Notes under the pieces: model-generated
What the model saw: only the letters and a program-made list of their open reading frames with translations
Database searches by the model: none
What the model was told of the DNA's origin: nothing
Assembly (NCBI RefSeq): GCF_002855575.1
Contig: NZ_PKRQ01000001.1
Coordinates: 310,001 to 374,000 of the forward strand
Source of the DNA: Tabrizicola sp. TH137
GTDB lineage: Bacteria > Pseudomonadota > Alphaproteobacteria > Rhodobacterales > Rhodobacteraceae
DNA: 64,000 nt
Direction: 5' to 3'
Made by a program: the position numbers and the translations under genes
Shown here: positions 1-64,000 of the stretch, in pieces
Position numbering within the stretch: the first letter of the stretch is position 1
Layout of the letters: each line of letters opens with the position of its first letter

Positions 1-238
1 CCGCCGTCGGGGCCCGCAGCGCCAGAAGCCGCGCACATTCCGACTGGATCTGCATCTCCAGCGCGTCGATGGCGGCATCGCCCGAACGCACCTTCTGCGC
101 CAGCGCCTCGTCGCGCTTCTCCAGCGCTTCGGCGGCATCCAGCAGCGCCTGTTCCACCAGCCCGCCCATCCGCAGCACATGGGCCTGCACGGCCTCCAGA
201 TCGCGGTCGAATGCGGTGTGGATATGGGGTTCCTTCAT
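1..238 (-). CDS. phoU: Phosphate transport system regulator PhoU (5' part only)
   Basis: This is the N-terminal 79 codons of PhoU; the rest lies beyond the left edge of the window. The protein begins MKEPHIHTAFDRDLEAV and continues as amphipathic helix, with a hydrophobic patch at residues 22-38 and a charged stretch after it. This is the pattern of the first of the two three-helix PhoU bundles. PhoU proteins link the Pst transporter to the PhoR sensor kinase and damp the Pho response when phosphate is plentiful. The gene starts 13 bases after the pstB stop and is the last visible member of the pst operon. Identity rests on sequence pattern and operon position together. Confidence 0.9.
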   Translation of the reverse strand, partial: MKEPHIHTAFDRDLEAVQAHVLRMGGLVEQALLDAAEALEKRDEALAQKVRSGDAAIDALEMQIQSECARLLALRAPTA

Positions 239-251
239 CGCGCGTCCTCCC

Positions 252-1049
252 TCAGCCGATCCGGCCGGTGATATAGGCCTCGGTCCGGGGGTCCTGCGGG
301 GTGGTGAAGATCTGCCCCGTCTCGCCATATTCGACGAGGCTTCCCAGATGGAAGAAGGCCGTCTTCTGGCTGACCCGCGCCGCCTGCTGCATCGAATGCG
401 TCACGATCACGACCGAGAACTGGCTCCGGAGTTCGTCAATCAACTCCTCCACCTGCGCCGTGGCGATGGGGTCAAGCGCCGAACAGGGCTCGTCCATCAA
501 CAGCACTTCCGGCGCCGTCGCCACCGCCCGCGCGATGCACAGCCGCTGCTGCTGCCCGCCGGAAAGGCCGGTGCCCGGGGCCGCCAGACGATCCTTCACC
601 TCGTTCCACAGCGCCGCCTTCTTCAGCGACGTCTCCACGATCTCGTCCAGTTCCGCCTTGCTGCGCGCCAGCCCGTGGATCTTCGGCCCATAGGCCACAT
701 TCTCATAGATCGACTTCGGAAAGGGGTTCGGCTTCTGGAACACCATCCCCACCTTCGCGCGCAACTGCACCGGGTCGATGCGCGGATCATAGATGTCCTG
801 CCCGTCCAGCGTGATGCGCCCCGCCACCTTCGCGCTCGCCACCGTGTCGTTCATCCGGTTCAGACAGCGCAGGAAGGTGGACTTGCCGCATCCCGACGGC
901 CCGATAAAGGCCGTCACCGTCCGGTCAAGGATCGCCACATCCACATCCTTCAGCGCGTGCTTCTCGCCGTAATGCACCTGCACCCCGCGCGCCTCGATCT
1001 TGGCCTGCCTGTTGCTCACGTCCCGCTCCACCAACCGCATGTCGTTCAT
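252..1049 (-). CDS. pstB: Phosphate ABC transporter ATP-binding protein PstB
   Basis: A 265-residue ABC ATPase that energises phosphate import through PstC/PstA at the inner membrane. The Walker A motif GPSGCGKST is near residues 50-58, the signature LSGGQQQR is in the middle, and Walker B ([12 protein letters not shown]) follows. The family hallmarks [10 protein letters not shown] and [22 protein letters not shown], typical of PstB, are present. Length matches the family (about 250-270). It lies 13 bases after pstA and 13 bases before phoU, so it is co-transcribed with them. I kept the ATG at 1049; MRLVERD three codons in is a possible alternative start. Confidence 0.97.
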
Positions 1050-1062
1050 CGTCAGATACCCC

Positions 1063-2415
1063 TCACCACCGCCGCTCGAACCGCCGCCGCAGCAGGATCG
1101 CCGCCACGTTCATGATCACGAGGAAGACCAGAAGCACGATGATCGCGCCCGAAGACCGCTCGATGAAGGCCGGGTCAGACCGCGACGCCCAGGAATAGAC
1201 CTGCACCGGAAGCGCCGTCGCCGGGTCCATCACGCCGCCCTCGAAGGGCCCCGCCGGATAGTTCGTGACGAAAGCCACCATCCCGATCAGCAAGAGCGGC
1301 GCCGTCTCGCCAAGCGCCGAGGCAAGGCCCAGGATCGTCCCCGTCATGATCCCCGGCATGGCCAGAGGCAGCACATGGTGGAACACAAGCTGCATCTTCG
1401 ACGCCCCGATCCCCAGCGCCGCCTCGCGGATCGACGGCGGCACCGCCCGGATCGCCGCCCGCGTGGCGATGATGATCGTGGGCAGGGTCATCAACGAGAT
1501 GACAAGGGCCCCCACCAGGCTCGATGATTGCGGCAGCCCCATGAAGTTGATGAAGATCGCAAGGCCAAGGATGCCGAAGACGATCGACGGCACGGCGGCC
1601 AGGTTCGAGATATTCACCTCGATCAGGTCGGTCAGCCGGTTCTTCGGCGCGAATTCCTCAAGATAGATCGACGCCGCCACCCCCACCGGCACGGTGAAGA
1701 TCGCCACCAGCACCATCATGTAGAGCGACCCGATGATCGCCACGCCCAGGCCCGAAGCCTCGGGCCGCAGGTCCGATGCATCCGGCCCGGTCAGGAAACC
1801 CCAGTTGAACGGCATGGTCAGGATGCCCGCCGCCACCAGATTGTCGGCAAGGTCCAACTGCTCGGGCGTCACATTGGTATCCCGCTCCGCCGTCGCGCGC
1901 GTCACCCGGCCCTTCAGATAGCCGTCGATCCGCCCCGTGGCATAGACCGACACCTCCACCACCTGCCCCACCAGCGACGGATCGGCCAGCACCCGGTCGC
2001 GCAGCCGCGCCGGGCCGTCATCCGACAGCATGTCGCCAAGGTCCTTCTCCGGCACCCCGGCCGTGTCGATCCCTTCCGCCGCCAGATGCGCGACAAAGGC
2101 CTGCGACAGCAGCCGCTTGTACCCGATGGTCGTGACCTTCGCCATTTCCTCGGGGTTGCGGTTGCCCGCCTTGTCCACAATCACCGCATCCACCGTCACC
2201 GGGAAGGTGATCGTCGCCTGCCGGAAGGCCGACACGCCATCCATCAGGATCGTCGCCAGCATGACGAACAGCGTCGCAAGGCTTAGAACGATGGCCCCGA
2301 TGCCATAGGCCTTCATCCGCCATTCCCGCGCCCGCCGCCGCTTCGTCCGCGCGCTTCCTTCCAGAAGCGACCCGCCGCGCGCCCGCTCGGGCGCCCCCGC
2401 CGTCACATCGGTCAT
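1063..2415 (-). CDS. pstA: Phosphate ABC transporter permease PstA
   Basis: A 450-residue inner-membrane permease. The first third holds one membrane helix ([19 protein letters not shown]) followed by a large extracytoplasmic segment, resembling the DUF3333 extension of alphaproteobacterial PstA. The last two thirds carry the BPD_transp_1 core, including the EAA loop ([26 protein letters not shown]) that contacts PstB. The start is set at the ATG at 2415 because it overlaps the pstC stop as ATGA, a translational-coupling arrangement. The longer reading frame that starts at 2469 would run 54 bases into pstC. Its partner is PstC, and the two form the channel. Confidence 0.95.
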
Positions 2416-3866
2416 TCGTATTGCTCCCGGTACTTCCGCACGATCCACAGCGCAAAGACGTTCAGACACAGCGTGATCACGAAGAGCGAAATCCCAAGCG
2501 CAAAGGCCACCAGCGTCTCGGGCGAGTTGAACTCGGTATCCCCCGTCAACTGGCTCACGATCTTCACCGTGATCGTGGTCATCGCCTCGAACGGGTTCAG
2601 GTTCAGCTGCGCCGCAGCCCCCGCCCCCATCGTCACGATCATCGTCTCGCCAATCGCCCGGCTCGTCGCCATCAGCACCGCGCCCACGATGCCGGGCAGC
2701 GCGGCAGGCAGCACCACCTGCGTCACCGTCTCGGCCTTGGTGGCACCCAGCCCCAAAGATCCGTCGCGCAGCGATTGCGGCACCGCCGTGATGATGTCAT
2801 CCGACAGCGACGAGATGAACGGTATGTTCAGGATGCCGATCACGATCCCCGCCGTCACGACCGACGATCCCGAATTGCCCAGCCCCGTCGGCATGGCAAT
2901 CCAGTCGCGCACCAAAGGCCCCACCGTCACCAGCGCGAACAGGCCGAAGACCACGGTCGGTATCCCCGCGATCACCTCGATCAGCGGCTTGACCACCGCC
3001 CGCACCCGCGCATCCGCGAATTCCGCCAGATAGATCGCGGCAAACAGGCCCACCGGCACCGCCACCAGCATCGAGATCAGGGTGATATACAGCGTCCCCC
3101 AGAGCAGCGGCAGCAGGCCAAGCTGCGAATTGCCCTGAAAGGCAGGCGACCAGGTCAGCCCGAAGAAGAAATCCTGAATGGGATACATCCCGAAGAACCG
3201 GATGCTTTCCGACAGCATCGACAGCACGATCCCCACCGTCGTCAGGATCGCGATGGTCGAGGCCAGCATCAGCAGCGCCAGCACGACGCCTTCCACCCGG
3301 TTGCGCGCCCGGAACTCCGGCCCCGTCAGCTTGATCGCATAGGCAAGCCCCGCCACCGCCAGCGCCAGAACCAGCACCGTCCGCCACAGCCCGCCGACCG
3401 TCGCCAGCCCCCGGTATTCCTGCGCCGCGGCCAGCGTCTCGGGCTGCACATCGGCCCCCAGCGCCACGCCCGTCGCGGCCAGCCGGTCGCGCACCGCGCC
3501 CGCATCCAGCGCCGACGCTTCATCGGCACTCATCGCGCCAGAAGCAATCGCCGATTCAAGCCCGGCAGCGATCCGCCGCACATCGGCAAACAGCAGCGTC
3601 CGCGCACTGTCATCCTGCACCATCTCGGGAGGGAACATTCCCGACAGACGGCTCTCGATCACCATCGGCTGCACGATCTGCCAGACCGCCAGAAACAGCA
3701 TCGCAGGCACCGCGGCCATGATCGACCCGTGCCAGCCATAATAGTTGGGCCGCGAATGCAGCCGCCTTGCATCACCACCCGCAAGGGCCATGGCCCGTTG
3801 CCGGGCCAGAACAAATCCGGCAAGGGCCAGAACGCCCAGCACGGTAAGGATCAGGAATACCGACAT
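2412..3866 (-). CDS. pstC: Phosphate ABC transporter permease PstC
   Basis: A 484-residue inner-membrane permease that pairs with PstA. It begins with a hydrophobic helix (VFLILTVLGVLALAGFVLA), followed by a second helix and a soluble insertion rich in Ala/Asp. The C-terminal half is the permease core, with the EAA motif (RDGSLGLGATKAETVTQVVLPAALPG). It is longer than E. coli PstC (about 320 residues), as is usual in alphaproteobacteria. It follows pstS after a 64-base gap that contains a hairpin and overlaps pstA by four bases. The Pho-regulated promoter upstream of pstS should drive it. Confidence 0.95.
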   Translation of the reverse strand: MSVFLILTVLGVLALAGFVLARQRAMALAGGDARRLHSRPNYYGWHGSIMAAVPAMLFLAVWQIVQPMVIESRLSGMFPPEMVQDDSARTLLFADVRRIAAGLESAIASGAMSADEASALDAGAVRDRLAATGVALGADVQPETLAAAQEYRGLATVGGLWRTVLVLALAVAGLAYAIKLTGPEFRARNRVEGVVLALLMLASTIAILTTVGIVLSMLSESIRFFGMYPIQDFFFGLTWSPAFQGNSQLGLLPLLWGTLYITLISMLVAVPVGLFAAIYLAEFADARVRAVVKPLIEVIAGIPTVVFGLFALVTVGPLVRDWIAMPTGLGNSGSSVVTAGIVIGILNIPFISSLSDDIITAVPQSLRDGSLGLGATKAETVTQVVLPAALPGIVGAVLMATSRAIGETMIVTMGAGAAAQLNLNPFEAMTTITVKIVSQLTGDTEFNSPETLVAFALGISLFVITLCLNVFALWIVRKYREQYE

Positions 3867-3893
3867 GCCGCCCCCCGGCTGGCAAAGGGAAAC

Positions 3894-3919
3894 GGGGCGG
3901 CACCCTGCGGTGCCGCCCC
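3894..3919 (-). terminator. Hairpin in the pstS-pstC gap (attenuator or mRNA-stability element)
   Basis: On the minus strand an 11-bp stem (GGGGCGGCACC paired with GGTGCCGCCCC) closes a four-base loop just after the pstS stop, and is followed by GTTTCCCTTT. This is a GC-rich stem with a weak T-rich tail. A partial terminator or 3'-end stabiliser after the binding-protein gene is common in ABC transporter operons and lets the periplasmic protein be made in excess. The structure is seen in the sequence; the role is inferred. Confidence 0.6.
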
Positions 3920-3930
3920 CTTGGTCCGCC

Positions 3931-4971
3931 TCAGTTCAGCGGGCCCATCACTTCTTCGGCCGCCACGGCCGCCTGCGTCGCCGCAAGCTCCGGGTCCGAC
4001 ACCAGGCCATAGGCCGCCAGCGGGCCATCCGGGCCGGCCATGTCATCCGACACGAAGAATTCGACGAATTCCTTCAGGCCGGGGATCACGCCGATATGCT
4101 GCTTCTTGACGTAGAAATACAGCGGACGCGACACCGGGTACTCGCCCGTGGCAATCGACTCGACCGACGGCACCACGCCCGACATCGTCGCCACGCGCAG
4201 CTTGTCGGTGTTGTTCTGATAGAAGCTCAGGCCGAACACGCCGATCGAGGTCGGGTTGGCATCCAGACGGGCCAGCGTCTCGGTATAGTCGCCATCGATA
4301 TCGACGGAAACGCCATCCGTGCGCAGCGCCATGCACTGCTCTTCCGCCGCATCCTCGTCACCGCCAGCAGCGGCCTTGAAGGCCTCGAAAGCACCGGTTT
4401 CCTCGCAGCCCGCCACGATCACCTTGGTGTCGAACACTTCGCGCGTGCCGTGCTTGGTGCCGGGGATGAAGGCCAGGATGTCCTGCGCGGGCAGCGCGGC
4501 ATCCACCTCGTTCCACGCCTTGTGCGGGTTGGCGACCAGGGCGCCATCCTTCATCACCTGCGCGGCCAGCGCATTGTACCAATGCGCGGGCGTGAAGGCG
4601 AATTCCGGGCCGTCCACCTTCGACGCGAAGACGATCCCGTCATATCCGATGCGGACTTCCATGATGTCGGTCACGCCATTCGCGGCGCAAAGCTCGATAT
4701 CCGACTGGCTGATCCGGCTGGACGAGTTGGCGATGTCGATGGTGTTCTCGCCCACGCCTTCGCACATCTTCTTGCGGCCGGCACCCGACCCGCCGCCTTC
4801 CACGACCGGGGTCGGGAAGTCGAAGTTTTCGCCGAAGGCTTCGGCGACGATGGTCGCATAGGGCAGCACGGTCGAGGAACCGGAGATCTGCACGTTGTCG
4901 CGCGCCAGCGCCAGGCCGGTCGATCCGGCCAGCACCGCGACGGCGGAAAGGGTAAGCTTCAGGGAGGTCAT
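3931..4971 (-). CDS. pstS: Periplasmic phosphate-binding protein PstS
   Basis: A 346-residue secreted substrate-binding protein that delivers phosphate to PstCA. An Sec signal peptide is visible (MTSLKLTLSAVAVLAGSTG, then LALA-R cleavage), followed by DNVQISGSSTVLPYA, the phosphate-loop region typical of PstS, and VEGGGSGAGRKKMCEG. Two ATGs are available. I chose 4971 because GGAGAGAGAC sits directly before it, and the ATG at 4983 lies inside that ribosome-binding site. It is the first gene of the pst operon and lies about 70 bases from a multi-repeat Pho box. The PstS/SphX-like type seen here is common in marine and soil Rhodobacterales. Confidence 0.95.
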   Translation of the reverse strand: MTSLKLTLSAVAVLAGSTGLALARDNVQISGSSTVLPYATIVAEAFGENFDFPTPVVEGGGSGAGRKKMCEGVGENTIDIANSSSRISQSDIELCAANGVTDIMEVRIGYDGIVFASKVDGPEFAFTPAHWYNALAAQVMKDGALVANPHKAWNEVDAALPAQDILAFIPGTKHGTREVFDTKVIVAGCEETGAFEAFKAAAGGDEDAAEEQCMALRTDGVSVDIDGDYTETLARLDANPTSIGVFGLSFYQNNTDKLRVATMSGVVPSVESIATGEYPVSRPLYFYVKKQHIGVIPGLKEFVEFFVSDDMAGPDGPLAAYGLVSDPELAATQAAVAAEEVMGPLN

Positions 4972-5041
4972 GTCTCTCTCCATCGGTGATCCGCGACCCC
5001 CCGCACGGGCGCCGCTTCACCGATGCTGCTACCGCCCCAGC

Positions 5042-5081
5042 GTGACGACTCTGCAAAGATCATGTGACAGTTCTGTAACGG
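5042..5081 (-). promoter_or_regulatory. Pho box array (PhoB binding site) upstream of pstS
   Basis: Read on the minus strand, four 7-mers recur with exact 11-base periodicity: CCGTTAC, CTGTCAC, TCTTTGC and TCGTCAC, separated by AGAA, ATGA and AGAG. PhoB dimers bind 7-mer repeats related to CTGTCAT with 4-base spacers, so this fits two adjacent Pho boxes. The array ends about 70 bases upstream of the pstS start, a suitable place for activation of the whole pst-phoU operon under phosphate starvation. The repeats are read directly; PhoB binding is inferred from the known consensus. The remaining sequence between here and dnaE (5082-5254) shows nothing I can name. Confidence 0.7.
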
Positions 5082-5254
5082 CCCTTGCAAAGGCACCGCT
5101 CCCGACAGGGCTTAACCAATCCCGACTCCACCGCGCGTGGCCACAGTTTGCTGCACAGAATGCGGCACAGGATACGGCACGGCCGAAATCCCCTCCGAAA
5201 AAGGTAAATGCCTGACAGGATTGAAGATTGCGGCGATGCGAAAACCGCCCGGCG

Positions 5255-8200
5255 CTACAGGTCCTCGACCAGCACCACCCCCTGCATCGCCTTGATCGCC
5301 CCCTTGATCTGGGGCGTCACGGGATAGGGCTGGGGCAATGTCACATCAATCTCGCGCCCCGTTTCATCCGGCACGCAGATCGTCACCTGCGCCTTAGACC
5401 GCCCCTCCACCTTGGCCAGCAGCGCCGCCACCGACGCCGCCGCCTCCGCCCGGTTCAGATGGATGCGCAGCGCCGTGGCCCCCGCCTCGGCAGCAACGGA
5501 ATCAATGGGTTGCACCCCGTTGGCCAGCAGTTTCACCGAATCGCCATCCGGGTCCGCGCGCACCGTCAGCACCACGTTCCGCCCCGGTTCCAGATGATCC
5601 CGCGCCGCTTCCAGCACGTCGGAAAACACCGTCACCTCATAAAGCCCCGTCGGATCGGACAGCGACACGAAGGCGAAACGGTTCCCCTTCGCCGACTTCC
5701 GCTCCTGCCTTGCCGACACGGACCCTGCCATCTTCACCACACAGGTTCCGCGCTGCTCCGCAAGCCGCGTCACCTCGGTCAAGGTCTTGATTTCCTTGCG
5801 CTTCAGCGCTGCCATATAGTCATCCAGCGGATGCCCCGACAGATAGAATCCGATCGCCATATGCTCCTGCGCCAGCCGCTCCGTCGGCAGCCAGTCGCCC
5901 CGATTGGCCAGCCGCGGCTCGGGGATATCCGCCCCGGCCTCGCCGAACAAAGACACCTGCGAAGACCCCTTCGCCTCATGCACCGCCGCCGAATAGGCCA
6001 CCAGCGAATCAAGTCCCTCGAACACCCGCGCCCGATTCGCATCCAGAATGTCAAAGGCCCCCGCCCGCGCCAGCATCTCCAAGGGCCGCTTGCCGATCTT
6101 CTTCAGGTCGACACGGCGGGCAAAATCGAAAAGGGAAACAAAGGCTTGGCCACCCCGTGCCTCGACGATCATCTTCATCGCCTCGACACCCACATTCTTC
6201 AACGCACCCAGCCCATAGACCACTTGCCCCTCGACAACCGTAAAGGTCGCCAGCGACCGGTTCACACAAGGCGGCACCGTCTTGATGCCCAGCTTGTCCA
6301 CCTCGCGCTTGTAGACGGCCAGCTTGTCGGTCAGGTGGATATCGCAATTCATGACCGCCGCCATGAACTCCACCGGGTAATTGGCCTTGAGGTAAGCCGT
6401 CTGATAGCTCACCACCGCATAGGCGGCGGCATGCGACTTGTTGAAGCCGTAATTGGCGAATTTCTCCAGCAGGTCAAAGACTTCACCCGCCTTCTTGGCG
6501 TCGATGTTATGGGTCTTCTTGGCCCCCTCGATGAACTTGGGCCGCTCCTTCGCCATCTCCTCGGCGATCTTCTTGCCCATCGCCCGACGCAGCAGGTCCG
6601 CCCCGCCCAGCGAATATCCCGCCATGACCTGCGCGATCTGCATCACCTGTTCCTGATAGACGATGATGCCCTGCGTTTCCTTCAGGATATGGTCGATGGT
6701 GGGATGGATGGACTCCAACTCCCGCAGCCCGTTCTTCACCTCGCAATAGACGGGGATATTCTCCATCGGGCCGGGCCGATACAGCGCCACCAGCGCCACG
6801 ATATCCTCGATGCAGGTGGGCTTCATCCGCCGCAGCGCATCCATCATGCCGCTGGATTCCACCTGGAACACCGCCACCGTCTTGGCCGCGGCGTAAAGCT
6901 CGTAGGTCGGTTTATCATCCAATGGAATCAAGCTGATATCCAGCGTGACCCCGCGCAGTTTCAGCAGGTCCAGCGCGTTCTGGATCACCGTCAGCGTCTT
7001 CAGACCCAGAAAGTCGAACTTCACCAGACCCGCCGCTTCCACCCATTTCATGTTGAACTGCGTGGCCGGCATGTCCGACCGCGGGTCCTGATAAAGCGGC
7101 ACCAGCTCATCCAGCGGCCGGTCCCCGATCACCACCCCCGCGGCATGGGTGGAGGCGTTGCGATACAGCCCCTCGATCTGCTCCGCGTAATCCAGAAGCC
7201 GGCCCACCACCTCTTCCTTCGCCGCCTCGCGCAGACGCGGCTCATCCGCCAGCGCCTTGGTGATGGAAACCGGCTTCACACCCTCCAGCGGGATCATCTT
7301 CGACAGCCGGTCCACCTGCCCATAGGGCATCTGCAACACCCGCCCCACATCCCGCACCGCCGCCTTGGACAAGAGCGCGCCGAAGGTGATGATCTGCCCC
7401 ACCTTCTCGCGCCCGTAATGCTCCTGCACATAGCGGATCACCTCTTCCCGGCGGTCCATGCAGAAGTCGATGTCGAAGTCCGGCATCGACACCCGCTCCG
7501 GGTTCAGGAACCGTTCGAAAAGAAGGGCATAGCGCAGCGGATCAAGGTCCGTGATCGTCAGAGCATAGGCCACAAGCGACCCGGCCCCCGACCCCCGCCC
7601 CGGCCCCACGGGGATGTCATGCGCCTTGGCCCATTTGATGAAGTCCGACACGATCAGGAAATAACCGGGGAACCCCATCTTCTCGATGATGTCCAACTCG
7701 AAATCCAGCCGCGCCTGATACTCCTCCACGCTCGCCGCATGCGGAATGACGGCCAGCCGGTTCTGCAACCCTTCATTCGCCTGACGGCGCAGTTCCTGCA
7801 CCTCGTCATCGGCGAATTTCGGCAGGATCGGCTTGCGCTTCGCCGCCATGAAGGCACAGCGCCGCGCGATCTCCACCGTGTTTTCAAGGGCTTCGGGAAG
7901 GTCCGCGAAGAGCGCGCACATCTCCGCCTCGGACTTCAGGTAATGCTGCGGCGTCAGGCGGCGGCGCGGCTGGCTCTGGTCCACATAGGCCCCTTCCGCA
8001 ATGCAAATCAGCGCATCATGCGCCTCATACATGTCGGATTTCGGGAAATAGACGTCATTGGTGGCCACCAGCGGCAGGCCCATCTCATAGGCCATCTCGA
8101 CGAAACCCCGCTCCGTCGCGGCCTCGGCCTCCGTCAGCCGCCCGCCCTCGCCCGGATGACGCTGCAACTCCACATAGAGCCGATCCCCGAAACAAGCCGC

Positions 8201-8689
8201 CAGCCGCTCCATCAAGGCCCGCGCCTTTGCCCCCTGCCCCTGTTGCAGGAACCGCCCCACCGGCCCCTCCGCCCCGCCCGTGAGGCAGATCAGCCCCGCC
8301 GAATACCGCTCCAACTCTTCCAGCGTCACCTGATTAAGCTGCCCTGCCTTGTCCAGATACAGGCAGGAATTCAGCTTCATCAGGTTCATGTAACCCGCTT
8401 CGGACTGCGCCAGCAGGACCACCGGCGCAGGCAGGCGCAGCTTTTCCCCCGGGTGGGCCGGATCATGCGCGACGGCGACCTGACAGCCCACGATGGGTTG
8501 CACCCCCGCATCCTTGGCCAGAACCGAAAACTCCAGCGCGCAGAACATGTTGTTCGTATCCGTCACGGCGACGGCGGGCATTTCGGCCGCCGCGACCAGC
8601 TTGACCAGCTTCTTCACCGGGATCGCGCCTTCCAGCAGCGAATGTTCGGTATGGACGCGCAGATGGATGAATCGGGGATTGTTTGCCAT
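5255..8689 (-). CDS. dnaE: DNA polymerase III alpha subunit DnaE
   Basis: A 1144-residue replicative polymerase, close to the usual DnaE1 length of about 1160. The N-terminal PHP domain starts with FIHLRVHTEHSLLEGAIP. The C-family polymerase core contains the catalytic acids in MPDFDIDFCMDRR and the conserved VGPGRGSGAGSLVAYAL segment. YRPGPMENIP and GFNKSHAAAYAVVSYQTAYLKANY mark the fingers region. The C-terminal OB-fold and tau-binding region follow (SDPTGLYEVTVFSD). It is a single gene with no obvious operon partners. A very long antisense reading frame across it is a high-GC artefact. The ATG at 8689 places the PHP domain at the usual distance from the N-terminus. Confidence 0.97.
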   Translation of the reverse strand: MANNPRFIHLRVHTEHSLLEGAIPVKKLVKLVAAAEMPAVAVTDTNNMFCALEFSVLAKDAGVQPIVGCQVAVAHDPAHPGEKLRLPAPVVLLAQSEAGYMNLMKLNSCLYLDKAGQLNQVTLEELERYSAGLICLTGGAEGPVGRFLQQGQGAKARALMERLAACFGDRLYVELQRHPGEGGRLTEAEAATERGFVEMAYEMGLPLVATNDVYFPKSDMYEAHDALICIAEGAYVDQSQPRRRLTPQHYLKSEAEMCALFADLPEALENTVEIARRCAFMAAKRKPILPKFADDEVQELRRQANEGLQNRLAVIPHAASVEEYQARLDFELDIIEKMGFPGYFLIVSDFIKWAKAHDIPVGPGRGSGAGSLVAYALTITDLDPLRYALLFERFLNPERVSMPDFDIDFCMDRREEVIRYVQEHYGREKVGQIITFGALLSKAAVRDVGRVLQMPYGQVDRLSKMIPLEGVKPVSITKALADEPRLREAAKEEVVGRLLDYAEQIEGLYRNASTHAAGVVIGDRPLDELVPLYQDPRSDMPATQFNMKWVEAAGLVKFDFLGLKTLTVIQNALDLLKLRGVTLDISLIPLDDKPTYELYAAAKTVAVFQVESSGMMDALRRMKPTCIEDIVALVALYRPGPMENIPVYCEVKNGLRELESIHPTIDHILKETQGIIVYQEQVMQIAQVMAGYSLGGADLLRRAMGKKIAEEMAKERPKFIEGAKKTHNIDAKKAGEVFDLLEKFANYGFNKSHAAAYAVVSYQTAYLKANYPVEFMAAVMNCDIHLTDKLAVYKREVDKLGIKTVPPCVNRSLATFTVVEGQVVYGLGALKNVGVEAMKMIVEARGGQAFVSLFDFARRVDLKKIGKRPLEMLARAGAFDILDANRARVFEGLDSLVAYSAAVHEAKGSSQVSLFGEAGADIPEPRLANRGDWLPTERLAQEHMAIGFYLSGHPLDDYMAALKRKEIKTLTEVTRLAEQRGTCVVKMAGSVSARQERKSAKGNRFAFVSLSDPTGLYEVTVFSDVLEAARDHLEPGRNVVLTVRADPDGDSVKLLANGVQPIDSVAAEAGATALRIHLNRAEAAASVAALLAKVEGRSKAQVTICVPDETGREIDVTLPQPYPVTPQIKGAIKAMQGVVLVEDL

Positions 8690-8934
8690 GACCTCAGCCT
8701 AGCGAAGCGTCACAGGCGGGGAAAGACCGCCCTGTCTTTCGGCAAAACGGGAAACTGCTTCGCGGGATTTCAGAAAGGTTCCGCTTGCCATGTGGCAGGG
8801 GCGCGCGCTTCACTGCTAGGAAGATAGAAGGCCCGAACCGGCAAACGGGGGGCATGGGGCGCGTGGCCCGCTTTACGCCGCATCGGGCGGCCACGCACAT
8901 CGCCTCGAACGGGGAGAAGGCGGCGGGTTGGACG

Positions 8935-10323
8935 ATGACAGGGATCGCGTTTCTCCTGAACGGAACGCCTGTCCGCGTGGAAGGCGAAGGCCCCACGCGC
9001 ACACTTCTTGATTTCCTGCGCGAAACGCGCGGGCTCTGTGGCACCAAGGAAGGCTGCAACGAAGGCGATTGCGGCGCCTGCACCGTGATGGTCACGGATG
9101 ACAAAGGCAGCCGCGCGCTCAACGCCTGCATCCTCTTCCTGCCCCAGCTTCACGGCAAGGCCGTCCGCACCGTCGAAGGCCTTTCCGGCCCCAAGGGCGA
9201 GATGCACCCTGTGCAAGAGGCGATGGTCACGCATCACGGCTCCCAATGCGGCTTCTGCACCCCCGGTTTCGTCGTCTCCATGGCCGTGGCCCAGATGAAC
9301 GGACGGCGCGACCATGACGATGTGCTGGCAGGCAACCTCTGCCGCTGTACGGGTTATGCCCCGATCATCCGCGCCGCCGAAGCCGCTGCCGCGGCCCCCG
9401 TCCCCGACTGGATGCAAGCCGACCGAAAGGCCTTGGCGTCCTTCGCGGCCGATGCGGGGCAGGACGATACCGCCTTCCGCCCCAGCAATTCGGACGACCT
9501 TGCCGACTGGTATCTCGCCCATCCCGACGCCACCCTCATCGCCGGGGCCACCGACGTAGGCCTCTGGGTAACGAAACAGCTCCGCGACCTCGCGCTCGTC
9601 GCCTTCCTCAATGGCGTTTCCGACCTGCAACAGATCGAACGGCAAGGCGGGATGCTGCATGTCGGCGCCGGTGTCACCATCGCCGCCCTGCGGACGGCGG
9701 TGCAGGACCGCCTGCCCTCCTTCGCGGAACTCCTGCGCCGCTACGCCAGCGAACAGGTCCGCAACGCCGCCACCATCGGCGGCAATATCGCCAACGGCTC
9801 TCCCATCGGCGATGGCCCGCCCGCGCTGATCGCGCTTGGCGCGACCCTGCACCTGCGCCGGGGCGATGACCTGCGGTCGATCCCGCTCGAATCCTTCTTC
9901 CTCGACTACCGCAAACAGGACCGCCGCCCGGGCGAATTCGTGGCCGGGATCAGCTTCCCCGAACAGGCCCCCGGCTTGCGCTGCTACAAGATTTCCAAGC
10001 GCTTCGATCAGGACATATCCGCCGTCTGCGGCTGCTTCAACGTCACGGTCGATGCCGGCCGGATCACCGCCGCCCGCATCGCCTTCGGCGGCATGGCGGG
10101 CATCCCCAAACGCGCCGCCCATGTCGAACAGGCCCTGATCGGACAGCCGTGGTCTGAAGCGACCATCGCCGTCGCCCTTCCCGCCTTCGCACAGGATTTC
10201 ACGCCCCTCACCGACATGCGCGCCAGCGCCGCTTATCGCCTCGAAACCGCGGCCAACCTCCTCCGCCGCTATGTCCACGACCTGAACGGCAGCCCCGTCT
10301 CGGTGCTGGAGGTCGCGCCATGA
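8935..10323 (+). CDS. xdhA: Xanthine dehydrogenase small subunit XdhA (2Fe-2S and FAD)
   Basis: A 462-residue subunit that passes electrons from the molybdenum site to NAD. The plant-type [2Fe-2S] cysteines are in [18 protein letters not shown]; the second [2Fe-2S] domain has [12 protein letters not shown] and [12 protein letters not shown]-binding domain follows, with [14 protein letters not shown] and [15 protein letters not shown]. The start at 8935 ([10 protein letters not shown]) gives the normal N-terminus and has GGAGAAGG upstream; the open frame extends 50 codons further without domain support. It overlaps xdhB as ATGA. The 245-base region between dnaE and this gene shows no recognisable gene and should hold the xdh promoter. 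Confidence 0.96.
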
Positions 10324-12620
10324 CCATGGGCAAACCCCTCCCCCACGATGCCGCGCCGCTCCATGTCACCGGACAGGCGCGCTATATCGACGATATCCCC
10401 CTGCCCGGCACCGCGCTGCACCTCGCCTTCGGCCTCTCCACCATCGCGCATGGCGAGATCGCGTCGATGGACCTCTCCGCCGTCCGCGCCGCCCCCGGCG
10501 TGGTGACGGTCCTCTCCGCCGAAGACTTCGCCGAGATGCCCGATTGCAGCCCCTCGGTGCATGACGAACCGCTGCTTTCCACGGGAATGGTCCATTACCT
10601 CGGCCAGCCGATCTTCCTTGTCGCTGCCGACAGCCACCTCGCCGCCCGCCGTGCCGCGCGTCTGGCCAAGGTCACATATCGCGAACGCCCCGCCCTCCTG
10701 ACAGTGGATGACGCGCTGGCCGCCAACAGCCGCTTTGAACAGGGCCCCGTGATCTGGACGAAGGGCGACCCCGCCGCCGCCATCGCCAAGGCCCCCCACA
10801 GCATCGAAGGCACATTCGAGGTCGGCGGGCAGGAGCATTTCTACCTCGAAGGCCAGGTCGCCGCCTGCCTGCCGCAGGAAGGGGGCGATGTGACCATCCT
10901 CTCCTCCACCCAGCACCCGACCGAAATCCAGCACAAGGTCGCCCACGCCCTCCATCTGCCGATGAGTTCCGTCCGCGTCGAAGTCCGTCGCATGGGCGGC
11001 GGCTTCGGCGGCAAGGAAAGCCAGGGCAACGCGCTCGCCATCGCCTGCGCCGTGGTGGCCACCCGCACCGGGCGGCCCTGCAAGATGCGCTATGACCGCG
11101 ACGACGACATGATGATCACGGGCAAGCGGCACGATCTGCGCATCGTCTACCGCGCCGGGTTCGATGACGCGGGCCGCGTGACGGGGATTGAATTCACCCA
11201 TCTCTTCCGCTGCGGCTGGGCGCAGGACCTGTCCTTGCCCGTGGCCGACCGGGCGATGCTCCATGCCGACAACTGCTATCATCTGCCCGACATCCGCATC
11301 GAAAGCCACCGCCTGAAGACCCATACGCAAAGCGCCACCGCCTTCCGCGGCTTCGGCGGCCCGCAGGGAATGGTCGGGGTGGAACGGGTGATGGACCACA
11401 TCGCCCATACGCTGGGCAAGGACCCGCTGGCGGTGCGCCGCGCCAATTTCTACCGCGCGGCAGAGGTGGCGGGGCCGGTGCAGACCACGCCCTATCACAT
11501 GGCGGTGGAGGATTTCATCGGCCATGACCTCGTCGCCGAACTGGAACGCAGCAGCGACTTCCAAAAGCGCCGGGCCGAGATCGCCGCATGGAACGCCACA
11601 TCGCCCATCCTGAAGCGTGGCATCGCCCTGACACCGGTGAAATTCGGCATCTCCTTCACCCTGACCCACCTCAATCAGGCCGGGGCCCTGGTCCATGTCT
11701 ATCAGGACGGCTCCATCCAGTTGAACCACGGCGGCACGGAAATGGGCCAGGGCCTGTTCCAGAAGGTCGCGCAAGTCGTGGCAGGCGTCTTCGGCGTCGA
11801 TGCCGGGGCGGTGAAGATCACCGCCACCGATACGGGCAAGGTCCCCAACACCTCGGCCACCGCCGCCTCCTCCGGGTCGGACCTGAACGGGATGGCGGCC
11901 AAGGCGGCGGCCGAGACGATCCGCGCCCGCCTTGCCACCTTCCTCGCCGAAAAGCACCAGACGCAGCCGGACTCCGTCCGCTTCGCCGATGGCCTGGTCC
12001 ATGTCGCGGGCGAGGCCTATGATTTCGCCCGTGTCGCAGGCTGGGCCTATCAGGCGCGCGTCTCGCTCTCCTCAACCGGGTTCTACGCCACGCCCAAGAT
12101 CGTCTGGGACAGGATGCGCGGCACGGGCCGCCCCTTCCTCTACTTCGCCTATGGCGCGGCGGTGACCGAAGTGGTGATCGACACGCTGACGGGCGAGAAC
12201 CGCATCCTGCGGGCCGACCTACTGCATGACACCGGCACCAGCCTGAACCCAGCGCTGGATATCGGGCAGGTGGAAGGCGCCTATGTGCAGGGCGCGGGTT
12301 GGCTGACGACGGAGGAACTGGTCTGGGACGCGAAGGGGCGGCTGACCACCCACGCCCCCAGCACCTACAAGATCCCCGCCTGTTCCGACCGGCCCCGCAT
12401 CTTCAATGTCGCGCTCTGGGGCCGCGCCAACCGGGAAGAGACGGTGGGCAAGTCCAAGGCGGTGGGGGAACCCCCCTTCATGCTGGGCATCTCGGCGCTG
12501 ATGGCTTTGTCCGATGCCGTGTCAGCCTGCGGTGACGGAACCATCTACCCCGCGCTCGACGCGCCCGCCACGGCAGAGCGGGTGCTGGCAGCGGTGAAGC
12601 GGGTGCGCGGCCATGCATGA
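10320..12620 (+). CDS. xdhB: Xanthine dehydrogenase molybdopterin subunit XdhB
   Basis: A 766-residue catalytic subunit that oxidises hypoxanthine to xanthine and xanthine to urate. Molybdopterin-binding motifs include [13 protein letters not shown] and [31 protein letters not shown] and [12 protein letters not shown] follow. The catalytic glutamate lies in [12 protein letters not shown] near the C-terminus. Length is normal for the separate large subunit of bacterial two-gene XDH. Translation is coupled to xdhA by a four-base overlap. A 110-base gap with three hairpins separates it from xdhC. Substrate specificity for xanthine is inferred from the subunit architecture plus XdhC next door. 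Confidence 0.96.
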
Positions 12621-12639
12621 CATCCCGCCCCCCGACCAA

Positions 12640-12710
12640 CGGAATTTGACACAAATTCCGCCCCGAAATCTGCGCGCAGATTTCACCGCGATGTCTGCCT
12701 GCAGAAATCG
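12640..12710. repeat. Cluster of three short hairpins between xdhB and xdhC (tri/dinucleotide-centre family)
   Basis: Three near-perfect inverted repeats lie in tandem: CGGAATTTG/CAAATTCCG around ACA (12640-12660), GAAATCTGC/GCAGATTTC around GC (12665-12684), and CGATGTCTGC/GCAGAAATCG around CT with one mismatch (12689-12710). Stem sequences differ but the inner part is alike (TTG or CTGC, then a 2-3 base centre, then CAA or GCAG). The same type occurs at 36937-36967 and 40180-40298. Within the xdh transcript these could fold as RNA hairpins; they are not classical terminators because no T-run follows. Confidence 0.75.
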
Positions 12711-12730
12711 CCTCCCGGCAGGGGCGCCCC

Positions 12731-13669
12731 ATGTTTGACCTGGCATCCCTCCACACCGCGGTCACCGACCACGGCCCCACCGCCCGGGTGGTGATCGCCG
12801 CCCATGACGGGTCCAGCCCGCGCGAAGTGGGGGCGTCCATGCTGGTCTGGGCCACCGGCCAGTCCGGCACCATCGGCGGCGGCGCGCTGGAGCATGAGGC
12901 GACAACCCGCGCCCGTGCCCATCTGGATGCAACCCGCCCTCTCCTGACGCGCGAGGCCCTGGGTCCCAGGCTCGGCCAATGCTGCGGCGGGGCGGTCACC
13001 CTGCTGACCGAGGTCTTCACACCCGACACCCTGCCGCAGGCAGAGGCGGGCGTGATCGCCCGTCCCATCGACGGCCGCCCGATGCCGCTGGCGGTGAAAC
13101 GCCTTCTGGCGCGGGCGCGTGGCGAAGGCGTCCTGCCCCGCCCCGCCCTGCTGCAAGGCTGGATGGTGGAACCCGTCGCACGCCCCGACCGCCACCTCTG
13201 GATCTGGGGCGCGGGCCATGTGGGCCGTGCGCTGACCGCCGTCATCGCCCCCCTGCCCGGCGTGGCGATCACCTGGATAGACATCGCCGCCGACCGTTTC
13301 CCCGAAACGGTCCCCGGCACTGTCACGGTCCGCGTCGAAGCAGACCCCGCGGGAGCCGTGACCACCGCCCCGCAGGATGCCGAACATCTGATCGTCACCT
13401 TCTCCCACGCGCTCGACCTGGACCTCTGCCACCGGCTGCTGACCCATGGCTTCGCCACCTGCGGCCTGATCGGATCGGCAACCAAATGGGCACGCTTCCG
13501 GTCGCGGCTTGCCGCCTTGGGCCATGCCCCCGGCACCATCGCCCGCATCGACAGCCCCATAGGCGACCCCGCGCTAGGCAAGCACCCGCAGGCCATCGCA
13601 CTGGGCGTCGCCACCGACTTCCTTCGCAGGAAACACCAAAACGCGTCACGACAGGAGAGCGCGGGATGA
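12731..13669 (+). CDS. xdhC: Xanthine dehydrogenase accessory protein XdhC
   Basis: A 312-residue cytosolic chaperone that, in the Rhodobacter capsulatus system, binds molybdenum cofactor and delivers the sulfurated form to XdhB. The N-terminal XdhC/CoxI domain shows ARVVIAAHDGSSPREVGASMLVW and GTIGGGALEHEA, with QCCGGAVTLLTEVF following. The C-terminal Rossmann-like XdhC_C domain includes WIWGAGHVGRAL and GLIGSATKWARFRSRL. Length is typical. It starts after a hairpin cluster that separates it from xdhB, and its stop overlaps the start of the following transporter ATPase as ATGA. Confidence 0.95.
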   Translation: MFDLASLHTAVTDHGPTARVVIAAHDGSSPREVGASMLVWATGQSGTIGGGALEHEATTRARAHLDATRPLLTREALGPRLGQCCGGAVTLLTEVFTPDTLPQAEAGVIARPIDGRPMPLAVKRLLARARGEGVLPRPALLQGWMVEPVARPDRHLWIWGAGHVGRALTAVIAPLPGVAITWIDIAADRFPETVPGTVTVRVEADPAGAVTTAPQDAEHLIVTFSHALDLDLCHRLLTHGFATCGLIGSATKWARFRSRLAALGHAPGTIARIDSPIGDPALGKHPQAIALGVATDFLRRKHQNASRQESAG

Positions 13670-15210
13670 CAGGGACAGCCACCACCGCAAGGCCCGAACT
13701 ACTGGCCGTGCAGGGCGTGACCAAGGCCTATCCGGGCGTCGTCGCCAACAGCGACGTGTCCTTTTCCATCGCCGAGGGCGAGGTTCATGCCCTTCTGGGC
13801 GAGAACGGCGCAGGCAAGTCCACGCTGGTCAAAATGATCTACGGCCTCGTAAAACCTGACAGCGGCACGATGCGGTTCCGCGGCCAGCCCTACCAGCCCG
13901 CCGAACCCCGCGCCGCCCGCGCCACGGGCGTTGCCATGGTCTTCCAGCATTTCAGCCTGTTCGAGGCGCTGAATGTCGCCGAAAATGTCGCGCTCGGCAT
14001 GGAAAACCCGCCCCCGATGCGCGAACTCGCCACCCGCATCCGCGCGGTGTCCGAAGACTATGGCCTCCCCCTCGATCCCTCCCGCATGGTGGGCGACCTC
14101 TCGGCCGGCGAACGGCAACGGGTCGAAATCATCCGCTGCCTCCTTCAGGACCCCAAACTCCTGATCATGGACGAGCCGACCAGCGTCCTCACCCCGCAGG
14201 AGGTGGAGATCCTCTTCAAGACCCTTCGCCAACTCTCGTCCGAAGGCACCGCGATCCTCTATATCAGCCACAAGCTGGAAGAAATCCGCACCCTCTGTGA
14301 CGAGGCGACGATCCTGCGGCGGGGCAAGGTCGTGGCCACCTGCACGCCACGCGACCGGTCCGCGCGCGAGATGGCCGAACTCATGGTCGGCGCGACCCTC
14401 ACGCCCCCGGCCCGCGCAACCCAGGCCAAAGGGGCCACGGCGCTGGAGGTGGCGGGCCTTTCCGTGGCCTCCCCCATCCCCTTCGGCACCAGCCTCAAGG
14501 ACATCTCCTTCCGCGTGGCAACGGGCGAGGTTCTGGGCATCGCGGGCGTCGCCGGGAACGGGCAGGACGAGCTTCTTCTCGCCTTGTCCGGTGAACTCCG
14601 GTCAGCACCCGATGCGGTCAGGATCGACGGCAAACCGATGGGGGAAGCCGGGCCGAATGCCCGCCGCGCCGCCGGATTGGTCGCCGCGCCAGAGGAACGC
14701 CTCGGCCATGCCGCTGCCCCCGACATGTCGCTGGTGGAGAATGCGCTGCTTTCCGGCGCGATCCGCAAGGGTCTGGTCAAGGGTGGCTTCATCGACTGGG
14801 CCGCCACAGGCGCCTTCGCCGAAGGGATCGTAAAGGATTTCGATGTCCGCACCCCCGGCACCCATGTCGCCGCCCGCGCCCTTTCGGGGGGCAACCTCCA
14901 GAAATTCGTGGTCGGCCGCGAACTCTCGCAATCCCCCGGCATCATCGTCATCAACCAGCCGACATGGGGCGTCGATGCCGCCGCCGCCGCCGCGATCCGG
15001 CAGGCGATCCTGGACCGTGCCGCCGCCGGTGCGGCCGTGGTCGTCATCAGCCAGGACCTCGATGAATTGCTGGAGATTGCCGACAATTTCGCCGCGCTCA
15101 ACGAAGGGCGGCTGACAAAGCCGCGCCCGGTCGAGGGGCTGACCATCGACGAGATCGGCCTGATGATGGGCGGTGCCCACGGGATGGAGGTTGCGCATCA
15201 TGCAGGCTGA
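13666..15210 (+). CDS. BMP-family (nucleoside/purine) ABC transporter ATP-binding protein, double NBD
   Basis: A 514-residue ATPase with two nucleotide-binding halves, as in NupA/YufO and simple-sugar importers. The first half has a canonical Walker A (GENGAGKST), signature LSAGERQRVE and Walker B LLIMDEPTS. The second half has a degenerate Walker A (GVAGNGQDELLLAL) and signature LSGGNLQKFVVGREL, the usual asymmetry of this group. The start at 13666 overlaps the xdhC stop and has AGGAGAGC upstream. Together with two permeases and a BMP binding protein it forms an importer. Purine nucleosides or bases are the likely substrate because of xdh coupling; this is inference. Confidence 0.9.
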   Translation: MTGTATTARPELLAVQGVTKAYPGVVANSDVSFSIAEGEVHALLGENGAGKSTLVKMIYGLVKPDSGTMRFRGQPYQPAEPRAARATGVAMVFQHFSLFEALNVAENVALGMENPPPMRELATRIRAVSEDYGLPLDPSRMVGDLSAGERQRVEIIRCLLQDPKLLIMDEPTSVLTPQEVEILFKTLRQLSSEGTAILYISHKLEEIRTLCDEATILRRGKVVATCTPRDRSAREMAELMVGATLTPPARATQAKGATALEVAGLSVASPIPFGTSLKDISFRVATGEVLGIAGVAGNGQDELLLALSGELRSAPDAVRIDGKPMGEAGPNARRAAGLVAAPEERLGHAAAPDMSLVENALLSGAIRKGLVKGGFIDWAATGAFAEGIVKDFDVRTPGTHVAARALSGGNLQKFVVGRELSQSPGIIVINQPTWGVDAAAAAAIRQAILDRAAAGAAVVVISQDLDELLEIADNFAALNEGRLTKPRPVEGLTIDEIGLMMGGAHGMEVAHHAG

Positions 15211-15236
15211 TCCGACCGTGGCGCGGGGCGGATGCC

Positions 15237-15290
15237 CCGGGGGGCTGTCTGCCCCCCGGCCCCCCCGAGGATACTTGCAGACAGAAAGTG
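15237..15290 (+). repeat. G-rich hairpin repeat, tail type 2 (copy A)
   Basis: A perfect 9-bp stem (CCGGGGGGC/GCCCCCCGG, loop TGTCT) is followed by CCCCCCGAGG and the tail ATACTTGCAGACAGAAAGTG. Five related copies occur in the window (25605, 36377, 45643, 51126 and 63118). This one separates the transporter ATPase gene from its first permease gene and ends 16 bases before the permease start. It may modulate expression across the junction, but no function is proven. Confidence 0.7.
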
Positions 15291-15306
15291 CAGGGGAAGC
15301 AAAGTC

Positions 15307-16395
15307 ATGATCCGGCTTGAGAAACGCCCCTCGCCTAGCGCCTTCTGGCAATGGGCCACCCCCATCCTCGCCGTGATCCTGACCATGATCGCCGGCGGGA
15401 TCATGTTCGCGCTTCTCGGCAAGAACCCGGTGGAGGCGATCCGCACGATCTTCTGGGACCCGCTCTTCAACGAACAGTTCGCCGCCTATTCCCGACCGCA
15501 GCTTCTGGTGAAGGCGGGGCCGCTGATCCTGATCGCCGTCGGCCTCTCGCTGGGGTTCCGGGCGGGCATCTGGAACATCGGGGCCGAAGGCCAGTACATC
15601 ATGGGCGCGATCTTCGGCGCGGGCGTGGGGCTTGCGCTCTACCCGGTCGAAACGCGCTGGGTCTTCCCGCTCATGGTGGTGGCGGGCATCTTCGGGGGCT
15701 GGCTCTGGGCGATGATCCCCGCGATCCTGAAGACGCGCTTCAACACGAATGAAATCCTCGTCTCGCTGCTCCTGGTCTATGTGGCGCAGAACATCCTCGC
15801 CTCCATGTCCATCGGCCTGCTCAGGAACCCCGAAGGCGGCGGCTTCCCCGGCAGCCGCAACCTCAGCCAGATCCCGGCCATGGCCAACCCCGAACTCATC
15901 CCCGGCACGGGGATGCACTGGGGCGTGGTCGCGGCCTTCATCGTGGTGATCGCCGCCTATATCCTGTTGCAGCGCCATATCCTCGGCTATCAGATCAAGC
16001 TGGCCGGTCAGGCCCCCAAGGCCGCCCGTTTCGCGGGGGTCAGCCCCGGTCGCCTCGTCCTTCTCTGCATGGGGCTTTCGGGCGCGCTGGCCGGGATGGC
16101 GGGTCTGTTCGAAGTGGCCGGCCCCTCGGGCCAGATCAGCATCGACTTCAACGTGGGCTATGGCTTCACCGCCATCATCGTGGCCTTCCTCGGCCGCCTG
16201 AACCCCATCGGCATCCTGCTGGCGGGTCTGCTCATGGCGCTCACCTATATCGGCGGCGAACTGGCCAGCTTCATGCTCGCCCTGCCTGCCGCCGCGATCC
16301 AGGCCTTCCAGGGGATGCTCCTGTTCTTTCTGCTGGCCGTGGATCTGCTCACCAATTACCGCGTCCGCTTCGGCTCGAAGAAGGAGATGGCCTGA
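15307..16395 (+). CDS. BMP-family ABC transporter permease, first subunit
   Basis: A 362-residue inner-membrane permease of the BPD_transp_2 (branched-chain/ribose type) superfamily. Many hydrophobic helices are visible, including FWQWATPILAVILTMIAGGI near the N-terminus. The family stretch SLGFRAGIWNIGAEGQYIMGAI is characteristic of NupP/BmpB-like permeases, and FNVGYGFTAIIVAFLGRLNPIGILLAG lies near the C-terminus (quoted in parts of one conserved region). The start at 15307 (MIRLEKRPSP) follows AGGGGAAGC; the frame is open further upstream but crosses a repeat. Its stop overlaps the second permease start as TGATG. Confidence 0.92.
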   Translation: MIRLEKRPSPSAFWQWATPILAVILTMIAGGIMFALLGKNPVEAIRTIFWDPLFNEQFAAYSRPQLLVKAGPLILIAVGLSLGFRAGIWNIGAEGQYIMGAIFGAGVGLALYPVETRWVFPLMVVAGIFGGWLWAMIPAILKTRFNTNEILVSLLLVYVAQNILASMSIGLLRNPEGGGFPGSRNLSQIPAMANPELIPGTGMHWGVVAAFIVVIAAYILLQRHILGYQIKLAGQAPKAARFAGVSPGRLVLLCMGLSGALAGMAGLFEVAGPSGQISIDFNVGYGFTAIIVAFLGRLNPIGILLAGLLMALTYIGGELASFMLALPAAAIQAFQGMLLFFLLAVDLLTNYRVRFGSKKEMA

Positions 16396-17327
16396 TGGAT
16401 ATCGGCGGCATCAATCCGGCGATCCTGATCGCCTCGCTGATGGTGGCCTCGGTCCCCATCATGCTCGCCGCGATCGGCGAACTGGTCGTCGAAAAGGCGG
16501 GGGTCCTCAACCTCGGGGTCGAGGGCATGATGATCATGGGCGCCATCTGCGGCTTCGCCACCGCCGTGGCGACCGGCAACCCCTATCTGGGCTTCATCGG
16601 TGGCGCCCTGGGCGCGGCAGGGCTCAGCCTTATCTTCGCGGTCTTGACGCAGGTCTTCCTGGCCAATCAGGTTGCCACGGGCCTTGCCCTCACGCTGTTC
16701 GGCCTGGGCCTGTCCTCCATGATCGGGCAGGGCTATGTGGGGATCAAGCCGCCCGCGACCGGCACGGTCCCCTTCGGCCCACTGGCCGACATTCCCTTCC
16801 TCGGCACGGTCCTCTTCCGCCATGACTGGATGGTCTATGTCTCCATCGGCATCGTCGCCGCCGTCTGGGCGGTGCTGAAATACACCCGCACCGGCCTGAT
16901 CCTGCGCGCCGTCGGGGAAAGCCACGACGCCGCCCACGCGCTTGGCTACAAGGTCACCCGCATCCGCGTTCTGGCCATCCTCTTCGGTGGCGCCCTGGCC
17001 GGGATGGGCGGGGCCTATGTCAGCCTGATCCGCGTCCCGCAATGGACCGACGGCATCACCGCCGGCGCGGGCTGGATCGCGCTTGCCATCGTCGTCTTCG
17101 CCAGTTGGAAACCCTGGAGAGTCCTGCTTGGTGCCTATCTTTTTGGCGGTATCACCGTGCTACAGCTTAATCTGCAGGCGGCTGGGGCCCGAATCCCGGT
17201 CGAATACTTGTCGATGAGTCCGTATCTGATAACCATCCTCGTGCTGGTCATCATGTCCTCTGGCAAGGGCAAGGCGGCGCTGAACGCCCCCGCCGCTCTG
17301 GGCCAGAACTTCCACGCCTCGCGCTGA
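16395..17327 (+). CDS. BMP-family ABC transporter permease, second subunit
   Basis: A 310-residue inner-membrane permease that pairs with the preceding one. It has the expected VPIMLAAIGELVVEKAGVLN and GVEGMMIMGAICGFATAVAT segments, homologous to the NIGAEGQYIMGA region of its partner. Hydrophobic helices run through most of its length and a short cytoplasmic tail ends in FHASR. Length is normal (about 305-320). It is translationally coupled to the first permease through TGATG. The binding-protein gene follows after 49 bases that contain a strong hairpin. Confidence 0.92.
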   Translation: MDIGGINPAILIASLMVASVPIMLAAIGELVVEKAGVLNLGVEGMMIMGAICGFATAVATGNPYLGFIGGALGAAGLSLIFAVLTQVFLANQVATGLALTLFGLGLSSMIGQGYVGIKPPATGTVPFGPLADIPFLGTVLFRHDWMVYVSIGIVAAVWAVLKYTRTGLILRAVGESHDAAHALGYKVTRIRVLAILFGGALAGMGGAYVSLIRVPQWTDGITAGAGWIALAIVVFASWKPWRVLLGAYLFGGITVLQLNLQAAGARIPVEYLSMSPYLITILVLVIMSSGKGKAALNAPAALGQNFHASR

Positions 17328-17341
17328 GGCACACACAACCC

Positions 17342-17360
17342 GGGGTCGGCTGCCGACCCC
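17342..17360 (+). ncRNA. Intercistronic hairpin before the BMP binding-protein gene
   Basis: GGGGTCGGC and GCCGACCCC are separated by a single base, giving an 8-bp stem with a three-base loop in RNA. It lies between the permease stop and the ribosome-binding region of the binding-protein gene. Such structures often protect or separate the mRNA of the abundant binding protein from that of the permeases. There is no T-tract, so it is not a standard terminator. It is listed as an RNA structure, not as a separate transcript. Confidence 0.5.
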
Positions 17361-17376
17361 CAACCGGGAGCAAGAA

Positions 17377-18474
17377 ATGAAGAGAAGAACGATCCTGAAA
17401 GGCGGCGCCGCGCTGGGCCTCGCCTCGATGATGGGGGGGAAGATGGCCCTGGCACAGGGGCTGGAGAAGGCGAAGGTCGGCTTCGTCTATGTCGGTCCCA
17501 TCGGTGACGGCGGCTGGACCTTCCAGCACCATCAGGGCGCGCTGGCCGTGCAGGAGGCCTATGGCGACAAGGTCGAGATCGTGTGGCAGGAAAACGTGCC
17601 CGAGGGCGCGGATGCCGAACGCGTGCTGACGCAGATGGCGCTGTCGGGCTGCAACATCATCTTCACCACCTCCTTCGGCTTCATGGACCCGACCAATGCG
17701 GTCGCCGCCAAGTTCCCGGACATCAAGTTCGAACATGCCACCGGCTACAAGCGCGACCACGCCAACGTGTCCACCTACAACGCGCGCTTCTACGAAGGCC
17801 GCGCCGTGCAGGGCCACATCGCAGGCAAGATGACCAAGTCGAACAAGATCGGCTACATCGCCTCCTTCCCGATCCCCGAAGTCATCATGGGGATCAACAG
17901 CTACTACCTGCACGCCAAGAAGGTGAACCCGGATGTGGAGCTTTCCATCGTCTGGGCCTTCACCTGGTTCGACCCGGCGAAAGAGGCCGATGCCGCCAAG
18001 GCCCTGATCGACCAGGGCGTGGACGTGATCGCCTCGCACACCGACTCCACCGCCCCGCTGGCCGAAGCGGCCAAGACGAACGGCGCGGTCATCGGCTTCG
18101 GTCAGGCCTCCGACATGTCGGAATACAAGCCGACGCCGCGCGTCTCGTCCATCATCGACAACTGGGCACCCTATTACGTGAAGCGCGTGGGTCAGTTGCT
18201 TGATGGCACCTATGCCCAGATCGACGCCTGGGAAGGCATCGCCGGCGGCGAAGTGGAGATCGGCGAGATCACCGACGCCGTCCCCGCCGATGTGAAGGCC
18301 GAGGCCGAGGCGATGCGCGACGCCATCGCCGCGGGCACCTACCACCCCTTCACCGGCCCGATCAACAAGCAGGACGGCAGCGCATGGCTGGCCGAAGGCG
18401 CCACCGCACCGGATGGCGATCTGCTGGGCATGATGTTCTATGTCGAAGGCATCACGGGCGAGATTCCGTCCTGA
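17377..18474 (+). CDS. BMP-family ABC transporter substrate-binding protein
   Basis: A 365-residue periplasmic binding protein. The N-terminus has two arginines and a hydrophobic core (MKRRTILKGGAALGLASMMG) ending in ALAQ. It can be read as a Sec signal; its RRT...G form is also somewhat Tat-like. The mature part starts KAKVGFVYVGPIGDGGWT, typical of the BMP (PnrA/Med-like) family whose members bind nucleosides or other purine derivatives. HQGALAVQEAYGDKVEI and QVETIFTTSFG-like segments (here NIIFTTSFGFMDPT) fit the family. It is the last gene of the transporter and is followed by a clear terminator. Confidence 0.92.
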   Translation: MKRRTILKGGAALGLASMMGGKMALAQGLEKAKVGFVYVGPIGDGGWTFQHHQGALAVQEAYGDKVEIVWQENVPEGADAERVLTQMALSGCNIIFTTSFGFMDPTNAVAAKFPDIKFEHATGYKRDHANVSTYNARFYEGRAVQGHIAGKMTKSNKIGYIASFPIPEVIMGINSYYLHAKKVNPDVELSIVWAFTWFDPAKEADAAKALIDQGVDVIASHTDSTAPLAEAAKTNGAVIGFGQASDMSEYKPTPRVSSIIDNWAPYYVKRVGQLLDGTYAQIDAWEGIAGGEVEIGEITDAVPADVKAEAEAMRDAIAAGTYHPFTGPINKQDGSAWLAEGATAPDGDLLGMMFYVEGITGEIPS

Positions 18475-18497
18475 TCCGACCCGGCAGAGGAACCGCT

Positions 18498-18525
18498 AAA
18501 GGCCCGCTTCGGCGGGCCTTTTCTC
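18498..18525 (+). terminator. Rho-independent terminator after the BMP transporter operon
   Basis: A perfect 10-bp stem AAAGGCCCGC/GCGGGCCTTT closes the stable tetraloop TTCG and is followed by TCTC; the stem itself ends in a short T-run. It lies 23 bases after the binding-protein stop. It should end the xdh-transporter transcript and insulate the sqr gene downstream. Confidence 0.85.
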
Positions 18526-18562
18526 TGCGTTCCGTGTGCAATGGTCGCAGGGCAAAAGATCC

Positions 18563-18592
18563 CTAACACATTCAAGCATTCGAATGTATAAT
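18563..18592 (+). promoter_or_regulatory. sqr promoter with overlapping SqrR/BigR-type operator
   Basis: A perfect -10 hexamer TATAAT is at 18587-18592, with a plausible -35 CTAACA at 18563-18568 (18-base spacer). Between and overlapping them is the inverted repeat ACATTC-N8-GAATGT at 18568-18587, containing exactly ATTC-N8-GAAT. That is the recognition pattern reported for the sulfide-responsive ArsR-family repressor SqrR (BigR/YgaV group) of Rhodobacter. The operator lies where a bound repressor would block RNA polymerase. No sqrR gene is in the window. The motif is seen directly; control by SqrR is inferred. Confidence 0.75.
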
Positions 18593-18624
18593 ACCTCCTG
18601 CGACTCAGAGAGGGAGGATGTCGG

Positions 18625-19911
18625 ATGGCGCATGTCGTCGTGTTGGGGGCCGGGCTTGGCGGGGCCATCATGGCCTATGAACTCAAGGATCAGTTGCGGA
18701 AAGAAGACACGGTCACCGTGGTCACCAAGGACCCGACCTATCACTTCGTCCCCTCCAACCCCTGGATCGCGGTGGGCTGGCGGGCGCGCGACGAAATCAC
18801 CGTCGATCTCGCGCCGACCATGGCGAAGAAGAAGATCAACTTCATCCCCGTCGCCGCCGAAAAGCTGCATCCCGAAGAGAACCGTATCGCCCTGGCGAAT
18901 GGCACCTCCGTCTCCTACGACTACCTCGTGATCGCCACCGGCCCGGAACTGGCCTTCGATGAGATCGAGGGCTTCGGTCCGCATGGCGGCTTCACCCAGT
19001 CCGTCTGCCATATCGACCATGCCGAAAAGGCCAAGCTTGTCTTCGACGAATTGGTGAAAAACCCCGGCCCCGTCATCATCGGCGCGGCCCAGGGGGCAAG
19101 CTGCTTCGGCCCGGCCTATGAATTCCTCTTCATCCTCGAAACCGCGCTGCGCAAGGCCAAGGTGCGGGATCGCGTGCCGATGACCTTTGTCACCTCCGAA
19201 CCCTATATCGGCCATCTCGGCCTCGACGGCGTGGGCGATACCAAGGGGCTTCTGGAATCCGAGATGCGCGCCAAGCACATCAAGTGGATGACCTCGACCA
19301 AGGTCAAGAAGGTCGAACCCGGCAAGATGACGGTGGAAGAGATCGCCGATGACGGCACCTCGAAGGGCGAAAAGGAACTGCCCTTCGCCTTCTCGATGAT
19401 GCTGCCCGCCTTCCGGGGGATCAAGCCGGTCTCTGGCATCGAAGGCCTCTCCAACCCGCGCGGCTTCACCATCGTGGACAAGCACCAGCAGAATCCGAAA
19501 TATCCCAATGTCTTCGCCGTCGGCGTCTGCGTCGCCATCCCCCCGATGGGGCCGACTCCGGTGCCCGTGGGCGTGCCGAAAACGGGCTTCATGATCGAAT
19601 CCATGGTCACCGCCACCGCTCACAACATCGGCAACCTCGTGCGCGGCAAGGACCCCGATCAGGTCGGCACATGGAACGCGGTCTGTCTGGCCGATTTCGG
19701 CGACGGGGGCATCGCCTTCGTGGCCCAGCCGCAGATCCCGCCGCGCAACGTGAACTGGTCCTCATCCGGCAAATGGGTCCACATGGCCAAGATCGGCTTC
19801 GAGAAATACTTCCTGCGCAAGCTGCGGAAGGGCGTCTCGGAACCCTTCTACGAAACCCTCGCGCTCAAGACGCTGGGGATCGACAAGCTTAAGGAAACCC
19901 ATCAGGGCTGA
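18625..19911 (+). CDS. sqr: Sulfide:quinone oxidoreductase
   Basis: A 428-residue FAD flavoprotein that oxidises sulfide and reduces quinone at the inner membrane. The N-terminal dinucleotide fold is VVLGAGLGGAIMAYEL. Cysteines at residues 128, 160 and 354 (SVCHIDH, GASCFGPAYEF, NAVCLADFG) occupy the places of the three essential cysteines of Rhodobacter capsulatus SQR. The C-terminal part (KWVHMAKIGFEKYFLRK) is amphipathic, suited to membrane contact. GGAGGATG lies just upstream of the start. It is a single gene between two terminators with its own sulfide-type operator. Confidence 0.93.
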   Translation: MAHVVVLGAGLGGAIMAYELKDQLRKEDTVTVVTKDPTYHFVPSNPWIAVGWRARDEITVDLAPTMAKKKINFIPVAAEKLHPEENRIALANGTSVSYDYLVIATGPELAFDEIEGFGPHGGFTQSVCHIDHAEKAKLVFDELVKNPGPVIIGAAQGASCFGPAYEFLFILETALRKAKVRDRVPMTFVTSEPYIGHLGLDGVGDTKGLLESEMRAKHIKWMTSTKVKKVEPGKMTVEEIADDGTSKGEKELPFAFSMMLPAFRGIKPVSGIEGLSNPRGFTIVDKHQQNPKYPNVFAVGVCVAIPPMGPTPVPVGVPKTGFMIESMVTATAHNIGNLVRGKDPDQVGTWNAVCLADFGDGGIAFVAQPQIPPRNVNWSSSGKWVHMAKIGFEKYFLRKLRKGVSEPFYETLALKTLGIDKLKETHQG

Positions 19912-19917
19912 CCCAGT

Positions 19918-19956
19918 CGGGGACCGCCGCAAAAGCGGCGATCCCCGGCTTTCCTT
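19918..19956 (+). terminator. Rho-independent terminator after sqr
   Basis: CGGGGA and TCCCCG flank CGCCGC and GCGGCG around an AAAA loop, forming a 12-bp stem with one internal mismatch. The T-rich tail CTTTCCTT follows. It starts seven bases after the sqr stop and lies before the aldo/keto reductase gene. Confidence 0.8.
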
Positions 19957-19985
19957 CCTGCGCGCGCCATGGCAGTTTCCGCGCC

Positions 19986-20891
19986 ATGACCAGACCCTTC
20001 CCCCTCGCCTTCGGCTGCATGCAATTCGGCGGCCGCGCCGATCCCGCCGCATCCCGCGCGCTCTATGACGCCTGCCGCGCGGCCGGGATCACCCATTTCG
20101 ACACGGCCCATGTCTATACCGACGGGCATTCCGAACGCCTGCTCGGCCAATTCGCCAAAGGCGACGCCATCTCCATCGCCACCAAGGTTGGCTATGACGG
20201 CGGCGCGGGTCGCGCCAACCTGACCCGCCAGTTCGACGAAAGCCTCCGCCGCCTGGCCGTCGATGCCGTCGATCTGCTCTACCTCCACCGCTTCGACGCC
20301 GAAACCTCGCTGGAAGAGACCCTTTCCCTCTTCGTCGAATGGCAGCAATCGGGCCGCATCTCCCGCATCGGCCTGTCGAATTTCGCCGCCTGGCAGGTGA
20401 TGAAGGCGCAAGCCGTCCTCGCCCGCTTCGGCAGCCGGGTGGACGTGATCCAACCCATGTTCAACCTTGTGAAGCGTCAGGCCGAGGTGGAACTTCTGCC
20501 GATGTGCGCCGATCAGAAGATCGCGGTGCATGCCTATTCGCCCCTGGGCGGTGGCCTTCTTACCGGGAAATACATCGCGGGCGGCGCGGGCCGTCTGGCC
20601 GAAGATCACCGTTACGCCGCCCGCTACGCCCCCGACGCGATGCACGCGGCCGCAAAGGGCCTTGCCGATACTGCTGCCGAACTGGGCACCCACCCCGCCA
20701 CCCTCGCCGTGGCCTGGGTCATGTCCTGCCCGATCACGCCCGTTATCCCGCTGATCTCGGCCCGCAGCGCGGACCAGATTGCCCCCTCCCTCGCGGCGGC
20801 GGATGTCCCGATGACCCCCGACCTGCGCGCCCGCCTCTCGGCCCTCTACCCCGCCCCGCCCCCGGCCACCGACCGACTGGAAGAAGCATGA
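19986..20891 (+). CDS. Aldo/keto reductase
   Basis: A 301-residue NAD(P)H-dependent oxidoreductase of the AKR superfamily. The catalytic tetrad is visible in order: Asp and Tyr in THFDTAHVYTDGHSE, Lys in SIATKVGYD, and His in DLLYLHRFD. The C-terminal cofactor-binding section includes ISRIGLSNFAAWQV and LAVAWVMSCPITPVIPLISA. Length is typical for the YajO/Tas-like groups. Its stop overlaps the start of the next flavoprotein gene as ATGA, so the two are co-translated. The natural substrate cannot be told from the sequence. Confidence 0.9.
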   Translation: MTRPFPLAFGCMQFGGRADPAASRALYDACRAAGITHFDTAHVYTDGHSERLLGQFAKGDAISIATKVGYDGGAGRANLTRQFDESLRRLAVDAVDLLYLHRFDAETSLEETLSLFVEWQQSGRISRIGLSNFAAWQVMKAQAVLARFGSRVDVIQPMFNLVKRQAEVELLPMCADQKIAVHAYSPLGGGLLTGKYIAGGAGRLAEDHRYAARYAPDAMHAAAKGLADTAAELGTHPATLAVAWVMSCPITPVIPLISARSADQIAPSLAAADVPMTPDLRARLSALYPAPPPATDRLEEA

Positions 20892-21961
20892 CCGATTTCC
20901 TCATCATCGGCGGTGGCATCGCCGGTATCTCCGCCGCTGCCCGGCTGTCCGAACTCGGCTCCGTCACCGTGCTGGAGGCGGAAGCGGCCCTCGCCCATCA
21001 CGCCTCGGGCCGCTCTGCCGCCCTCTACGAACCGCGCTACGGCGCGCCTGCCGTTGTCGAACTCTCGCTCGCTTCCGAAGACCATTTCCGTGCCGCCGAA
21101 AACGTCCTGTCCCCGCGCGGCCTGATGATCGTGGCCAAGCCCGACCAGAAGGACGACTTCGACGCCGAAGTCCGCGACATGCAGATGACCCGCTGCACGC
21201 TCGACGAAGCGCGCGCCATCATCCCGATCCTCAACCCCGATACGGTGGCGATGGCCGCCTATGCCGATCACGCCTGGGACATCGACACCGATCTCCTCCT
21301 GCAAGGCTTCGCGCGCGAGGCAAAGTCGCGCGGCGCGCAGATCGTCACCGGCGCACGCGTCACCGCTATCGCCAAGGGGGGCGACGGATGGACCGTCACC
21401 ACTGCTGCGGGGGAGTTCACTGGCGCACTCCTCATCAACGCCGCCGGCGCCTGGGTCGATGAGGTCGCCGCGATGGCCGGCATCCGCCCCCTTGGTTTCA
21501 CCCCCAACCGCCGCTCCATGGCCCGCATCCCGGCCCCCGGCGGCCATGACATCAGCCGCTGGCCCATGCTCTTCGGCGCGGGCGAGGCCTGGTATGCCAA
21601 GCCCGACGCCGGTGCCCTGATCGTCTCGCCCGCCGAGGAAGACCCGCAGGTCCCGCATGACGCCTGGGCCGATGACATGGTCCTGGCAGAAGGGCTGGCA
21701 CGTTACGAAGAGATGGTCACCGAACCCGTCACCCGCCTGATGTCCAACTGGGCAGGCCTGCGCACCTTCTCGCCCGACCGGGTGCTGGTGATTGGACGGG
21801 ATGCGCGTGACCCTGCCTTCTTCTGGCTGGCTGGCCAGGGCGGCTATGGCTTCCAGACCTGCCCCGCCGCCAGCCGCCTTGCCGCCGATCTGATCGGCGG
21901 CCGCCCAAGCCTTCTCTCCGGCAGCCTGACCCGCGCCCTCGATCCCGCCCGCTTCGGCTGA
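20888..21961 (+). CDS. FAD-dependent amino-acid-type oxidoreductase (DadA/DAO fold)
   Basis: A 357-residue flavoprotein of the DAO family. The N-terminal FAD motif is FLIIGGGIAGISAAARLSEL, followed by ASGRSAALYEPRYG. The C-terminal FAD contact is FFWLAGQGGYGFQTCPAAS. Related proteins oxidise D-amino acids, glycine or sarcosine-type amines. It is coupled to the aldo/keto reductase by ATGA, so the pair may act in sequence, for example one making an aldehyde or keto acid that the other reduces. That is inference. I chose 20888 rather than longer in-frame starts that lie inside the previous gene. Confidence 0.85.
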   Translation: MTDFLIIGGGIAGISAAARLSELGSVTVLEAEAALAHHASGRSAALYEPRYGAPAVVELSLASEDHFRAAENVLSPRGLMIVAKPDQKDDFDAEVRDMQMTRCTLDEARAIIPILNPDTVAMAAYADHAWDIDTDLLLQGFAREAKSRGAQIVTGARVTAIAKGGDGWTVTTAAGEFTGALLINAAGAWVDEVAAMAGIRPLGFTPNRRSMARIPAPGGHDISRWPMLFGAGEAWYAKPDAGALIVSPAEEDPQVPHDAWADDMVLAEGLARYEEMVTEPVTRLMSNWAGLRTFSPDRVLVIGRDARDPAFFWLAGQGGYGFQTCPAASRLAADLIGGRPSLLSGSLTRALDPARFG

Positions 21962-22045
21962 CCCACCGCCAAGGGCATCGGCGGCGCAGCGCGCCCGCGT
22001 CTTTTCCCCGGTGACAGTGCGCCCCGGATCGGTCAGCATCGCCGC

Positions 22046-22867
22046 ATGATCCGCATTCTCGCCGCCATCCCCTTTGCGCTTGCGCTGGCCGCCTGCACCC
22101 CATCCGGCCCCGCCCCCTCGGCCACCGTCTCGACCGGGGGCCTCAGCGTGGCGCCGCAGGACCCGGCCGCCGTCATCCGCCCGAATTTCGCCGATGCCAA
22201 ACCCGTCAGTTTCGGCGGCAATGGTCCCGAACGGCACGAGGTGCACGGCATCGACGTGGCCCGCTTCCAGACCTCCATCGACTGGCCAACCGCACGCGCC
22301 AATGGCGTCAACTTCGCCTTCATCAAGGCCACCGAGGGCGGCGATCTCGTCGATCCGATGTTCCGGCAGAACTGGCGCGGCGCGGCGCGGGCTGGCGTGC
22401 CGCGCGGGGCCTATCACTTCTTCTACCACTGCCGCCCAGCGGCGGAACAGGCGGCCTTCTTCATCCGCAACGTCCCGCGCACGCGGGGGGCGCTTCCCCC
22501 CGTGCTCGACATGGAATGGACGCCCTTCTCGCCGACCTGCACCATCCGCCGCGCGCCCGAGGTGATCCGGTCCGAGGCGAAAATCTTCCTCGACATCGTC
22601 GAGGCGCATTACGGCCAGCGCCCCATCATCTATTCCACCGTGGATTTCTACCGCGAAAACCAGATGTGGCGCGTCGGCCCCTATCCGTTCTGGCTGCGCT
22701 CCGTCGCTGCCCATCCGGACGAAGTCTATGGCGGCCGGCATTGGAGCTTCTGGCAATACACCTCCACCGGCCTCATCCCCGGCATCGCCGGAGAGGTGGA
22801 TATCAACGTCTTCGACGGCAGTGCCGCCGAATGGGGCGCCTGGCTGGCAGCGAACCGCCACCCCTGA
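22046..22867 (+). CDS. GH25 family lysozyme, predicted lipoprotein
   Basis: A 273-residue cell-wall hydrolase. The signal peptide MIRILAAIPFALALAACTPS contains an LAAC lipobox, so the mature protein should be lipid-anchored at the Cys. A Pro/Ala/Ser-rich linker leads to the GH25 domain, which begins VHGIDVARFQTSIDW and carries the acidic active-site segment PPVLDMEWTPF. WSFWQYTSTGLIPGIAGEVDINVF is the usual C-terminal strand (DxN motif), shown here in one conserved region. It is expected to cut the MurNAc-GlcNAc bond of peptidoglycan in the periplasm. It is probably monocistronic. Confidence 0.88.
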   Translation: MIRILAAIPFALALAACTPSGPAPSATVSTGGLSVAPQDPAAVIRPNFADAKPVSFGGNGPERHEVHGIDVARFQTSIDWPTARANGVNFAFIKATEGGDLVDPMFRQNWRGAARAGVPRGAYHFFYHCRPAAEQAAFFIRNVPRTRGALPPVLDMEWTPFSPTCTIRRAPEVIRSEAKIFLDIVEAHYGQRPIIYSTVDFYRENQMWRVGPYPFWLRSVAAHPDEVYGGRHWSFWQYTSTGLIPGIAGEVDINVFDGSAAEWGAWLAANRHP

Positions 22868-22918
22868 CCCCCGGCTCCACCCGCGACAACACCCCGGCCT
22901 CGCCACCATCGCCACAAG

Positions 22919-22959
22919 GCAAAGGGGCACCGGACGCGCGCCCGATGCCCCTTGCTTTC
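22919..22959 (+). terminator. Terminator between GH25 lysozyme and the convergent DMGDH gene
   Basis: GCAAAGGGGCA pairs with TGCCCCTTGC (one bulged A), with an inner CGG/CCG pairing, and is followed by TTTC. It lies between two convergent genes, 51 bases after the lysozyme stop and 13 bases before the stop of the minus-strand gene. It may serve both directions, but only the plus strand has a T-rich tail. Confidence 0.6.
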
Positions 22960-22972
22960 GCGCCTGACGGGA

Positions 22973-25471
22973 TCAGCCGTCGATGCGGATGCGTTCGTTC
23001 TTCGGGTCGAAGGGGCTGTCCTCCGTCACCACGGCATCCCATTCCTGCCGCAGGATCTTGACCTTCAGCTTCGTGCCGGGCGCCGCCAGATCGGGGCGCA
23101 CATAGCCCATCCCGATCTGCTTGCCAAAGGCCACCGACCACCCGCCCGAAGTCAACCGCCCCACCTTCTCGCCATCCAGAAGCAGCGCCTCCTTGCCCCA
23201 GGGATCGGTATCCGACGGCCCGTCGATCAGCAGCGTCACGCATTTGCTGCGGATGCCGGTCTCCAGCATCTTCGCCTTGCCCCGGAACTCCTTCGACAGA
23301 TCGACGAACCGATCCAGTGCCGCCTCAAGGGGCGTCGCATCCCGGCCCAGTTCGTTCCCGAAGGCACGATAGGATTTCTCCTGCCGCAGCCAGTTCTGCG
23401 CCCGCGCGCCCACGGGCTTCAGCCCGAGCTTCTCCCCCACCGACCAGATCAGGTTCCACAGATACCGCCCCATCTCCACAGGGTGATGCAGCTCCCAGCC
23501 CAACTCGCCCGTATAGGCCACGCGCACCGCCCGCACCGGGCACATGCCGAGCTCGATGTCGCGATAGCTCAGCCAGGGGAAGCGCTTGTTGCCCAGCACC
23601 GTCTCGGGATCTGCATCCTTGACGATCTCCTTCAGGATCGCGCGGCTGTTCGGCCCCGCCAGCGCAAACACACCCCATTGCGTGGTGATGTCATGGATAT
23701 CGACATAGCCGCCGCCCTGCGCCATCCAGTCCTCGGCGGACTTGATCAGGAAGTCGGCATCATAGGCCGTCCATGCGCCCGCCGAGATGAGGTAGTACTC
23801 ATTCTCCTTCAACCGGACGATGGTGTATTCCGTCCGCGTCGTGCCGTGATCGGTCAGCGCATAGGTCAGGTTGATCCGGCCCACATTCGGCAGCTTGTTG
23901 CAGGTAAACCAGTCAAGGAAACCCGTCGCCCCCGGCCCGCGCAGCAGATGCTTGGTAAAGGCCGTGGCGTCGATGATCCCCGCCGTGGTGCGGATGGCCT
24001 TCGCCTCGGCCTCGGCATAGGGCCACCACGTCCCGCGCCGGAACGACCGCCCGTCATGATCGAACGTCGCAGGCGCATCCTTGGGGCCATAGTAGTTCGG
24101 CCGTTCCCAGCCATTCACCTGCCCCATCTGCGCGCCCAGGGCGATCTGGGCGTCATAGTTGGGCGCCGTGCGCAGCGGGCGGCAGGCCTCACGCTCTTCA
24201 TCTGGGTGGTGCAGGATGAAGACATGCTCATAGCATTCCTCATTCTTCCGTGCGGCATATTCGGTGGTCATCCAGTTGCCGTAGCGCTTCGGGTCGAGGC
24301 TCGCCATGTCGATCTCGGCCTCACCTTCCGTCATCATCTGGGCAAGGTAATAGCCCGTCCCGCCCGCCGCCGTGATCCCGAAGCTGAAGCCTTCCGCGAT
24401 CCACATGTTGCGCAGCCCCGGCACCGGGCCGACCAGCGGGTTGCCATCCGGCGTATAGCAGATCGGACCGTTGTAATCGTCCTTCAGACCCACCGTTTCC
24501 GAAGAGGGGATACGGTGGATCATCGACATGTACTCCGCCTCGATCCGCTCCAGATCCAGCGGGAAAAGGTCCGCCCGGAAGGACTGCGGCACGTCATACA
24601 GGAACCGCGCCGGGGCGTTCCGCTCATAGGGGCCAAGGATCCAGCCGCCCCGCTCTTCCCGCACATACCATTTCGCATCGGCATCGCGCAGCACCGGGTG
24701 CTGCGGATTGGTCTTTCGCCATTCCACCAGCGCCGGGTCAGGCTCCGTGACGATATACTGATGCTCCACCGGAATGGCCGGGATCTTGATCCCCAACAGC
24801 CGCGCCGTCCGCTGCGCGTGGTTGCCCGTCGCCGTCACCACATGCTCGGCATGGATGTCGTATGTCTCTTCGGTCGGCACCAGATTGCCGCCCCGATCCT
24901 CCATCTTCGTGACCGAAACGATCCATTCGCTCCCGGTCCAGCGATAGCCGTCCACCTGGATCTTCCGCTCGATCGTCGCGCCCAGTTGCCGCGCGCCCTT
25001 GGCCATGGCCTGCGTCACATCGGCGGGGTTAATGTAGCCGTCCTGCGGGTGATAAAGCGCGCCCACCAGATCCTCCGTCCGCACCAGCGGCCAGCGATCC
25101 TTGATCTCCTTCGGCGTCAGGAACTCGTGATAGACGCCCGCCGTCTCCGCGACGGACGAATAGAGCATGTATTCATCCATCCGCTCCTGCCGCTGGGCCA
25201 TCCGCAGATTGCCCACGACATAAAAGCCGGGGTTCAGCCCCGTCTCGGCCTCCAGCCCCTTGTAGAAATCGACGCTGTACTTGTGGATATGCGTCGTCGC
25301 ATAGCTCATGTTGAACAGGGGCAGCAGGCCCGCCGCATGCCAGGTGGACCCGGCGGTCAGCTCGTCCCGCTCCACCAGCATCGTGTCCCAGCCTGCCTTG
25401 GCAAGGTGATAGGCGATGCCGTTCCCGACGGCACCACCGCCGACGACAAGGGCTTTGACATGGGTCTTCAT
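22973..25471 (-). CDS. Dimethylglycine dehydrogenase-like protein (FAD domain fused to GcvT/folate domain)
   Basis: An 832-residue fusion enzyme. Residues 1-about 400 form a DAO-type FAD domain with VVGGGAVGNGIAYHLAKAG and STWHAAGLLPLF; the His in that motif is the covalent flavin site in mammalian DMGDH. The C-terminal half is an aminomethyltransferase (GcvT) domain with FKPVGARAQNWLRQEK-like features (here LKPVGARAQNWLRQEKSYR) and IGMGYVRPDL. Such enzymes oxidatively demethylate dimethylglycine, sarcosine or related N-methyl amines and pass the one-carbon unit to tetrahydrofolate. Several paralogues are common in Rhodobacteraceae, so the exact substrate is uncertain. It appears monocistronic. 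Confidence 0.9.
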   Translation of the reverse strand: MKTHVKALVVGGGAVGNGIAYHLAKAGWDTMLVERDELTAGSTWHAAGLLPLFNMSYATTHIHKYSVDFYKGLEAETGLNPGFYVVGNLRMAQRQERMDEYMLYSSVAETAGVYHEFLTPKEIKDRWPLVRTEDLVGALYHPQDGYINPADVTQAMAKGARQLGATIERKIQVDGYRWTGSEWIVSVTKMEDRGGNLVPTEETYDIHAEHVVTATGNHAQRTARLLGIKIPAIPVEHQYIVTEPDPALVEWRKTNPQHPVLRDADAKWYVREERGGWILGPYERNAPARFLYDVPQSFRADLFPLDLERIEAEYMSMIHRIPSSETVGLKDDYNGPICYTPDGNPLVGPVPGLRNMWIAEGFSFGITAAGGTGYYLAQMMTEGEAEIDMASLDPKRYGNWMTTEYAARKNEECYEHVFILHHPDEEREACRPLRTAPNYDAQIALGAQMGQVNGWERPNYYGPKDAPATFDHDGRSFRRGTWWPYAEAEAKAIRTTAGIIDATAFTKHLLRGPGATGFLDWFTCNKLPNVGRINLTYALTDHGTTRTEYTIVRLKENEYYLISAGAWTAYDADFLIKSAEDWMAQGGGYVDIHDITTQWGVFALAGPNSRAILKEIVKDADPETVLGNKRFPWLSYRDIELGMCPVRAVRVAYTGELGWELHHPVEMGRYLWNLIWSVGEKLGLKPVGARAQNWLRQEKSYRAFGNELGRDATPLEAALDRFVDLSKEFRGKAKMLETGIRSKCVTLLIDGPSDTDPWGKEALLLDGEKVGRLTSGGWSVAFGKQIGMGYVRPDLAAPGTKLKVKILRQEWDAVVTEDSPFDPKNERIRIDG

Positions 25472-25604
25472 GGGGGCGACTCCGCGGAAAGGTGTTTGCC
25501 CCTTATCTGCCCGAACGCGCAGGAACGGGGCAAGTCAACCCGACCCTTGGCAGACAAAAGCGACATGGCTGTAAAATCCGCGACCTGCGCGGGAGGGCAG
25601 GCCC

Positions 25605-25659
25605 CCGGGTGTTTCACACCCCCGGACCCAAGTGGGACATGATCGGACAGAAAATGAAG
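25605..25659 (+). repeat. G-rich hairpin repeat, tail type 2 variant (copy B)
   Basis: GGGTGT/ACACCC around TTC, flanked by CC and CCGGACCC, is followed by a diverged tail ending GGACAGAAAATGAAG. It aligns with copies A and C. It lies in the 197-base gap between the DMGDH start and the znuB stop, both genes being on the opposite strand. Nothing else is recognisable in this gap. Confidence 0.6.
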
Positions 25660-25668
25660 CGGCAGGCC

Positions 25669-26460
25669 CTATCTGCGCCCGACGCGCCCAAACGCCGCCG
25701 AGAGCGCGAAAAGCAGCGCCGCCGCCGCGATGATGGACGGCCCCGCCGGCGTATCCTGCCAGAGCGACAGTTGCAGACCCGCAATCGCCGATCCGGCCCC
25801 GATCACCACGGCGATGGCCGCCATCGCCTCCGGCGTCCGTGCCAGCCCCCGCGCCGCCGCCGCCGGGATGATCAGCATCGCCGCGATCAGCAATGCCCCC
25901 ACCACCTTGATCGCCACCGCCACCACCACAGCCAGCGCCAGCGTCAGCACCAGCCGCTCCCGCGCCGGGTTCAACCCCGAGGCATGGGCCAGATCCTCGT
26001 TCACCGTCGCCGTCAGCAAGGCCTGCCAGCGCCAGACCAACAGGCCCAGAACCAGCGCCGCGCCCCCCCAGACCAGCGCCAGATCGCCCCGCGTCACCGC
26101 AAGGATATCGCCAAACAGCCATGCCGAAAGATCGGTCCGCGCGCCCGGCACGAAACTCACCGCCACCAGCCCGAAGGCCAGCGCCGAATGCGCCAGCACC
26201 CCCAGCGTCGTATCCATCGCCCAGCCCCGCGCCGCCAGCGTGGCCACGGTAAAGGCCATGGCCAGCGCCACGACCAGCGTGCCGAAGGTCACCGGCAGAT
26301 CGGCGGCCAGCGCCAGCGCCACGCCAAGGATCGCCGCATGGGATGTGGCATCCCCGAAATAGGCCATCCGCCGCCACACGACGAAAGACCCAAGCGGCCC
26401 CGTCGCCAGCGACAGCCCCACCCCGGCCAGCGCCGCGCGGATCAGGAAATCGTCAAGCAT
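25669..26460 (-). CDS. znuB: Zinc ABC transporter permease ZnuB
   Basis: A 263-residue inner-membrane permease of the ABC-3 family, almost entirely hydrophobic helices, with the family segment GSFVVWRRMAYFGDATSHAA near the N-terminus and VKVVGALLIAAMLIIPAA-like sequence (here IKVVGALLIAAMLIIPAAAA) in the last third. The start at 26460 (MLDDFLIRAAL) matches family N-termini and overlaps the znuC stop by eight bases. Longer starts would translate the znuC His-codon tail in another frame. It transports zinc delivered by ZnuA, powered by ZnuC, and is the last gene of zur-znuC-znuB. Confidence 0.94.
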   Translation of the reverse strand: MLDDFLIRAALAGVGLSLATGPLGSFVVWRRMAYFGDATSHAAILGVALALAADLPVTFGTLVVALAMAFTVATLAARGWAMDTTLGVLAHSALAFGLVAVSFVPGARTDLSAWLFGDILAVTRGDLALVWGGAALVLGLLVWRWQALLTATVNEDLAHASGLNPARERLVLTLALAVVVAVAIKVVGALLIAAMLIIPAAAARGLARTPEAMAAIAVVIGAGSAIAGLQLSLWQDTPAGPSIIAAAALLFALSAAFGRVGRR

Positions 26461-27229
26461 GGTGGTGATCATGGTCATGCTTGTGGTCATGGTGATGATG
26501 CGCCTGCGCCTCGCCATGATCGTGGCTATGGTCATGCACATGCTGATACAGGGCCAGCGCCCCCTGCGTCCCCAGCCCGAACAGCGCGCGGTATTCCGGC
26601 GCGGTGGACACCACGCGCGGCGTCCCCTCACAGCAAATATGCCCGTTCAGGCAGATCACCCGGTCCGACGCCGCCATGACCACATGCAGATCATGGCTCA
26701 CCATCAGCACCGCAACGCCCGTCTCGCGCCGCACCTCTTCGATCAGCCGGTAGAAGGCCGCCTCGCCGGGCTGGTCCAGCCCCTGCGTCGGTTCATCCAG
26801 GATCAGGATATCCGGCTGCGACAGCAGCGCCCGCGCCAGCAGCACGCGCTGGAACTGGCCGCCCGACAGATCGGCCATCTGCCGCCCCGCCACCTCCGGC
26901 ACGCCCACCCGCGCCAACGCCGCCGCAGCCTCGGCATCCCCCACCCGGCGCGGCAGCGACAGGAACCGCCGCACCGTCATCGGCATGGTCCGGTCGATGG
27001 CCAGCCGCTGCGGCACATAGCCCACCACCAGCCCCGGCCGCTGCACGACCCGGCCGCCACTGGCCGGGACGATCCCCAGCAACGCCCGAAGCAGCGTCGA
27101 TTTCCCCGATCCGTTGGGACCAAGGATCGTCACGATCTCGCCCGGCTGAACCGCAAGGCTCACATCCGACAGCACGGGATGCGCCTCAAGCCGCACCGAC
27201 AGATGTTCCGCCGTAATCAGCGCCGTCAT
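26453..27229 (-). CDS. znuC: Zinc ABC transporter ATP-binding protein ZnuC with His-rich tail
   Basis: A 258-residue ATPase. It has Walker A (GPNGSGKST), signature (LSGGQFQRVLLARALL) and Walker B (ILILDEPTQGLD). The last 30 or so residues are His/Asp-rich: HVHDHSHDHGEAQ and then a run of HHHHDHKHDHDHHH. Such a tail could bind zinc on the cytoplasmic side and sense or buffer it; this is inference. The start at 27229 overlaps the zur stop as ATGA. Length without the tail is normal for ZnuC. Confidence 0.94.
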   Translation of the reverse strand: MTALITAEHLSVRLEAHPVLSDVSLAVQPGEIVTILGPNGSGKSTLLRALLGIVPASGGRVVQRPGLVVGYVPQRLAIDRTMPMTVRRFLSLPRRVGDAEAAAALARVGVPEVAGRQMADLSGGQFQRVLLARALLSQPDILILDEPTQGLDQPGEAAFYRLIEEVRRETGVAVLMVSHDLHVVMAASDRVICLNGHICCEGTPRVVSTAPEYRALFGLGTQGALALYQHVHDHSHDHGEAQAHHHHDHKHDHDHHHA

Positions 27230-27753
27230 GACGCCGTCCCCCGGCAGGCCGGGCAAAGACCCATCGCCTCGATATTCGACCGTTCCACCGTGAACCCCAG
27301 GGACGCCGCCACCGCATCCACCGCCGCGCGCACCGGGGCGGCCGGCGCCTCGGCCACATGGTTGCACTCGCGGCAGATCAGGAAGACCGGCGCATGATCC
27401 TCGCCCGGATGCATGCAGGCGGCAAAGGCGTTCAGGCGGCGGATGCGATGGGCCAGCCCGTTCTCCACCAGAAAATCCAGCGCGCGATAGGCCACTGGCG
27501 GCTGGTTCCCGAAGCCTTCCGCCGCCAGCCGTTGCAAAACGTCATAGGCCCCCAGCGCGCGATGTTCCTCCAGCAGGATCTCCAGCACCCGCCGCCGCAC
27601 CGGCGTCAGCCGCGCCCCCTGCGCTTCGGCCAAGGCCTCGGCCCGCGCCAGAACATCACCCGCGCAATGGCTGTGGTCATGGCGCGCAAAGGCAACCTGC
27701 GGCGGCGCGGCGCAGCCGGGGCAGGCGTCGGAGTGATCATGCTCATGCGCCAT
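27226..27753 (-). CDS. zur: Zinc uptake regulator Zur (Fur family)
   Basis: A 175-residue Fur-family repressor. The N-terminus is an added metal-binding stretch (MAHEHDHSDACPGCAAPP, then ARHDHSHC). The DNA-binding winged helix follows (RLTPVRRRVLEILLEEHRA, PPVAYRALDFLVENGLAHRI). Structural zinc cysteines are in LICRECNHVAE and the C-terminal GLCPACRG. The start at 27753 was preferred to 27819 because the latter would lie in the operator. It is the first gene of zur-znuC-znuB and should repress both its own operon and znuA through the palindrome in the divergent promoter. Confidence 0.93.
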   Translation of the reverse strand: MAHEHDHSDACPGCAAPPQVAFARHDHSHCAGDVLARAEALAEAQGARLTPVRRRVLEILLEEHRALGAYDVLQRLAAEGFGNQPPVAYRALDFLVENGLAHRIRRLNAFAACMHPGEDHAPVFLICRECNHVAEAPAAPVRAAVDAVAASLGFTVERSNIEAMGLCPACRGTAS

Positions 27754-27767
27754 GGGGGCCTCTTGAC

Positions 27768-27784
27768 ATGTTATTGTATAACAT
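27768..27784. promoter_or_regulatory. Zur box in the zur/znuA divergent promoter
   Basis: A perfect palindrome ATGTTAT-TGT-ATAACAT sits 15 bases before zur and 40 bases before znuA. It agrees with the alphaproteobacterial Zur operator type (TGTTATNNNATAACA core). It would let zinc-loaded Zur shut down both uptake transcripts. The palindrome is read directly; binding is inferred from the consensus and the adjacent zur gene. Confidence 0.85.
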
Positions 27785-27823
27785 ACATAGGGCCCGTTGA
27801 TCTGCACAGGAAGGGCCACCCCG

Positions 27824-28885
27824 ATGCGTTATATCATCTCCTCCGCCTTTGCCACCCTCGCCACCGCCCTTCCCGCCCTGGCCGAGGTGCCACGCGTCGT
27901 GACCGATATCCACCCCGTCCATGCCCTCGTCTCGCAGGTGATGGGCGATCTGGGCACGCCCGAACTCCTGCTCGAACGCGGCGCGAATGAGCATGACTTC
28001 CAGCTTCGCCCTTCGCAGGCGGCCGGACTGGCCGAAGCCGATCTGGTGGTCTGGATCGGCCCCGAACTCACCCCCTGGCTCGACCGCGCGCTGGAAGGGC
28101 TGGGCGAAGGCTCCACCCGGCTCACGCTCCTCACCGTCCCAGGCACGGAAACCCGCGAATTCTCGGAAGACGGCGCCCATGCGGGGCATGACCACGGCAC
28201 TGCTGAAAAGGCCGCCGCCGAGGATCACGACCACGATCATGACCACGATCACGGCCACGAGGAAACCGCCGAAGCCGCACATGACCACGATCACGGCCAT
28301 GACCACGGGCACGAGGAAACCGCCGCCGCAGGCCATGACCACGACCACGGCCACAGCCATGACGGCCTTGATCCCCATGCCTGGCTGGACCCCGCCAATG
28401 CGCAACTCTGGCTGACCGCCATCGCCGCCGAACTGGGACGGATCGACCCGGCCAACGCCGCGACCTACACCGCCAATGCCGAAACCGCCGCCGCCGAAAT
28501 CGCCGCGCTGGATGCGGAACTGGCGGCCACGCTCGCCCCGCTCCAGGGCAAGCCCATCGTCGTCTATCACGATGCCTACGGCTATCTCGCCGCACATTAC
28601 GGGCTGGATATCTTCGGCTCCATCGCCCTGGGTGACTCCACCGCCCCCGGCGCCGCACGCCTCGCCGAACTGCGCGAAGGCATCGCGGCAGGCACCCCCG
28701 TCTGCCTCTTCCCCGAGGCGCAGCATGACCCCGCGCTTGTCGAGCAACTCGCCGAAGGCACCGGCGCGCGCATCGGCGGCGCGCTCGATCCCAACGGATC
28801 GCTGCAAGAACCGGGGCCGGGCGCCTATGCCGGTCTGTTGCGTGCGCTGGCCGGGACCATGGTCGATTGCGTTCAGACCTCCTGA
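27824..28885 (+). CDS. znuA: Periplasmic zinc-binding protein ZnuA with long His/Asp-rich loop
   Basis: A 353-residue cluster A-I binding protein. The signal peptide is MRYIISSAFATLATALPALA. Zinc ligands of the family are seen in DIHPVHALVSQVMGD, GLDPHAWLDP and the C-terminal part, where IVVYHDAYGYLAAHYG supplies the third His. Between the first and second ligand a loop of about 75 residues is made of His/Asp/Gly repeats, including two copies of HGHEETA followed by HDHDHGH. The loop is longer and more repetitive than in E. coli ZnuA. The start at 27824 has AGGAAGG upstream and gives a clean signal peptide. Confidence 0.95.
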   Translation: MRYIISSAFATLATALPALAEVPRVVTDIHPVHALVSQVMGDLGTPELLLERGANEHDFQLRPSQAAGLAEADLVVWIGPELTPWLDRALEGLGEGSTRLTLLTVPGTETREFSEDGAHAGHDHGTAEKAAAEDHDHDHDHDHGHEETAEAAHDHDHGHDHGHEETAAAGHDHDHGHSHDGLDPHAWLDPANAQLWLTAIAAELGRIDPANAATYTANAETAAAEIAALDAELAATLAPLQGKPIVVYHDAYGYLAAHYGLDIFGSIALGDSTAPGAARLAELREGIAAGTPVCLFPEAQHDPALVEQLAEGTGARIGGALDPNGSLQEPGPGAYAGLLRALAGTMVDCVQTS

Positions 28886-28941
28886 CGGCTTGACCCACGC
28901 GCCGACAGGCCTCACCACTGCTGAAGGGCAGGGGGGATCGC

Positions 28942-29928
28942 ATGACGGATCGGCAATTGGGCATCGCGCCCTTCGGCAGAACGGCGCAGGGCGAAGCGGT
29001 CCAGCGCGTCACCCTGGGCCGCGATGGCCTGACCGTTTCCATCCTGACCTGGGGCGCGGTGCTACAGGGCGTCTGGCTGGAAGGCGCGACCCGCAACCTC
29101 ACCCTCGGCTCTGACCGGCTGTCGGATTACCAGGGCGACATGCGCTACCACGGCTCGCTCATCGGGCCGGTGGTCAACCGATTCAGCAATGCCCGCGCCA
29201 CCATCGCCGGGCAAGACCTCCGCTTCGAGGCCAATCAGGATGGCCGGCACACCCTCCATTCCGGCAGCGCAGGGACGCATCTGAAGGTCTGGCGTCTGGC
29301 CGAGGCGACGGAAGACAGTCTCCGCCTCGAACTCGACCTGCCCGATGGCGAAGGCGGCTTTCCCGGCAACCGCCGCGTCACCGCTTCATGGCATGTTGAC
29401 GGGGTCAGCCTGCACCTCCAGGTCCATGCCTCGACAGACCGCGCCACCCCGGTCAACTTCGCCAATCACAGCTACTGGAACCTCGACGGCAGCCCCACCT
29501 GGGCCGGTCACCGCCTTATGGTCGCCGCCGACCGCTACCTTCCCACCACCCCCGATTTCACCCCCACGGGCGAAATCCTGTCGGTGGACGGCACGGCGAT
29601 GGATTTCCGCAAGGCCCGCCGCATCGAACCGGGGGTGGACCTCTTCGACAACTGCTACATCCTGGGCACCGCGCCCGCTCCGCTGCGCGAGGTGCTGCGC
29701 CTCACCGGCCAGACGGGCATCGGCCTCGTCGTCTCCACAACAGAACCGGGCGTGCAGGTCTATGACGGCCGCAACGCCTTCCGTCCCGGCAAGGGCGCAT
29801 ATGAAGGCTTCGCGATCGAGGCACAGAACTGGCCCGATGCGCCCAACCATGCGGGCTTTCCCTCGATCACGCTGGAACCGGGCCGGAACTACCACCAGCA
29901 CACCGTCTGGCGGTTCACCCGCGACTAG
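28942..29928 (+). CDS. Aldose 1-epimerase (GalM-like)
   Basis: A 328-residue mutarotase-fold protein. Conserved parts include SILTWGAVLQGVWLEG, GPVVNRFSNARATIAG (the Arg that binds sugar oxygens), LHSGSAGTHLKVW, and the catalytic region NFANHSYWNLDGS with the active-site His. The C-terminal GFAIEAQNWPDAPNH holds the catalytic Glu. Length fits GalM. It interconverts alpha and beta anomers of an aldose in the cytoplasm; the sugar is unknown. Its stop shares the four bases CTAG with the stop of the convergent puuD gene. Confidence 0.92.
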   Translation: MTDRQLGIAPFGRTAQGEAVQRVTLGRDGLTVSILTWGAVLQGVWLEGATRNLTLGSDRLSDYQGDMRYHGSLIGPVVNRFSNARATIAGQDLRFEANQDGRHTLHSGSAGTHLKVWRLAEATEDSLRLELDLPDGEGGFPGNRRVTASWHVDGVSLHLQVHASTDRATPVNFANHSYWNLDGSPTWAGHRLMVAADRYLPTTPDFTPTGEILSVDGTAMDFRKARRIEPGVDLFDNCYILGTAPAPLREVLRLTGQTGIGLVVSTTEPGVQVYDGRNAFRPGKGAYEGFAIEAQNWPDAPNHAGFPSITLEPGRNYHQHTVWRFTRD

Positions 29929-31181
29929 CCGTCCACCCCGCCCACACCGGCGCTGCGGAACCATTGCACGATGGCGGCCCGCTCCTGCAGCTCCATATAG
30001 CTCAGGTTGCCAGGCGGCATGGCATGCGACACCCCCGCCTGAAGATAGATGCGCCGCGCCTCATGCGCGATCTGGGCGGGTGTCTCCAGCACCACCCCCT
30101 TGGGCGGCCAATACATCCCCTCCCATACCGGCTCCGCCGCGTGGCACATGGAACAGCGCCCCTGCACGATCCCCACCACATCCTCAAACCCGCTGGCCGA
30201 GGCATAGGTCAACGCCGCCCCCGACAAGGCCGCCCCCTCCTCCTCTCCCGCCGCCGCAACCTTCATCGGCGCGGTGGACAGCCAGGCGATCACAAGGAAC
30301 AGCACCGCCGTCGCCGCCCAGGTCCAATGCGGATTGCCCTTGCGCGCGTGGCGGGTGTTGAACCAGTGCCGGATCGTCACCCCCATCAGGAACACCAGCG
30401 ACGCAATCAGCCAGTTGTATTCGGTGGCAAAGACAAGCGGGTAATGGTTCGACAGCATCAGAAACAGCACCGGCAGCGTCAGATAGTTGTTATGCGTGCT
30501 GCGCTGCTTGGCGATCTTGCCGTATTTCGGGTCCGGGGTCCGGCCTGCCTTCAGATCCGCCACCACGATCTTCTGGTTCGGGATGATGACCATGAACACA
30601 TTGGCCGACATGATCGTCGCCGTGAAGGCCCCCAGATGCAGCAGCGCCGCCCGCCCCGAAAAGACCTGCGTATAGCCCCAGGCCATCGCCACCAGCACCA
30701 CGAACAGCGCCACCATCAGCACGGTCTGGTTGGCATTCACGAAAACCCGGCAAAGCGCATTGTAGGCCAGCCAGCCAAAGGCCAGCGACGCCAGCGAAAT
30801 CGCCACCGCCTGCCAGACCTGCAACTCCATCACCGTCGGGTCGATCAGGTATAGGTCCGCCCCCAGGTAATAGACCAACACCAGCATGGCAAAGCCCGAC
30901 AGCCAGGTCGCATAGCTCTCCCATTTGAACCAGGTCAGATGTTCGGGCAGCCGCTCGGGGGCCACCAGATATTTCTGGATGTGATAGAACCCCCCACCAT
31001 GGACCTGCCATTCCTCGCCATGGGCCAGTTCCGGCATCCCCGGCGCCTTCCGCAGGCCAAGGTCCAGCGCGATGAAATAGAAGGACGACCCGATCCAGGC
31101 GATGGCCGTGATCACATGCGTCCAGCGCGCCGCGATCTCCACCCATTCCCACAGCACGGCCCAATCATAGATGCCTTCCAT
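29925..31181 (-). CDS. puuD: Membrane urate oxidase PuuD with C-terminal cytochrome c domain
   Basis: A 418-residue protein in which an eight-or-so-helix DUF989 membrane domain (starting WAVLWEWVEIAARWTHVITA) is fused to a cytochrome c domain. The haem motif CSMCH is at about residues 343-347 and a likely axial Met is in AMPPGN. PuuD of Agrobacterium oxidises urate to 5-hydroxyisourate and feeds electrons to the respiratory chain. The start at 31181 (MEGIYDW) gives the family N-terminus; the longer frame adds 16 residues without support. It is divergent from a LysR regulator and followed by the rest of the urate pathway. Confidence 0.93.
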   Translation of the reverse strand: MEGIYDWAVLWEWVEIAARWTHVITAIAWIGSSFYFIALDLGLRKAPGMPELAHGEEWQVHGGGFYHIQKYLVAPERLPEHLTWFKWESYATWLSGFAMLVLVYYLGADLYLIDPTVMELQVWQAVAISLASLAFGWLAYNALCRVFVNANQTVLMVALFVVLVAMAWGYTQVFSGRAALLHLGAFTATIMSANVFMVIIPNQKIVVADLKAGRTPDPKYGKIAKQRSTHNNYLTLPVLFLMLSNHYPLVFATEYNWLIASLVFLMGVTIRHWFNTRHARKGNPHWTWAATAVLFLVIAWLSTAPMKVAAAGEEEGAALSGAALTYASASGFEDVVGIVQGRCSMCHAAEPVWEGMYWPPKGVVLETPAQIAHEARRIYLQAGVSHAMPPGNLSYMELQERAAIVQWFRSAGVGGVDG

Positions 31182-31295
31182 CGGCGCGGTCCCCTTCGTT
31201 CTTTTCCGAAAGGCTATACCGCCGCCCATTCCCCTGTTAATCCTTCAAATGCCCAATCACTTTCAAATCCCGGCAAAGAATGGGGCGCAGCGGCC

Positions 31296-32228
31296 ATGTC
31301 CTATGTGAACAACATCAGAATGTTCGTCCGTGTCTATGAATTGGGCAGCATGAGTGCGGCCGCCCGCGATCAGCGCTGCTCCCCCGCCGTCGCCTCCGCC
31401 CGCATTTCCGAGTTGGAAAAACATCTCGGCGTCCGCCTCTTCAACCGCACCACCCGCAGCCTGCAACCCACAGAAAACGGCCGCATCTTCTATGACGGCG
31501 CCCGCCGCGTGCTCGACACGATCGACGAGGCCGAGGCCGCCGTGATGGACGTGACGCAGAACCCGCGCGGCACGCTTTTCATCGCCGCCCCGCTGGGCAT
31601 CGGGCGGCGCTTCATCGCGCCCCATGTCCCCGCCTTCAAGGATCTCTACCCCCAGATCGACCTGCGCCTCCGCCTGTCGGACCGGGTCATCGACGTTACC
31701 GGCGAAGGGCTGGACATCGCCTTCCACCTCGGGCTTCTGGAGGATTCAACGCTCAAGGTCCGCCTCATCGCCGAATGCCCCCGCATCCTCTGCGCCGCCC
31801 CCGCCTATGTCGCCCGGCGCGGCATGCCCGCCGATGGCGCGGCGCTGGTGCAGGACAGGCATGATTGCCTCAACCTCCGCTTTCCCGGCGCGAAGGAATT
31901 CCAGTGGACGCTGCAAACCCCCGAAGGTCCGCGCCGCTTCGAAATCGCCGGCCCCTACGAATCCGATGATGGCGACGTGCTCACCGGCTGGGCGCTCAAC
32001 GGGCACGGGATCGTGCTGAAACCGATCTTCGAAGTGGCCGAACATCTCAAGGACGGCACCCTCCTCCCCGTCGCCACCGCCACACCGCCCCTGCCCACCC
32101 AGCTTTCCGTCCTGTCGCAGCACCGCAGGCTCAAGGACCCCAAGGTCCGGCTCTTCACCGATTTCATCGTCGCCCGCATCAAGGCGGACATGGCCGCGCG
32201 CATGGCAGGACTTACCCCCGCCCCATGA
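31296..32228 (+). CDS. LysR-family transcriptional regulator
   Basis: A 310-residue regulator. The N-terminal winged helix-turn-helix reads MFVRVYELGSMSAAARDQ and SPAVASARISELEKHLGVR, followed by LFNRTTRSLQPTENG. The C-terminal part is a LysR effector domain of the CrgA-like group. It is divergent from puuD with a 114-base gap, so puuD or the urate genes are natural targets, but a purine-type ligand is only inferred. Its stop overlaps the next gene as ATGA. The gap contains A/T-rich stretches, yet no LysR box that I would defend. Confidence 0.88.
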   Translation: MSYVNNIRMFVRVYELGSMSAAARDQRCSPAVASARISELEKHLGVRLFNRTTRSLQPTENGRIFYDGARRVLDTIDEAEAAVMDVTQNPRGTLFIAAPLGIGRRFIAPHVPAFKDLYPQIDLRLRLSDRVIDVTGEGLDIAFHLGLLEDSTLKVRLIAECPRILCAAPAYVARRGMPADGAALVQDRHDCLNLRFPGAKEFQWTLQTPEGPRRFEIAGPYESDDGDVLTGWALNGHGIVLKPIFEVAEHLKDGTLLPVATATPPLPTQLSVLSQHRRLKDPKVRLFTDFIVARIKADMAARMAGLTPAP

Positions 32229-32899
32229 CCCTGCAAGACGTGATAGACGCGCCCCCATGGTGCGTGGCGCTGGCCGAAGAGACAGGCCCCGACCTTATCC
32301 TCGCCTTCGCCAGCATCGGCCATGATGCGACCCGCCCGCCCTCGCCCGAATTCGTGGCCTCCAGCCGCGCGCAAGGCCACCGCGCCCTGTTCTTCATGGA
32401 TGCCTCCCGTAGCTGGGGCCTCGACCCGGCCTTCCCCGCGATCCTCCACCGCGCCCTCGCCGCCGCAGGCCCGGCACAGCGCCGCCTCGCCATCGGCTCT
32501 TCCATGGGCGCGGCCATGGCCCTGCGTGCCGCCGCCCATGTCCCCCTCGACGCGATCCTCGCCTTCGGCCCGCAATCGCACCTCGCCGATCCCCGCTGGC
32601 AGCACTGGACCGCCCGCCTCGCCGATCCCGGCCCCCCGCCCCTGACCCCCGGCCCCTGGACAATCCTCCTCCACGCCCTCGACGACGACCGCGATCAGGC
32701 GATGGGCTTCCCGCAGCAGCCGGGAACCGACCATCTCCTTTTCCCCGGCCTCACCCATTCCCGCCTCGGCCCCCATCTCAAGGAACGCGGCCTCCTGACC
32801 GGCCTGATCGACGCCGCCCTCGCCCGCGACCGCCGCCGCCTGCTGCGCCTTGCCATCAATGCGGGTGGGGTCCGGCGCGACAAAGGTATGCCTGGCTAA
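32225..32899 (+). CDS. Small alpha/beta hydrolase-like protein of unknown role
   Basis: A 224-residue protein coupled to the LysR gene by ATGA. A nucleophile-elbow-like motif GSSMGAAMAL sits near residue 100 after a beta-strand, and a candidate catalytic His is in FPGLTHSRLG. A candidate acid lies in LLHALDDDRDQ. These fit an alpha/beta hydrolase core, but the N-terminal strands are short and no family name can be given. It could act on a small metabolite of the surrounding pathway. Confidence in the coding region is high; confidence in the function is low. Confidence 0.7.
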   Translation: MTLQDVIDAPPWCVALAEETGPDLILAFASIGHDATRPPSPEFVASSRAQGHRALFFMDASRSWGLDPAFPAILHRALAAAGPAQRRLAIGSSMGAAMALRAAAHVPLDAILAFGPQSHLADPRWQHWTARLADPGPPPLTPGPWTILLHALDDDRDQAMGFPQQPGTDHLLFPGLTHSRLGPHLKERGLLTGLIDAALARDRRRLLRLAINAGGVRRDKGMPG

Positions 32900-32955
32900 G
32901 ACATCAACGATATCAGCCGTAGCCCCAGTCATCGCGACAAGGGACATCGGCTGCC

Positions 32956-33171
32956 ATGGCAAGCATCATCATCCGCAACCTCGAAGATGACGTGAAGGCA
33001 AGGCTGAAGCTGCGCGCCGCCACCCATGGCCGCTCGATGGAGGAAGAAGCGCGCGACATCCTCCGCTTCGCCGTGGGCGCGGCCGATCCTCGCGCCGATC
33101 TCGGCGCGGTCATCGCCGCCCGCTTCGCCGATCTGGGCGAGGCACTGCCGCTCCTCGACCGGGGTCTCTGA
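32956..33171 (+). CDS. FitA-like antitoxin (ribbon-helix-helix)
   Basis: A 71-residue protein whose first 40 residues (IIIRNLEDDVKARLKLRAA, HGRSMEEEARDILR) form the ribbon-helix-helix typical of FitA/VagC-type antitoxins. The C-terminal tail would wrap the toxin. Its stop overlaps the start of the PIN gene as TGATG, the usual arrangement for a toxin-antitoxin pair. The pair lies inside the urate gene region, separating the LysR pair from uraH. Autoregulation at the upstream 56-base gap is likely but no operator is clear. Confidence 0.85.
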   Translation: MASIIIRNLEDDVKARLKLRAATHGRSMEEEARDILRFAVGAADPRADLGAVIAARFADLGEALPLLDRGL

Positions 33172-33599
33172 TGATCCTTCTCGACACCCCGATCCTGTCA
33201 TCATTGATGGCCCCCGATCCCGACCCGCGCCTTTTCCGCTGGTTCGCGCGCCACCCGGCAGCCCTTCTGCACATCTCCACCGTGACCGAGGCCGAACTCC
33301 TCGCCGCCGCCGCCCGCCTCCCGGAAGGCAAGCGTCAGCGCAGCATCGCCCAGATCGACGCCATGGTCGGCGAGGATTTTGCCGGGCGCGTCCTGCCGCT
33401 CGACAGCGCCGCCGCCCGCGACCTTGCCGCGATCCTCGCCCGCAGCAGCCGCGCGGGCATCCGCCTGCCCATGGCCTGCGCCCAGAACGCCGCCATCGCG
33501 CGCGCCAATGGCGCCAGACTCGCCACGCTCAGCCCCACGATCTACGCCCATACCGGCGTGGAGTGCATCGACCCGCTGGGCGATCAGGAACCGCGATAG
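33171..33599 (+). CDS. PIN-domain toxin of FitB/VapC type, apparently degenerate
   Basis: A 142-residue PIN protein coupled to FitA. The first acid is kept (Asp5 in MILLDTPILSSL) and so is the Glu42 of the TEAEL segment. The third acid, normally in the motif ADALIAATA, is missing: the aligned stretch is LPMACAQNAAIA with Cys103. The usual TRNxxDF motif is replaced by TLSPTIY, so the fourth acid is also gone. The fold seems intact but Mg-dependent RNase activity is doubtful. The last 16 bases overlap the convergent uraH gene. Confidence 0.8.
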   Translation: MILLDTPILSSLMAPDPDPRLFRWFARHPAALLHISTVTEAELLAAAARLPEGKRQRSIAQIDAMVGEDFAGRVLPLDSAAARDLAAILARSSRAGIRLPMACAQNAAIARANGARLATLSPTIYAHTGVECIDPLGDQEPR

Positions 33600-33943
33600 G
33601 TCGAATAGGCAAAGGGCGAAATCAGCAGCGGCACATGGTAATGCTGCCCCGCATCCGGCACGCCAAAGCGGATCGGGATCTGGTCCAGAAACAGTACCCC
33701 CTCCCCGGCCTGTCCCGTCGTCCGCAGATAATCCCCCGCGAAGAAGACCAGCTCATAGGTCCCTTCCGTGAAATCCTTCCCCGTCAGCATCGGCGCATCC
33801 GTCCGGCCGTCGGCATTGGTCACCGTCTCGGCGATCTTGCGATGGGAATTCCCGCTCACCCGATAAAGCGCGATCTTCACCCCCGCCGCGGGCTTGCCCC
33901 GTGCCGTGTCCAGAACATGGGTCGTCAACCGTCCGCCGCTCAT
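33584..33943 (-). CDS. uraH: 5-Hydroxyisourate hydrolase
   Basis: A 119-residue transthyretin-like protein. It opens with LTTHVLDTARGKPAAGV, containing the first catalytic His, and ends with the family signature YRGS. HYHVPLLISPFAYSTYRGS supplies the other catalytic His pair. Length is exact for the family. The enzyme converts 5-hydroxyisourate, the PuuD product, to OHCU in the cytoplasm. The gene is divergent from the puuE-uraD fusion across 154 bases, where I see only an A/T-rich patch at about 34028-34040 that could be part of a promoter. Confidence 0.95.
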   Translation of the reverse strand: MSGGRLTTHVLDTARGKPAAGVKIALYRVSGNSHRKIAETVTNADGRTDAPMLTGKDFTEGTYELVFFAGDYLRTTGQAGEGVLFLDQIPIRFGVPDAGQHYHVPLLISPFAYSTYRGS

Positions 33944-34097
33944 GCGATCCTCCTGCCTTGCCCGCCCATCCTAGCCCCATCCCCCGCATCAGGCGACAGG
34001 ATCACGCCCGGATAGGTCCTTCTGGCATTTTTTGATAAACCCCGCCGCCCAGACCGCCTAAGCTGTCCGCAACACTGCCCAAACCGGGATCATCACC

Positions 34098-35513
34098 GTG
34101 AACCGCTACCCGCGCGATTTCCGGGGCCACGGCCCCAACCCACCCGATGCGAAATGGCCGGGGGGCGCAAAGATCGCCATCTCCCTCGTCCTCAACTATG
34201 AAGAGGGCGGCGAAAACAACCTCCTCCACGGCGACGCCCAATCCGAGGCCTTCCTCTCCGACATCGCCGGTGCCCAGCCCTGGCCGGGGATGCGCCACTG
34301 GAACATGGAATCCCTCTACGATTACGGCGCGCGCGCGGGCTTCTGGCGGCTCCACCGCCTTTTCACCGAACGGCGCCTTCCCGTCACCATCTATGGCGTG
34401 ACCACGGCCCTCGCCCGCAACCCCGAACAGGTGGCGGCGATGAAGGCGGCGGGGTGGGAGATCGCCTCACACGGCCTGAAATGGGTCGATCACCGCGACA
34501 TGGCCGAGGATGTCGAACGCGCCCAGATCGCGGAATCCTTCCGCCTGCACGAAGAGGTGGTCGGCGAACCCCCGCGCGGCTGGTACACGGGTCGCTGCTC
34601 CATGAACACCGTCCGGCTGACGGCCGAAACCGCCCGTCTCGACTGGATTTCCGACACCTATGACGACGACCTGCCCTATTGGCTGGAACTCGGCGACCGC
34701 GACCAGTTGGTGATCCCCTACACGCTCGAAGCCAATGACATGCGCTTCGCCACCGCGCCGGGCTATATCGAAGGCGAACAGTTCTTCACATATCTGAAGG
34801 ACAGCTTCGACACCCTCTATGCCGAAGGCCAGGCGGGCCGCGCCAAGATGTTCTCCATCGGCCTCCACTGCCGCCTGATCGGACGACCGGGCAAGATCGC
34901 GGGCCTGATCCGCTTCCTCGATTACGCCCAGCGCCACGAAGGCGTCTGGTTCGCCCGCCGCATCGACATCGCCCGCCACTGGGCCGCCACCCATCCCCAC
35001 CGCCGCATCGAACGCCCCTCGCAGATGACCCGCGAACGTTTCGTCGAACGTTTCGGCGGCATCTTCGAACATTCCCCCTGGATCGCCGAAGGCGCCTGGT
35101 CCCTCGAACTCGGCCCCGCGCATGATTGCGCCACGGGCCTGCACAACGCGCTGGCCCGCATCTTCCGCAGCGCCACGCCCGATCAGCGCCTCGCCGTCCT
35201 GCGCGCCCATCCCGATCTCGCGGGCAAACTCGCCGCCGCGAAACGGCTGACCCCCGAATCCACCGCCGAACAGGCCAGCGCCGCGCTCGACGCCCTCACC
35301 GATGACGAACGCGCCACCTTCCAGCGGCTCAATACCGACTACGTCGCCAAGCATGGCTTCCCCTTCGTCATCGCCGTGCGCGACAACAGCAAGGCCTCCA
35401 TCCTGAGCGCCTTCACCACCCGCATCGGCAACGACACCGAAACCGAATTCGCCACTGCCTGCGCGCAGGTGGAACGCATCGCCGAACTTCGCCTCAAGGA
35501 CCTCCTGCCATGA
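34098..35513 (+). CDS. puuE: Bifunctional allantoinase (PuuE) / OHCU decarboxylase (UraD)
   Basis: A 471-residue fusion. Residues 1-about 305 are a polysaccharide-deacetylase-like allantoinase (RYPRDFRGHGPNPPDAKWPG, NYEEGGENN, SHGLKWVDH), which hydrolyses allantoin to allantoate without the metal ligands of classical allantoinase. Residues about 310-471 are UraD, with RAHPDLAGKLAAAKRLT and FVIAVRDNSKASIL; this domain decarboxylates OHCU to S-allantoin. The first visible start is GTG at 34098 and gives the normal N-terminus. The stop overlaps the next gene as ATGA. Fusing the enzymes that make and use allantoin is known in some alphaproteobacteria. Confidence 0.93.
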   Translation: MNRYPRDFRGHGPNPPDAKWPGGAKIAISLVLNYEEGGENNLLHGDAQSEAFLSDIAGAQPWPGMRHWNMESLYDYGARAGFWRLHRLFTERRLPVTIYGVTTALARNPEQVAAMKAAGWEIASHGLKWVDHRDMAEDVERAQIAESFRLHEEVVGEPPRGWYTGRCSMNTVRLTAETARLDWISDTYDDDLPYWLELGDRDQLVIPYTLEANDMRFATAPGYIEGEQFFTYLKDSFDTLYAEGQAGRAKMFSIGLHCRLIGRPGKIAGLIRFLDYAQRHEGVWFARRIDIARHWAATHPHRRIERPSQMTRERFVERFGGIFEHSPWIAEGAWSLELGPAHDCATGLHNALARIFRSATPDQRLAVLRAHPDLAGKLAAAKRLTPESTAEQASAALDALTDDERATFQRLNTDYVAKHGFPFVIAVRDNSKASILSAFTTRIGNDTETEFATACAQVERIAELRLKDLLP

Positions 35514-36352
35514 CCGGCTACTACGCCCCCACGGGCGGCCTCCCCCCCCAGACCAGCCTGATGACCGGCCGCGCCATCTTCACCACGGCCTATGCCTTCC
35601 TGCCCAAGGGCGTCTTTTCCGACATCGTCACCAGCTACCTCCCCGGCTGGACGAAAACCCGCCTCTGGCTGATCGCCCGCCCGATGACCGGCTTCTCCGA
35701 AACCTTCAGCCAATATGTGATGGAGGTCGCCCCCGGCGGCGGCTCCGACGCGCCCGATCCGGAAACCGGCGCGGAACACTGGTTCTTCTTCACACACGGC
35801 CTCGCCACCCTCACCCTCGGCGGTCAGGCGCAAGAGGTAGAGGCAGGCTCTTACGCCTATATCCCCCCCGGCCTGCCTTGGACGCTTCACGCCGAAGGCA
35901 CGGAACCCACCCGCTTCCACTGGCTGCGTAAGCTTTACGAACCGGCACCGGGGCTAACCCCGCCCGACCCGATCCTCATCAACGAACGCGACCTCGCCCC
36001 CATCGCGATGCCGGATACCGAAGGCCGCTGGGCCACCACCCGCTTCGCCGATCCCGCCGACCTGCGCCACGACGCCCATGTGAACATCGTCACCTTCCAA
36101 CCGGGCGGCCTGATCCCCTTCGAGGAAACCCATGTCATGGAACACGGGCTCTTCGTCCTCGAAGGCAAGGCGGTCTATAAACTCAACACCGATTGGGTGG
36201 AGGTAGAGGCCGGCGATTTCATGTGGCTCCGCGCCTTCTGCCCGCAGGCCTGCTATGCCGCAGGCCCCGGCCCCTTCCGCTACCTCCTTTACAAGGACGT
36301 CAACCGCCATGCCAAACTGCGCGGACCGGGTGCCTTCGGCCCGCCACGCTGA
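35510..36352 (+). CDS. allE: (S)-Ureidoglycine aminohydrolase, bicupin
   Basis: A 280-residue double-cupin protein. It begins YYAPTGGLPPQTSLMTGRA, the family hallmark, and has GGGSDAPDPETGAEHWFFF in the first cupin. The second cupin carries the manganese ligands in HVMEHGLFVLEGKAVYKLN. The enzyme releases ammonia from S-ureidoglycine to give S-ureidoglycolate, following allantoate amidohydrolase (not in this window). It is coupled by ATGA to the puuE-uraD fusion. The name allE follows the E. coli gene formerly called ylbA. Confidence 0.93.
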   Translation: MTGYYAPTGGLPPQTSLMTGRAIFTTAYAFLPKGVFSDIVTSYLPGWTKTRLWLIARPMTGFSETFSQYVMEVAPGGGSDAPDPETGAEHWFFFTHGLATLTLGGQAQEVEAGSYAYIPPGLPWTLHAEGTEPTRFHWLRKLYEPAPGLTPPDPILINERDLAPIAMPDTEGRWATTRFADPADLRHDAHVNIVTFQPGGLIPFEETHVMEHGLFVLEGKAVYKLNTDWVEVEAGDFMWLRAFCPQACYAAGPGPFRYLLYKDVNRHAKLRGPGAFGPPR

Positions 36353-36376
36353 CCCCGGATATCCCGAAGACCCTCC

Positions 36377-36429
36377 CCACTTTCTGTCTGGAAATATCCT
36401 GCGGGGGTCCGGGGGTGCAAAACCCCCGG
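36377..36429 (-). repeat. G-rich hairpin repeat, tail type 2 (copy C)
   Basis: On the minus strand CCGGGGG/CCCCCGG surrounds a short loop, followed by GGACCCCCGCAGG and the tail ATATTTCCAGACAGAAAGTG. The tail matches copy A at nearly every position. It lies in the 101-base gap between the ureidoglycine aminohydrolase and allA genes, opposite to their transcription. Confidence 0.7.
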
Positions 36430-36453
36430 TCCTGTCCCAACAACCGGCGCGAC

Positions 36454-36927
36454 ATGCGAGAGATCAGAACCGAACCCCTCACCCCCGCCGCCTTCGCCCC
36501 CTTCGGCGATGTGCTGGAGGCGACGGGCGATTTCCGCCTCATCAATGCGGGCCTCTGCCGCCGCCACCATGACCGCGCCACCCTCGATTTCGGCCCCGAC
36601 GGCCGCGCCGGCATCTCCGTCTTCAAGGCGGAACCCCGCGCCCTGCCCTACAGCTTCGACCTGATCGAACGCCATCCCGACGGCAGCCAGGCCTTCCTCC
36701 CCATGACCGCAGATCCCTTCCTCGTCATCGTGGCCGAAAGCCCCGCCCATCGCCCCCGCGCTTTCCTCACCGATGGCACCCAGGGCATCAACCTGCATCG
36801 CGGCACCTGGCATGGCGTGCTGACCCCCCTCCACCCCCCCGGCCTCTTTGCCGTGGTGGACAGGATCGGTGCCACCCCGAACCTCGAAGAACACCGCTAT
36901 CCCGAGGCGTGGGTCGTAACCATCTGA
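36454..36927 (+). CDS. allA: Ureidoglycolate lyase
   Basis: A 157-residue AllA-type protein. The N-terminal REIRTEPLTPAAFAPFGDV is characteristic, as are GRAGISVFKAEPRALPY, LIERHPDGSQAFLPM and INLHRGTWHGVLTPL, which contains the active-site His. It splits S-ureidoglycolate into glyoxylate and urea. The start at 36454 was chosen because it gives the canonical N-terminus; the open frame extends far upstream through the previous gene. Glyoxylate produced here is the substrate of the bhc cluster at 40-45 kb. Confidence 0.94.
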   Translation: MREIRTEPLTPAAFAPFGDVLEATGDFRLINAGLCRRHHDRATLDFGPDGRAGISVFKAEPRALPYSFDLIERHPDGSQAFLPMTADPFLVIVAESPAHRPRAFLTDGTQGINLHRGTWHGVLTPLHPPGLFAVVDRIGATPNLEEHRYPEAWVVTI

Positions 36928-36936
36928 CGGCACAGA

Positions 36937-36967
36937 AGAATCCCGCCGCGATTCTGCACCGCAGAAT
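36937..36967. repeat. Pair of short hairpins between allA and kup (tri/dinucleotide-centre family)
   Basis: AGAATC/GATTCT (7-base spacer) and, overlapping it, ATTCTGC/GCAGAAT around ACC. The second resembles the hairpins at 12640-12710 and 40180-40298. Because the two share the segment GATTCT they could form alternative pairings. They follow the allA stop by ten bases and are about 170 bases upstream of the chosen kup start. The rest of this 207-base gap shows no gene. Confidence 0.6.
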
Positions 36968-37134
36968 TTTCGTTGCCGCAACCGCATGACAGGCGTAACC
37001 TCACCCTCAGGCGCCGCGACTCACGCGGTATCTTCCGGAGTGTCCCGGACCGCTGCCAAGGTCCGACCGCCGTCCCCGCCCCAAGGGCCCTGACGCGCGC
37101 AGCCGATCCCCATCCAGACAAGAACCGTGTCCCA

Positions 37135-39102
37135 ATGATCCAGAAACCGTCTGCCGCGGTTTCGGGCGTCGATCCGCTCCCGGTAATCGACGATTCCGAA
37201 CTCGACATCGCCGATTACCTCCGGGAAGAGGCCGATCCCCCGCCCGCCGTCCCGCAAGGCTTTGCCGCCCTCACCATCGGTGCAGTGGGCGTGGTCTATG
37301 GCGATATCGGCACCTCGCCCATCTACGCCTTCCGCGAGGCGCTCCGCCCCGTCGCCGCCGATGGCCTCGCCCGGGCCGAGGTGCTGGGCCTCCTCTCCCT
37401 TCTCATCTGGACGCTCACCCTGATCGTGACGGTGAAATACGTCCTCTTTCTGCTGCGTACCGACAACCGCGGCGAAGGCGGCGTGCTCGCGCTCTACACC
37501 CTGGCCCGCCTCGCCATCGGTCGCCGCTCGCTGCCGGTGCTCGCCCTCGCCGTGGCAGGGGCGGCGCTCTTTGCGGGCGACGCGATCATCACCCCCGCCA
37601 TCTCGGTCCTCTCCGCGGTCGAAGGCGCCGGGCTCATCCTTCCCGACCTCGCAGAATGGGTCGTCCCCGTCACCCTGGGCATCATCCTTGCCCTCTTCCT
37701 CGTGCAGCGGCGCGGCACCGGGGCCATGTCGCTTGCCTTCGGGCCAGTCACCGCCCTCTGGTTTCTCACCCTCGGCGCCCTCGGGTTGTGGCACATCCTG
37801 GCCAATCCGGGCGTCCTCGCCGCCGTCTCGCCGACCCATGCGGTCTTCTTCCTGCTGGAACATCAGACCGTCGCCTTCCTCGTCCTCGGCGCGGTCTTCC
37901 TCGCCGTCACCGGGGCCGAGGCGCTCTATGCCGATCTCGGCCATTTCGGGCGCAAACCCATCATCACCGCCTGGATCGCATTGGTGATGCCCGCGCTCAT
38001 CCTCAACTACCTCGGCCAGGGCGCGCTGGTCCTGTCCGACCCCGCTGCCATCGACGATCCCTTCTTCCGCCTCGTCCCCGAAGCCTGGCTGCCCGCCCTC
38101 GTCCTGATCGCCACCGCCGCCACTGTCATCGCCGCACAGGCCGTGATATCGGGCGCCTTCTCGATGACCCGCGCCGCCGTACAACTCGGCCTGCTGCCGC
38201 GCCTGACGATCCGCCACACCTCGCATGACCAGAGCGGCCAGATCTATATCGGCGCCGTCAACTGGATGCTGCTGGTCGGGGTCATCGCTCTTGTGCTGTC
38301 CTTCGGAAGCTCCGCCGCCCTCGCCTCGGCCTATGGCATCGCGGTGACAGGGACGATGGTGGTGACCACCCTCCTCGCCATCGTCTATGTCACGCAGGCA
38401 GGCAAACTGCCCCTGCCGCTGGCCCTCTTGCTCGCCGCGCCGATCCTGCTGCTGGAACTGGCCTTCCTCGCCTCGAACCTGACCAAGCTGCATGACGGCG
38501 GCTATGTCCCGGTCCTGCTGGCCGCCCTTCTCATGCTCGCCATGCTCGCCTGGTGGCGCGGCAGCCAGCAATTGCTGGCACATACCCACCGCCAAGCCAT
38601 CGCGCTGGACGGCTTCGCCGCCTCCATGCTCAAAAGCTCTGCCCCCGTGGTTCCGGGCACCGCCTTCTTCCTGACGCCGGACCCGACTGTCGTGCCCTCG
38701 GCCCTGCTGCACAACCTCAAGCACAACCGCGTGCTGCACGACCAGAACGTCCTCGTCACGGTCGAGACGCTCCGTATCCCCGTCGCCGATCCCGAGGACC
38801 GCGCCAGCTACGAGGTCATCAACCCCCGCTTCGCCCGCCTCACCCTGCGCTTCGGCTTCATGGAAACCCCGAACGTGACCCGCGCCATGGCCCATGCCCG
38901 CAAGGCGGGGCTGAAATTCGACGTGATGGCCTCGTCCTTCTTCCTGGGCAAGCGGCGGCCCGTCGTCACCGGGCCCATCGGCCTCGACCGGCTGCTCGAC
39001 AACATCTTCGCGCTCCTGTCGCGCTTCTCCGCCGATCCGTCCGACTTCTACCACCTGCCGCGCAATCGCGTGGTGGAACTGGGCGAACGGGTGGCCGTCT
39101 GA
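37135..39102 (+). CDS. kup: Low-affinity potassium uptake protein Kup
   Basis: A 655-residue K+/H+ symporter. The N-terminal signature GAVGVVYGDIGTSPIYAFREA is characteristic of KUP/HAK, and about twelve hydrophobic helices follow (for example LSLLIWTLTLIVTVKYVLFL). The last 150 residues are soluble (TAFFLTPDPTVVPSALLHNLKHN, MASSFFLGKRRPV), as expected. The start at 37135 (MIQKPSAAVSG) was preferred; a longer in-frame ATG at 36973 would add 54 residues of low conservation. Downstream is a convergent GAPDH gene after 18 bases. There is no link with neighbours. Confidence 0.94.
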   Translation: MIQKPSAAVSGVDPLPVIDDSELDIADYLREEADPPPAVPQGFAALTIGAVGVVYGDIGTSPIYAFREALRPVAADGLARAEVLGLLSLLIWTLTLIVTVKYVLFLLRTDNRGEGGVLALYTLARLAIGRRSLPVLALAVAGAALFAGDAIITPAISVLSAVEGAGLILPDLAEWVVPVTLGIILALFLVQRRGTGAMSLAFGPVTALWFLTLGALGLWHILANPGVLAAVSPTHAVFFLLEHQTVAFLVLGAVFLAVTGAEALYADLGHFGRKPIITAWIALVMPALILNYLGQGALVLSDPAAIDDPFFRLVPEAWLPALVLIATAATVIAAQAVISGAFSMTRAAVQLGLLPRLTIRHTSHDQSGQIYIGAVNWMLLVGVIALVLSFGSSAALASAYGIAVTGTMVVTTLLAIVYVTQAGKLPLPLALLLAAPILLLELAFLASNLTKLHDGGYVPVLLAALLMLAMLAWWRGSQQLLAHTHRQAIALDGFAASMLKSSAPVVPGTAFFLTPDPTVVPSALLHNLKHNRVLHDQNVLVTVETLRIPVADPEDRASYEVINPRFARLTLRFGFMETPNVTRAMAHARKAGLKFDVMASSFFLGKRRPVVTGPIGLDRLLDNIFALLSRFSADPSDFYHLPRNRVVELGERVAV

Positions 39103-39120
39103 TCCGCGCGGCGCGGCGGA

Positions 39121-40095
39121 TCACCCCATCCGCCGCGCCACATCCAGCATCCGGTTGGAAAAACCCCATTCATTGTCATACCAGCCGAAGACCCGCAGCA
39201 TCCCCCCCGCCGTGACCCGCGTCTCGGGACAGGCCATCACGATGCTCTCGGGCCGCGCCCGCAGGTCGGTCGATACCAGAGGCCGGTCCGTCGCCCCGAT
39301 CACCCCACCCGCCGCCCGCAGCGCGGTGTTCACCTCCTCTGCCGTCACCGCCTTCGCCGTCATCACCGCCAGATCGACGCAAGAGACCGATGCCGTCGGC
39401 ACCCGCACCGCCGACCCTTCGATCCGCCCCGCAATCTGCGGCAGCACCACATCCAGCAACCGGCTCGCCGAGGTCGTCGTCGGCACCATCGACAAGGCCG
39501 CCGCCCGCGACCGCGGATAATCCGCCGCCGGCGCATCCACCGTAGGCTGGCTGCCGGTATAGCAATGGATCGTCGTCATCGACCCCGTCACCACGCCCCA
39601 ATGGTCGTCGATCAGCTTCGCCAGCGGCGCCAGCGCATTGGTCGTGCAGGACGCGTTCGACACGATGGCCTGATCCGCCAGCCGGTCCTCATTCGCGCCC
39701 AGCACCACGGTCAGATCGGCCGCCTTCGACGGCCCCGACACCAGCACGCGGCGCGCGCCCGCACGCAGCCCCCGCTCTGCCACCTCCCGCGCGTCGGCGC
39801 GGCCGGTGCATTCCATCACCACATCCACCCCCGTCAGAGGCAGGGCAGAGATATCCGCCGTCCGGTGCAGCGGGATCGCCCGCCCATTCACCACCAGCGC
39901 GCCGGGCTCCAGGCTGACCGTCCCCCGCCACGGGCCGAAGACGCTGTCATATTCAAAGAGATAGGCGCACATCTCGGCCGCCGCGATGTCATTGATCCCG
40001 GCAATGTCCAGCCCCGGCCAGCGGTCCGGCGACTGCAATGCCGCCCGCAGCACCGACCGCCCGATCCGCCCGAACCCGTTGATGAAGACGCGCAT
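39121..40095 (-). CDS. gap: Glyceraldehyde-3-phosphate dehydrogenase, type I
   Basis: A 324-residue NAD(P)-dependent dehydrogenase. The Rossmann motif FINGFGRIGRSVLRA opens the protein and the catalytic Cys is in VSNASCTTNALAPL. Other conserved parts are HCYTGSQPTVDAP, RSRAAALSMVPT and WYDNEWGFSNRM. It makes 1,3-bisphosphoglycerate from GAP or runs in reverse. It stands alone rather than next to pgk or tkt, so it may be a second copy; erythrose-4-phosphate dehydrogenase is a less likely alternative. The function call is solid at family level. Confidence 0.92.
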   Translation of the reverse strand: MRVFINGFGRIGRSVLRAALQSPDRWPGLDIAGINDIAAAEMCAYLFEYDSVFGPWRGTVSLEPGALVVNGRAIPLHRTADISALPLTGVDVVMECTGRADAREVAERGLRAGARRVLVSGPSKAADLTVVLGANEDRLADQAIVSNASCTTNALAPLAKLIDDHWGVVTGSMTTIHCYTGSQPTVDAPAADYPRSRAAALSMVPTTTSASRLLDVVLPQIAGRIEGSAVRVPTASVSCVDLAVMTAKAVTAEEVNTALRAAGGVIGATDRPLVSTDLRARPESIVMACPETRVTAGGMLRVFGWYDNEWGFSNRMLDVARRMG

Positions 40096-40179
40096 GTGAC
40101 CAAGCCTCCCCGCCCGATGCGCCAGTCAGACCATGGCCCCGCAGGGGGTTCAATGCCTGAAACGAAATATGATCAAAAA

Positions 40180-40298
40180 CGGAGTTTGACGCAAACTCCG
40201 GCCCGGTTCCTGACGCAGGAACCGCCACCAGACCCTGCGCCACTGCACCCCCCGATTTCTGCGTGCAGAAATCGACGCGAAATCTGCGCCAGATTTCG
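40180..40298. repeat. Cluster of four short hairpins after bhcD (tri/dinucleotide-centre family)
   Basis: Four perfect inverted repeats: CGGAGTTTG/CAAACTCCG around ACG (40180-40200), CGGTTCCTG/CAGGAACCG around ACG (40204-40224), CGATTTCTGC/GCAGAAATCG around GT (40253-40274) and CGAAATCTG/CAGATTTCG around CGC (40278-40298). Stem sequences differ, yet arm length (9-10) and centre size (2-3) are constant. The last one touches the bhcD stop codon. It is the largest of three such clusters in the window. The remaining part of this 203-base gap (40096-40179) contains only an A/T-rich stretch. Confidence 0.8.
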
Positions 40299-41261
40299 CT
40301 AGACCGAAACCTCCATCCCCAGCCCGCGCTCCCGCGCGCGCTGCACGGCCACCGCCGCCACGGCCAGATCCTGCAACCCAACGCCCGTCCCGTCGAACAG
40401 CGTGATCTCCTCGTCCGATCGCCGCCCCGCATCCGCCCCGGTCAGCACCGCCCCCAGCGGCACGATATCCCCCGCCGCCACCAGCCCCGCCGCCACCGCA
40501 TGCTGCGCCTCGCCGATGGAAACCGACTGCGCCACCTCATCGGTGAACAGCCGCGCCTTCGCGACCAGCGCCACCTCCACCTCCTGCTTGCCCTTGGTAT
40601 CGGTCCCCATGCAGGCCAGATGCGTGCCCGGCCCCACATGCGCCGCCAAAAGCGAGGCCGCAGGCGACGAGGTTATGGTGATGATCGCCTCCGCCTCCAC
40701 CATCCGCTCCAGCGACACCGCCTCGAAGGGCAGGCCCAACTCATCGGCCACCGCCGCCAGCTTGGGCAGCATCTCGGGATGCAGGTTCCAGCCGATCACC
40801 CGGTCCCAGTCCCTGACCCGCGCCGCCGCGCGCAACTGGAACCCCGCCTGATGCCCCGCCCCCACGATGCCCAGCACCCGCGCCCCCTTCCGCGCCAGCC
40901 GGTCGATGGACAGGGCCGAAGCCGCCGCCGTCCGCAGCGCCGTCAACAGGTTCCCCCCCACCATCGCCGTGGGACGGCCCGAGTCCGGGTCAAACAGATA
41001 GACCGTCGATTGGTGATTGGTGATCCCGCGCCCCGCATTGCCGGGGAAATATCCCCCTGCCTTGACGCCCAGCATCCCCCCCGCCCTGTCCAGCCCGGAC
41101 TTGAACCCGTATTGCCGCCCCTCGCCCAGCGCCTCGCGCACCACGGGGAAGTTGTAAGCCTCGCCCCGCGCCATGGCGGCAAAGGTCGCCGCCACCGCCG
41201 CATAGGCATCCTCGGGCGAAACGAGGTCGGCAATCAGCGCCTCGGAAACAATCAGCATCAT
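40299..41261 (-). CDS. bhcD: Iminosuccinate reductase BhcD (ornithine cyclodeaminase family)
   Basis: A 320-residue NAD(H)-binding enzyme of the ornithine cyclodeaminase/mu-crystallin family. The nucleotide fold is RVLGIVGAGHQAGFQLRAAA and the substrate part includes GGMLGVKAGGYFPGNAGRG. Alone it would be annotated as ornithine cyclodeaminase. In this cluster it is the fourth enzyme of the beta-hydroxyaspartate cycle, reducing iminosuccinate to L-aspartate. The ATG-ATG start at 41261 is the first in frame. It lies 67 bases after bhcC and ends against a hairpin cluster. Confidence 0.92.
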   Translation of the reverse strand: MMLIVSEALIADLVSPEDAYAAVAATFAAMARGEAYNFPVVREALGEGRQYGFKSGLDRAGGMLGVKAGGYFPGNAGRGITNHQSTVYLFDPDSGRPTAMVGGNLLTALRTAAASALSIDRLARKGARVLGIVGAGHQAGFQLRAAARVRDWDRVIGWNLHPEMLPKLAAVADELGLPFEAVSLERMVEAEAIITITSSPAASLLAAHVGPGTHLACMGTDTKGKQEVEVALVAKARLFTDEVAQSVSIGEAQHAVAAGLVAAGDIVPLGAVLTGADAGRRSDEEITLFDGTGVGLQDLAVAAVAVQRARERGLGMEVSV

Positions 41262-41328
41262 TCATCCTTGCCGGAACAGGGTTTCCCCGGTCGTGCAGGG
41301 GGCGCATCACCCCCCACGCGCCCTTCGC

Positions 41329-42495
41329 TCAATAGGCCTTGCCGCGCGCCGAGACAGGCCAGACCACCTCCACCTTCCCGTTCCGCACGCCGACATACCA
41401 GTCATGGACATTGCAGGTCGGGTCGCAATGCCCCGGCACCAGCCGCAGCTTGTCATTGACCTTCAGAACACCCGCCGGATCGTCGATCACCCCATGCTCG
41501 TCGCTGCATTTGATGTATTTCACATCCGTCCGCCCAAAGATCACCGGCAGCCCGCTATCCACCGACTGCGCCTTCAGCCCCGCATCGCAGATCGCCCGAT
41601 CCGCCTTGGCATGGCTCATCACGCTCGTCAGGATGAACAGCGCATTCTCCCATTCCCCCTGGTCGATCCGCTTCCCGTCCTTGTCCAGGATGCGCCCGTA
41701 ATCCGCATCCATGAAGGCGTAAGACCCGCATTGCAGCTCGTTATAGACCCCCGAATTCCCCTCGAAGTAATAGGACCCCGTGCCGCCTCCGCCGACAATG
41801 TCGCAGTCCAGCCCCTCGGCCTTCAACGCCTCCACTGCATCCCGCACCATCGCCACCGCAATGTCGATCTTCGCCTTGCGGTCCTCATAACGGTCCATAT
41901 GCTGCATCGCGCCCTGATAGGCCTGGATGCCCGCAAAGCGCAGCCCCGGCGCCGCGTCAATCGCCTTGCCCAAGGCCACCACCGCCGGCGTCGTCGTCAC
42001 CCCGCAGCGCCCCGCGCCGCAGTCGATCTCCACCAGACATTCGATCGTGGTCCCGTGTTTCACCGCCGCCGCCGACAGGTCGGCGACATTCGCCAGATCA
42101 TCCACACAGCAGATCGCCCGCGCGCCCAGCTTGGGGATGCGCGCCAGACGGTCGATCTTCGCCGGGTCGCGCACCTGATTGCTCACCAGCACATCCTTGA
42201 TGCCGCCCCGCGCAAAGACCTCCGCCTCGCTCACCTTCTGGCAGCACACCCCGACCGATCCGCCCAGCCTTTCCTGCAACAGCGCCACATCCACCGATTT
42301 GTGCATCTTCCCATGCACCCGGTGCCGCACGCCCATCTCCTGCGCGAACCGCCCCATCTTCACGATGTTGCGCTCCAGCGCATCCAGGTCCAGCACAAGG
42401 CAGGGCGTCTGGATATCCGCCTCATCCATCCCCGGCAGCGCGGGAATGTCATAGCCCACTTCCAGCCCGTCGAAATCTCCGCGTCCGTCCATCAT
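41329..42495 (-). CDS. bhcC: beta-Hydroxyaspartate aldolase BhcC
   Basis: A 388-residue PLP enzyme of the D-threonine aldolase-like, alanine-racemase fold. The segment VGYDIPALPGMDEADIQTPC opens it, and the PLP-lysine region is HRVHGKMHKSVDVALLQ. CCQKVSEAEVFARGGIKDVL and GGGGTGSYYFEG are typical. In Paracoccus it condenses glycine and glyoxylate to (2R,3S)-beta-hydroxyaspartate. The start at 42495 follows AAGGGG and lies just beyond the bhcB stop; a start at 42513 would overlap bhcB by 16 bases. The order bhcA-B-C-D is that of the described cycle. Confidence 0.92.
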   Translation of the reverse strand: MMDGRGDFDGLEVGYDIPALPGMDEADIQTPCLVLDLDALERNIVKMGRFAQEMGVRHRVHGKMHKSVDVALLQERLGGSVGVCCQKVSEAEVFARGGIKDVLVSNQVRDPAKIDRLARIPKLGARAICCVDDLANVADLSAAAVKHGTTIECLVEIDCGAGRCGVTTTPAVVALGKAIDAAPGLRFAGIQAYQGAMQHMDRYEDRKAKIDIAVAMVRDAVEALKAEGLDCDIVGGGGTGSYYFEGNSGVYNELQCGSYAFMDADYGRILDKDGKRIDQGEWENALFILTSVMSHAKADRAICDAGLKAQSVDSGLPVIFGRTDVKYIKCSDEHGVIDDPAGVLKVNDKLRLVPGHCDPTCNVHDWYVGVRNGKVEVVWPVSARGKAY

Positions 42496-42497
42496 CC

Positions 42498-43469
42498 TCA
42501 CCCCTTCATCCAAGGCAGCTTGTCCAGATCCACATTCCCGCCGGTCAGGATCACCCCCACCCGCTTGCCCCGGAACCTGTCCGGGTTCTTCAGGATCACG
42601 GCCAGCGGCACCGAACAGCTGGCCTCGATCACGATCTTCATCCGCTTCCAGTGGAGCTTCATCGCCTCGACGATTTCCTCCTCCGTCGCGGTCAGCACAT
42701 CGGTCGCGTAGGTCCGCAGGAAATGCCAGGTCAGTTCCTTCAGCGGCACCTTCAACCCGTCGGCCACCGTATCGGGCGCATCATCCGCGATGATGTGCCC
42801 CGCCCGGAAACTGCGCGCCGCATCATCGGCATTCACCGGCTCCGCCGCGAAAATCTCCACCCCCGGCGCGATGGAAGACAGCGTCAGGCAGGTCCCCGAA
42901 ATCATCCCGCCCCCACCGATGGGGGCCACCACCGCATCCAGCCCCTCCACCTGCTCCATCAATTCGCGCGAACAGGTCCCCTGTCCGGCAATCACACGCG
43001 GATCATTGTAGGGATGCACGAAATCCGCCCCCGTCCGCGCCTGCACCTCGGCGAACACCGCCTCGCGGCTGCTGGTGGAGGGCTCGCATTCCACGATCAC
43101 CCCGCCATAGCCCCGCACCGCATCCTTCTTGGCCTGCGGCGCCGTGCGCGGCATCACCACCGTGCAGGGAATGCCCCGTCGCCCCGCCGCATAGGACAGG
43201 CTCAGCGCATGGTTCCCGCTCGAATGCGTCGCCACCCCGCGCTCCAACTGATCCTCGCGCAGGCCGAAGACGGCATTGCTTGCCCCGCGCACCTTGAACG
43301 CCCCGGCCTTCTGGAAATTCTCGCATTTGAAGAACAGCTCCGCCCCCGTCAGTTCGTTCAGGAACGAAGACGTCAGCACCGGCGTCCGGTGGATATGCGG
43401 CGCGATCCGCGCATGGGCCTCCACCACGTCCTCATAGGTCGGCACCCACAAACCCTGATAATCCTTCAT
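42498..43469 (-). CDS. bhcB: beta-Hydroxyaspartate dehydratase BhcB
   Basis: A 323-residue fold-type II PLP enzyme related to threonine dehydratase/serine racemase. The PLP lysine lies in FQKAGAFKVRGASNAVFG and the phosphate-binding loop in APIGGGGMISGTCL. HSSGNHALSLSYAAG is the usual substrate loop. In the cycle it removes water from beta-hydroxyaspartate to give iminosuccinate. It follows bhcA after nine bases and its stop lies two bases before the bhcC start, so the genes are one transcript. Confidence 0.93.
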   Translation of the reverse strand: MKDYQGLWVPTYEDVVEAHARIAPHIHRTPVLTSSFLNELTGAELFFKCENFQKAGAFKVRGASNAVFGLREDQLERGVATHSSGNHALSLSYAAGRRGIPCTVVMPRTAPQAKKDAVRGYGGVIVECEPSTSSREAVFAEVQARTGADFVHPYNDPRVIAGQGTCSRELMEQVEGLDAVVAPIGGGGMISGTCLTLSSIAPGVEIFAAEPVNADDAARSFRAGHIIADDAPDTVADGLKVPLKELTWHFLRTYATDVLTATEEEIVEAMKLHWKRMKIVIEASCSVPLAVILKNPDRFRGKRVGVILTGGNVDLDKLPWMKG

Positions 43470-43478
43470 CGCCTCCCC

Positions 43479-44669
43479 TCACTCTGCCGCCATCGCCATC
43501 GGCACGGCCGACCCGCGATAGAACTCCGCCGCCGCCGCCACGCCCGATCCCAACCGGATATCCCATCCCAGATCGGCCATGCACATCTCCGCCGTGGCCA
43601 GCCCGCCCAGCACCATCACATCGGTCAGCATTCCCAGATGCCCGATGCGGAACACCTTGCCCGCCACCTCGCCTAAGCCCACGCCAAAGGCCACGCCATA
43701 TTTCTCCGCCGCCAGCTTCACGAGGTCCGTGCCATTGCACCCGGCAGGCACGACCACCGCCGTCACCGTCTCGGAATACAGATCCGCCGAGGCCGCGCAG
43801 GGCCGCATCCCCCAGGCCGCCACCGCGCGCCGCACCCCTTCGGCCAGCCGCGCATGGCGGGCATAGACGGCCTCCAGCCCCTCCTCCTCCAGCATCTCGA
43901 TGGATTTCGCGAGACCCGCGATCAGCCCCACCGCGGGCGTATAGGGATACCCACCCCCGGCATAGCTCCGCAGCATGTCGCGGAAATCGAAAAAGGTCCG
44001 CGGCAGCCGCGCCCCCTCCATCGCCGCCAGCGCCTTGTCGGAAACCCCCAGGATTGCCAGCCCCGCCGGCAGCATGAATCCCTTCTGGCTCCCCGCCACC
44101 GCGATGTCCACGCCCCAACCGGCCATGTCGAAAGGCATCGACCCGATCGACGACACGCCATCCACGAACAGCATCGCCCCATGCCCCGCCACATCCATAG
44201 CGCGGCGGATGCCTGCGATATCCGAACGCACCCCCGTCGCCGTCTCGTTATGCGTCGCCAGCACCGCCTTGATCCGCCCCGCCCTGTCGGCCTTCAACGC
44301 CGCCTCGATGGCCGCCACGGGCGCACCCTGCCCCCAGGGCGTCTCGATGATCTCCACCTCCAGCCCATGCCGCTGGCACAGGTCGATCCAGCGATGGCTG
44401 AACATCCCGAACCGCGCCGCCAGAACGGTATCGCCCGGCGACAGCGTGTTGGTGATCGCCGCCTCCCATCCCCCCGTCCCGGTGGATGGCAGGATGATCA
44501 CCTCGCCCCCCGCCATGCCCAGCACCCGCCGCACCCCCGCCACCGCAGGCCGGAACAGCTTGCCAAAGGCCGCCGACCGGTGATCCAGCGTCGGCATGTC
44601 ACAGGCCTTGCGGATCGCCTCGGGAATGTTCGTCGGACCGGGAATGAAGACGGGATTCTGAAAGGACAT
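43479..44669 (-). CDS. bhcA: Aspartate:glyoxylate aminotransferase BhcA
   Basis: A 396-residue class V aminotransferase. It starts FQNPVFIPGPTNIPEAIRKA, typical of serine/alanine-glyoxylate transaminases, and the PLP lysine is in VAGSQKGFMLPAG. HNETATGVRSDI and FVDGVSSIGSMPFDMAGWG are also present. In the BHA cycle it makes glycine and oxaloacetate from glyoxylate and aspartate. The start at 44669 follows AGGTGG; an upstream ATG at 44726 would put the N-terminus in the operator region. It is the first gene of bhcABCD and divergent from bhcR. Confidence 0.93.
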   Translation of the reverse strand: MSFQNPVFIPGPTNIPEAIRKACDMPTLDHRSAAFGKLFRPAVAGVRRVLGMAGGEVIILPSTGTGGWEAAITNTLSPGDTVLAARFGMFSHRWIDLCQRHGLEVEIIETPWGQGAPVAAIEAALKADRAGRIKAVLATHNETATGVRSDIAGIRRAMDVAGHGAMLFVDGVSSIGSMPFDMAGWGVDIAVAGSQKGFMLPAGLAILGVSDKALAAMEGARLPRTFFDFRDMLRSYAGGGYPYTPAVGLIAGLAKSIEMLEEEGLEAVYARHARLAEGVRRAVAAWGMRPCAASADLYSETVTAVVVPAGCNGTDLVKLAAEKYGVAFGVGLGEVAGKVFRIGHLGMLTDVMVLGGLATAEMCMADLGWDIRLGSGVAAAAEFYRGSAVPMAMAAE

Positions 44670-44728
44670 GATGGCCACCTCGCTTGGGCATGGCATGACC
44701 CTACGCCCCGGCCACCCGCAGCACAATT

Positions 44729-44759
44729 TTTTCGAAAAGATTTTTCATATATCGAAAAA
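44729..44759. promoter_or_regulatory. Two inverted repeats between bhcA and bhcR, candidate BhcR operator
   Basis: A perfect 10-bp palindrome TTTTCGAAAA (44729-44738) and, two bases on, TTTTTC-N7-GAAAAA (44741-44759) lie in the 151-base divergent region. This A/T-rich stretch stands out from the GC-rich surroundings. IclR regulators bind such palindromes, and BhcR in Paracoccus is known to bind the bhc promoter and release it with glyoxylate. Direct contact at this site is inferred. Confidence 0.6.
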
Positions 44760-44820
44760 CCCGCTATCCTTTCAAGAAATCAGGGACTTGCGATTTTTCA
44801 CCCGAACCGGATGCCTCCAG

Positions 44821-45636
44821 ATGCCCACAAAACCCCGCGGCCGCCCCAAGGCCTTCCACGACAAGACCGACCAGAACACCGTGCAGGCGCTCGACCGCGC
44901 GCTCGGGCTCCTCTCCACCCTCGCCGCCCATCCGGGCCTCACGCTTTCGGAACTCGCCGATACCTCCGGCCAGGCCGTCGCCACCGTCTATCGCGCGCTG
45001 GTCACCCTGCAATCGCACGGCATGGTGGAATCCGAAGACCCTGCCCAGACCTGGCATATCGGCCCCGGCGCCTTCCGCATCGGCTCTGCCTTCCTGCGCC
45101 GCACAAAGGTCGTGGAACGCGCCCGCGCCGCGATGGATGCGCTCATGCGCGACACGGGTGAAACCGCCAATCTCGGCGTCGAAGTCGGCGACGAAGTCCT
45201 CTTCCTCTCCCAGGTGGAAACCCATCAGGCGATCCGCGCCTTCTTCCCGCCCGGCACCATCGCCCCCATGCACGTCTCCGGCATCGGCAAGGCCCTTCTG
45301 GCCTGGTATCCAACGGAAAAGGTGCAAGGCATCCTCGCCCGCAAGGGCCTTCAACGCTTCACCACCCTCACCCATACCTCCGAAACCGCCCTCCTGCGCG
45401 ATCTCGCCCGCATCCGCGACCGCGGCTTCGCCATCGACGATCAGGAACGCGCCGAAGGCATGCGCTGCGTCGCCGCCCCCATCTTCAACGCCCATGGCGA
45501 ACCCGTCGCGGGTCTCTCGGTCAGCGGCCCGGCCTTCCGCATGGGCCTCTCCGATGCCACCCGCCTCGGCACCCTCGTCCGCGCCGCAGCCGACAAGGTG
45601 ACAGAGGCGACGGGCGGCCAGCAACCCGCGCCCTAA
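44821..45636 (+). CDS. bhcR: IclR-family regulator BhcR
   Basis: A 271-residue IclR regulator. The N-terminal winged helix has TVQALDRALGLLSTLAAHPG and SGQAVATVYRALVTLQSHG. The C-terminal effector domain includes VHISGIGKALLAWYPT-like sequence (here PMHVSGIGKALLAWYP) and IDDQERAEGMRCVAAPIFNA. By position and type it is BhcR, the glyoxylate-responsive regulator of the BHA cycle. The start at 44821 (MPTKPRGRPKAFHDK) was preferred over upstream in-frame ATGs that lie in the operator. It is divergent from bhcA. Confidence 0.92.
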   Translation: MPTKPRGRPKAFHDKTDQNTVQALDRALGLLSTLAAHPGLTLSELADTSGQAVATVYRALVTLQSHGMVESEDPAQTWHIGPGAFRIGSAFLRRTKVVERARAAMDALMRDTGETANLGVEVGDEVLFLSQVETHQAIRAFFPPGTIAPMHVSGIGKALLAWYPTEKVQGILARKGLQRFTTLTHTSETALLRDLARIRDRGFAIDDQERAEGMRCVAAPIFNAHGEPVAGLSVSGPAFRMGLSDATRLGTLVRAAADKVTEATGGQQPAP

Positions 45637-45642
45637 GCCCTT

Positions 45643-45706
45643 TCATCTTGGCAAAAAATACTCGCGGGGGAGCGGGCGCGCAGCGACCGCGGGGGCGGCA
45701 GCCCCC
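45643..45706 (-). repeat. G-rich hairpin repeat, tail type 1, long form (copy E)
   Basis: On the minus strand GGGGGC/GCCCCC around a four-base loop (45691-45706) is followed by a GC-rich middle part and the tail GTATTTTTTGCCAAGATGAAA. The tail is that of copies D and F. It lies between bhcR and the convergent patB-like gene, right after the bhcR stop. Confidence 0.7.
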
Positions 45707-45740
45707 CCCTTCTGACGGGGCGAAGTCCCCGGCAGAAGGG
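45707..45740. terminator. Large hairpin between bhcR and patB
   Basis: CCCTTCTG and CAGAAGGG pair around an inner CGGGG/CCCCG and a six-base loop, giving a long stem with two single mismatched bases. Being symmetric and placed between convergent genes, it can stop transcription from both sides, though there is no long T-run. Role inferred from position. Confidence 0.5.
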
Positions 45741-45779
45741 CAAGGGAATGCCGCGCATGCGGCGCCGCTCAATTCACCG

Positions 45780-46952
45780 CTATTGCAGGTCGCGGAACGC
45801 CGCCTGCATCCGCTCCACCGCCTCAACCACCATCGCGCGCGGCGCGGCGATGTTGAACCGCAGGAAGGTCTCTCCCCCCGTGCCAAAGGCATCGCCATGG
45901 TTGGTGGCGATCCGCGCCTCCTTCTCCACCCGCCCGATGAACTCCGCGGGCGCCATCCCGGTCCCGGAAAAATCCAGCCAGGCCAGATAGGTCGCCTCCA
46001 GCAGCATGGACCGCAGCCCCGGTATCCCCGCCATGCCTGCGTCAAAGACCTGCCGGTTCCCCTCCAGATAGGCCATCAGCGCATCCACCCATTCCGCGCC
46101 GTCCGGGGAATAGGCCGCCGTCGCCATATGCATCCCGAAACTGTTCCCCGAAATGCCCAGCGCCATGATCTTCGCCGCGAACTTCGCGCGCAGCGCGGGG
46201 TCCGCAATGATCACATTCCCCGTATGGCTGCCCGCAATGTTGAAGGTCTTGGTCGTCGCCGTCATCATCACCAGACGATCCATGATCTCCGGCGCGGCCA
46301 GAGGCATGGGCAGATGCCGCTGCCCCGGAAAGACCAGATCATGGTGAATCTCATCCGACACGAGGATCAGGTCATGCCGCTTGCAGAAATCGGCCACCCC
46401 CCGCAACTCCTCCGCCGTCCAGACCCGCCCCCCCGGATTGTGGGGTGAGCAGAGGATGAACATCCGCTCCCGCCCCGTCATCAACCCGTCCCAGGCGGCG
46501 AAATCCATCTCATAGCGCCCGTCGATCAGGGACAAGGGACATTCCCGCACCTCGCGCCCCGCCGCCTTTATCGTGCGCGCAAAGGCGTGATAGACCGGCG
46601 TCGTCAGCACCACCCCATCCCCCGGCGCGGTGAATGCCTCCAGACACAGCCCCGTCCCGTTCACCAAACCATGCGTGGTGAAAATGTCCCCCGCCGCCAC
46701 GTCCCAGCCGTGCCGGTTCTTCATCCACCAGCGGATCGCCTCAAGATAGGCCCGGTCATCGCCGAAATAGCCATAGACGCCATGCGCCGCCATCCGCTCC
46801 ACCGCCTGCTGCACGATGGCCGGGGGCCGGAACTCCATATCCGCCACCCACATTGCCAACCCGCCCTCGGCCGGAACGCCGTAAAGCTTCTCCATCATGT
46901 CCCATTTCACGCAATGGGTGCCGATGCGGTTGATCGGGGTGTCGAAATCCAT
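45780..46952 (-). CDS. PatB-type aminotransferase / cystathionine beta-lyase
   Basis: A 390-residue class I/II PLP enzyme. The N-terminus FDTPINRIGTHCVKWDMME is that of MalY/PatB C-S lyases. Conserved parts are CSPHNPGGRVWTAEEL, LVSDEIHHDLVFPG and the PLP lysine in TATTKTFNIAGSHTGN. These enzymes cleave cystathionine or cysteine derivatives, releasing a thiol, pyruvate and ammonia. The start at 46952 gives the family N-terminus; an ATG at 47048 would cover a palindromic region. It is not coupled to its neighbours. Confidence 0.9.
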   Translation of the reverse strand: MDFDTPINRIGTHCVKWDMMEKLYGVPAEGGLAMWVADMEFRPPAIVQQAVERMAAHGVYGYFGDDRAYLEAIRWWMKNRHGWDVAAGDIFTTHGLVNGTGLCLEAFTAPGDGVVLTTPVYHAFARTIKAAGREVRECPLSLIDGRYEMDFAAWDGLMTGRERMFILCSPHNPGGRVWTAEELRGVADFCKRHDLILVSDEIHHDLVFPGQRHLPMPLAAPEIMDRLVMMTATTKTFNIAGSHTGNVIIADPALRAKFAAKIMALGISGNSFGMHMATAAYSPDGAEWVDALMAYLEGNRQVFDAGMAGIPGLRSMLLEATYLAWLDFSGTGMAPAEFIGRVEKEARIATNHGDAFGTGGETFLRFNIAAPRAMVVEAVERMQAAFRDLQ

Positions 46953-46996
46953 ATCCGCCCTCTGTCCAAGCTGCCTTGGCCACGAATAGCAACGCA

Positions 46997-47063
46997 GAAC
47001 CGTCGTTCCAACTGAGAAATTGACGCCGATACAATGTTCCGATTCCAATACTTAAATCGGAAC
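46997..47063. promoter_or_regulatory. Palindromes in the patB/def divergent region, candidate operator
   Basis: GTTCCGATT (47036-47044) and AATCGGAAC (47055-47063) form a perfect 9-bp inverted repeat with a 10-base A/T-rich spacer. About 30 bases nearer patB lies a smaller GAAC-CGTC-GTTC repeat (46997-47008). Both share the GTTC/GAAC half site. They lie in the 222-base gap between the divergent patB-like and def genes and may bind a dimeric regulator. No regulator gene is adjacent, so the factor is unknown. Nothing else is recognisable in the gap. Confidence 0.4.
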
Positions 47064-47174
47064 CCTGTCCCGATATACGATCAAAACACAAACCAGAATT
47101 CCGGATAACCCCTCGCCGCCACCCTCCCCGTCCCGCCATTGCACCCCTGGGGGCTTTTCCGCTATCCAACCCTC

Positions 47175-47699
47175 ATGATCCGCCCTATCCTGATCCATCC
47201 CGACCCGCGCCTGAAGAAACTCTGCGACCCCGTCGCCGAGATCACGCCCGACATGGGCAAACTGGCCGAAGACATGCTTCAGACGATGTACGATGCCCCC
47301 GGCATCGGCCTCGCCGCCCCCCAGATCGGCGTCACCAAGCGGCTCATCGTCATGGATTGCGTCAAGGGCGAGAATGAGAGCCCCCGCCCCCTCGTCCTCT
47401 TCAACCCCGAAATCACTTGGGTATCGGAAGAGCTTTCGACCTATGACGAAGGCTGCCTCTCCATCCCCGACCAATATGCCGAGGTGCAGCGCCCCGCCGA
47501 GGTGCGCGTCCGCTGGATGGGCCTCGACGGCAAGTCGCAGGAAGAACAGTTCACCGGCCTCTGGGCCACCTGCGTCCAGCACGAGATCGACCATCTCAAC
47601 GGCAAGCTCTTCATCGACTATCTGGGTCCGCTGAAACGCCAGCTCATCACCCGCAAGATGGAAAAACTGAAACGCGAACGCGCGCGGCAGGGCGGATGA
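47175..47699 (+). CDS. def: Peptide deformylase
   Basis: A 174-residue metalloenzyme that removes the formyl group from new proteins. All three motifs are canonical: GIGLAAPQIG (43-52), EGCLSIP with metal ligand Cys94, and QHEIDH with His136, catalytic Glu137 and His140. The start at 47175 (MIRPILIHPD) matches the family; the frame remains open 12 codons upstream. The stop overlaps the following degenerate paralogue as ATGA. The order def-def2-fmt ties it to formyl-Met handling. Confidence 0.97.
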   Translation: MIRPILIHPDPRLKKLCDPVAEITPDMGKLAEDMLQTMYDAPGIGLAAPQIGVTKRLIVMDCVKGENESPRPLVLFNPEITWVSEELSTYDEGCLSIPDQYAEVQRPAEVRVRWMGLDGKSQEEQFTGLWATCVQHEIDHLNGKLFIDYLGPLKRQLITRKMEKLKRERARQGG

Positions 47700-48199
47700 C
47701 CGTCCGCCCCTGCCTTCCCTGGCCCCACCCCATCCTGAAGGCCCCCGCCGCAACGGTGGATGCCATCACAGACGAGATCCGCGCCATCTGGGCCGACATG
47801 ATCGACACGATGGATGCCATGCCCGGTTACGGCCTTGCCGCCGTGCAGATCGGCATTCCCCTCCGCCTCGCCGTAGTGGATTGCTCCACCGAACGCGGGC
47901 AGGCCATCCGCATGGCGAACCCGGAAATCCTGCATGCCTCTGTCCAGAACCGCACGCATGAAGAGGCCTCGCCCAACCTCCCCGGCGTCTCGGCAGTGAT
48001 CGAACGCCCCCGCGCCGTGACCGTCCGCTTCCTGAACGACAAGGGCGAAACCGAAGAGCGCGACTTCGTCCATCTCTGGGCGACCTCGGTCCAGCACCAG
48101 ATCGACCATCTCGCAGGCAAGATGTATTTCGACCGCCTCTCGCCCCTCAAGCGCAAGATGCTGCTCGCCAAGGCGGAAAAGCTGCGGAGGCGCGGGTGA
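47696..48199 (+). CDS. Peptide deformylase-like protein lacking catalytic residues
   Basis: A 167-residue paralogue of the preceding deformylase. Motif 1 is kept ([10 protein letters not shown], 44-53). Motif 2 reads EASPNLP in place of EGCLSIP, so the metal-binding Cys is Ser92. Motif 3 is HQIDH (134-138), with the catalytic Glu replaced by Gln135; both metal-binding His remain. It is most likely inactive as a deformylase and may have a binding or regulatory role. It overlaps def by ATGA and fmt by GTGA, so its expression is tied to both. Confidence 0.88.
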
Positions 48200-49092
48200 A
48201 AATCGTTTTCATGGGCACGCCCGATTTCTCGGTCCCCGTGCTGCACGCCCTCGCTGCGCAGCATGACATCGTCGCCGTCTATAGCCAACCCCCCCGCCCC
48301 GCCGGCCGGGGCAAGGACCTCCGCCCCACTCCCGTCCATGCGGCCGCCGCAACGCTCGGCCTGCCCGTCCGCCATCCTGTCAGCCTGAAATCCCCTGAAG
48401 AACAGGCCGCCTTCGCCGCGCTGGATGCCGATGTGGCCGTCGTCGTCGCTTATGGCCTGATCCTGCCGCAAGCCATCCTCGACGCGCCCCGCCACGGTTG
48501 CCTCAACATCCACGCCTCGCTCCTGCCCCGCTGGCGCGGCGCGGCCCCGATCCACCGCGCCATCATGGCAGGCGATGCCGAAACCGGCATCTGCATCATG
48601 CAGATGGAGGCAGGCCTCGACACCGGCCCCGTCCTTTTGCGCCAATCCACCCCAATCGGGGCAGAGGAAACCACCCAGGACCTGCACGACCGCCTCTCCC
48701 AGATGGGCGCGCGCCTGATCCTGACGGCCCTCGACCGCCTGCCAACCCTCACCCCCGAAGCGCAACCCACCGAAGGCGTCACCTACGCCGCCAAGATCGA
48801 AAAGGCCGAATCCCGCATCGACTGGTCCCGCCCCGCGACCGAGGTTGACCGCCAGATCCGCGCCCTCTCGCCCTTCCCCGGCGCCTGGTGCATGGCAGGC
48901 GGCGAACGCATCAAACTCCTCCGCTCCCGCCTCGCGTCCGGCGCAGCCCCCCCCGGCACCCTCCTCCACGGCCTCACCATCGCCTGCGGGCAGGGGGCCA
49001 TCGACATCACCCTCGCCCAGCGCGAAGGGAAAAAGGCCCAGGCCCCGCAGGATTTCCTCAACGGCCTCACCCTTCCCGCCCGGCTGGACTGA
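48196..49092 (+). CDS. fmt: Methionyl-tRNA formyltransferase
   Basis: A 298-residue enzyme that formylates initiator Met-tRNA. The N-terminal domain has [15 protein letters not shown] and the signature [18 protein letters not shown]; the catalytic Asp lies in GLDTGPVL. The C-terminal tRNA-binding domain follows ([13 protein letters not shown]). The start is GTG at 48196, overlapping the previous stop as GTGA and giving the standard N-terminus [11 protein letters not shown]. Length is slightly short of the usual 305-315. Confidence 0.96.
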
Positions 49093-49148
49093 CGGCTGGA
49101 CGGATCGGGCAAGCTGCGCCACACTGACCGCGCAGACCGGAGGCACCC

Positions 49149-49385
49149 ATGCCCATCCTCATCCTCATCGTCATCGGAGCCGCCGCGGGCTTCCTCGCCA
49201 CCCGCTTCATGCGCGTGCAGACCGACGTCCTCACCACCATCGCCATCGGCATCGGCGGCGCGCTGCTGGGCTGGGGCATCCTGCGCTTCCTCGTCTCCGT
49301 CTCCGGCTGGGTCGCGGCCTTCGTCGGCGCGGTGATCGGGGCCATCGCCCTCATCTGGCTCTGGCAAAAATACGTCTCGCGCTAG
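49149..49385 (+). CDS. GlsB/YeaQ/YmgE family small membrane protein
   Basis: A 78-residue protein with three hydrophobic helices (LILIVIGAAAGFLATRFM, LTTIAIGIGGALLGWGILR, VAAFVGAVIGAIALIWLW). The GGALLGW glycine motif is that of the transglycosylase-associated/GlsB family. These proteins accompany stress responses in many bacteria; the molecular role is unclear. Its stop shares the bases CTAG with that of the convergent TetR gene. Confidence 0.85.
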   Translation: MPILILIVIGAAAGFLATRFMRVQTDVLTTIAIGIGGALLGWGILRFLVSVSGWVAAFVGAVIGAIALIWLWQKYVSR

Positions 49386-49870
49386 CCGATCCGCTTCACC
49401 GCATCGCGCAGCCGGAACCCCGCCCCGCCCGCCGCGTCCCACAGCATCCGCCCCTGCCAGGCGGCAAAGATCATCGCCGCCGCCTCGGCCTTGCACCCGG
49501 CCTTGCGCGCCACCGCCGCCTCCACGCCCGCGCGCCAGGCTGCCGCCCGCTCCCCCGCCAGCCCCTCCCCAACCGAGGCCCAGACCAGCGACACCCGCAC
49601 CGCCACCCCCAGCGCCTTCAGAAAGCCCTGCGCGCTCTCCTCCGCCGCCTCGGCGGCTTCCGTCACCGCCGCGACCCGCTCCCAGCCATGCGCCAGCGCG
49701 GCGCGCAGCATTCCCTCCCGGTCGCCATAGCGCTGCACCAGCGACGGCGGGGCCAGCCCAACCACCGCCGACACCGCGCCAAAGGACACCGCCGCCGCGC
49801 CCCGCTCTTCCAGCAGGTCGAGAACGGCATCATAGATCACGGCATCGGGGATGGAACGCGGTCGCGCCAT
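49382..49870 (-). CDS. TetR-family transcriptional regulator
   Basis: A 162-residue regulator. The N-terminal helix-turn-helix reads YDAVLDLLEERGAAAVSFGA and VVGLAPPSLVQRYGDREGM. The rest is Ala-rich helical ligand-binding domain. It is shorter than most TetR proteins (about 190-210). It is followed by a convergent GlsB gene and preceded by a TRIC-family gene on the same strand, 61 bases away. Targets and ligand cannot be told. Confidence 0.85.
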   Translation of the reverse strand: MARPRSIPDAVIYDAVLDLLEERGAAAVSFGAVSAVVGLAPPSLVQRYGDREGMLRAALAHGWERVAAVTEAAEAAEESAQGFLKALGVAVRVSLVWASVGEGLAGERAAAWRAGVEAAVARKAGCKAEAAAMIFAAWQGRMLWDAAGGAGFRLRDAVKRIG

Positions 49871-49931
49871 GGCACATCCTGAACGGTCATTCGCTCATCA
49901 GCCTGCGCCCGTCCCGCCCGACGATCAAGCC

Positions 49932-50597
49932 CTAACGCTTCGGCGATCCCGGCTTCGGCGGCCGCGCCCGATAGACCGGCAGCCGCCAGCCAAAGCCAAG
50001 GCTCCCGGCCCGCAGCACGAAGGTCACCACCGCACAGGCCATCAGCGCCTGCCACCCTTCCGCCCCCGCCAACCCCAGCAGCACCGCCACCCCCGCCCCG
50101 CAGAAGGCGCAGGTCACGTAAAGCTCGCCCTGCTTCAACACCAGCGGCACCTCGTTGCAGACCACATCGCGCATCAACCCGCCCATGCAGCCCGTCACCA
50201 TCCCCATGACCAGCACCACGGGCCAGCCCAGGCCCTCGGCAAAGGCCACCCCTACACCCGCGGGCACCGCCACGGCCAGCGCGCAGGCATCCAGCCATTC
50301 GATGGCCCGATAGCGGCTTTCCAGAAGATGCGCCCCGAAGAACACCAGCACCGCCGCCCCCGCCGCCACCGCCAGCAATGCAGGATCCCCGATCCAGACG
50401 GGTGGCCGCCCAAGGATGACGTCGCGCAGCGTCCCGCCCCCCACCGCCGTCAGGCAGGCGATGAAGATGAACCCCACCACATCCAGTTGCGACCGGCTCG
50501 CCACCAGCGCCCCCGTCAGCGCGAAGATGGCGACCGACGCATAATCCAGCATCGGCAATATCGCCGCGGCCGATGCTTCCAACCCCGGCGCGATCAT
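49932..50597 (-). CDS. TRIC/UPF0126 family membrane protein
   Basis: A 221-residue protein with about seven hydrophobic helices and an internal duplication. The paired motifs [19 protein letters not shown] and [19 protein letters not shown] are the GGGxxRD repeats of the UPF0126/TRIC family, whose prokaryotic members are trimeric cation channels. Its start overlaps the rnhA stop by four bases. Biological substrate in bacteria is uncertain. Confidence 0.9.
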
Positions 50598-51064
50598 GCG
50601 TCCCTTGCCTTCGCCGGCTTGAACGGCGCCATCCCGGCACGGGCGAGGGCATCGGCCCGCTCGTTCTCCTCATGCCCCGCATGGCCCTTGATCCAGCGCC
50701 ACTGCACCTTGTGCCGCGCCTGCGCCTGATCCAGCCTCTGCCACAGCTCGGCATTCTTCACCGGATCCTTCCCCGCCGTGCGCCAGCCGTTGCGCTTCCA
50801 GCCATGGATCCATTCCGTCACGCCGTTCTTCACATAGGCGCTGTCCGTGACCACCGTGATCTCCGACGGCTTCGCCAACGTCTCCAGCGCCGAAATCGCC
50901 GCCAGCAACTCCATCCGGTTATTCGTGGTCAGCGCCTCGCCCCCCGAAAGCTCGCGCTCCCGCAGGACCGCACCGCCCTCGCGCGCGATAAGCAACACGC
51001 CCCATCCCCCCGGCCCCGGATTGCCCGAACAGGCCCCATCGGTATAGGCGAAAAGCTCAGGCAT
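50594..51064 (-). CDS. rnhA: Ribonuclease HI
   Basis: A 156-residue RNase H that cleaves RNA in RNA-DNA hybrids. The catalytic acids are visible: Asp in [19 protein letters not shown], Glu in [10 protein letters not shown], Asp in [11 protein letters not shown] and Asp in [19 protein letters not shown] carries the usual His. The start at 51064 ([10 protein letters not shown]) matches the family. A 145-base gap with a repeat element lies upstream. Its gene overlaps the TRIC-family gene. Confidence 0.96.
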
Positions 51065-51125
51065 CGGCGGCTCCTTTTCACCCCGTTTATGCAGCGCGGC
51101 CAAGACCGTCAACGCAACGCCCTGC

Positions 51126-51190
51126 TTCATCTTGGCAAAAATACTCTCAGGGGGTGAGGAGCGAAGCGACGAGGGGGCGGAACGCCCCCT
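51126..51190 (-). repeat. G-rich hairpin repeat, tail type 1, long form (copy F)
   Basis: On the minus strand AGGGGGCG/CGCCCCCT (51172-51190, loop of three) is followed by GTCGCTTCGCTCC, itself partly self-complementary, and the tail GTATTTTTGCCAAGATGAAG. It shares the long middle part with copy E. It lies between the DUF3429 gene stop and rnhA, on the strand of both genes, where it could act as a partial terminator. Confidence 0.7.
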
Positions 51191-51209
51191 GCAACGCCGG
51201 CCACAAGGA

Positions 51210-51665
51210 TCACCCCATCAGGATCGGCACCGCCACGCAGGCCAGAACCACCACCGTCAGCAGCACCCGCAGCCGCATCCACCACGCAGGCGTCAGCCCC
51301 TGCACGGAAAAGAAATAGTCCAGCATCAACAGCCCCGCGAACCCCGCGAACAGGTTCACCGCCGCAGCGCCCGGCGCGCCGTTCACCATGAAGAAGGCCC
51401 ACAGCGCCGGGATCACCGACAGCCCGTAACCCACAGCCGCAACCCGCCCCTCGGCTTTGGTCGCAAAGCCCCACAGCACGCCCGACATGAAGGACAGGAT
51501 CACCACCCCATAGGTCAGGATCACATAGGTCTCTCGGAACATGGGCGTCAGCCATGGCCCGACCCATTCCCTGCTCGGCGGGTAGACCACATTCGCCGCC
51601 CCCCAGAGGAACGGGATCAGCCCGGCAAGGCCAAGGATCAGGGCAGAACGGGGGATCGCTGTCAT
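51210..51665 (-). CDS. DUF3429 family membrane protein
   Basis: A 151-residue protein with about five hydrophobic helices. It resembles DUF3429 proteins in the N-terminal [14 protein letters not shown] and in [14 protein letters not shown]. No catalytic motif is seen. Its start overlaps the stop of the following DUF1905-like gene by four bases, so the two are co-translated. The function is unknown. Confidence 0.8.
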
Positions 51666-52111
51666 CTCAGGCTCTGGATCATCGCATCAATGCGCTTCGC
51701 GCGCGTGGGCGCCGTCTTCGCGGTGCCGATCTGATATAGCATCCCGCGCCGCTTGCCAGCCGTCAGCCCGTCCCAGACCGCCGTCATCTCCGCCGCCCGC
51801 AGCGCCGACGCCACATCCTCGGGCGTGTCCACCTGGTCATCCGGCGCGGGCCGCAGCCGCACCTCCAGGGGCTCTCCCGGCACGATCCCCGTGCGGTCCA
51901 GCAGCGACGCGCCCGCCCAGACGAACACCCCCTCCACCACCGGCGCGCGCGACAGGGCAAGGTTCACCCAATGCTCGTTGATCTCACCTTCTACCCGCTT
52001 CGCCGCGCCCAGCGCCGCCACCGCCTCGTCAGGCAGCCGCAGGATCGTATAGGTGGCCTTGCCCCAGTCCAACGGCTCCACCACGCCCTCGAAGGAAACC
52101 CAATCGCTCAC
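51662..52111 (-). CDS. DUF1905 / YdeI-OmpD-associated domain protein
   Basis: A 149-residue soluble protein. The first part ([20 protein letters not shown]) is a DUF1905-like beta barrel; the C-terminal segment ([20 protein letters not shown], ending [12 protein letters not shown]) matches the OmdA/YdeI helical tail. Members are annotated as bacteriocin-protection proteins but the biochemical role is not established. It lies between ispH (four-base overlap upstream) and the DUF3429 gene. Confidence 0.82.
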
Positions 52112-53058
52112 GCGGGTTCCCGCAGGATGCGCGGCACCTTGAACTCCACATTCTCCACCGCCGTCTCGACCATCTCGACCGTGGTCGCAAACCGCGCGCG
52201 GAAGGCGTCGATCACCTCATTCACCAGAACCTCCGGTGCACTCGCCCCCGCCGTGATGCCCACCGACCGGATACCTTCCAGCGCCCGCCAGTCGATATCC
52301 ACCGCCCGCTGGATGAGTTGGGCATAAGGACAGCCCGCATTGGCCCCCACCTCCACCAGCCGCTTGGAATTCGAAGAATTTGGCGCCCCGATCACCAGCA
52401 GCGCGTCGATCTTCCCCGCCATGGCCTTCACCGCCATCTGGCGGTTCGTCGTCGCATAGCAGATGTCATCATGCGCCGGCGCCAGGATCGCCGGGAACCG
52501 CGCCTTCAGTGCCGCCGCGATATCGGCGGTATCATCCACCGAAAGTGTCGTCTGCGTGATGAAGGCCAGCTTGCCGGGATCGCGCACGCTCAGCGTCGCC
52601 ACATCCGCCACCGTCTCGACCAGCAGCACCTCACCCTCCGGCAATTGCCCCATGGTCCCCACCGTTTCCGGATGGCCCGCATGGCCGATCATGATCATCT
52701 GCAACCCGTTCTCGTGATGCCGCGCCGCCTCGTTATGCACCTTGGTCACCAGCGGGCAGGTCGCATCCACTGCGATCATCTCGCGCCGCGCCGCCTCGGC
52801 GGGCACCGCCTTGGGCACGCCATGGGCGGAAAACACCACGGGCCGGTCCAGCGGACACTCATCCAGTTCCTCGACAAACACCGCCCCCTTGGCGCGCAGC
52901 CCGTCCACCACGAACTTGTTATGCACGATCTCGTGGCGCACATAGACCGGCGCACCCCATTTCTCGATCGCCATCTCCACGATCTTGATCGCCCGGTCCA
53001 CACCGGCGCAGAACCCGCGCGGCGCGGCAAGATACAGGGTCAGGGGGGGCAGGGTCAT
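52108..53058 (-). CDS. ispH: 4-Hydroxy-3-methylbut-2-enyl diphosphate reductase
   Basis: A 316-residue iron-sulfur enzyme, last step of the MEP isoprenoid pathway. The three cluster cysteines are in [26 protein letters not shown] and [27 protein letters not shown] and [15 protein letters not shown] hold conserved His residues, and the catalytic Glu is in the VNEVIDAF neighbourhood region [10 protein letters not shown]. The start at 53058 follows GGAAGCG and gives the family N-terminus. It overlaps the DUF1905 gene by four bases. Confidence 0.96.
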
Positions 53059-53137
53059 CGCGCTTCCTTTCGGGCCGTCACGGCAGAAATAGGCCGAAAC
53101 CCCGGCCCGGTAAACCGCCAACCGCCATCCCGCCGCC

Positions 53138-53575
53138 TCACCCGATCACCCCCAGCAGGATAAGGCCCAGCACCAGATAGCGCCCCGTCTTCGCCACCGT
53201 CACCAGCGCCGCGAACAGCCAGACCGGCGTCTTCAACACCCCCGCCACCACTGTCAGCACATCCCCCAGCGGCAGCCAGGACAAAAGCAGCGACCACACC
53301 CCCCAGCGCCGGAACCACTCTTCCGCCCGCGCCATCGCCGCCTCCGGAATCCGGAACCGCGGCGGCGGCGTCAACCCCGCCAGTCCCCGCCCGATCGCAT
53401 AATTGACGCAAGACCCCAGAACATTCCCCACCGAGGCCACCGCCAGGATGAGCCAGAACCGCGCAGGTTCCGCGACGACCATGCCGCCGAAGATGATCTC
53501 GGATTGAAACGGAACCGGGGTCGCCGCCACGAAGGCGGCCAGAAACAGGCCAAGCAGGGCGGAACCGAAAATCAT
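53138..53575 (-). CDS. YqaA family (VTT/DedA-like) membrane protein
   Basis: A 145-residue inner-membrane protein with three or four helices. Typical YqaA/DedA features are [35 protein letters not shown] and [17 protein letters not shown]. DedA-like proteins are thought to help lipid or proton homeostasis; no specific role is known here. The gene stands alone, 79 bases upstream of ispH and 54 bases from a YcxB-like gene. Confidence 0.85.
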
Positions 53576-53629
53576 CCCGCGCAGATGGCCCCGCCCGCGC
53601 CGCGCCGCAAGGGCCGCCCGGGCGCAAGC

Positions 53630-54211
53630 TCAGTCAATCTTCGCCTGCCACTCGGCGGCAAAAGCTGATTTGGCAGCCGGGTTCAGGAAGGCCCGCGTCG
53701 GAATGATCATCACATCCTTGCCCGTGGACAGGAAGACATGCCCCTCGGTCTCGCGCACCTCGCGCAGCGACAGCGCGCCAAAGGCCAGCGGCTCCTTCCG
53801 GTCGTCGCGATGTTCCACCAGCCGGTCGCCCCAGATTTCCAGCCTTGCGCCGGTCCGCCGATCCGCCCGCCGCTGGGCGCGCCCGCGCAGGTCGCGCCGC
53901 TGCAAGAACACCACCAGCAGGAAAGGCAGCGCCATCAGCACCGCCGCCATCGGCGCCGAATGCAGGATGGCAAGGTCCGTCATCACGCCGCTCAACATCT
54001 GCAACAGGCCGAGACCGGCGAAGAAGGCCGCGAAAAGCGCCACCTTGTCCCGCTTGCGATGCTCGGGCGATGCGCGCTCCCAGACCAGCGCGTCGTCATA
54101 ATCCTGCGTATAGTGGATCACCCGGTCGGGCTTGCCGCCCGTCCGCTCGCCGACGGCGACGGGGGCCTCTGCTTCCCCCGCCCCGCCTTCCATGGCCGCG
54201 ACCCCGGTCAC
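53630..54211 (-). CDS. YcxB-like membrane protein of unknown function
   Basis: A 193-residue protein. Residues 1-55 are soluble, two hydrophobic helices follow (KVALFAAFFAGLGLLQMLSG, APMAAVLMALPFLLVVFLQ), and the C-terminal part (LEIWGDRLVEHRDDRKEPLA, then KDVMIIPTRAFLNP) resembles the YcxB/PH-like domain. Its start overlaps the NYN gene stop by four bases. Length and topology are visible; function is unknown. Confidence 0.75.
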   Translation of the reverse strand: MTGVAAMEGGAGEAEAPVAVGERTGGKPDRVIHYTQDYDDALVWERASPEHRKRDKVALFAAFFAGLGLLQMLSGVMTDLAILHSAPMAAVLMALPFLLVVFLQRRDLRGRAQRRADRRTGARLEIWGDRLVEHRDDRKEPLAFGALSLREVRETEGHVFLSTGKDVMIIPTRAFLNPAAKSAFAAEWQAKID

Positions 54212-54783
54212 TTGACGTCGACGACGGCCTCTTCACGATCCGCCATCCGCGGCTCGCGCGGCGGACGGCCGATCACTTCGCGCAACTCGTCCAGTTCGAT
54301 GAAATTGTCCGCCTGCCGCCGCAGTTCATCGGCAATCATCGGCGGCTGGCTGCGGATCGTGGACACGACCGACACCCGCACCCCCTGCCGCTGCAGGCTT
54401 TCCACCAGCGGGCGAAAATCCCCGTCGCCCGAGAACAGCACGATATGATCCACGCGCGGCGCAAGTTCCATGGCATCGACCGTCAGTTCGATATCCATGT
54501 TCCCCTTGACCTTCCGCCGCCCCTGGCTGTCGGTGTATTCCTTGGCCGGTTTCGTCACCATGGTGAAGCCGTTGTAATGCAGCCAGTCCACCAGAGGACG
54601 GATCGGGGAATAATCGTCATTCTCCAGAAGCGCCGTATAGTAGAAGGCCCGCAACAGCTTTCCCCGGCGCATGAACTCCTGCCGCAGAAGCTTGTAGTCG
54701 ATATCGAACCCCAGCGCCTTCGCGGCTGCGTAGAGATTCGAGCCGTCGATGAACAGCGCAAGCCGTTCGTCCTTGTAAAACAT
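54208..54783 (-). CDS. NYN-domain protein (LabA/DUF88-like)
   Basis: A 191-residue protein with a PIN-like NYN fold. The N-terminal acidic motif is LALFIDGSNLYAAAKALG, followed by KVKGNMDIELTVDAMELA and VLFSGDGDFRPLVESLQRQG with further acids. This arrangement predicts a metal-dependent RNase, though members in bacteria are little studied. It is divergent from folK across 148 bases. It overlaps the YcxB-like gene by four bases, so they are probably a two-gene operon. Confidence 0.88.
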   Translation of the reverse strand: MFYKDERLALFIDGSNLYAAAKALGFDIDYKLLRQEFMRRGKLLRAFYYTALLENDDYSPIRPLVDWLHYNGFTMVTKPAKEYTDSQGRRKVKGNMDIELTVDAMELAPRVDHIVLFSGDGDFRPLVESLQRQGVRVSVVSTIRSQPPMIADELRRQADNFIELDELREVIGRPPREPRMADREEAVVDVK

Positions 54784-54931
54784 TATAAGTTCCCCTCAAA
54801 AAACTGTTCCCCGGACGCATGTCATGAGTGGTCTACATCAAAGTAGGGAAACACCCGGTGAACAAGCCAAGGTTACCCGGAAAAGATGAATCCATTCAAG
54901 TTCGGCTATACGAAAGGGTACCAGACGTATC

Positions 54932-55531
54932 ATGGCTGACGAAATGCTGCTGATCGCCCTCGGCGCGAACCTGCCGTTCGACGGCATGCCGCCCGATCAA
55001 ACCCTGATTCTCGCGTTTCAGGCGCTCCGGCAGGCCGGTCTTTCTCTGCTTCATGTCAGCCCCATATATGCGACGCCCTGCTTTCCGGCAGGGGCCGGTC
55101 CCGATTATGTGAACGCCGCCGCCGCCGCCCCTATTCCCGAAGGATGGGATGCCCCCCGCACCCTCGCTTTGCTGCACGCCATCGAAACCCGTTTCGCCCG
55201 CAGCCGCGAAACCCGCTGGGGGATGCGGACGCTCGACCTCGACCTCCTCGCCTTCGGCCAGACCATCGCCCCCGACCGGCCCGGCTGGCAGGCCTGGCAC
55301 GACCTCCCCCCTGCCCGCCAGCGGACCGAGGCACCCGACCGCCTCATCCTGCCCCATCCCCGCCTTCAGGACCGCGCCTTCGTCCTCGTTCCCCTGCACG
55401 ATGTGGCCCCGCTCTGGGCGCATCCCGTCACCGGCCTCACGGTCCGCGAGATGCTCGCCGCCCTGCCCGCCGCCGACCGTGCCGAAGTCCGCCCGCATTC
55501 CCCCGATTCAACGCTTGTCAAGCCCGGATGA
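54932..55531 (+). CDS. folK: Hydroxymethyl-dihydropterin pyrophosphokinase FolK
   Basis: A 199-residue folate enzyme that pyrophosphorylates 6-hydroxymethyl-7,8-dihydropterin. The N-terminal LLIALGANLPFDG, the substrate region HVSPIYATPCFPAG and the signature RWGMRTLDLDLLAFG are present, followed by LPHPRLQDRAFVLVPL. It is slightly longer than the usual 160-180 residues because of an insert around residues 115-130. It precedes rpoZ by 49 bases, and the rpoZ promoter seems to overlap its 3' end. Confidence 0.94.
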   Translation: MADEMLLIALGANLPFDGMPPDQTLILAFQALRQAGLSLLHVSPIYATPCFPAGAGPDYVNAAAAAPIPEGWDAPRTLALLHAIETRFARSRETRWGMRTLDLDLLAFGQTIAPDRPGWQAWHDLPPARQRTEAPDRLILPHPRLQDRAFVLVPLHDVAPLWAHPVTGLTVREMLAALPAADRAEVRPHSPDSTLVKPG

Positions 55532-55543
55532 TGCGACTAGATA
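55515..55543 (+). promoter_or_regulatory. Predicted promoter of rpoZ-rel
   Basis: TTGTCA (55515-55520) and TAGATA (55538-55543) are separated by 17 bases, a sigma-70-like spacing; the -35 matches five of six consensus bases, the -10 only three. It overlaps the folK stop and ends about 38 bases before the rpoZ start. Confidence 0.4.
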
Positions 55544-55580
55544 GGCCACTCCATGCCCCCCATCCGAACTGGAGTCGCTC

Positions 55581-55934
55581 ATGGCCCGCGTGACGGTCGA
55601 AGATTGCGTTGACAAGGTGCCGAACCGCTTCGAACTGGTGATGCTCGCCGCGCATCGCGCCCGCGAAATCGCCGCCGGTTCCCCGATCACGATCGACCGC
55701 GACAACGACAAGAACCCCGTCGTCGCCCTGCGCGAGATTGCCGAGGAAACCCAGTCGGCCGAGGTTCTGCGCGAACGCATGATCGAATCGCACCAGACCC
55801 AGATCGAGGTGGACGAACCCGAAGAAGACCAGATGGCGCTTCTCATGTCGGGCGAGATCGACCGTCCCATGCAGGACGACATGTCCGAGGAAAAGCTGCT
55901 GCGCGCATTGATGGAAGCGCAGGGCGACAACTGA
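55581..55934 (+). CDS. rpoZ: RNA polymerase omega subunit
   Basis: A 117-residue protein that begins [20 protein letters not shown], the canonical omega N-terminus, followed by [13 protein letters not shown] and [13 protein letters not shown]. The C-terminal tail is acidic, as in other alphaproteobacteria. Omega helps assemble the polymerase and, in proteobacteria, forms part of a ppGpp site. It is followed by the rel gene after 28 bases, an order kept from E. coli (rpoZ-spoT). Confidence 0.97.
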
Positions 55935-55962
55935 TCCGGCCTCAGGCCGGGCCTGCGGGGCG

Positions 55963-58083
55963 GTGATGATCGACGTCGAAGACCTCATCGCCCTCGTCCG
56001 GAACTACAACCCGCGCACCAATGCCGACCTGATCCGCAAGGCCTATGCCTACGGAAAACAGATGCATGACGGTCAGTTCCGCAAGTCCGGCGAACCCTAT
56101 TTCACCCATCCCGTCGCCGTCGCCGCCATCCTCACCGAACAGCGGCTGGATGATGCCACGATCATCACCGCCCTCCTCCACGACACGATCGAGGACACGC
56201 GCTCCACCTATTCCGACATCACCCAGATGTTCGGCACCGAAGTGGCCGAACTCGTCGATGGCGTGACGAAACTCACCAACCTTCAGCTTTCCTCGGCCCA
56301 GTCCCAGCAAGCGGAAAACTTCCGCAAGCTTTTCATGGCCATGTCGAAAGACCTGCGCGTCATCCTCGTGAAACTGGCCGACCGCCTGCACAACATGCGG
56401 ACGATCAAGTCGATGAAGCCGGAAAAGCAGGCCCAGAAGGCCCGCGAGACGATGGAGATCTTCGCCCCCCTCGCCGGCCGCATGGGGATGCAATGGATGC
56501 GCGAGGAACTCGAAGACCTCGCCTTCCGCGTCCTCAACCCCGAGGCGCGCAATTCCATCATCCGCCGCTTCATCACGCTGCAACGCGAGGCGGGCGATGT
56601 CGTCCACAAGATCACCGCCGACATCCGCAACGAACTCGAAAAGGTCCAGATCGAGGCCGATGTCTATGGCCGCGCCAAGAAACCCTATTCCATCTGGCGC
56701 AAGATGCAGGAAAAGGATCTCGCCTTCTCCCGCCTCTCCGATATCTACGGCTTCCGCGTCATCTGCGGCTCGGTCGCCGACTGCTACCGCATCCTCGGCG
56801 TGATCCACCAACGCTGGCGCGCCGTGCCGGGCCGGTTCAAGGATTACATCAGCCAGCCCAAATCGAACGGCTACCGCTCCATCCACACCACCGTCTCGGG
56901 CCGCGACGGCAAGCGGGTGGAAGTCCAGATCCGCACCCGCGAGATGCACGAAGTGGCCGAGGCCGGCGTCGCCGCGCATTGGTCCTACCGCGAAGGCGTC
57001 CGCGCCCAGAACCCCTTCGCCGTCGATCCGGCGAAATGGATCGCCTCCCTCACCGAACGCTTCGATGCCGAGGATCACGACGAATTCCTCGAACATGTGA
57101 AGATGGAGATGTATTCCGATCAGGTCTTCTGCTTCACGCCCAAGGGCGACGTGGTGCAGTTGCCGCGCGGGGCCACGCCCCTCGACTACGCCTATGCCAT
57201 CCACACCCGCATCGGCAATTCCTGCGTCTCGGCCAAGGTGGACGGCATCCGCGTCCCCCTCTGGACCCGCCTCAAGAACGGCCAGAGCGTCGAGATCATC
57301 ACCGCCGAAGGCCAGCGCCCGCAGGCAAGCTGGATCGACATCGTCACCACCGGCCGCGCCAAGGCCGCCATCCGCAAGAGCTTGCGCGAAGAAGACCGCG
57401 GCCGCTTCGTCAAGCTTGGCCAGGAACTCGCCCGCGCCGCCTTCGACCATGTCGGAAAGAAGGCCACCGACAAGGCGCTCCGCACCGCGGCCAAGATGCT
57501 CGGCCTCTCCGACGAAACCGATCTCCTCGCCCGCCTCGGCTCCGCCGAAATCACCGCCCGCCGGGTGATCGAAACCCTCTACCCCGAACTGGCCCGCGCC
57601 CAGGATGACGAGGTGGATGCCTCCCGCCCCGTCGTCGGCCTGTCCGATGACCAGTCCTTCCGCCGCGCCCCCTGCTGCCAGCCCGTCCCCGGCGAACGCA
57701 TCGTCGGCATCACCTATCGCGGGCAGGGCGTGGTGGTCCATGCCATCGACTGCCCCGCGCTGGAGGAATTCGAGGAACAGCCCGGCCGCTGGGTCGATCT
57801 GCACTGGCATTCCGGCCGTCACGCCGCCGTCCACACCGTCAGCCTCGAAATCACCATTTCCAACGATGCCGGTGTGCTTGGCCGCATCTGCACCTTGATC
57901 GGCGAACAGAAGGCCAATATCTCCGACCTGAGGTTTACAGACCGCAAGCCGGACTATTATCGACTCATTGTCGATGTGGACCTTCGCGATGTCGAACATC
58001 TGCACATGGTCATGACCGCGCTGGAGGCCGAGACCGATGTCGCCCAGATTTCACGTCACCGCGATATGACGCGAAAGCCCTGA
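55963..58083 (+). CDS. rsh: Bifunctional (p)ppGpp synthetase/hydrolase Rel/SpoT
   Basis: A 706-residue RSH protein, the stringent-response enzyme. The hydrolase domain has the HD motif in ALLHDTIEDT, preceded by FTHPVAVAAILTEQ. The synthetase domain shows YSIWRKMQEKDLAF, DIYGFRVIC and IHTTVSGRDGKRVEVQIRT. TGS (YAYAIHTRIGNSCV), and at the C-terminus an ACT domain (TISNDAGVLGRICTLIGEQKA) follow. Both catalytic domains look intact, so it is probably the only RSH in the cell, as in most alphaproteobacteria. Confidence 0.96.
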   Translation: MMIDVEDLIALVRNYNPRTNADLIRKAYAYGKQMHDGQFRKSGEPYFTHPVAVAAILTEQRLDDATIITALLHDTIEDTRSTYSDITQMFGTEVAELVDGVTKLTNLQLSSAQSQQAENFRKLFMAMSKDLRVILVKLADRLHNMRTIKSMKPEKQAQKARETMEIFAPLAGRMGMQWMREELEDLAFRVLNPEARNSIIRRFITLQREAGDVVHKITADIRNELEKVQIEADVYGRAKKPYSIWRKMQEKDLAFSRLSDIYGFRVICGSVADCYRILGVIHQRWRAVPGRFKDYISQPKSNGYRSIHTTVSGRDGKRVEVQIRTREMHEVAEAGVAAHWSYREGVRAQNPFAVDPAKWIASLTERFDAEDHDEFLEHVKMEMYSDQVFCFTPKGDVVQLPRGATPLDYAYAIHTRIGNSCVSAKVDGIRVPLWTRLKNGQSVEIITAEGQRPQASWIDIVTTGRAKAAIRKSLREEDRGRFVKLGQELARAAFDHVGKKATDKALRTAAKMLGLSDETDLLARLGSAEITARRVIETLYPELARAQDDEVDASRPVVGLSDDQSFRRAPCCQPVPGERIVGITYRGQGVVVHAIDCPALEEFEEQPGRWVDLHWHSGRHAAVHTVSLEITISNDAGVLGRICTLIGEQKANISDLRFTDRKPDYYRLIVDVDLRDVEHLHMVMTALEAETDVAQISRHRDMTRKP

Positions 58084-58105
58084 CCGGGCCCATTGGGAGA
58101 GAGAC

Positions 58106-58813
58106 TTGGTTTTCAAGCGGCGCAATCCTCGCACCCTCTGGGGATGGACCCGCGAGATGGTCTATCCCCAAGGCGGTTTCAAACGCGCCACCCAATACGT
58201 CCTGCACCGGATGCGCCGCCTGCCCGACAGCCCGCACCGCATCGCGCGCGGGGTCTTCGCCGGATCGCTCGTGGGCTTCCTGCCCCTGCCGGGGATGCAG
58301 TTCATCGCCGCCTGGCTGGCATCGCGGGCGGTGAAGGGCAACCTGCTGGCCGCCCTGCTGGCCACCTTCAACACCAATCCGATCACCACACCCTTCTTCG
58401 CCGTCCTCGCCATGACGCTGGGCCACTGGATGCTGGGCATCCAGAAACCGCTCTCGCCGGAATATATCGGCCAGGCCTTCGCCAATGCCGGCACCGACCT
58501 GTGGTTCAACGTGACCGCGCTCTTCGGCCCCGAAACTGCCCGCTGGGACGGCCTGGCCCAGTTCTGGCACGAAATCTACCTGCCCTATTTCCTCGGCGCG
58601 CTCGGCCCCGGGCTGGTGTTGTCGCTGCTCTTCTACTGGCTCACCATTCCGCTCGTCCGGGCCTATCAGAAGGCGCGCGACGCCCGCTCCGCCGAACGCA
58701 GCGAACGCCGCCGCAAACTGCGCGAGGCCCTCGCCGCCGCCAAGGCCAAGCTGACGCATCGCGGTGATCCGCCTCAGGGCGCGGGGGATGACGACGCACC
58801 CGGTCCGACCTAA
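58106..58813 (+). CDS. DUF2062 family membrane protein
   Basis: A 235-residue protein starting with TTG at 58106 behind GGGAGAGAG. The DUF2062 core is IARGVFAGSLVGFLPLPGMQ, then LLAALLATFNTNPITTPFF. Hydrophobic helices alternate with short loops and the C-terminus is charged (SERRRKLREALAAAKAKL). It sits between the rel gene and pdxJ in many Rhodobacterales. Function is unknown; the family was linked to glycosyltransferase-type membrane roles in some bacteria. Confidence 0.88.
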   Translation: MVFKRRNPRTLWGWTREMVYPQGGFKRATQYVLHRMRRLPDSPHRIARGVFAGSLVGFLPLPGMQFIAAWLASRAVKGNLLAALLATFNTNPITTPFFAVLAMTLGHWMLGIQKPLSPEYIGQAFANAGTDLWFNVTALFGPETARWDGLAQFWHEIYLPYFLGALGPGLVLSLLFYWLTIPLVRAYQKARDARSAERSERRRKLREALAAAKAKLTHRGDPPQGAGDDDAPGPT

Positions 58814-58854
58814 TCTTTCACCGACTCGCACATGATCAAGGAAAGGCCAAGGCC

Positions 58855-59610
58855 ATGAAACCCCTCGGGCGCCTCCGTCTCGGCGTGAACATCGACCACG
58901 TGGCCACCGTCCGCAACGCCCGCGGCTCCACCTGGCCCGAACCGCTCCGCGCCGCCCTGCTGGCCGAGGCGGCGGGTGCCGACGGCATCACCGCCCATCT
59001 GCGCGAAGACCGCCGCCACATCCGCGACGCCGATATCGAGGCGCTGGTCGCCGGCCTCTCCATCCCGCTCAATTTCGAATGCGCGGCCACCGCCGAAATG
59101 CAGGCCATCGCGCTCCGCCACAAGCCCCATGCCATCTGCCTCGTCCCCGAAAAGCGCGAGGAACGCACCACCGAAGGCGGGCTCGATGTGGCGGGCGACA
59201 TCGACCGCCTCACCGATTACATCGCCCCCCTGCGCGAGGCGGGCGCCCGCGTCTCCATGTTCATCGGCCACGATCCCCGCCAGATCGAAGCCTCCGCCAA
59301 GATCGGCGCGGCGGTGATCGAACTGCATACCGGCCATTATTCCGAACTCCTCGCCGACGGTCAGGACGACGCAGCCGCCGAAGAACTCGAAGGCCTCCGC
59401 CGGGGGGCAAAGCTCGCCCATGCGCTGGGGCTCGAGGTGCATGCCGGCCACGGGCTTACCTATGACAACGTGGCCCCCATCGCCGCCATGCCCGAGGTGA
59501 TGGAACTCAACATTGGCCATTTCCTGATCGGCGAGTCGATCTTCCGCGGCCTCGGCCCCGCGATCGAGGAAATGCGCCGCCGCATGGACGCGGCGCGCGA
59601 GGTGCAGTGA
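58855..59610 (+). CDS. pdxJ: Pyridoxine 5'-phosphate synthase PdxJ
   Basis: A 251-residue TIM-barrel enzyme that condenses 3-amino-2-oxopropyl phosphate with deoxyxylulose 5-phosphate to give PNP. Conserved parts are LRLGVNIDHVATVRNARG, GADGITAHLREDRRHI, VPEKREERTTEGGLDV and VHAGHGLTYDNV. The last part (ELNIGHFLIGESIFRGL) is canonical. It is normally directly followed by acpS; here an atypical orphan gene lies between them. Confidence 0.97.
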   Translation: MKPLGRLRLGVNIDHVATVRNARGSTWPEPLRAALLAEAAGADGITAHLREDRRHIRDADIEALVAGLSIPLNFECAATAEMQAIALRHKPHAICLVPEKREERTTEGGLDVAGDIDRLTDYIAPLREAGARVSMFIGHDPRQIEASAKIGAAVIELHTGHYSELLADGQDDAAAEELEGLRRGAKLAHALGLEVHAGHGLTYDNVAPIAAMPEVMELNIGHFLIGESIFRGLGPAIEEMRRRMDAAREVQ

Positions 59611-59628
59611 TGGGAGTGCATACAGGTG

Positions 59629-59663
59629 AAAGTTGCGCCGCCCGTTTAGGGGGGTGCAACTTT
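59629..59663 (+). promoter_or_regulatory. Hairpin covering the ribosome-binding site and TTG start of the orphan gene
   Basis: AAAGTTGC (59629-59636) pairs with GCAACTTT (59656-59663), and inside it GCCGCCC faces GGGGGGT with one G-G mismatch and a GTTTA loop, so a stem of 15 pairs closes a five-base loop. The 3' arm includes the G-run that would serve as Shine-Dalgarno and two bases of the TTG start. Alternatively this is a terminator for pdxJ, though no T-run follows beyond the stem. Both readings come from the sequence; neither is proven. Confidence 0.6.
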
Positions 59664-60180
59664 GCCTAACGAGATTTCGCGGATCAGTGTGGACGATGCG
59701 GAACTGACGGAAGCCATCGCAAGAGCCGGTCTGGGCAATGCCCCGATCGGTCACCTCATCCGTCTGCATGCGCCCGATCGCTGGGTGCGATTCCATTTTT
59801 TCGAGTCTAAGCGTGACCCCGAAACGCCTGCAGAGGACTCAGCCGTTTTCTCCAAATTCGCCACATTGGGCGACAGGCTCTTTGCCGACGGTCAGCCAGT
59901 GAAGGTCTGTGTCTGGTCCGTCTGGACGGATGATGAAGGTCGCGACTGCTACCGATGCCTCTCCAGAAACGCACTGTGGTCACCGCTCCCGTGGCGCGAA
60001 CGTCTTCTGGACATGGCTCATTTTGGAATGAACAGCTTCACGCTTCTGTCCATGGACGCGAGATCGGCTCTTTCTTGCTACGATGGTGGCTTCGACGTTT
60101 TCCTGCGTGACCGTGCAGAGCGGGATCTCTTCCGCGCACAGTTTTCCGAGTGGTTATCTCCGCGCGAAGATGGATTGTAA
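59662..60180 (+). CDS. Orphan protein with DUF3885-like features, atypical composition
   Basis: A 172-residue protein of unknown function. The C-terminal half (LSCYDGGFDVFLRDRAERD, then LFRAQFSEWL) and the middle (FSKFATLGDRLFADGQPVKV) resemble DUF3885 proteins, but I cannot confirm this by search. The DNA is visibly richer in A/T and uses A/T third positions more often than its neighbours, and it splits the conserved pdxJ-acpS pair, so recent insertion is likely. It starts with TTG at 59662 inside a strong hairpin. No mobile element boundary is visible. Confidence 0.7.
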   Translation: MPNEISRISVDDAELTEAIARAGLGNAPIGHLIRLHAPDRWVRFHFFESKRDPETPAEDSAVFSKFATLGDRLFADGQPVKVCVWSVWTDDEGRDCYRCLSRNALWSPLPWRERLLDMAHFGMNSFTLLSMDARSALSCYDGGFDVFLRDRAERDLFRAQFSEWLSPREDGL

Positions 60181-60189
60181 GGTGACCCC

Positions 60190-60633
60190 ATGATCCTCGG
60201 CATCGGCACCGATCTCGCCAATATCGAACGGATCGAGGCGACGATCGCGCGCTTCGGTGACCGCTTCAAGGACCGCGTCTTCACCGAACGCGAACAGCGC
60301 AAGGCCGAAGGCCGCCCCCGCGCCATCGCCGCCACCTATGCCAAGCGCTGGGCGGCGAAAGAGGCCTGTTCCAAGGCGCTCGGCACCGGCCTGCGCATGG
60401 GCATCTCCTGGAAGGACATGGCGGTGACCAATCTCCGCTCCGGCCAGCCCGTGATGCATGTCACCGGCTGGGCCGCCGAACGCCTGCGCGACATGACCCC
60501 CGCCGGTCACGAGGCGGTGATCCATGTCACCCTGACCGACGATCACCCCTGGGCGCAGGCCTTCGTCGTGATCGAGGCCCGCCCCCTCCGCGCGCCCGCA
60601 GAACTTGACTCCCCCGCGCCCAGCGCGCAATGA
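60190..60633 (+). CDS. acpS: Holo-[acyl-carrier-protein] synthase
   Basis: A 147-residue phosphopantetheinyl transferase. The N-terminus [20 protein letters not shown] carries the metal-binding Asp, and [20 protein letters not shown] the catalytic Glu/Lys signature. It transfers 4'-phosphopantetheine from CoA to acyl carrier protein. It lies nine bases after the orphan gene and 43 bases before lepB. Confidence 0.96.
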
Positions 60634-60676
60634 ACCGCGATCCGCACGGGCGGGCAGAGGACACAGAGAAAAAATC

Positions 60677-61468
60677 ATGGCATCCAGCAAGGCCAAGAAC
60701 GACAGCGGCATTGTCGAAACGATCAAGACCGTCCTCTGGGCGCTGATCATCGCGGGCGTCTTCCGCACGCTGTTCTTTCAACCCTTCTGGATTCCCTCCG
60801 GCTCGATGAAGGACACGCTGCTGATCGGCGACTTCCTCTTCGTCAACAAGATGGCCTATGGCTATTCCCGCTATTCCTGCCCCTTCTCGGCCTGCCCGAT
60901 CTCGGGCCGCCTCTTCGGCGGTGAACCCGAACGCGGCGATGTGGTCGTGTTCCGCCACCCGGTCAATGGCACCGACTTCATCAAGCGCCTCATCGGCCTG
61001 CCCGGCGACACGGTGCAGATGCGCGAAGGCATCCTCTACCTGAACGGCGAGATGGTCCCGCAGACCCCGGCAGGCACCTTCGAAGAGATCTACGAAAAGC
61101 AGGGCCCCATGGGCCAGCTTCCCCGCTGCGAGAACGGCCCCGTGGGCGAAGGCGGCATCTGCACCTCCTCGCGCTTCACCGAAACCCTGCCGGGCGGACG
61201 CCAGCACAACGTCCTGAACATCGACAGCAACGGCTTTGCCGACAACACCGATGTCTTCACCGTGCCCGAAGGCCATTTCTTCTTCATGGGCGACAACCGC
61301 GACAATTCGCAGGACAGCCGCTTCGGTCAGGCCGTCGGCGGCGTGGGCTTCGTCCCCGCCGAAAACCTGATCGGTCGCGCCGACCGGATCATCTTCTCCT
61401 CCGCCGGCCGCTCCATGCTCTTCTTCTGGACATGGCGCGCCGACCGCTTCTTCAAGGCCGTCGAATGA
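60677..61468 (+). CDS. lepB: Signal peptidase I
   Basis: A 263-residue membrane protease that cuts Sec signal peptides. One N-terminal helix ([19 protein letters not shown]) precedes the catalytic Ser in [11 protein letters not shown], and the catalytic Lys is in [27 protein letters not shown] is the conserved box E. The start at 60677 (MASSKAKND) is chosen because it gives a normal short cytosolic N-terminus. It is followed by rnc after 13 bases. Confidence 0.96.
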
Positions 61469-61481
61469 TCGGGGCGGCGGC

Positions 61482-62186
61482 GTGAGCGGCCAGCGCGTCA
61501 AGCTGGCGGCAGACCTTGCCGCCTTCGCCACCCGCATCGGGCACGACTTCCGCCGACCGGAGCTTCTGGCCCGCGCCGTCACCCACGCCTCCCTCTCCTC
61601 GCCCACACGGCCCTCGAACGAAAGGCTGGAATTCCTCGGCGACCGCGTCCTCGGCCTTTCCATCGCCACCGCTCTCTTCCAGCAGGATGGCAGCGCCGCC
61701 GAAGGCCAGCTTGCCCCCCGCTTCAACGCCCTGGTCCGCCAGGAAACCTGCGCCGAGATCGCCCGCGAAGTGGGCCTCGGCGACGTCCTGAAACTCGGCC
61801 GCTCCGAAATGCTCTCCGGGGGGCGGCGGAAAGAGGCGCTTCTGGGCGACGCGCTCGAGGCCGTCATCGCCGCCATCTACCTCGACGCAGGTTTCGAGGC
61901 CGCACGCGACACGGTCCTCCGCCTCTGGGGCGACCGCATCGCCCAGGCCGCCCGCGCCGATACCCGCGACGCCAAATCCACCCTTCAGGAATGGGCCCAG
62001 GCCCGCGGCCTGCCACCGCCCACCTATGCCGAAACCGCCCGCAGCGGCCCCGATCACCAACCCGTCTTCACCGTCGAGGCCCGCCTCGCCACCGGCGAAA
62101 CGGCCAGCGGCACCGCCACCGGCAAACGCGCCGCCGAACAATCCGCCGCCCGCGCCCTTCTGGCGCGACTGGAGCAACAGGAATGA
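61482..62186 (+). CDS. rnc: Ribonuclease III
   Basis: A 234-residue double-strand RNase. The signature [14 protein letters not shown] and the second acidic site in [19 protein letters not shown] are present; a double-strand RNA-binding domain follows from about residue 160 ([18 protein letters not shown], ending [13 protein letters not shown]). The start is GTG at 61482. The stop overlaps era as ATGA, the usual rnc-era coupling. Confidence 0.96.
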
Positions 62187-63100
62187 CCGATACCCCCACC
62201 CGCGCCGGCTTCGTCGCCCTGATCGGCGAACCCAATGCCGGGAAATCCACCCTGCTGAACCGGATGGTCGGGGCCAAGGTCTCCATCGTCACCCACAAGG
62301 TGCAGACCACCCGCGCCCGCATCCGCGGCGTCTGCATGGAAGGCCAGTCGCAGATCGTCTTCGTCGATACGCCGGGTCTCTTCCGCCCCCGCCGCAGGCT
62401 TGACCGCGCGATGGTCGCCGCCGCCTGGGGCGGGGCTGCGGATGCCGATATCATCGTCCTTCTGGTCGAGGCGCATCGCGGCCTCACCGAAGGCGTGCAG
62501 GCCATCATCGACAACCTCAAGGACAAGATCCCCGCCACCGCCACCGTCGCGCTGGCCGTGAACAAGATCGACAAGGTCAAGGCCGAAACCCTCCTCGCCC
62601 TCACCGCCAGGCTCAACGACGCCTTCCCCTTCGCCAAGACCTTCCTCATCAGCGCCGAACGCGGCTATGGCGTCGATGACCTGCGCGAATGGCTGGCCGC
62701 CGAAATCCCCGCAGGCCCCTGGTTCTATCCCGAAGACCAGATCGCCGACCTGCCCATGCGCATGATCGCGGCCGAAATGACGCGCGAGAAACTCACCCTG
62801 CGCCTGCATGAGGAACTGCCCTACCAGCTCACCGTGGAAACCGAGAAATGGGAGGATCGCCCCGACGGCTCCACCCGCATCGACCAGGTGGTCTATGTCG
62901 CCCGCGACGGCCACAAGGGCATCGTGCTGGGCGCCAAGGGCGAAACCATCAAGGCCATCGGCCAGCAGGCAAGGGCCGAGATCGCCACCTTCCTCGACCG
63001 CCCCGTCCACCTCTTCCTGACCGTGAAGGTCCGCCCCAACTGGCTGGAAGAGGCCGAGCGTTATTCGGAAATGGGGCTGGATTTCAAGGACGGCGACTGA
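62183..63100 (+). CDS. era: GTPase Era
   Basis: A 305-residue GTPase needed for 16S rRNA maturation. G1 is [10 protein letters not shown]3 is DTPGLF and G4 is NKID. The KH RNA-binding domain near the C-terminus contains [20 protein letters not shown]. The start at 62183 overlaps the rnc stop. A G-rich repeat and then a DUF1491 gene follow. Confidence 0.97.
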
Positions 63101-63117
63101 CGCGTCCCGCCGCACCC

Positions 63118-63174
63118 CCGGGAGGGCTGTCTGCCCTCCCGGACCCACCCGAGAGTATTTTCGCCAAGATGAAG
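63118..63174 (+). repeat. G-rich hairpin repeat, tail type 1 (copy D)
   Basis: A perfect 10-bp stem CCGGGAGGGC/GCCCTCCCGG with loop TGTCT is followed by GACCCACCCGAGA and the tail GTATTTTCGCCAAGATGAAG. The stem and loop match copy A while the tail matches copies E and F. It lies between era and the DUF1491 gene, ending just before the TTG start of the latter; its AAGATGAAGGGG may supply the Shine-Dalgarno sequence. Confidence 0.7.
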
Positions 63175-63184
63175 GGGCATCCCG

Positions 63185-63514
63185 TTGCGCCTGACGACCG
63201 ACCTCTGGGTATCCGCCTATCTGACGCGTCTGCGGCTGGCCGATATTCCGGTCTATGTGACGGCGAAGGGCGACGCGACCGCAGGCGCGGTGATCGTGAA
63301 ATGCGCCACGCTGGATGGTCAGGCCAAGGCCGTGCAGCGCAGCTATGACCTGATGACCGGCGCCCGCGTCTGGGTCACCCTGGCCGAAGGGCCGGAGGCC
63401 GAGGTGGACGCCACCCTTTCCCGCCAGCGCGACCGCGACCCCGATCTCTGGGTGATCGAGGTGGAAGACCGGCAGGGTCGCACCCTTCTCGATCAGCCGG
63501 GGCTTGCCGACTGA
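63185..63514 (+). CDS. DUF1491 family protein
   Basis: A 109-residue soluble protein, start TTG at 63185 after AAGGGG. It reads RLTTDLWVSAYLTRLRLADI and GAVIVKCATLDGQAKAVQRS, with the C-terminal WVIEVEDRQGRTLLDQPGL, all typical of this alphaproteobacterial family. It is regularly found between era and recO in this order. Function is unknown. Confidence 0.9.
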   Translation: MRLTTDLWVSAYLTRLRLADIPVYVTAKGDATAGAVIVKCATLDGQAKAVQRSYDLMTGARVWVTLAEGPEAEVDATLSRQRDRDPDLWVIEVEDRQGRTLLDQPGLAD

Positions 63515-63551
63515 CTTGCCCTTCCCCTGAACCCCGCCGATAGTCACCCGC

Positions 63552-64000
63552 ATGGAATGGCGGGACGAAGGCGCGCTCCTGTCGGTCAGACCCCACGGCG
63601 AAAGCGCGGCGATCATCGAGGTCTTCACCGAAGAACATGGCCGCCATGCCGGGGTCGTGCGCGGTGGCGCGTCCCGGCGCATCGCCCCCCTCCTGCAACC
63701 CGGCGCGCAGGTGCAGGTCACATGGCGCGCGCGGCTGGACGATCACCTCGGCATCTTCACCGTCGAACCCCTGCGCGCCCGCGCGGCGCTCCTCTCCGAT
63801 CCGCTGGCACTGGCGGGACTGAACGCCGTCTGCGCCATGCTCCGCGTGGCGCTGGCCGAACGCGAACCCCATCCGGTGCTGCACGCCGCGACCATGCCCC
63901 TGCTCGACGCGCTGGATGCCGGGACAGACTGGCCCCCCGCCTATCTGCGCTGGGAACTCCTGCTGCTCGAAGAGATCGGCTTCGGCCTCGACCTCGCCAC
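63552..64000 (+). CDS. recO: DNA repair protein RecO (5' part only)
   Basis: The first 149 codons of RecO; the rest lies beyond the right edge. The N-terminal OB-fold begins [20 protein letters not shown], followed by [20 protein letters not shown]. The helical part starts around residue 75 and includes [20 protein letters not shown]. RecO helps load RecA at gaps together with RecR. The order era-DUF1491-recO is that of related genomes. Confidence 0.95.

Follow-up and report, generated by a model that had tools for sequence, protein, structure and literature searches.

The closest described counterpart of the locus analysed here is the E. coli cluster allS-allA-allR-gcl-hyi-glxR-allW-allB-ybbY-glxK-allECD, in which AllR controls the allantoin and gcl genes. 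The enzyme steps of the purine pathway and of the beta-hydroxyaspartate (BHA) cycle are established, and, apart from that cycle, the known route for net use of glyoxylate is glyoxylate carboligase (gcl). For the cycle itself, glycolate, glyoxylate and ethylene glycol are the substrates discussed (PMC11323563, PMC11166783, PMC7574528, PMC12214560, PMC10878069), and the available parts of these papers name purines or allantoin only as a general source of glyoxylate; a 2019 paper in Nature about the cycle may describe gene neighbourhoods. Growth of P. denitrificans on glycolate requires bhc (PMC11323563, in the part available), and purines are therefore not the sole bhc substrate.

The window, i.e., the whole stretch of 64,000 nucleotides analysed (survey address G000:C11:310001-374000), holds an allantoin-plus-glyoxylate-assimilation cluster of a known type in which the BHA cycle replaces the gcl route. 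In common with the E. coli cluster, it joins the breakdown of ureides to glyoxylate with net glyoxylate assimilation and an IclR-family glyoxylate-sensing regulator; E. coli, however, assimilates through glyoxylate carboligase and the glycerate pathway, and the window cluster, unlike that of E. coli, has neither an AllC gene nor a BhcR-like site before its purine genes. Compared to P. denitrificans bhcABCD-bhcR, the five genes, their order, the divergent bhcR and the type of box in the bhcR-bhcA gap are the same, but the window bhc genes adjoin the purine genes tabulated below, and P. denitrificans itself has pbuX, an 8-oxoguanine deaminase gene and uraH behind bhcD.

Gene calls together with NCBIfam and Pfam scans bore out the gene content read by the earlier note, from xdhABC and the BMP-type importer through puuD, uraH, puuE-uraD, allE and allA to bhcDCBA and bhcR (Table 1). 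The same note had drawn these genes as one block at 8935-45636; the genes are there, but the true extent is 8854-45636 and only 29925-45636 is tightly packed, with about 11 kb of other genes between xdhABC plus the importer (8854-18474) and puuD (29925). The purine and bhc operons are convergent, and BhcA, BhcB, BhcC and BhcD are contiguous (40299-44678; gaps of 9, 2 and 67 bp), each scoring above its equivalog cut-off.

Table 1. Features of the window (positions counted from its first letter; cut-offs in brackets or as stated)
Feature	Position	Strand	Evidence
xdhA, xanthine dehydrogenase small subunit	8854..10323	+	TIGR02963 590.5 bits (cut-off 467)
xdhB, xanthine dehydrogenase molybdopterin subunit	10320..12620	+	TIGR02965 1235.6 bits (849.5)
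xdhC, xanthine dehydrogenase accessory protein	12731..13669	+	TIGR02964 251.9 bits (161.6)
BMP-type ABC importer: ATPase, two permeases, binding protein	13708..18474	+	nearest NF047927-NF047930 (putative B6 importer), all below cut-off
puuD, urate hydroxylase	29925..31181	-	PF06181 460.2 bits
LysR-type regulator, recurrent beside uraH/puuD	31296..32228	+	ORF family in 20/109 bhcC loci
uraH, hydroxyisourate hydrolase	33584..33943	-	TIGR02962 132.8 bits (87.45)
puuE-uraD fusion, allantoinase + OHCU decarboxylase	34098..35513	+	TIGR03212 509.2 (424.6); TIGR03164 201.2 (96.25)
allE, (S)-ureidoglycine aminohydrolase, possibly + allantoicase	35510..36352	+	NF008373 501.1 (445); NF040771 463.9 (350)
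allA, ureidoglycolate lyase, glyoxylate-forming	36454..36927	+	NF002952 243.9 (260, just under); PF04115 178.7 (23)
kup, potassium transporter	37135..39102	+	profile scan of window
gap-type dehydrogenase	39121..40095	-	TIGR01534 340.3 (under cut-off 367.2)
bhcD, iminosuccinate reductase	40299..41261	-	NF045643 522.1 (500)
bhcC, 3-hydroxyaspartate aldolase	41329..42495	-	NF045642 760.9 (690)
bhcB, beta-hydroxyaspartate dehydratase	42498..43469	-	NF045641 595.0 (550)
bhcA, aspartate-glyoxylate aminotransferase	43479..44678	-	NF045640 704.2 (650)
BhcR-box-like dyad, TGAAA-N5-TTTCA type	44728..44752	.	36.5 bits, matrix from bhcR-bhcA gaps
bhcR, IclR-family regulator	44821..45636	+	NF045644 409.7 (350)

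XdhAB, PuuD, UraH, UraD, PuuE, AllE and AllA (the last under its NCBIfam but over its Pfam threshold) are all present, so that the window has the full PuuD-UraH-UraD-PuuE-AllE-AllA set of the bacterial urate/allantoin pathway, with xdhABC in addition, but its purine cluster lacks a separate AllC-type enzyme. For the allantoate step, noted earlier as missing, AllE is a candidate, as it passes NF040771, the model for bifunctional allantoicase/(S)-ureidoglycine aminohydrolase. The sole hydantoinase/carbamoylase-family (TIGR01879) protein found in the genome has allantoate amidohydrolase as its best-scoring subfamily and lies outside the purine cluster; because its neighbours are PreA and dihydropyrimidinase, a pyrimidine-type cluster, we read it as a pyrimidine enzyme rather than a separate AllC. 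By its position, the BMP-type importer is putatively assigned to a purine or nucleoside.

To assess how often the two gene sets adjoin, we surveyed 199 genomes of the family. Presence and absence could not discriminate, since 192 of the 199 genomes have PuuE and 188 have AllA, and hence we used distance. A BhcC-profile match was found in 117 genomes (above the curated cut-off of 690 in 83 of the 199); setting aside 12 whose only matches scored 176-204 bits left 105 genomes with 109 places, all of at least 362 bits. AllA is missing from four of the 105, and distances were counted in 79 of the remaining 101 two-gene genomes (78 genera), taken by hand as those with assemblies of at most 100 contigs, with G135 (listed with 100 contigs) inadvertently left out. 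Within 10 kb of bhcC, allA was found in 29 of these 79 genomes and allA or allE in 33, as opposed to RecA in 0/79 and GlcD in 0/77, the GlcD control being the best GlcD-like gene per genome, none of which reached the model's curated cut-off. Within 50 kb, the counts were 31/79 for AllA, 3/79 for RecA and 2/77 for GlcD-like genes; in 31 of the 79 genomes allA and bhcC are on separate contigs. Random placement in 4-Mb genomes predicts about 0.4 genomes with allA within 10 kb, and related genera enter these counts as non-independent draws. The earlier proposal that the two halves belong together is therefore supported by the enrichment check, as well as by the many gene orders and the plasmid-borne examples described below, and the purine-bhc neighbourhood is not due to chance.

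Purine genes lie near 34 of the 80 complete bhcABCD loci, and none was found within ~10 kb in the other 46; a core purine gene is in the flanks of 34 of the 80 named loci closest to the window BhcC. The 34th linked complete locus, L143, carries xdh, a permease and guaD and no core purine genes. Among ORFs of at least 120 residues around bhcC in 109 loci, the recurrent families are allE (32 loci), allA (32), puuE (30), gap (29), puuD (23), a PF00860 permease (22), LysR (20) and uraH (13); no other family occurs in more than 10 loci, and all of these except gap belong to the purine set. The 40 linked loci show 25 gene orders; in 16 of them bhc is nested with a full-length allE on one side and allA on the other, and in one more the same holds but allE is truncated at a contig end. 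In G002, G058 and G165, allE alone lies beside bhcR, with allA 168 kb away, on another contig and 101 kb away, respectively. A search of the 109 loci for genes of the Limimaricola, Aminobacter and Methylobacterium loci (urtA excluded) found none of them in the 47 complete loci that lack core purine genes.

Rhodobacterales plasmids carry purine-plus-bhc islands, and so does pMRAD01 of Methylobacterium radiotolerans, but with a different purine gene set; Aminobacter pMET3 has bhc and no purine genes. AllE matched 308 plasmid records (many rhizobial) and BhcC 118, and thus purine genes often travel without bhc. In P. denitrificans, bhcABCD is followed by pbuX, the 8-oxoguanine deaminase gene and uraH, spaced as in an operon (a gap of 41 bp, then an overlap, then 16 bp), and the full query run is conserved in seven Paracoccus records, P. 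denitrificans included. No terminator-like site was found in its bhcD-pbuX gap, so that read-through from bhc into the purine genes appears possible in Paracoccus.

We consider it likely that the purine genes and bhc form a single metabolic unit that is transcribed in two parts. Under this model, XdhABC would convert xanthine to urate, PuuD, UraH, UraD and PuuE would take urate to allantoate, and AllE (perhaps including the allantoicase step) and AllA would release urea and glyoxylate, the latter feeding BhcA-BhcD, which would turn two glyoxylate into one oxaloacetate with no carbon lost. Since only two of the five purine ring carbons reach glyoxylate, purines are chiefly a nitrogen source, and the cycle would therefore both dispose of a reactive by-product and recover its carbon. 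Because the purine/bhc pairing recurs in many related bacteria, the BHA cycle is probably a natural end-point of purine use. We infer flux from purines into bhc, selection for the coupling, and bhc induction by purine-derived glyoxylate through BhcR, the last being consistent with published BhcR biochemistry (PMC11323563, in the part available). More tentatively, and at somewhat below even chances, purine catabolism may be, besides glycolate use, a widespread native function of the BHA cycle, whose genes would have been joined to purine genes more than once (in several orders in Rhodobacterales, as one operon-like run in Paracoccus and with a different purine set in Methylobacterium) and would be mobile as a purine-to-oxaloacetate island on plasmids, with a shortened route in which lone BhcC-type aldolases directly behind allE, in genomes that lack the other cycle genes, would use purine-derived glyoxylate.

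Alternatively, the neighbourhood might reflect shared residence without metabolic coupling, that is, accessory loci for dissolved organic matter carried on the same plasmids, with gene order kept by linkage. The plasmid records of BhcC fit this view, as does the scatter of linkage over the BhcC tree (128 sequences of one short protein, quick search, LG+G4), where linkage changes 24 times across 93 loci against a shuffled mean of 27.8, with 40 of 500 shuffles as low; for all 128 sequences, the values are 31 changes, a mean of 34.2 and 58 of 500. The same scatter led us to reject a single inherited block, and repeated gain and repeated loss look alike on this tree. We nevertheless regard shared residence as improbable, since the frequent neighbours are purine genes plus gap rather than a mixed set, bhc is repeatedly nested between allE and allA, allE lies beside bhcR in three genomes where allA is far away or on another contig, and the Paracoccus spacing is operon-like. 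Still less probable is that bhc serves glycolate only, with the purine genes as bystanders: the glycolate requirement of P. denitrificans speaks for it, but the best (sub-cut-off) GlcD-like gene is not near bhcC as AllA is, and gcl was not found in any of the 199 genomes, the window genome included (E 1e-200; at most six candidates per genome scored; E. coli control positive). Chance proximity, which the earlier note allowed for on the grounds that kup and gap are unrelated spacers, is contradicted by the co-location counts and can practically be dismissed. While kup does intervene in the window, its match recurs in L005 and not in L006, L007 or L146 (from the same-genus genome G088), and it is probably a local insertion outside the conserved set; gap, on the bhcD strand and 3' of bhcD, is a frequent bhc neighbour: 24 of the 80 complete loci have a gap-type gene no more than 4 kb from bhcC.

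It could also be argued that regulation is the main point, with BhcR as a glyoxylate-responsive relative of IclR and AllR, with which it groups (PMC11323563, in the part available), controlling the purine genes as well as bhc. The sites of 140 distinct bhcR-bhcA gaps, 118 of which hold the dyad with at most one mismatch (1 of 140 after shuffling), served to build a matrix, and we scanned 3.48 Mb of loci with it, training gaps included. Sites of at least 12 bits lie 5' of bhcA in 154 loci (160 bhcA genes), as opposed to 0/65 upstream of allA, 0/57 of allE, 0/36 of puuD, 1/37 of lysR and 0/29 in lysR-puuD gaps. In the window, the only strong site is that in the bhcR-bhcA gap; the next best non-overlapping one scores 8.0 bits, the uraH-puuE gap reaches -8.4 bits at best, and no purine gene has a BhcR-like site upstream, and hence a shared operator is unsupported there. 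Across loci, uraH-puuE gaps do show a weak excess of matches of at least 12 bits, above every control run (14/52 vs. 3.3 on average and at most 10 in 60 first-order Markov runs; 14/51 vs. 1.05 on average and at most 4 in 40 shuffles), and the Paracoccus genes behind bhcD, reached with no terminator-like site found between bhcD and pbuX, point the same way. The uraH-puuE matches inspected mostly had only one good half and seemed to overlap another element shared across genera. For this reason, and because the window lacks a site, we do not claim BhcR control of the purine genes, and regulation as the main point appears unlikely, although less so than shared residence.

If metabolic coupling is the correct reading, dissolved purines and urate would be a second natural input to the BHA cycle, and algae-associated bacteria could gain purine nitrogen with glyoxylate neither wasted nor harmful. 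The coupling would also be a simple reason for purine and bhc genes to occur together on plasmids, and a native role of the cycle could be tested in P. denitrificans, where bhc runs on into purine genes and which is in standard laboratory use.

Finally, the 93 loci above comprise the 80 complete loci of the family and another 13 obtained by a search of the class; of these 13, L230 belongs to the same family, and in L232, L237 and L241 tblastn found all but one of the bhc genes. That search gave 28 matches, of which 20 were fetched at full flank, the remainder being the window, places already in the set and four distant matches (G331, G424, G479 and G486). Among the nine loci fetched from other families that have all four bhc genes, one (L235) has core purine genes, and another, L227, carries an NCS2-type permease.

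The proximity of purine genes to the genes of the beta-hydroxyaspartate cycle (bhcABCD) is real and not due to chance, based on distances in a family sample of 199 whole Rhodobacteraceae genomes, about one per genus, that we searched for BhcC, PuuE and AllA. A BhcC-type gene of at least 362 bits was found in 105 of the 199 genomes (in 83 it exceeds the curated cut-off of 690; weaker matches, at 176-204 bits, were left out of the counts), and PuuE and AllA were found in 192 and 188 genomes, respectively; that is, PuuE and AllA are nearly universal, and hence distance, not presence, is the informative test. Among the 79 genomes that have both AllA and BhcC and whose assemblies do not exceed about 100 contigs, the two genes were no more than 10 kb apart in 29, as opposed to 0/79 for RecA and 0/77 for the best GlcD-like gene (controls in the same genomes) and about 0.4 expected under random placement in 4-Mb genomes. 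The concern of the earlier note that the two parts might be neighbors by chance was thus not borne out. Within the same 10 kb, AllE was found in 27 genomes of this set (75 of the 79 have AllE), and AllA or AllE in 33. Counting co-occurrence within 50 kb against controls, as had been proposed there, gave 31 genomes for AllA, three for RecA and two for GlcD. Distances of 10-100 kb between AllA and BhcC were seen in only three of the 79 genomes, making the distribution bimodal, with the two genes on separate contigs in 31; across all 101 genomes with both genes, AllA was within 10 kb of BhcC in 33. The block of the window is best read as a predicted coupled purine-to-oxaloacetate unit.

Gene calling and family scans of the window confirmed the gene list, from xdh to bhcR, that had been read from the sequence alone. 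BhcA, BhcB, BhcC, BhcD and BhcR pass their NCBIfam equivalog cut-offs, and AllA is slightly under its NCBIfam cut-off and clear in Pfam. About 11 kb of other genes lie between the xdh/importer part and the puuD part, some of which are included in the table below.

Features of the window, with the fetched loci (L) used for comparison
Feature	Coordinates	Strand	Remarks
xdhA, xdhB, xdhC and four-gene BMP-type ABC importer	8854-18474	+	gene calls, family scans
SQR-like flavoprotein, between xdh and puuD parts (18625-25471)	18625
GH25 protein, same interval	22046
DMGDH/sarcosine-oxidase-like protein, same interval	22973
Tight part of the block, in the following order	29925-45636
puuD		-
LysR regulator		+
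Small gene, 224-residue protein	32225-32899		between LysR gene and uraH; no Pfam/NCBIfam match; matches in L005-L007
Two small genes, toxin-antitoxin-like pair	32956-33599		no NCBIfam match; present in L005, no match in L006, L007
uraH		-
uraH-puuE gap	33944-34097
puuE-uraD, allE, allA		+
kup		+
gap-type dehydrogenase	39121-40095	- (bhcD strand)	below GAPDH-I cut-off
bhcD, bhcC, bhcB, bhcA		-
BhcR-like site	44728-44752		the one strong site in the window
bhcR, divergent		+

The toxin-antitoxin-like pair looks like a VapBC/FitAB-type system. A match to kup is present in L005 but in neither L006 nor L007 nor the locus of the same-genus genome G088 (L146), so the gene looks like a late insertion.

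To describe the bhc neighborhood across the family, up to 20 kb was fetched around all 109 BhcC places, 80 of which have bhcA, B, C and D all present. Purine genes accompany 34 of these 80 complete loci (33 with core purine genes within 12 kb, and one more with xdh, permease and guaD); at the other 46, some of which end at a contig edge, none were found. When open reading frames of at least 120 residues from the 109 loci were clustered, the bhc genes being set apart, the neighbor families were allE (32 loci), allA (32), puuE (30), gap (29), puuD (23), a PF00860 permease (22), LysR (20) and uraH (13), followed by one further family in 10 loci and an ABC ATPase family in nine. A gap-type gene is close to bhcC in 24 of the 80 complete loci and in three of 22 loci with a lone bhcC. 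Gene order is variable, with 25 orders in 40 linked loci, the commonest being allE> <bhcR bhcA> B> C> D> (gap>) <permease <allA <puuE-uraD uraH> <lysR puuD>, while the order of the window, which keeps allE between puuE and allA, is among the rarer ones. The bhc genes are placed between full-length allE and allA in 16 of the 40 linked loci, as well as in L125, where the contig ends within allE; in genomes G002, G058 and G165, allE alone stands beside bhcR, and allA is distant or on another contig. A core purine gene was also present in the flanks of 34 of 80 named loci (the best 80 of 593 confirmed, closest to the window BhcC). Complete bhc clusters occur twice in one family genome, G048; the second of them (L123, G048:C1:4111343-4131243) is near a partial allE covering profile positions 97-248.

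Several plasmids carry the two gene sets as one block. In Leisingera sp. M658 and L. caerulea S185 the order is allE-bhcR-bhcABCD-permease-allA-puuE-uraH-LysR-puuD-LysR-xdhAB, adjoined in both by modABC, a molybdate importer, and with xdhC also in the former; in Alloyangia pacifica, guaD, a second permease and xdhC are on the allE side. The plasmid of Sulfitobacter sp. OXR-159 has the Leisingera order, except that allE is separated from bhcA by a transposon and further genes (L254 620-8219), among them Tn3-family and IS1380-type transposases and a truncated IclR gene, suggestive of a disrupted bhcR. In the stretch shown of Pseudosulfitobacter pseudonitzschiae, which comes from a diatom source, the order is xdhABC-permease-guaD-allE-bhcR-bhcABCD, and allA, puuE and puuD are absent. 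The AllE protein of these named records is called bifunctional allantoicase/(S)-ureidoglycine aminohydrolase by NCBI. By organism name, plasmid records for BhcC and AllE numbered 44/44 for Pseudosulfitobacter, 17/17 for Leisingera, 3/3 for Sulfitobacter and 3/3 for Ruegeria; overall there were 308 for AllE vs. 118 for BhcC, the AllE surplus being largely rhizobial. There are counter-examples, however: Aminobacter pMET3 carries bhc without purine genes, and in Limimaricola the neighbors of bhc are NCS1 transporters and a racemase-family gene.

A different arrangement was observed in the model organism of the cycle, Paracoccus denitrificans (HAMBI_2443, NZ_CP141053.1), whose stretch behind bhcD is without annotated genes in the collection. 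In the laboratory strain (DSM 413 or Pd1222), the corresponding genes would, judging from the locus numbers, be expected just below Pden_3918. A xanthine permease (TIGR03173, 510.8 bits, cut-off 414.15) begins 41 bp after bhcD on the same strand, followed with overlapping stop and start by an 8-oxoguanine deaminase (697.8, cut-off 532), 16 bp past which lies uraH (124.3, cut-off 87.45) and then, after a strong terminator-like hairpin, puuD. The terminator scan (8 sites in total vs. 4.3 in shuffles) gave no terminator-like site between bhcD and the permease and two weak ones inside the permease frame, and operon read-through is plausible for the Paracoccus-type arrangement. The bhcC-to-puuD stretch is kept over the whole query in seven records, all Paracoccus and including the query's own, and Paracoccus sp. 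SMMA_5 carries the same annotation there. Methylobacterium radiotolerans pMRAD01 represents another order; there, bhcR-bhcABCD is accompanied by an 8-oxoguanine deaminase on the opposite strand, a permease, a molybdopterin hydroxylase, LysR, uraD and puuE as separate genes, and puuD. This different gene set argues for separate assembly. In a class-wide search, BhcC was positive in 27 of 389 genomes; among the 20 of 28 places fetched, nine loci from other families have all four bhc genes, including L235, with xdhBA, uraH, puuE, allE and allA next to bhcDCBA, and L227, with an NCS2-type permease.

With respect to regulation, of 140 distinct bhcR-bhcA gaps 118 contain the dyad TGAAA-N5-TTTCA (0-1 mismatch), vs. 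1 of 140 shuffled ones; the dyad resembles the known IclR/AllR operators. A potential palindrome before bhcA in P. denitrificans is reported in PMC11323563, which also places BhcR as sister to IclR and AllR. A matrix scan of the window gave no BhcR-like site upstream of its purine genes and hence no support for an operator shared by the two parts there; none was found upstream of 65 allA, 57 allE and 36 puuD genes in the scan of loci either. Of 52 uraH-puuE gaps, 14 have a match of at least 12 bits, mostly on one half-site; this exceeds every control run (at most 10 such gaps in 60 Markov runs and at most 4 in 40 shuffles). Inspection by eye shows an element like CTTTC...TTTTTTGA(A/T)AAA in these gaps at many loci, which may be the operator recognized by the neighboring LysR regulator.

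As an alternative sink for glyoxylate, glyoxylate carboligase was looked for in the 199 genomes of the family and found in none at E 1e-200, whereas the E. coli control was positive. The allantoin genes of E. coli are together with gcl, hyi, glxR, glxK and the IclR-family regulator AllR; the block of the window follows the same idea with a different assimilation pathway. In the literature searched on the cycle, the link to purines appears, as far as the accessible text goes, only as the general remark in the introduction of PMC11323563 that purines and allantoin are further sources of glyoxylate, although an earlier description is possible. Xanthine is not mentioned in the accessible main text of the Paracoccus papers searched by term, and title searches (bhcABCD/ureidoglycolate, Rhodobacter clusters, Ruegeria purine, Paracoccus xanthine) returned none pointing to the link among the titles listed.

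Finally, at 22 of the 109 places none of bhcA, B and D lies within 6 kb of bhcC, and only four of these lone bhcC genes exceed the BhcC cut-off. BhcB over its cut-off is absent genome-wide in 21 of the 22 genomes, the other one (G178) also having a complete cluster. On the BhcC tree, the lone genes form two groups (two changes vs. a shuffled mean of 20.2). Six are near purine genes, with allE directly before bhcC in L085, L086, L087, L088 and L110 and bhcC beside allA in L089; the allE match precedes the lone bhcC match by 18 (G063), 21 (G082), 42 (G170) and 160 bp (G171). A putative condensation of glyoxylate with glycine would be the obvious guess for lone BhcC. The window's genome also encodes a second BhcA-like aminotransferase, apart from the bhc cluster (G000:C11:553065-554210; L103 8066-9211), with 54% identity to BhcA and 592.8 bits vs. 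the cut-off of 650.
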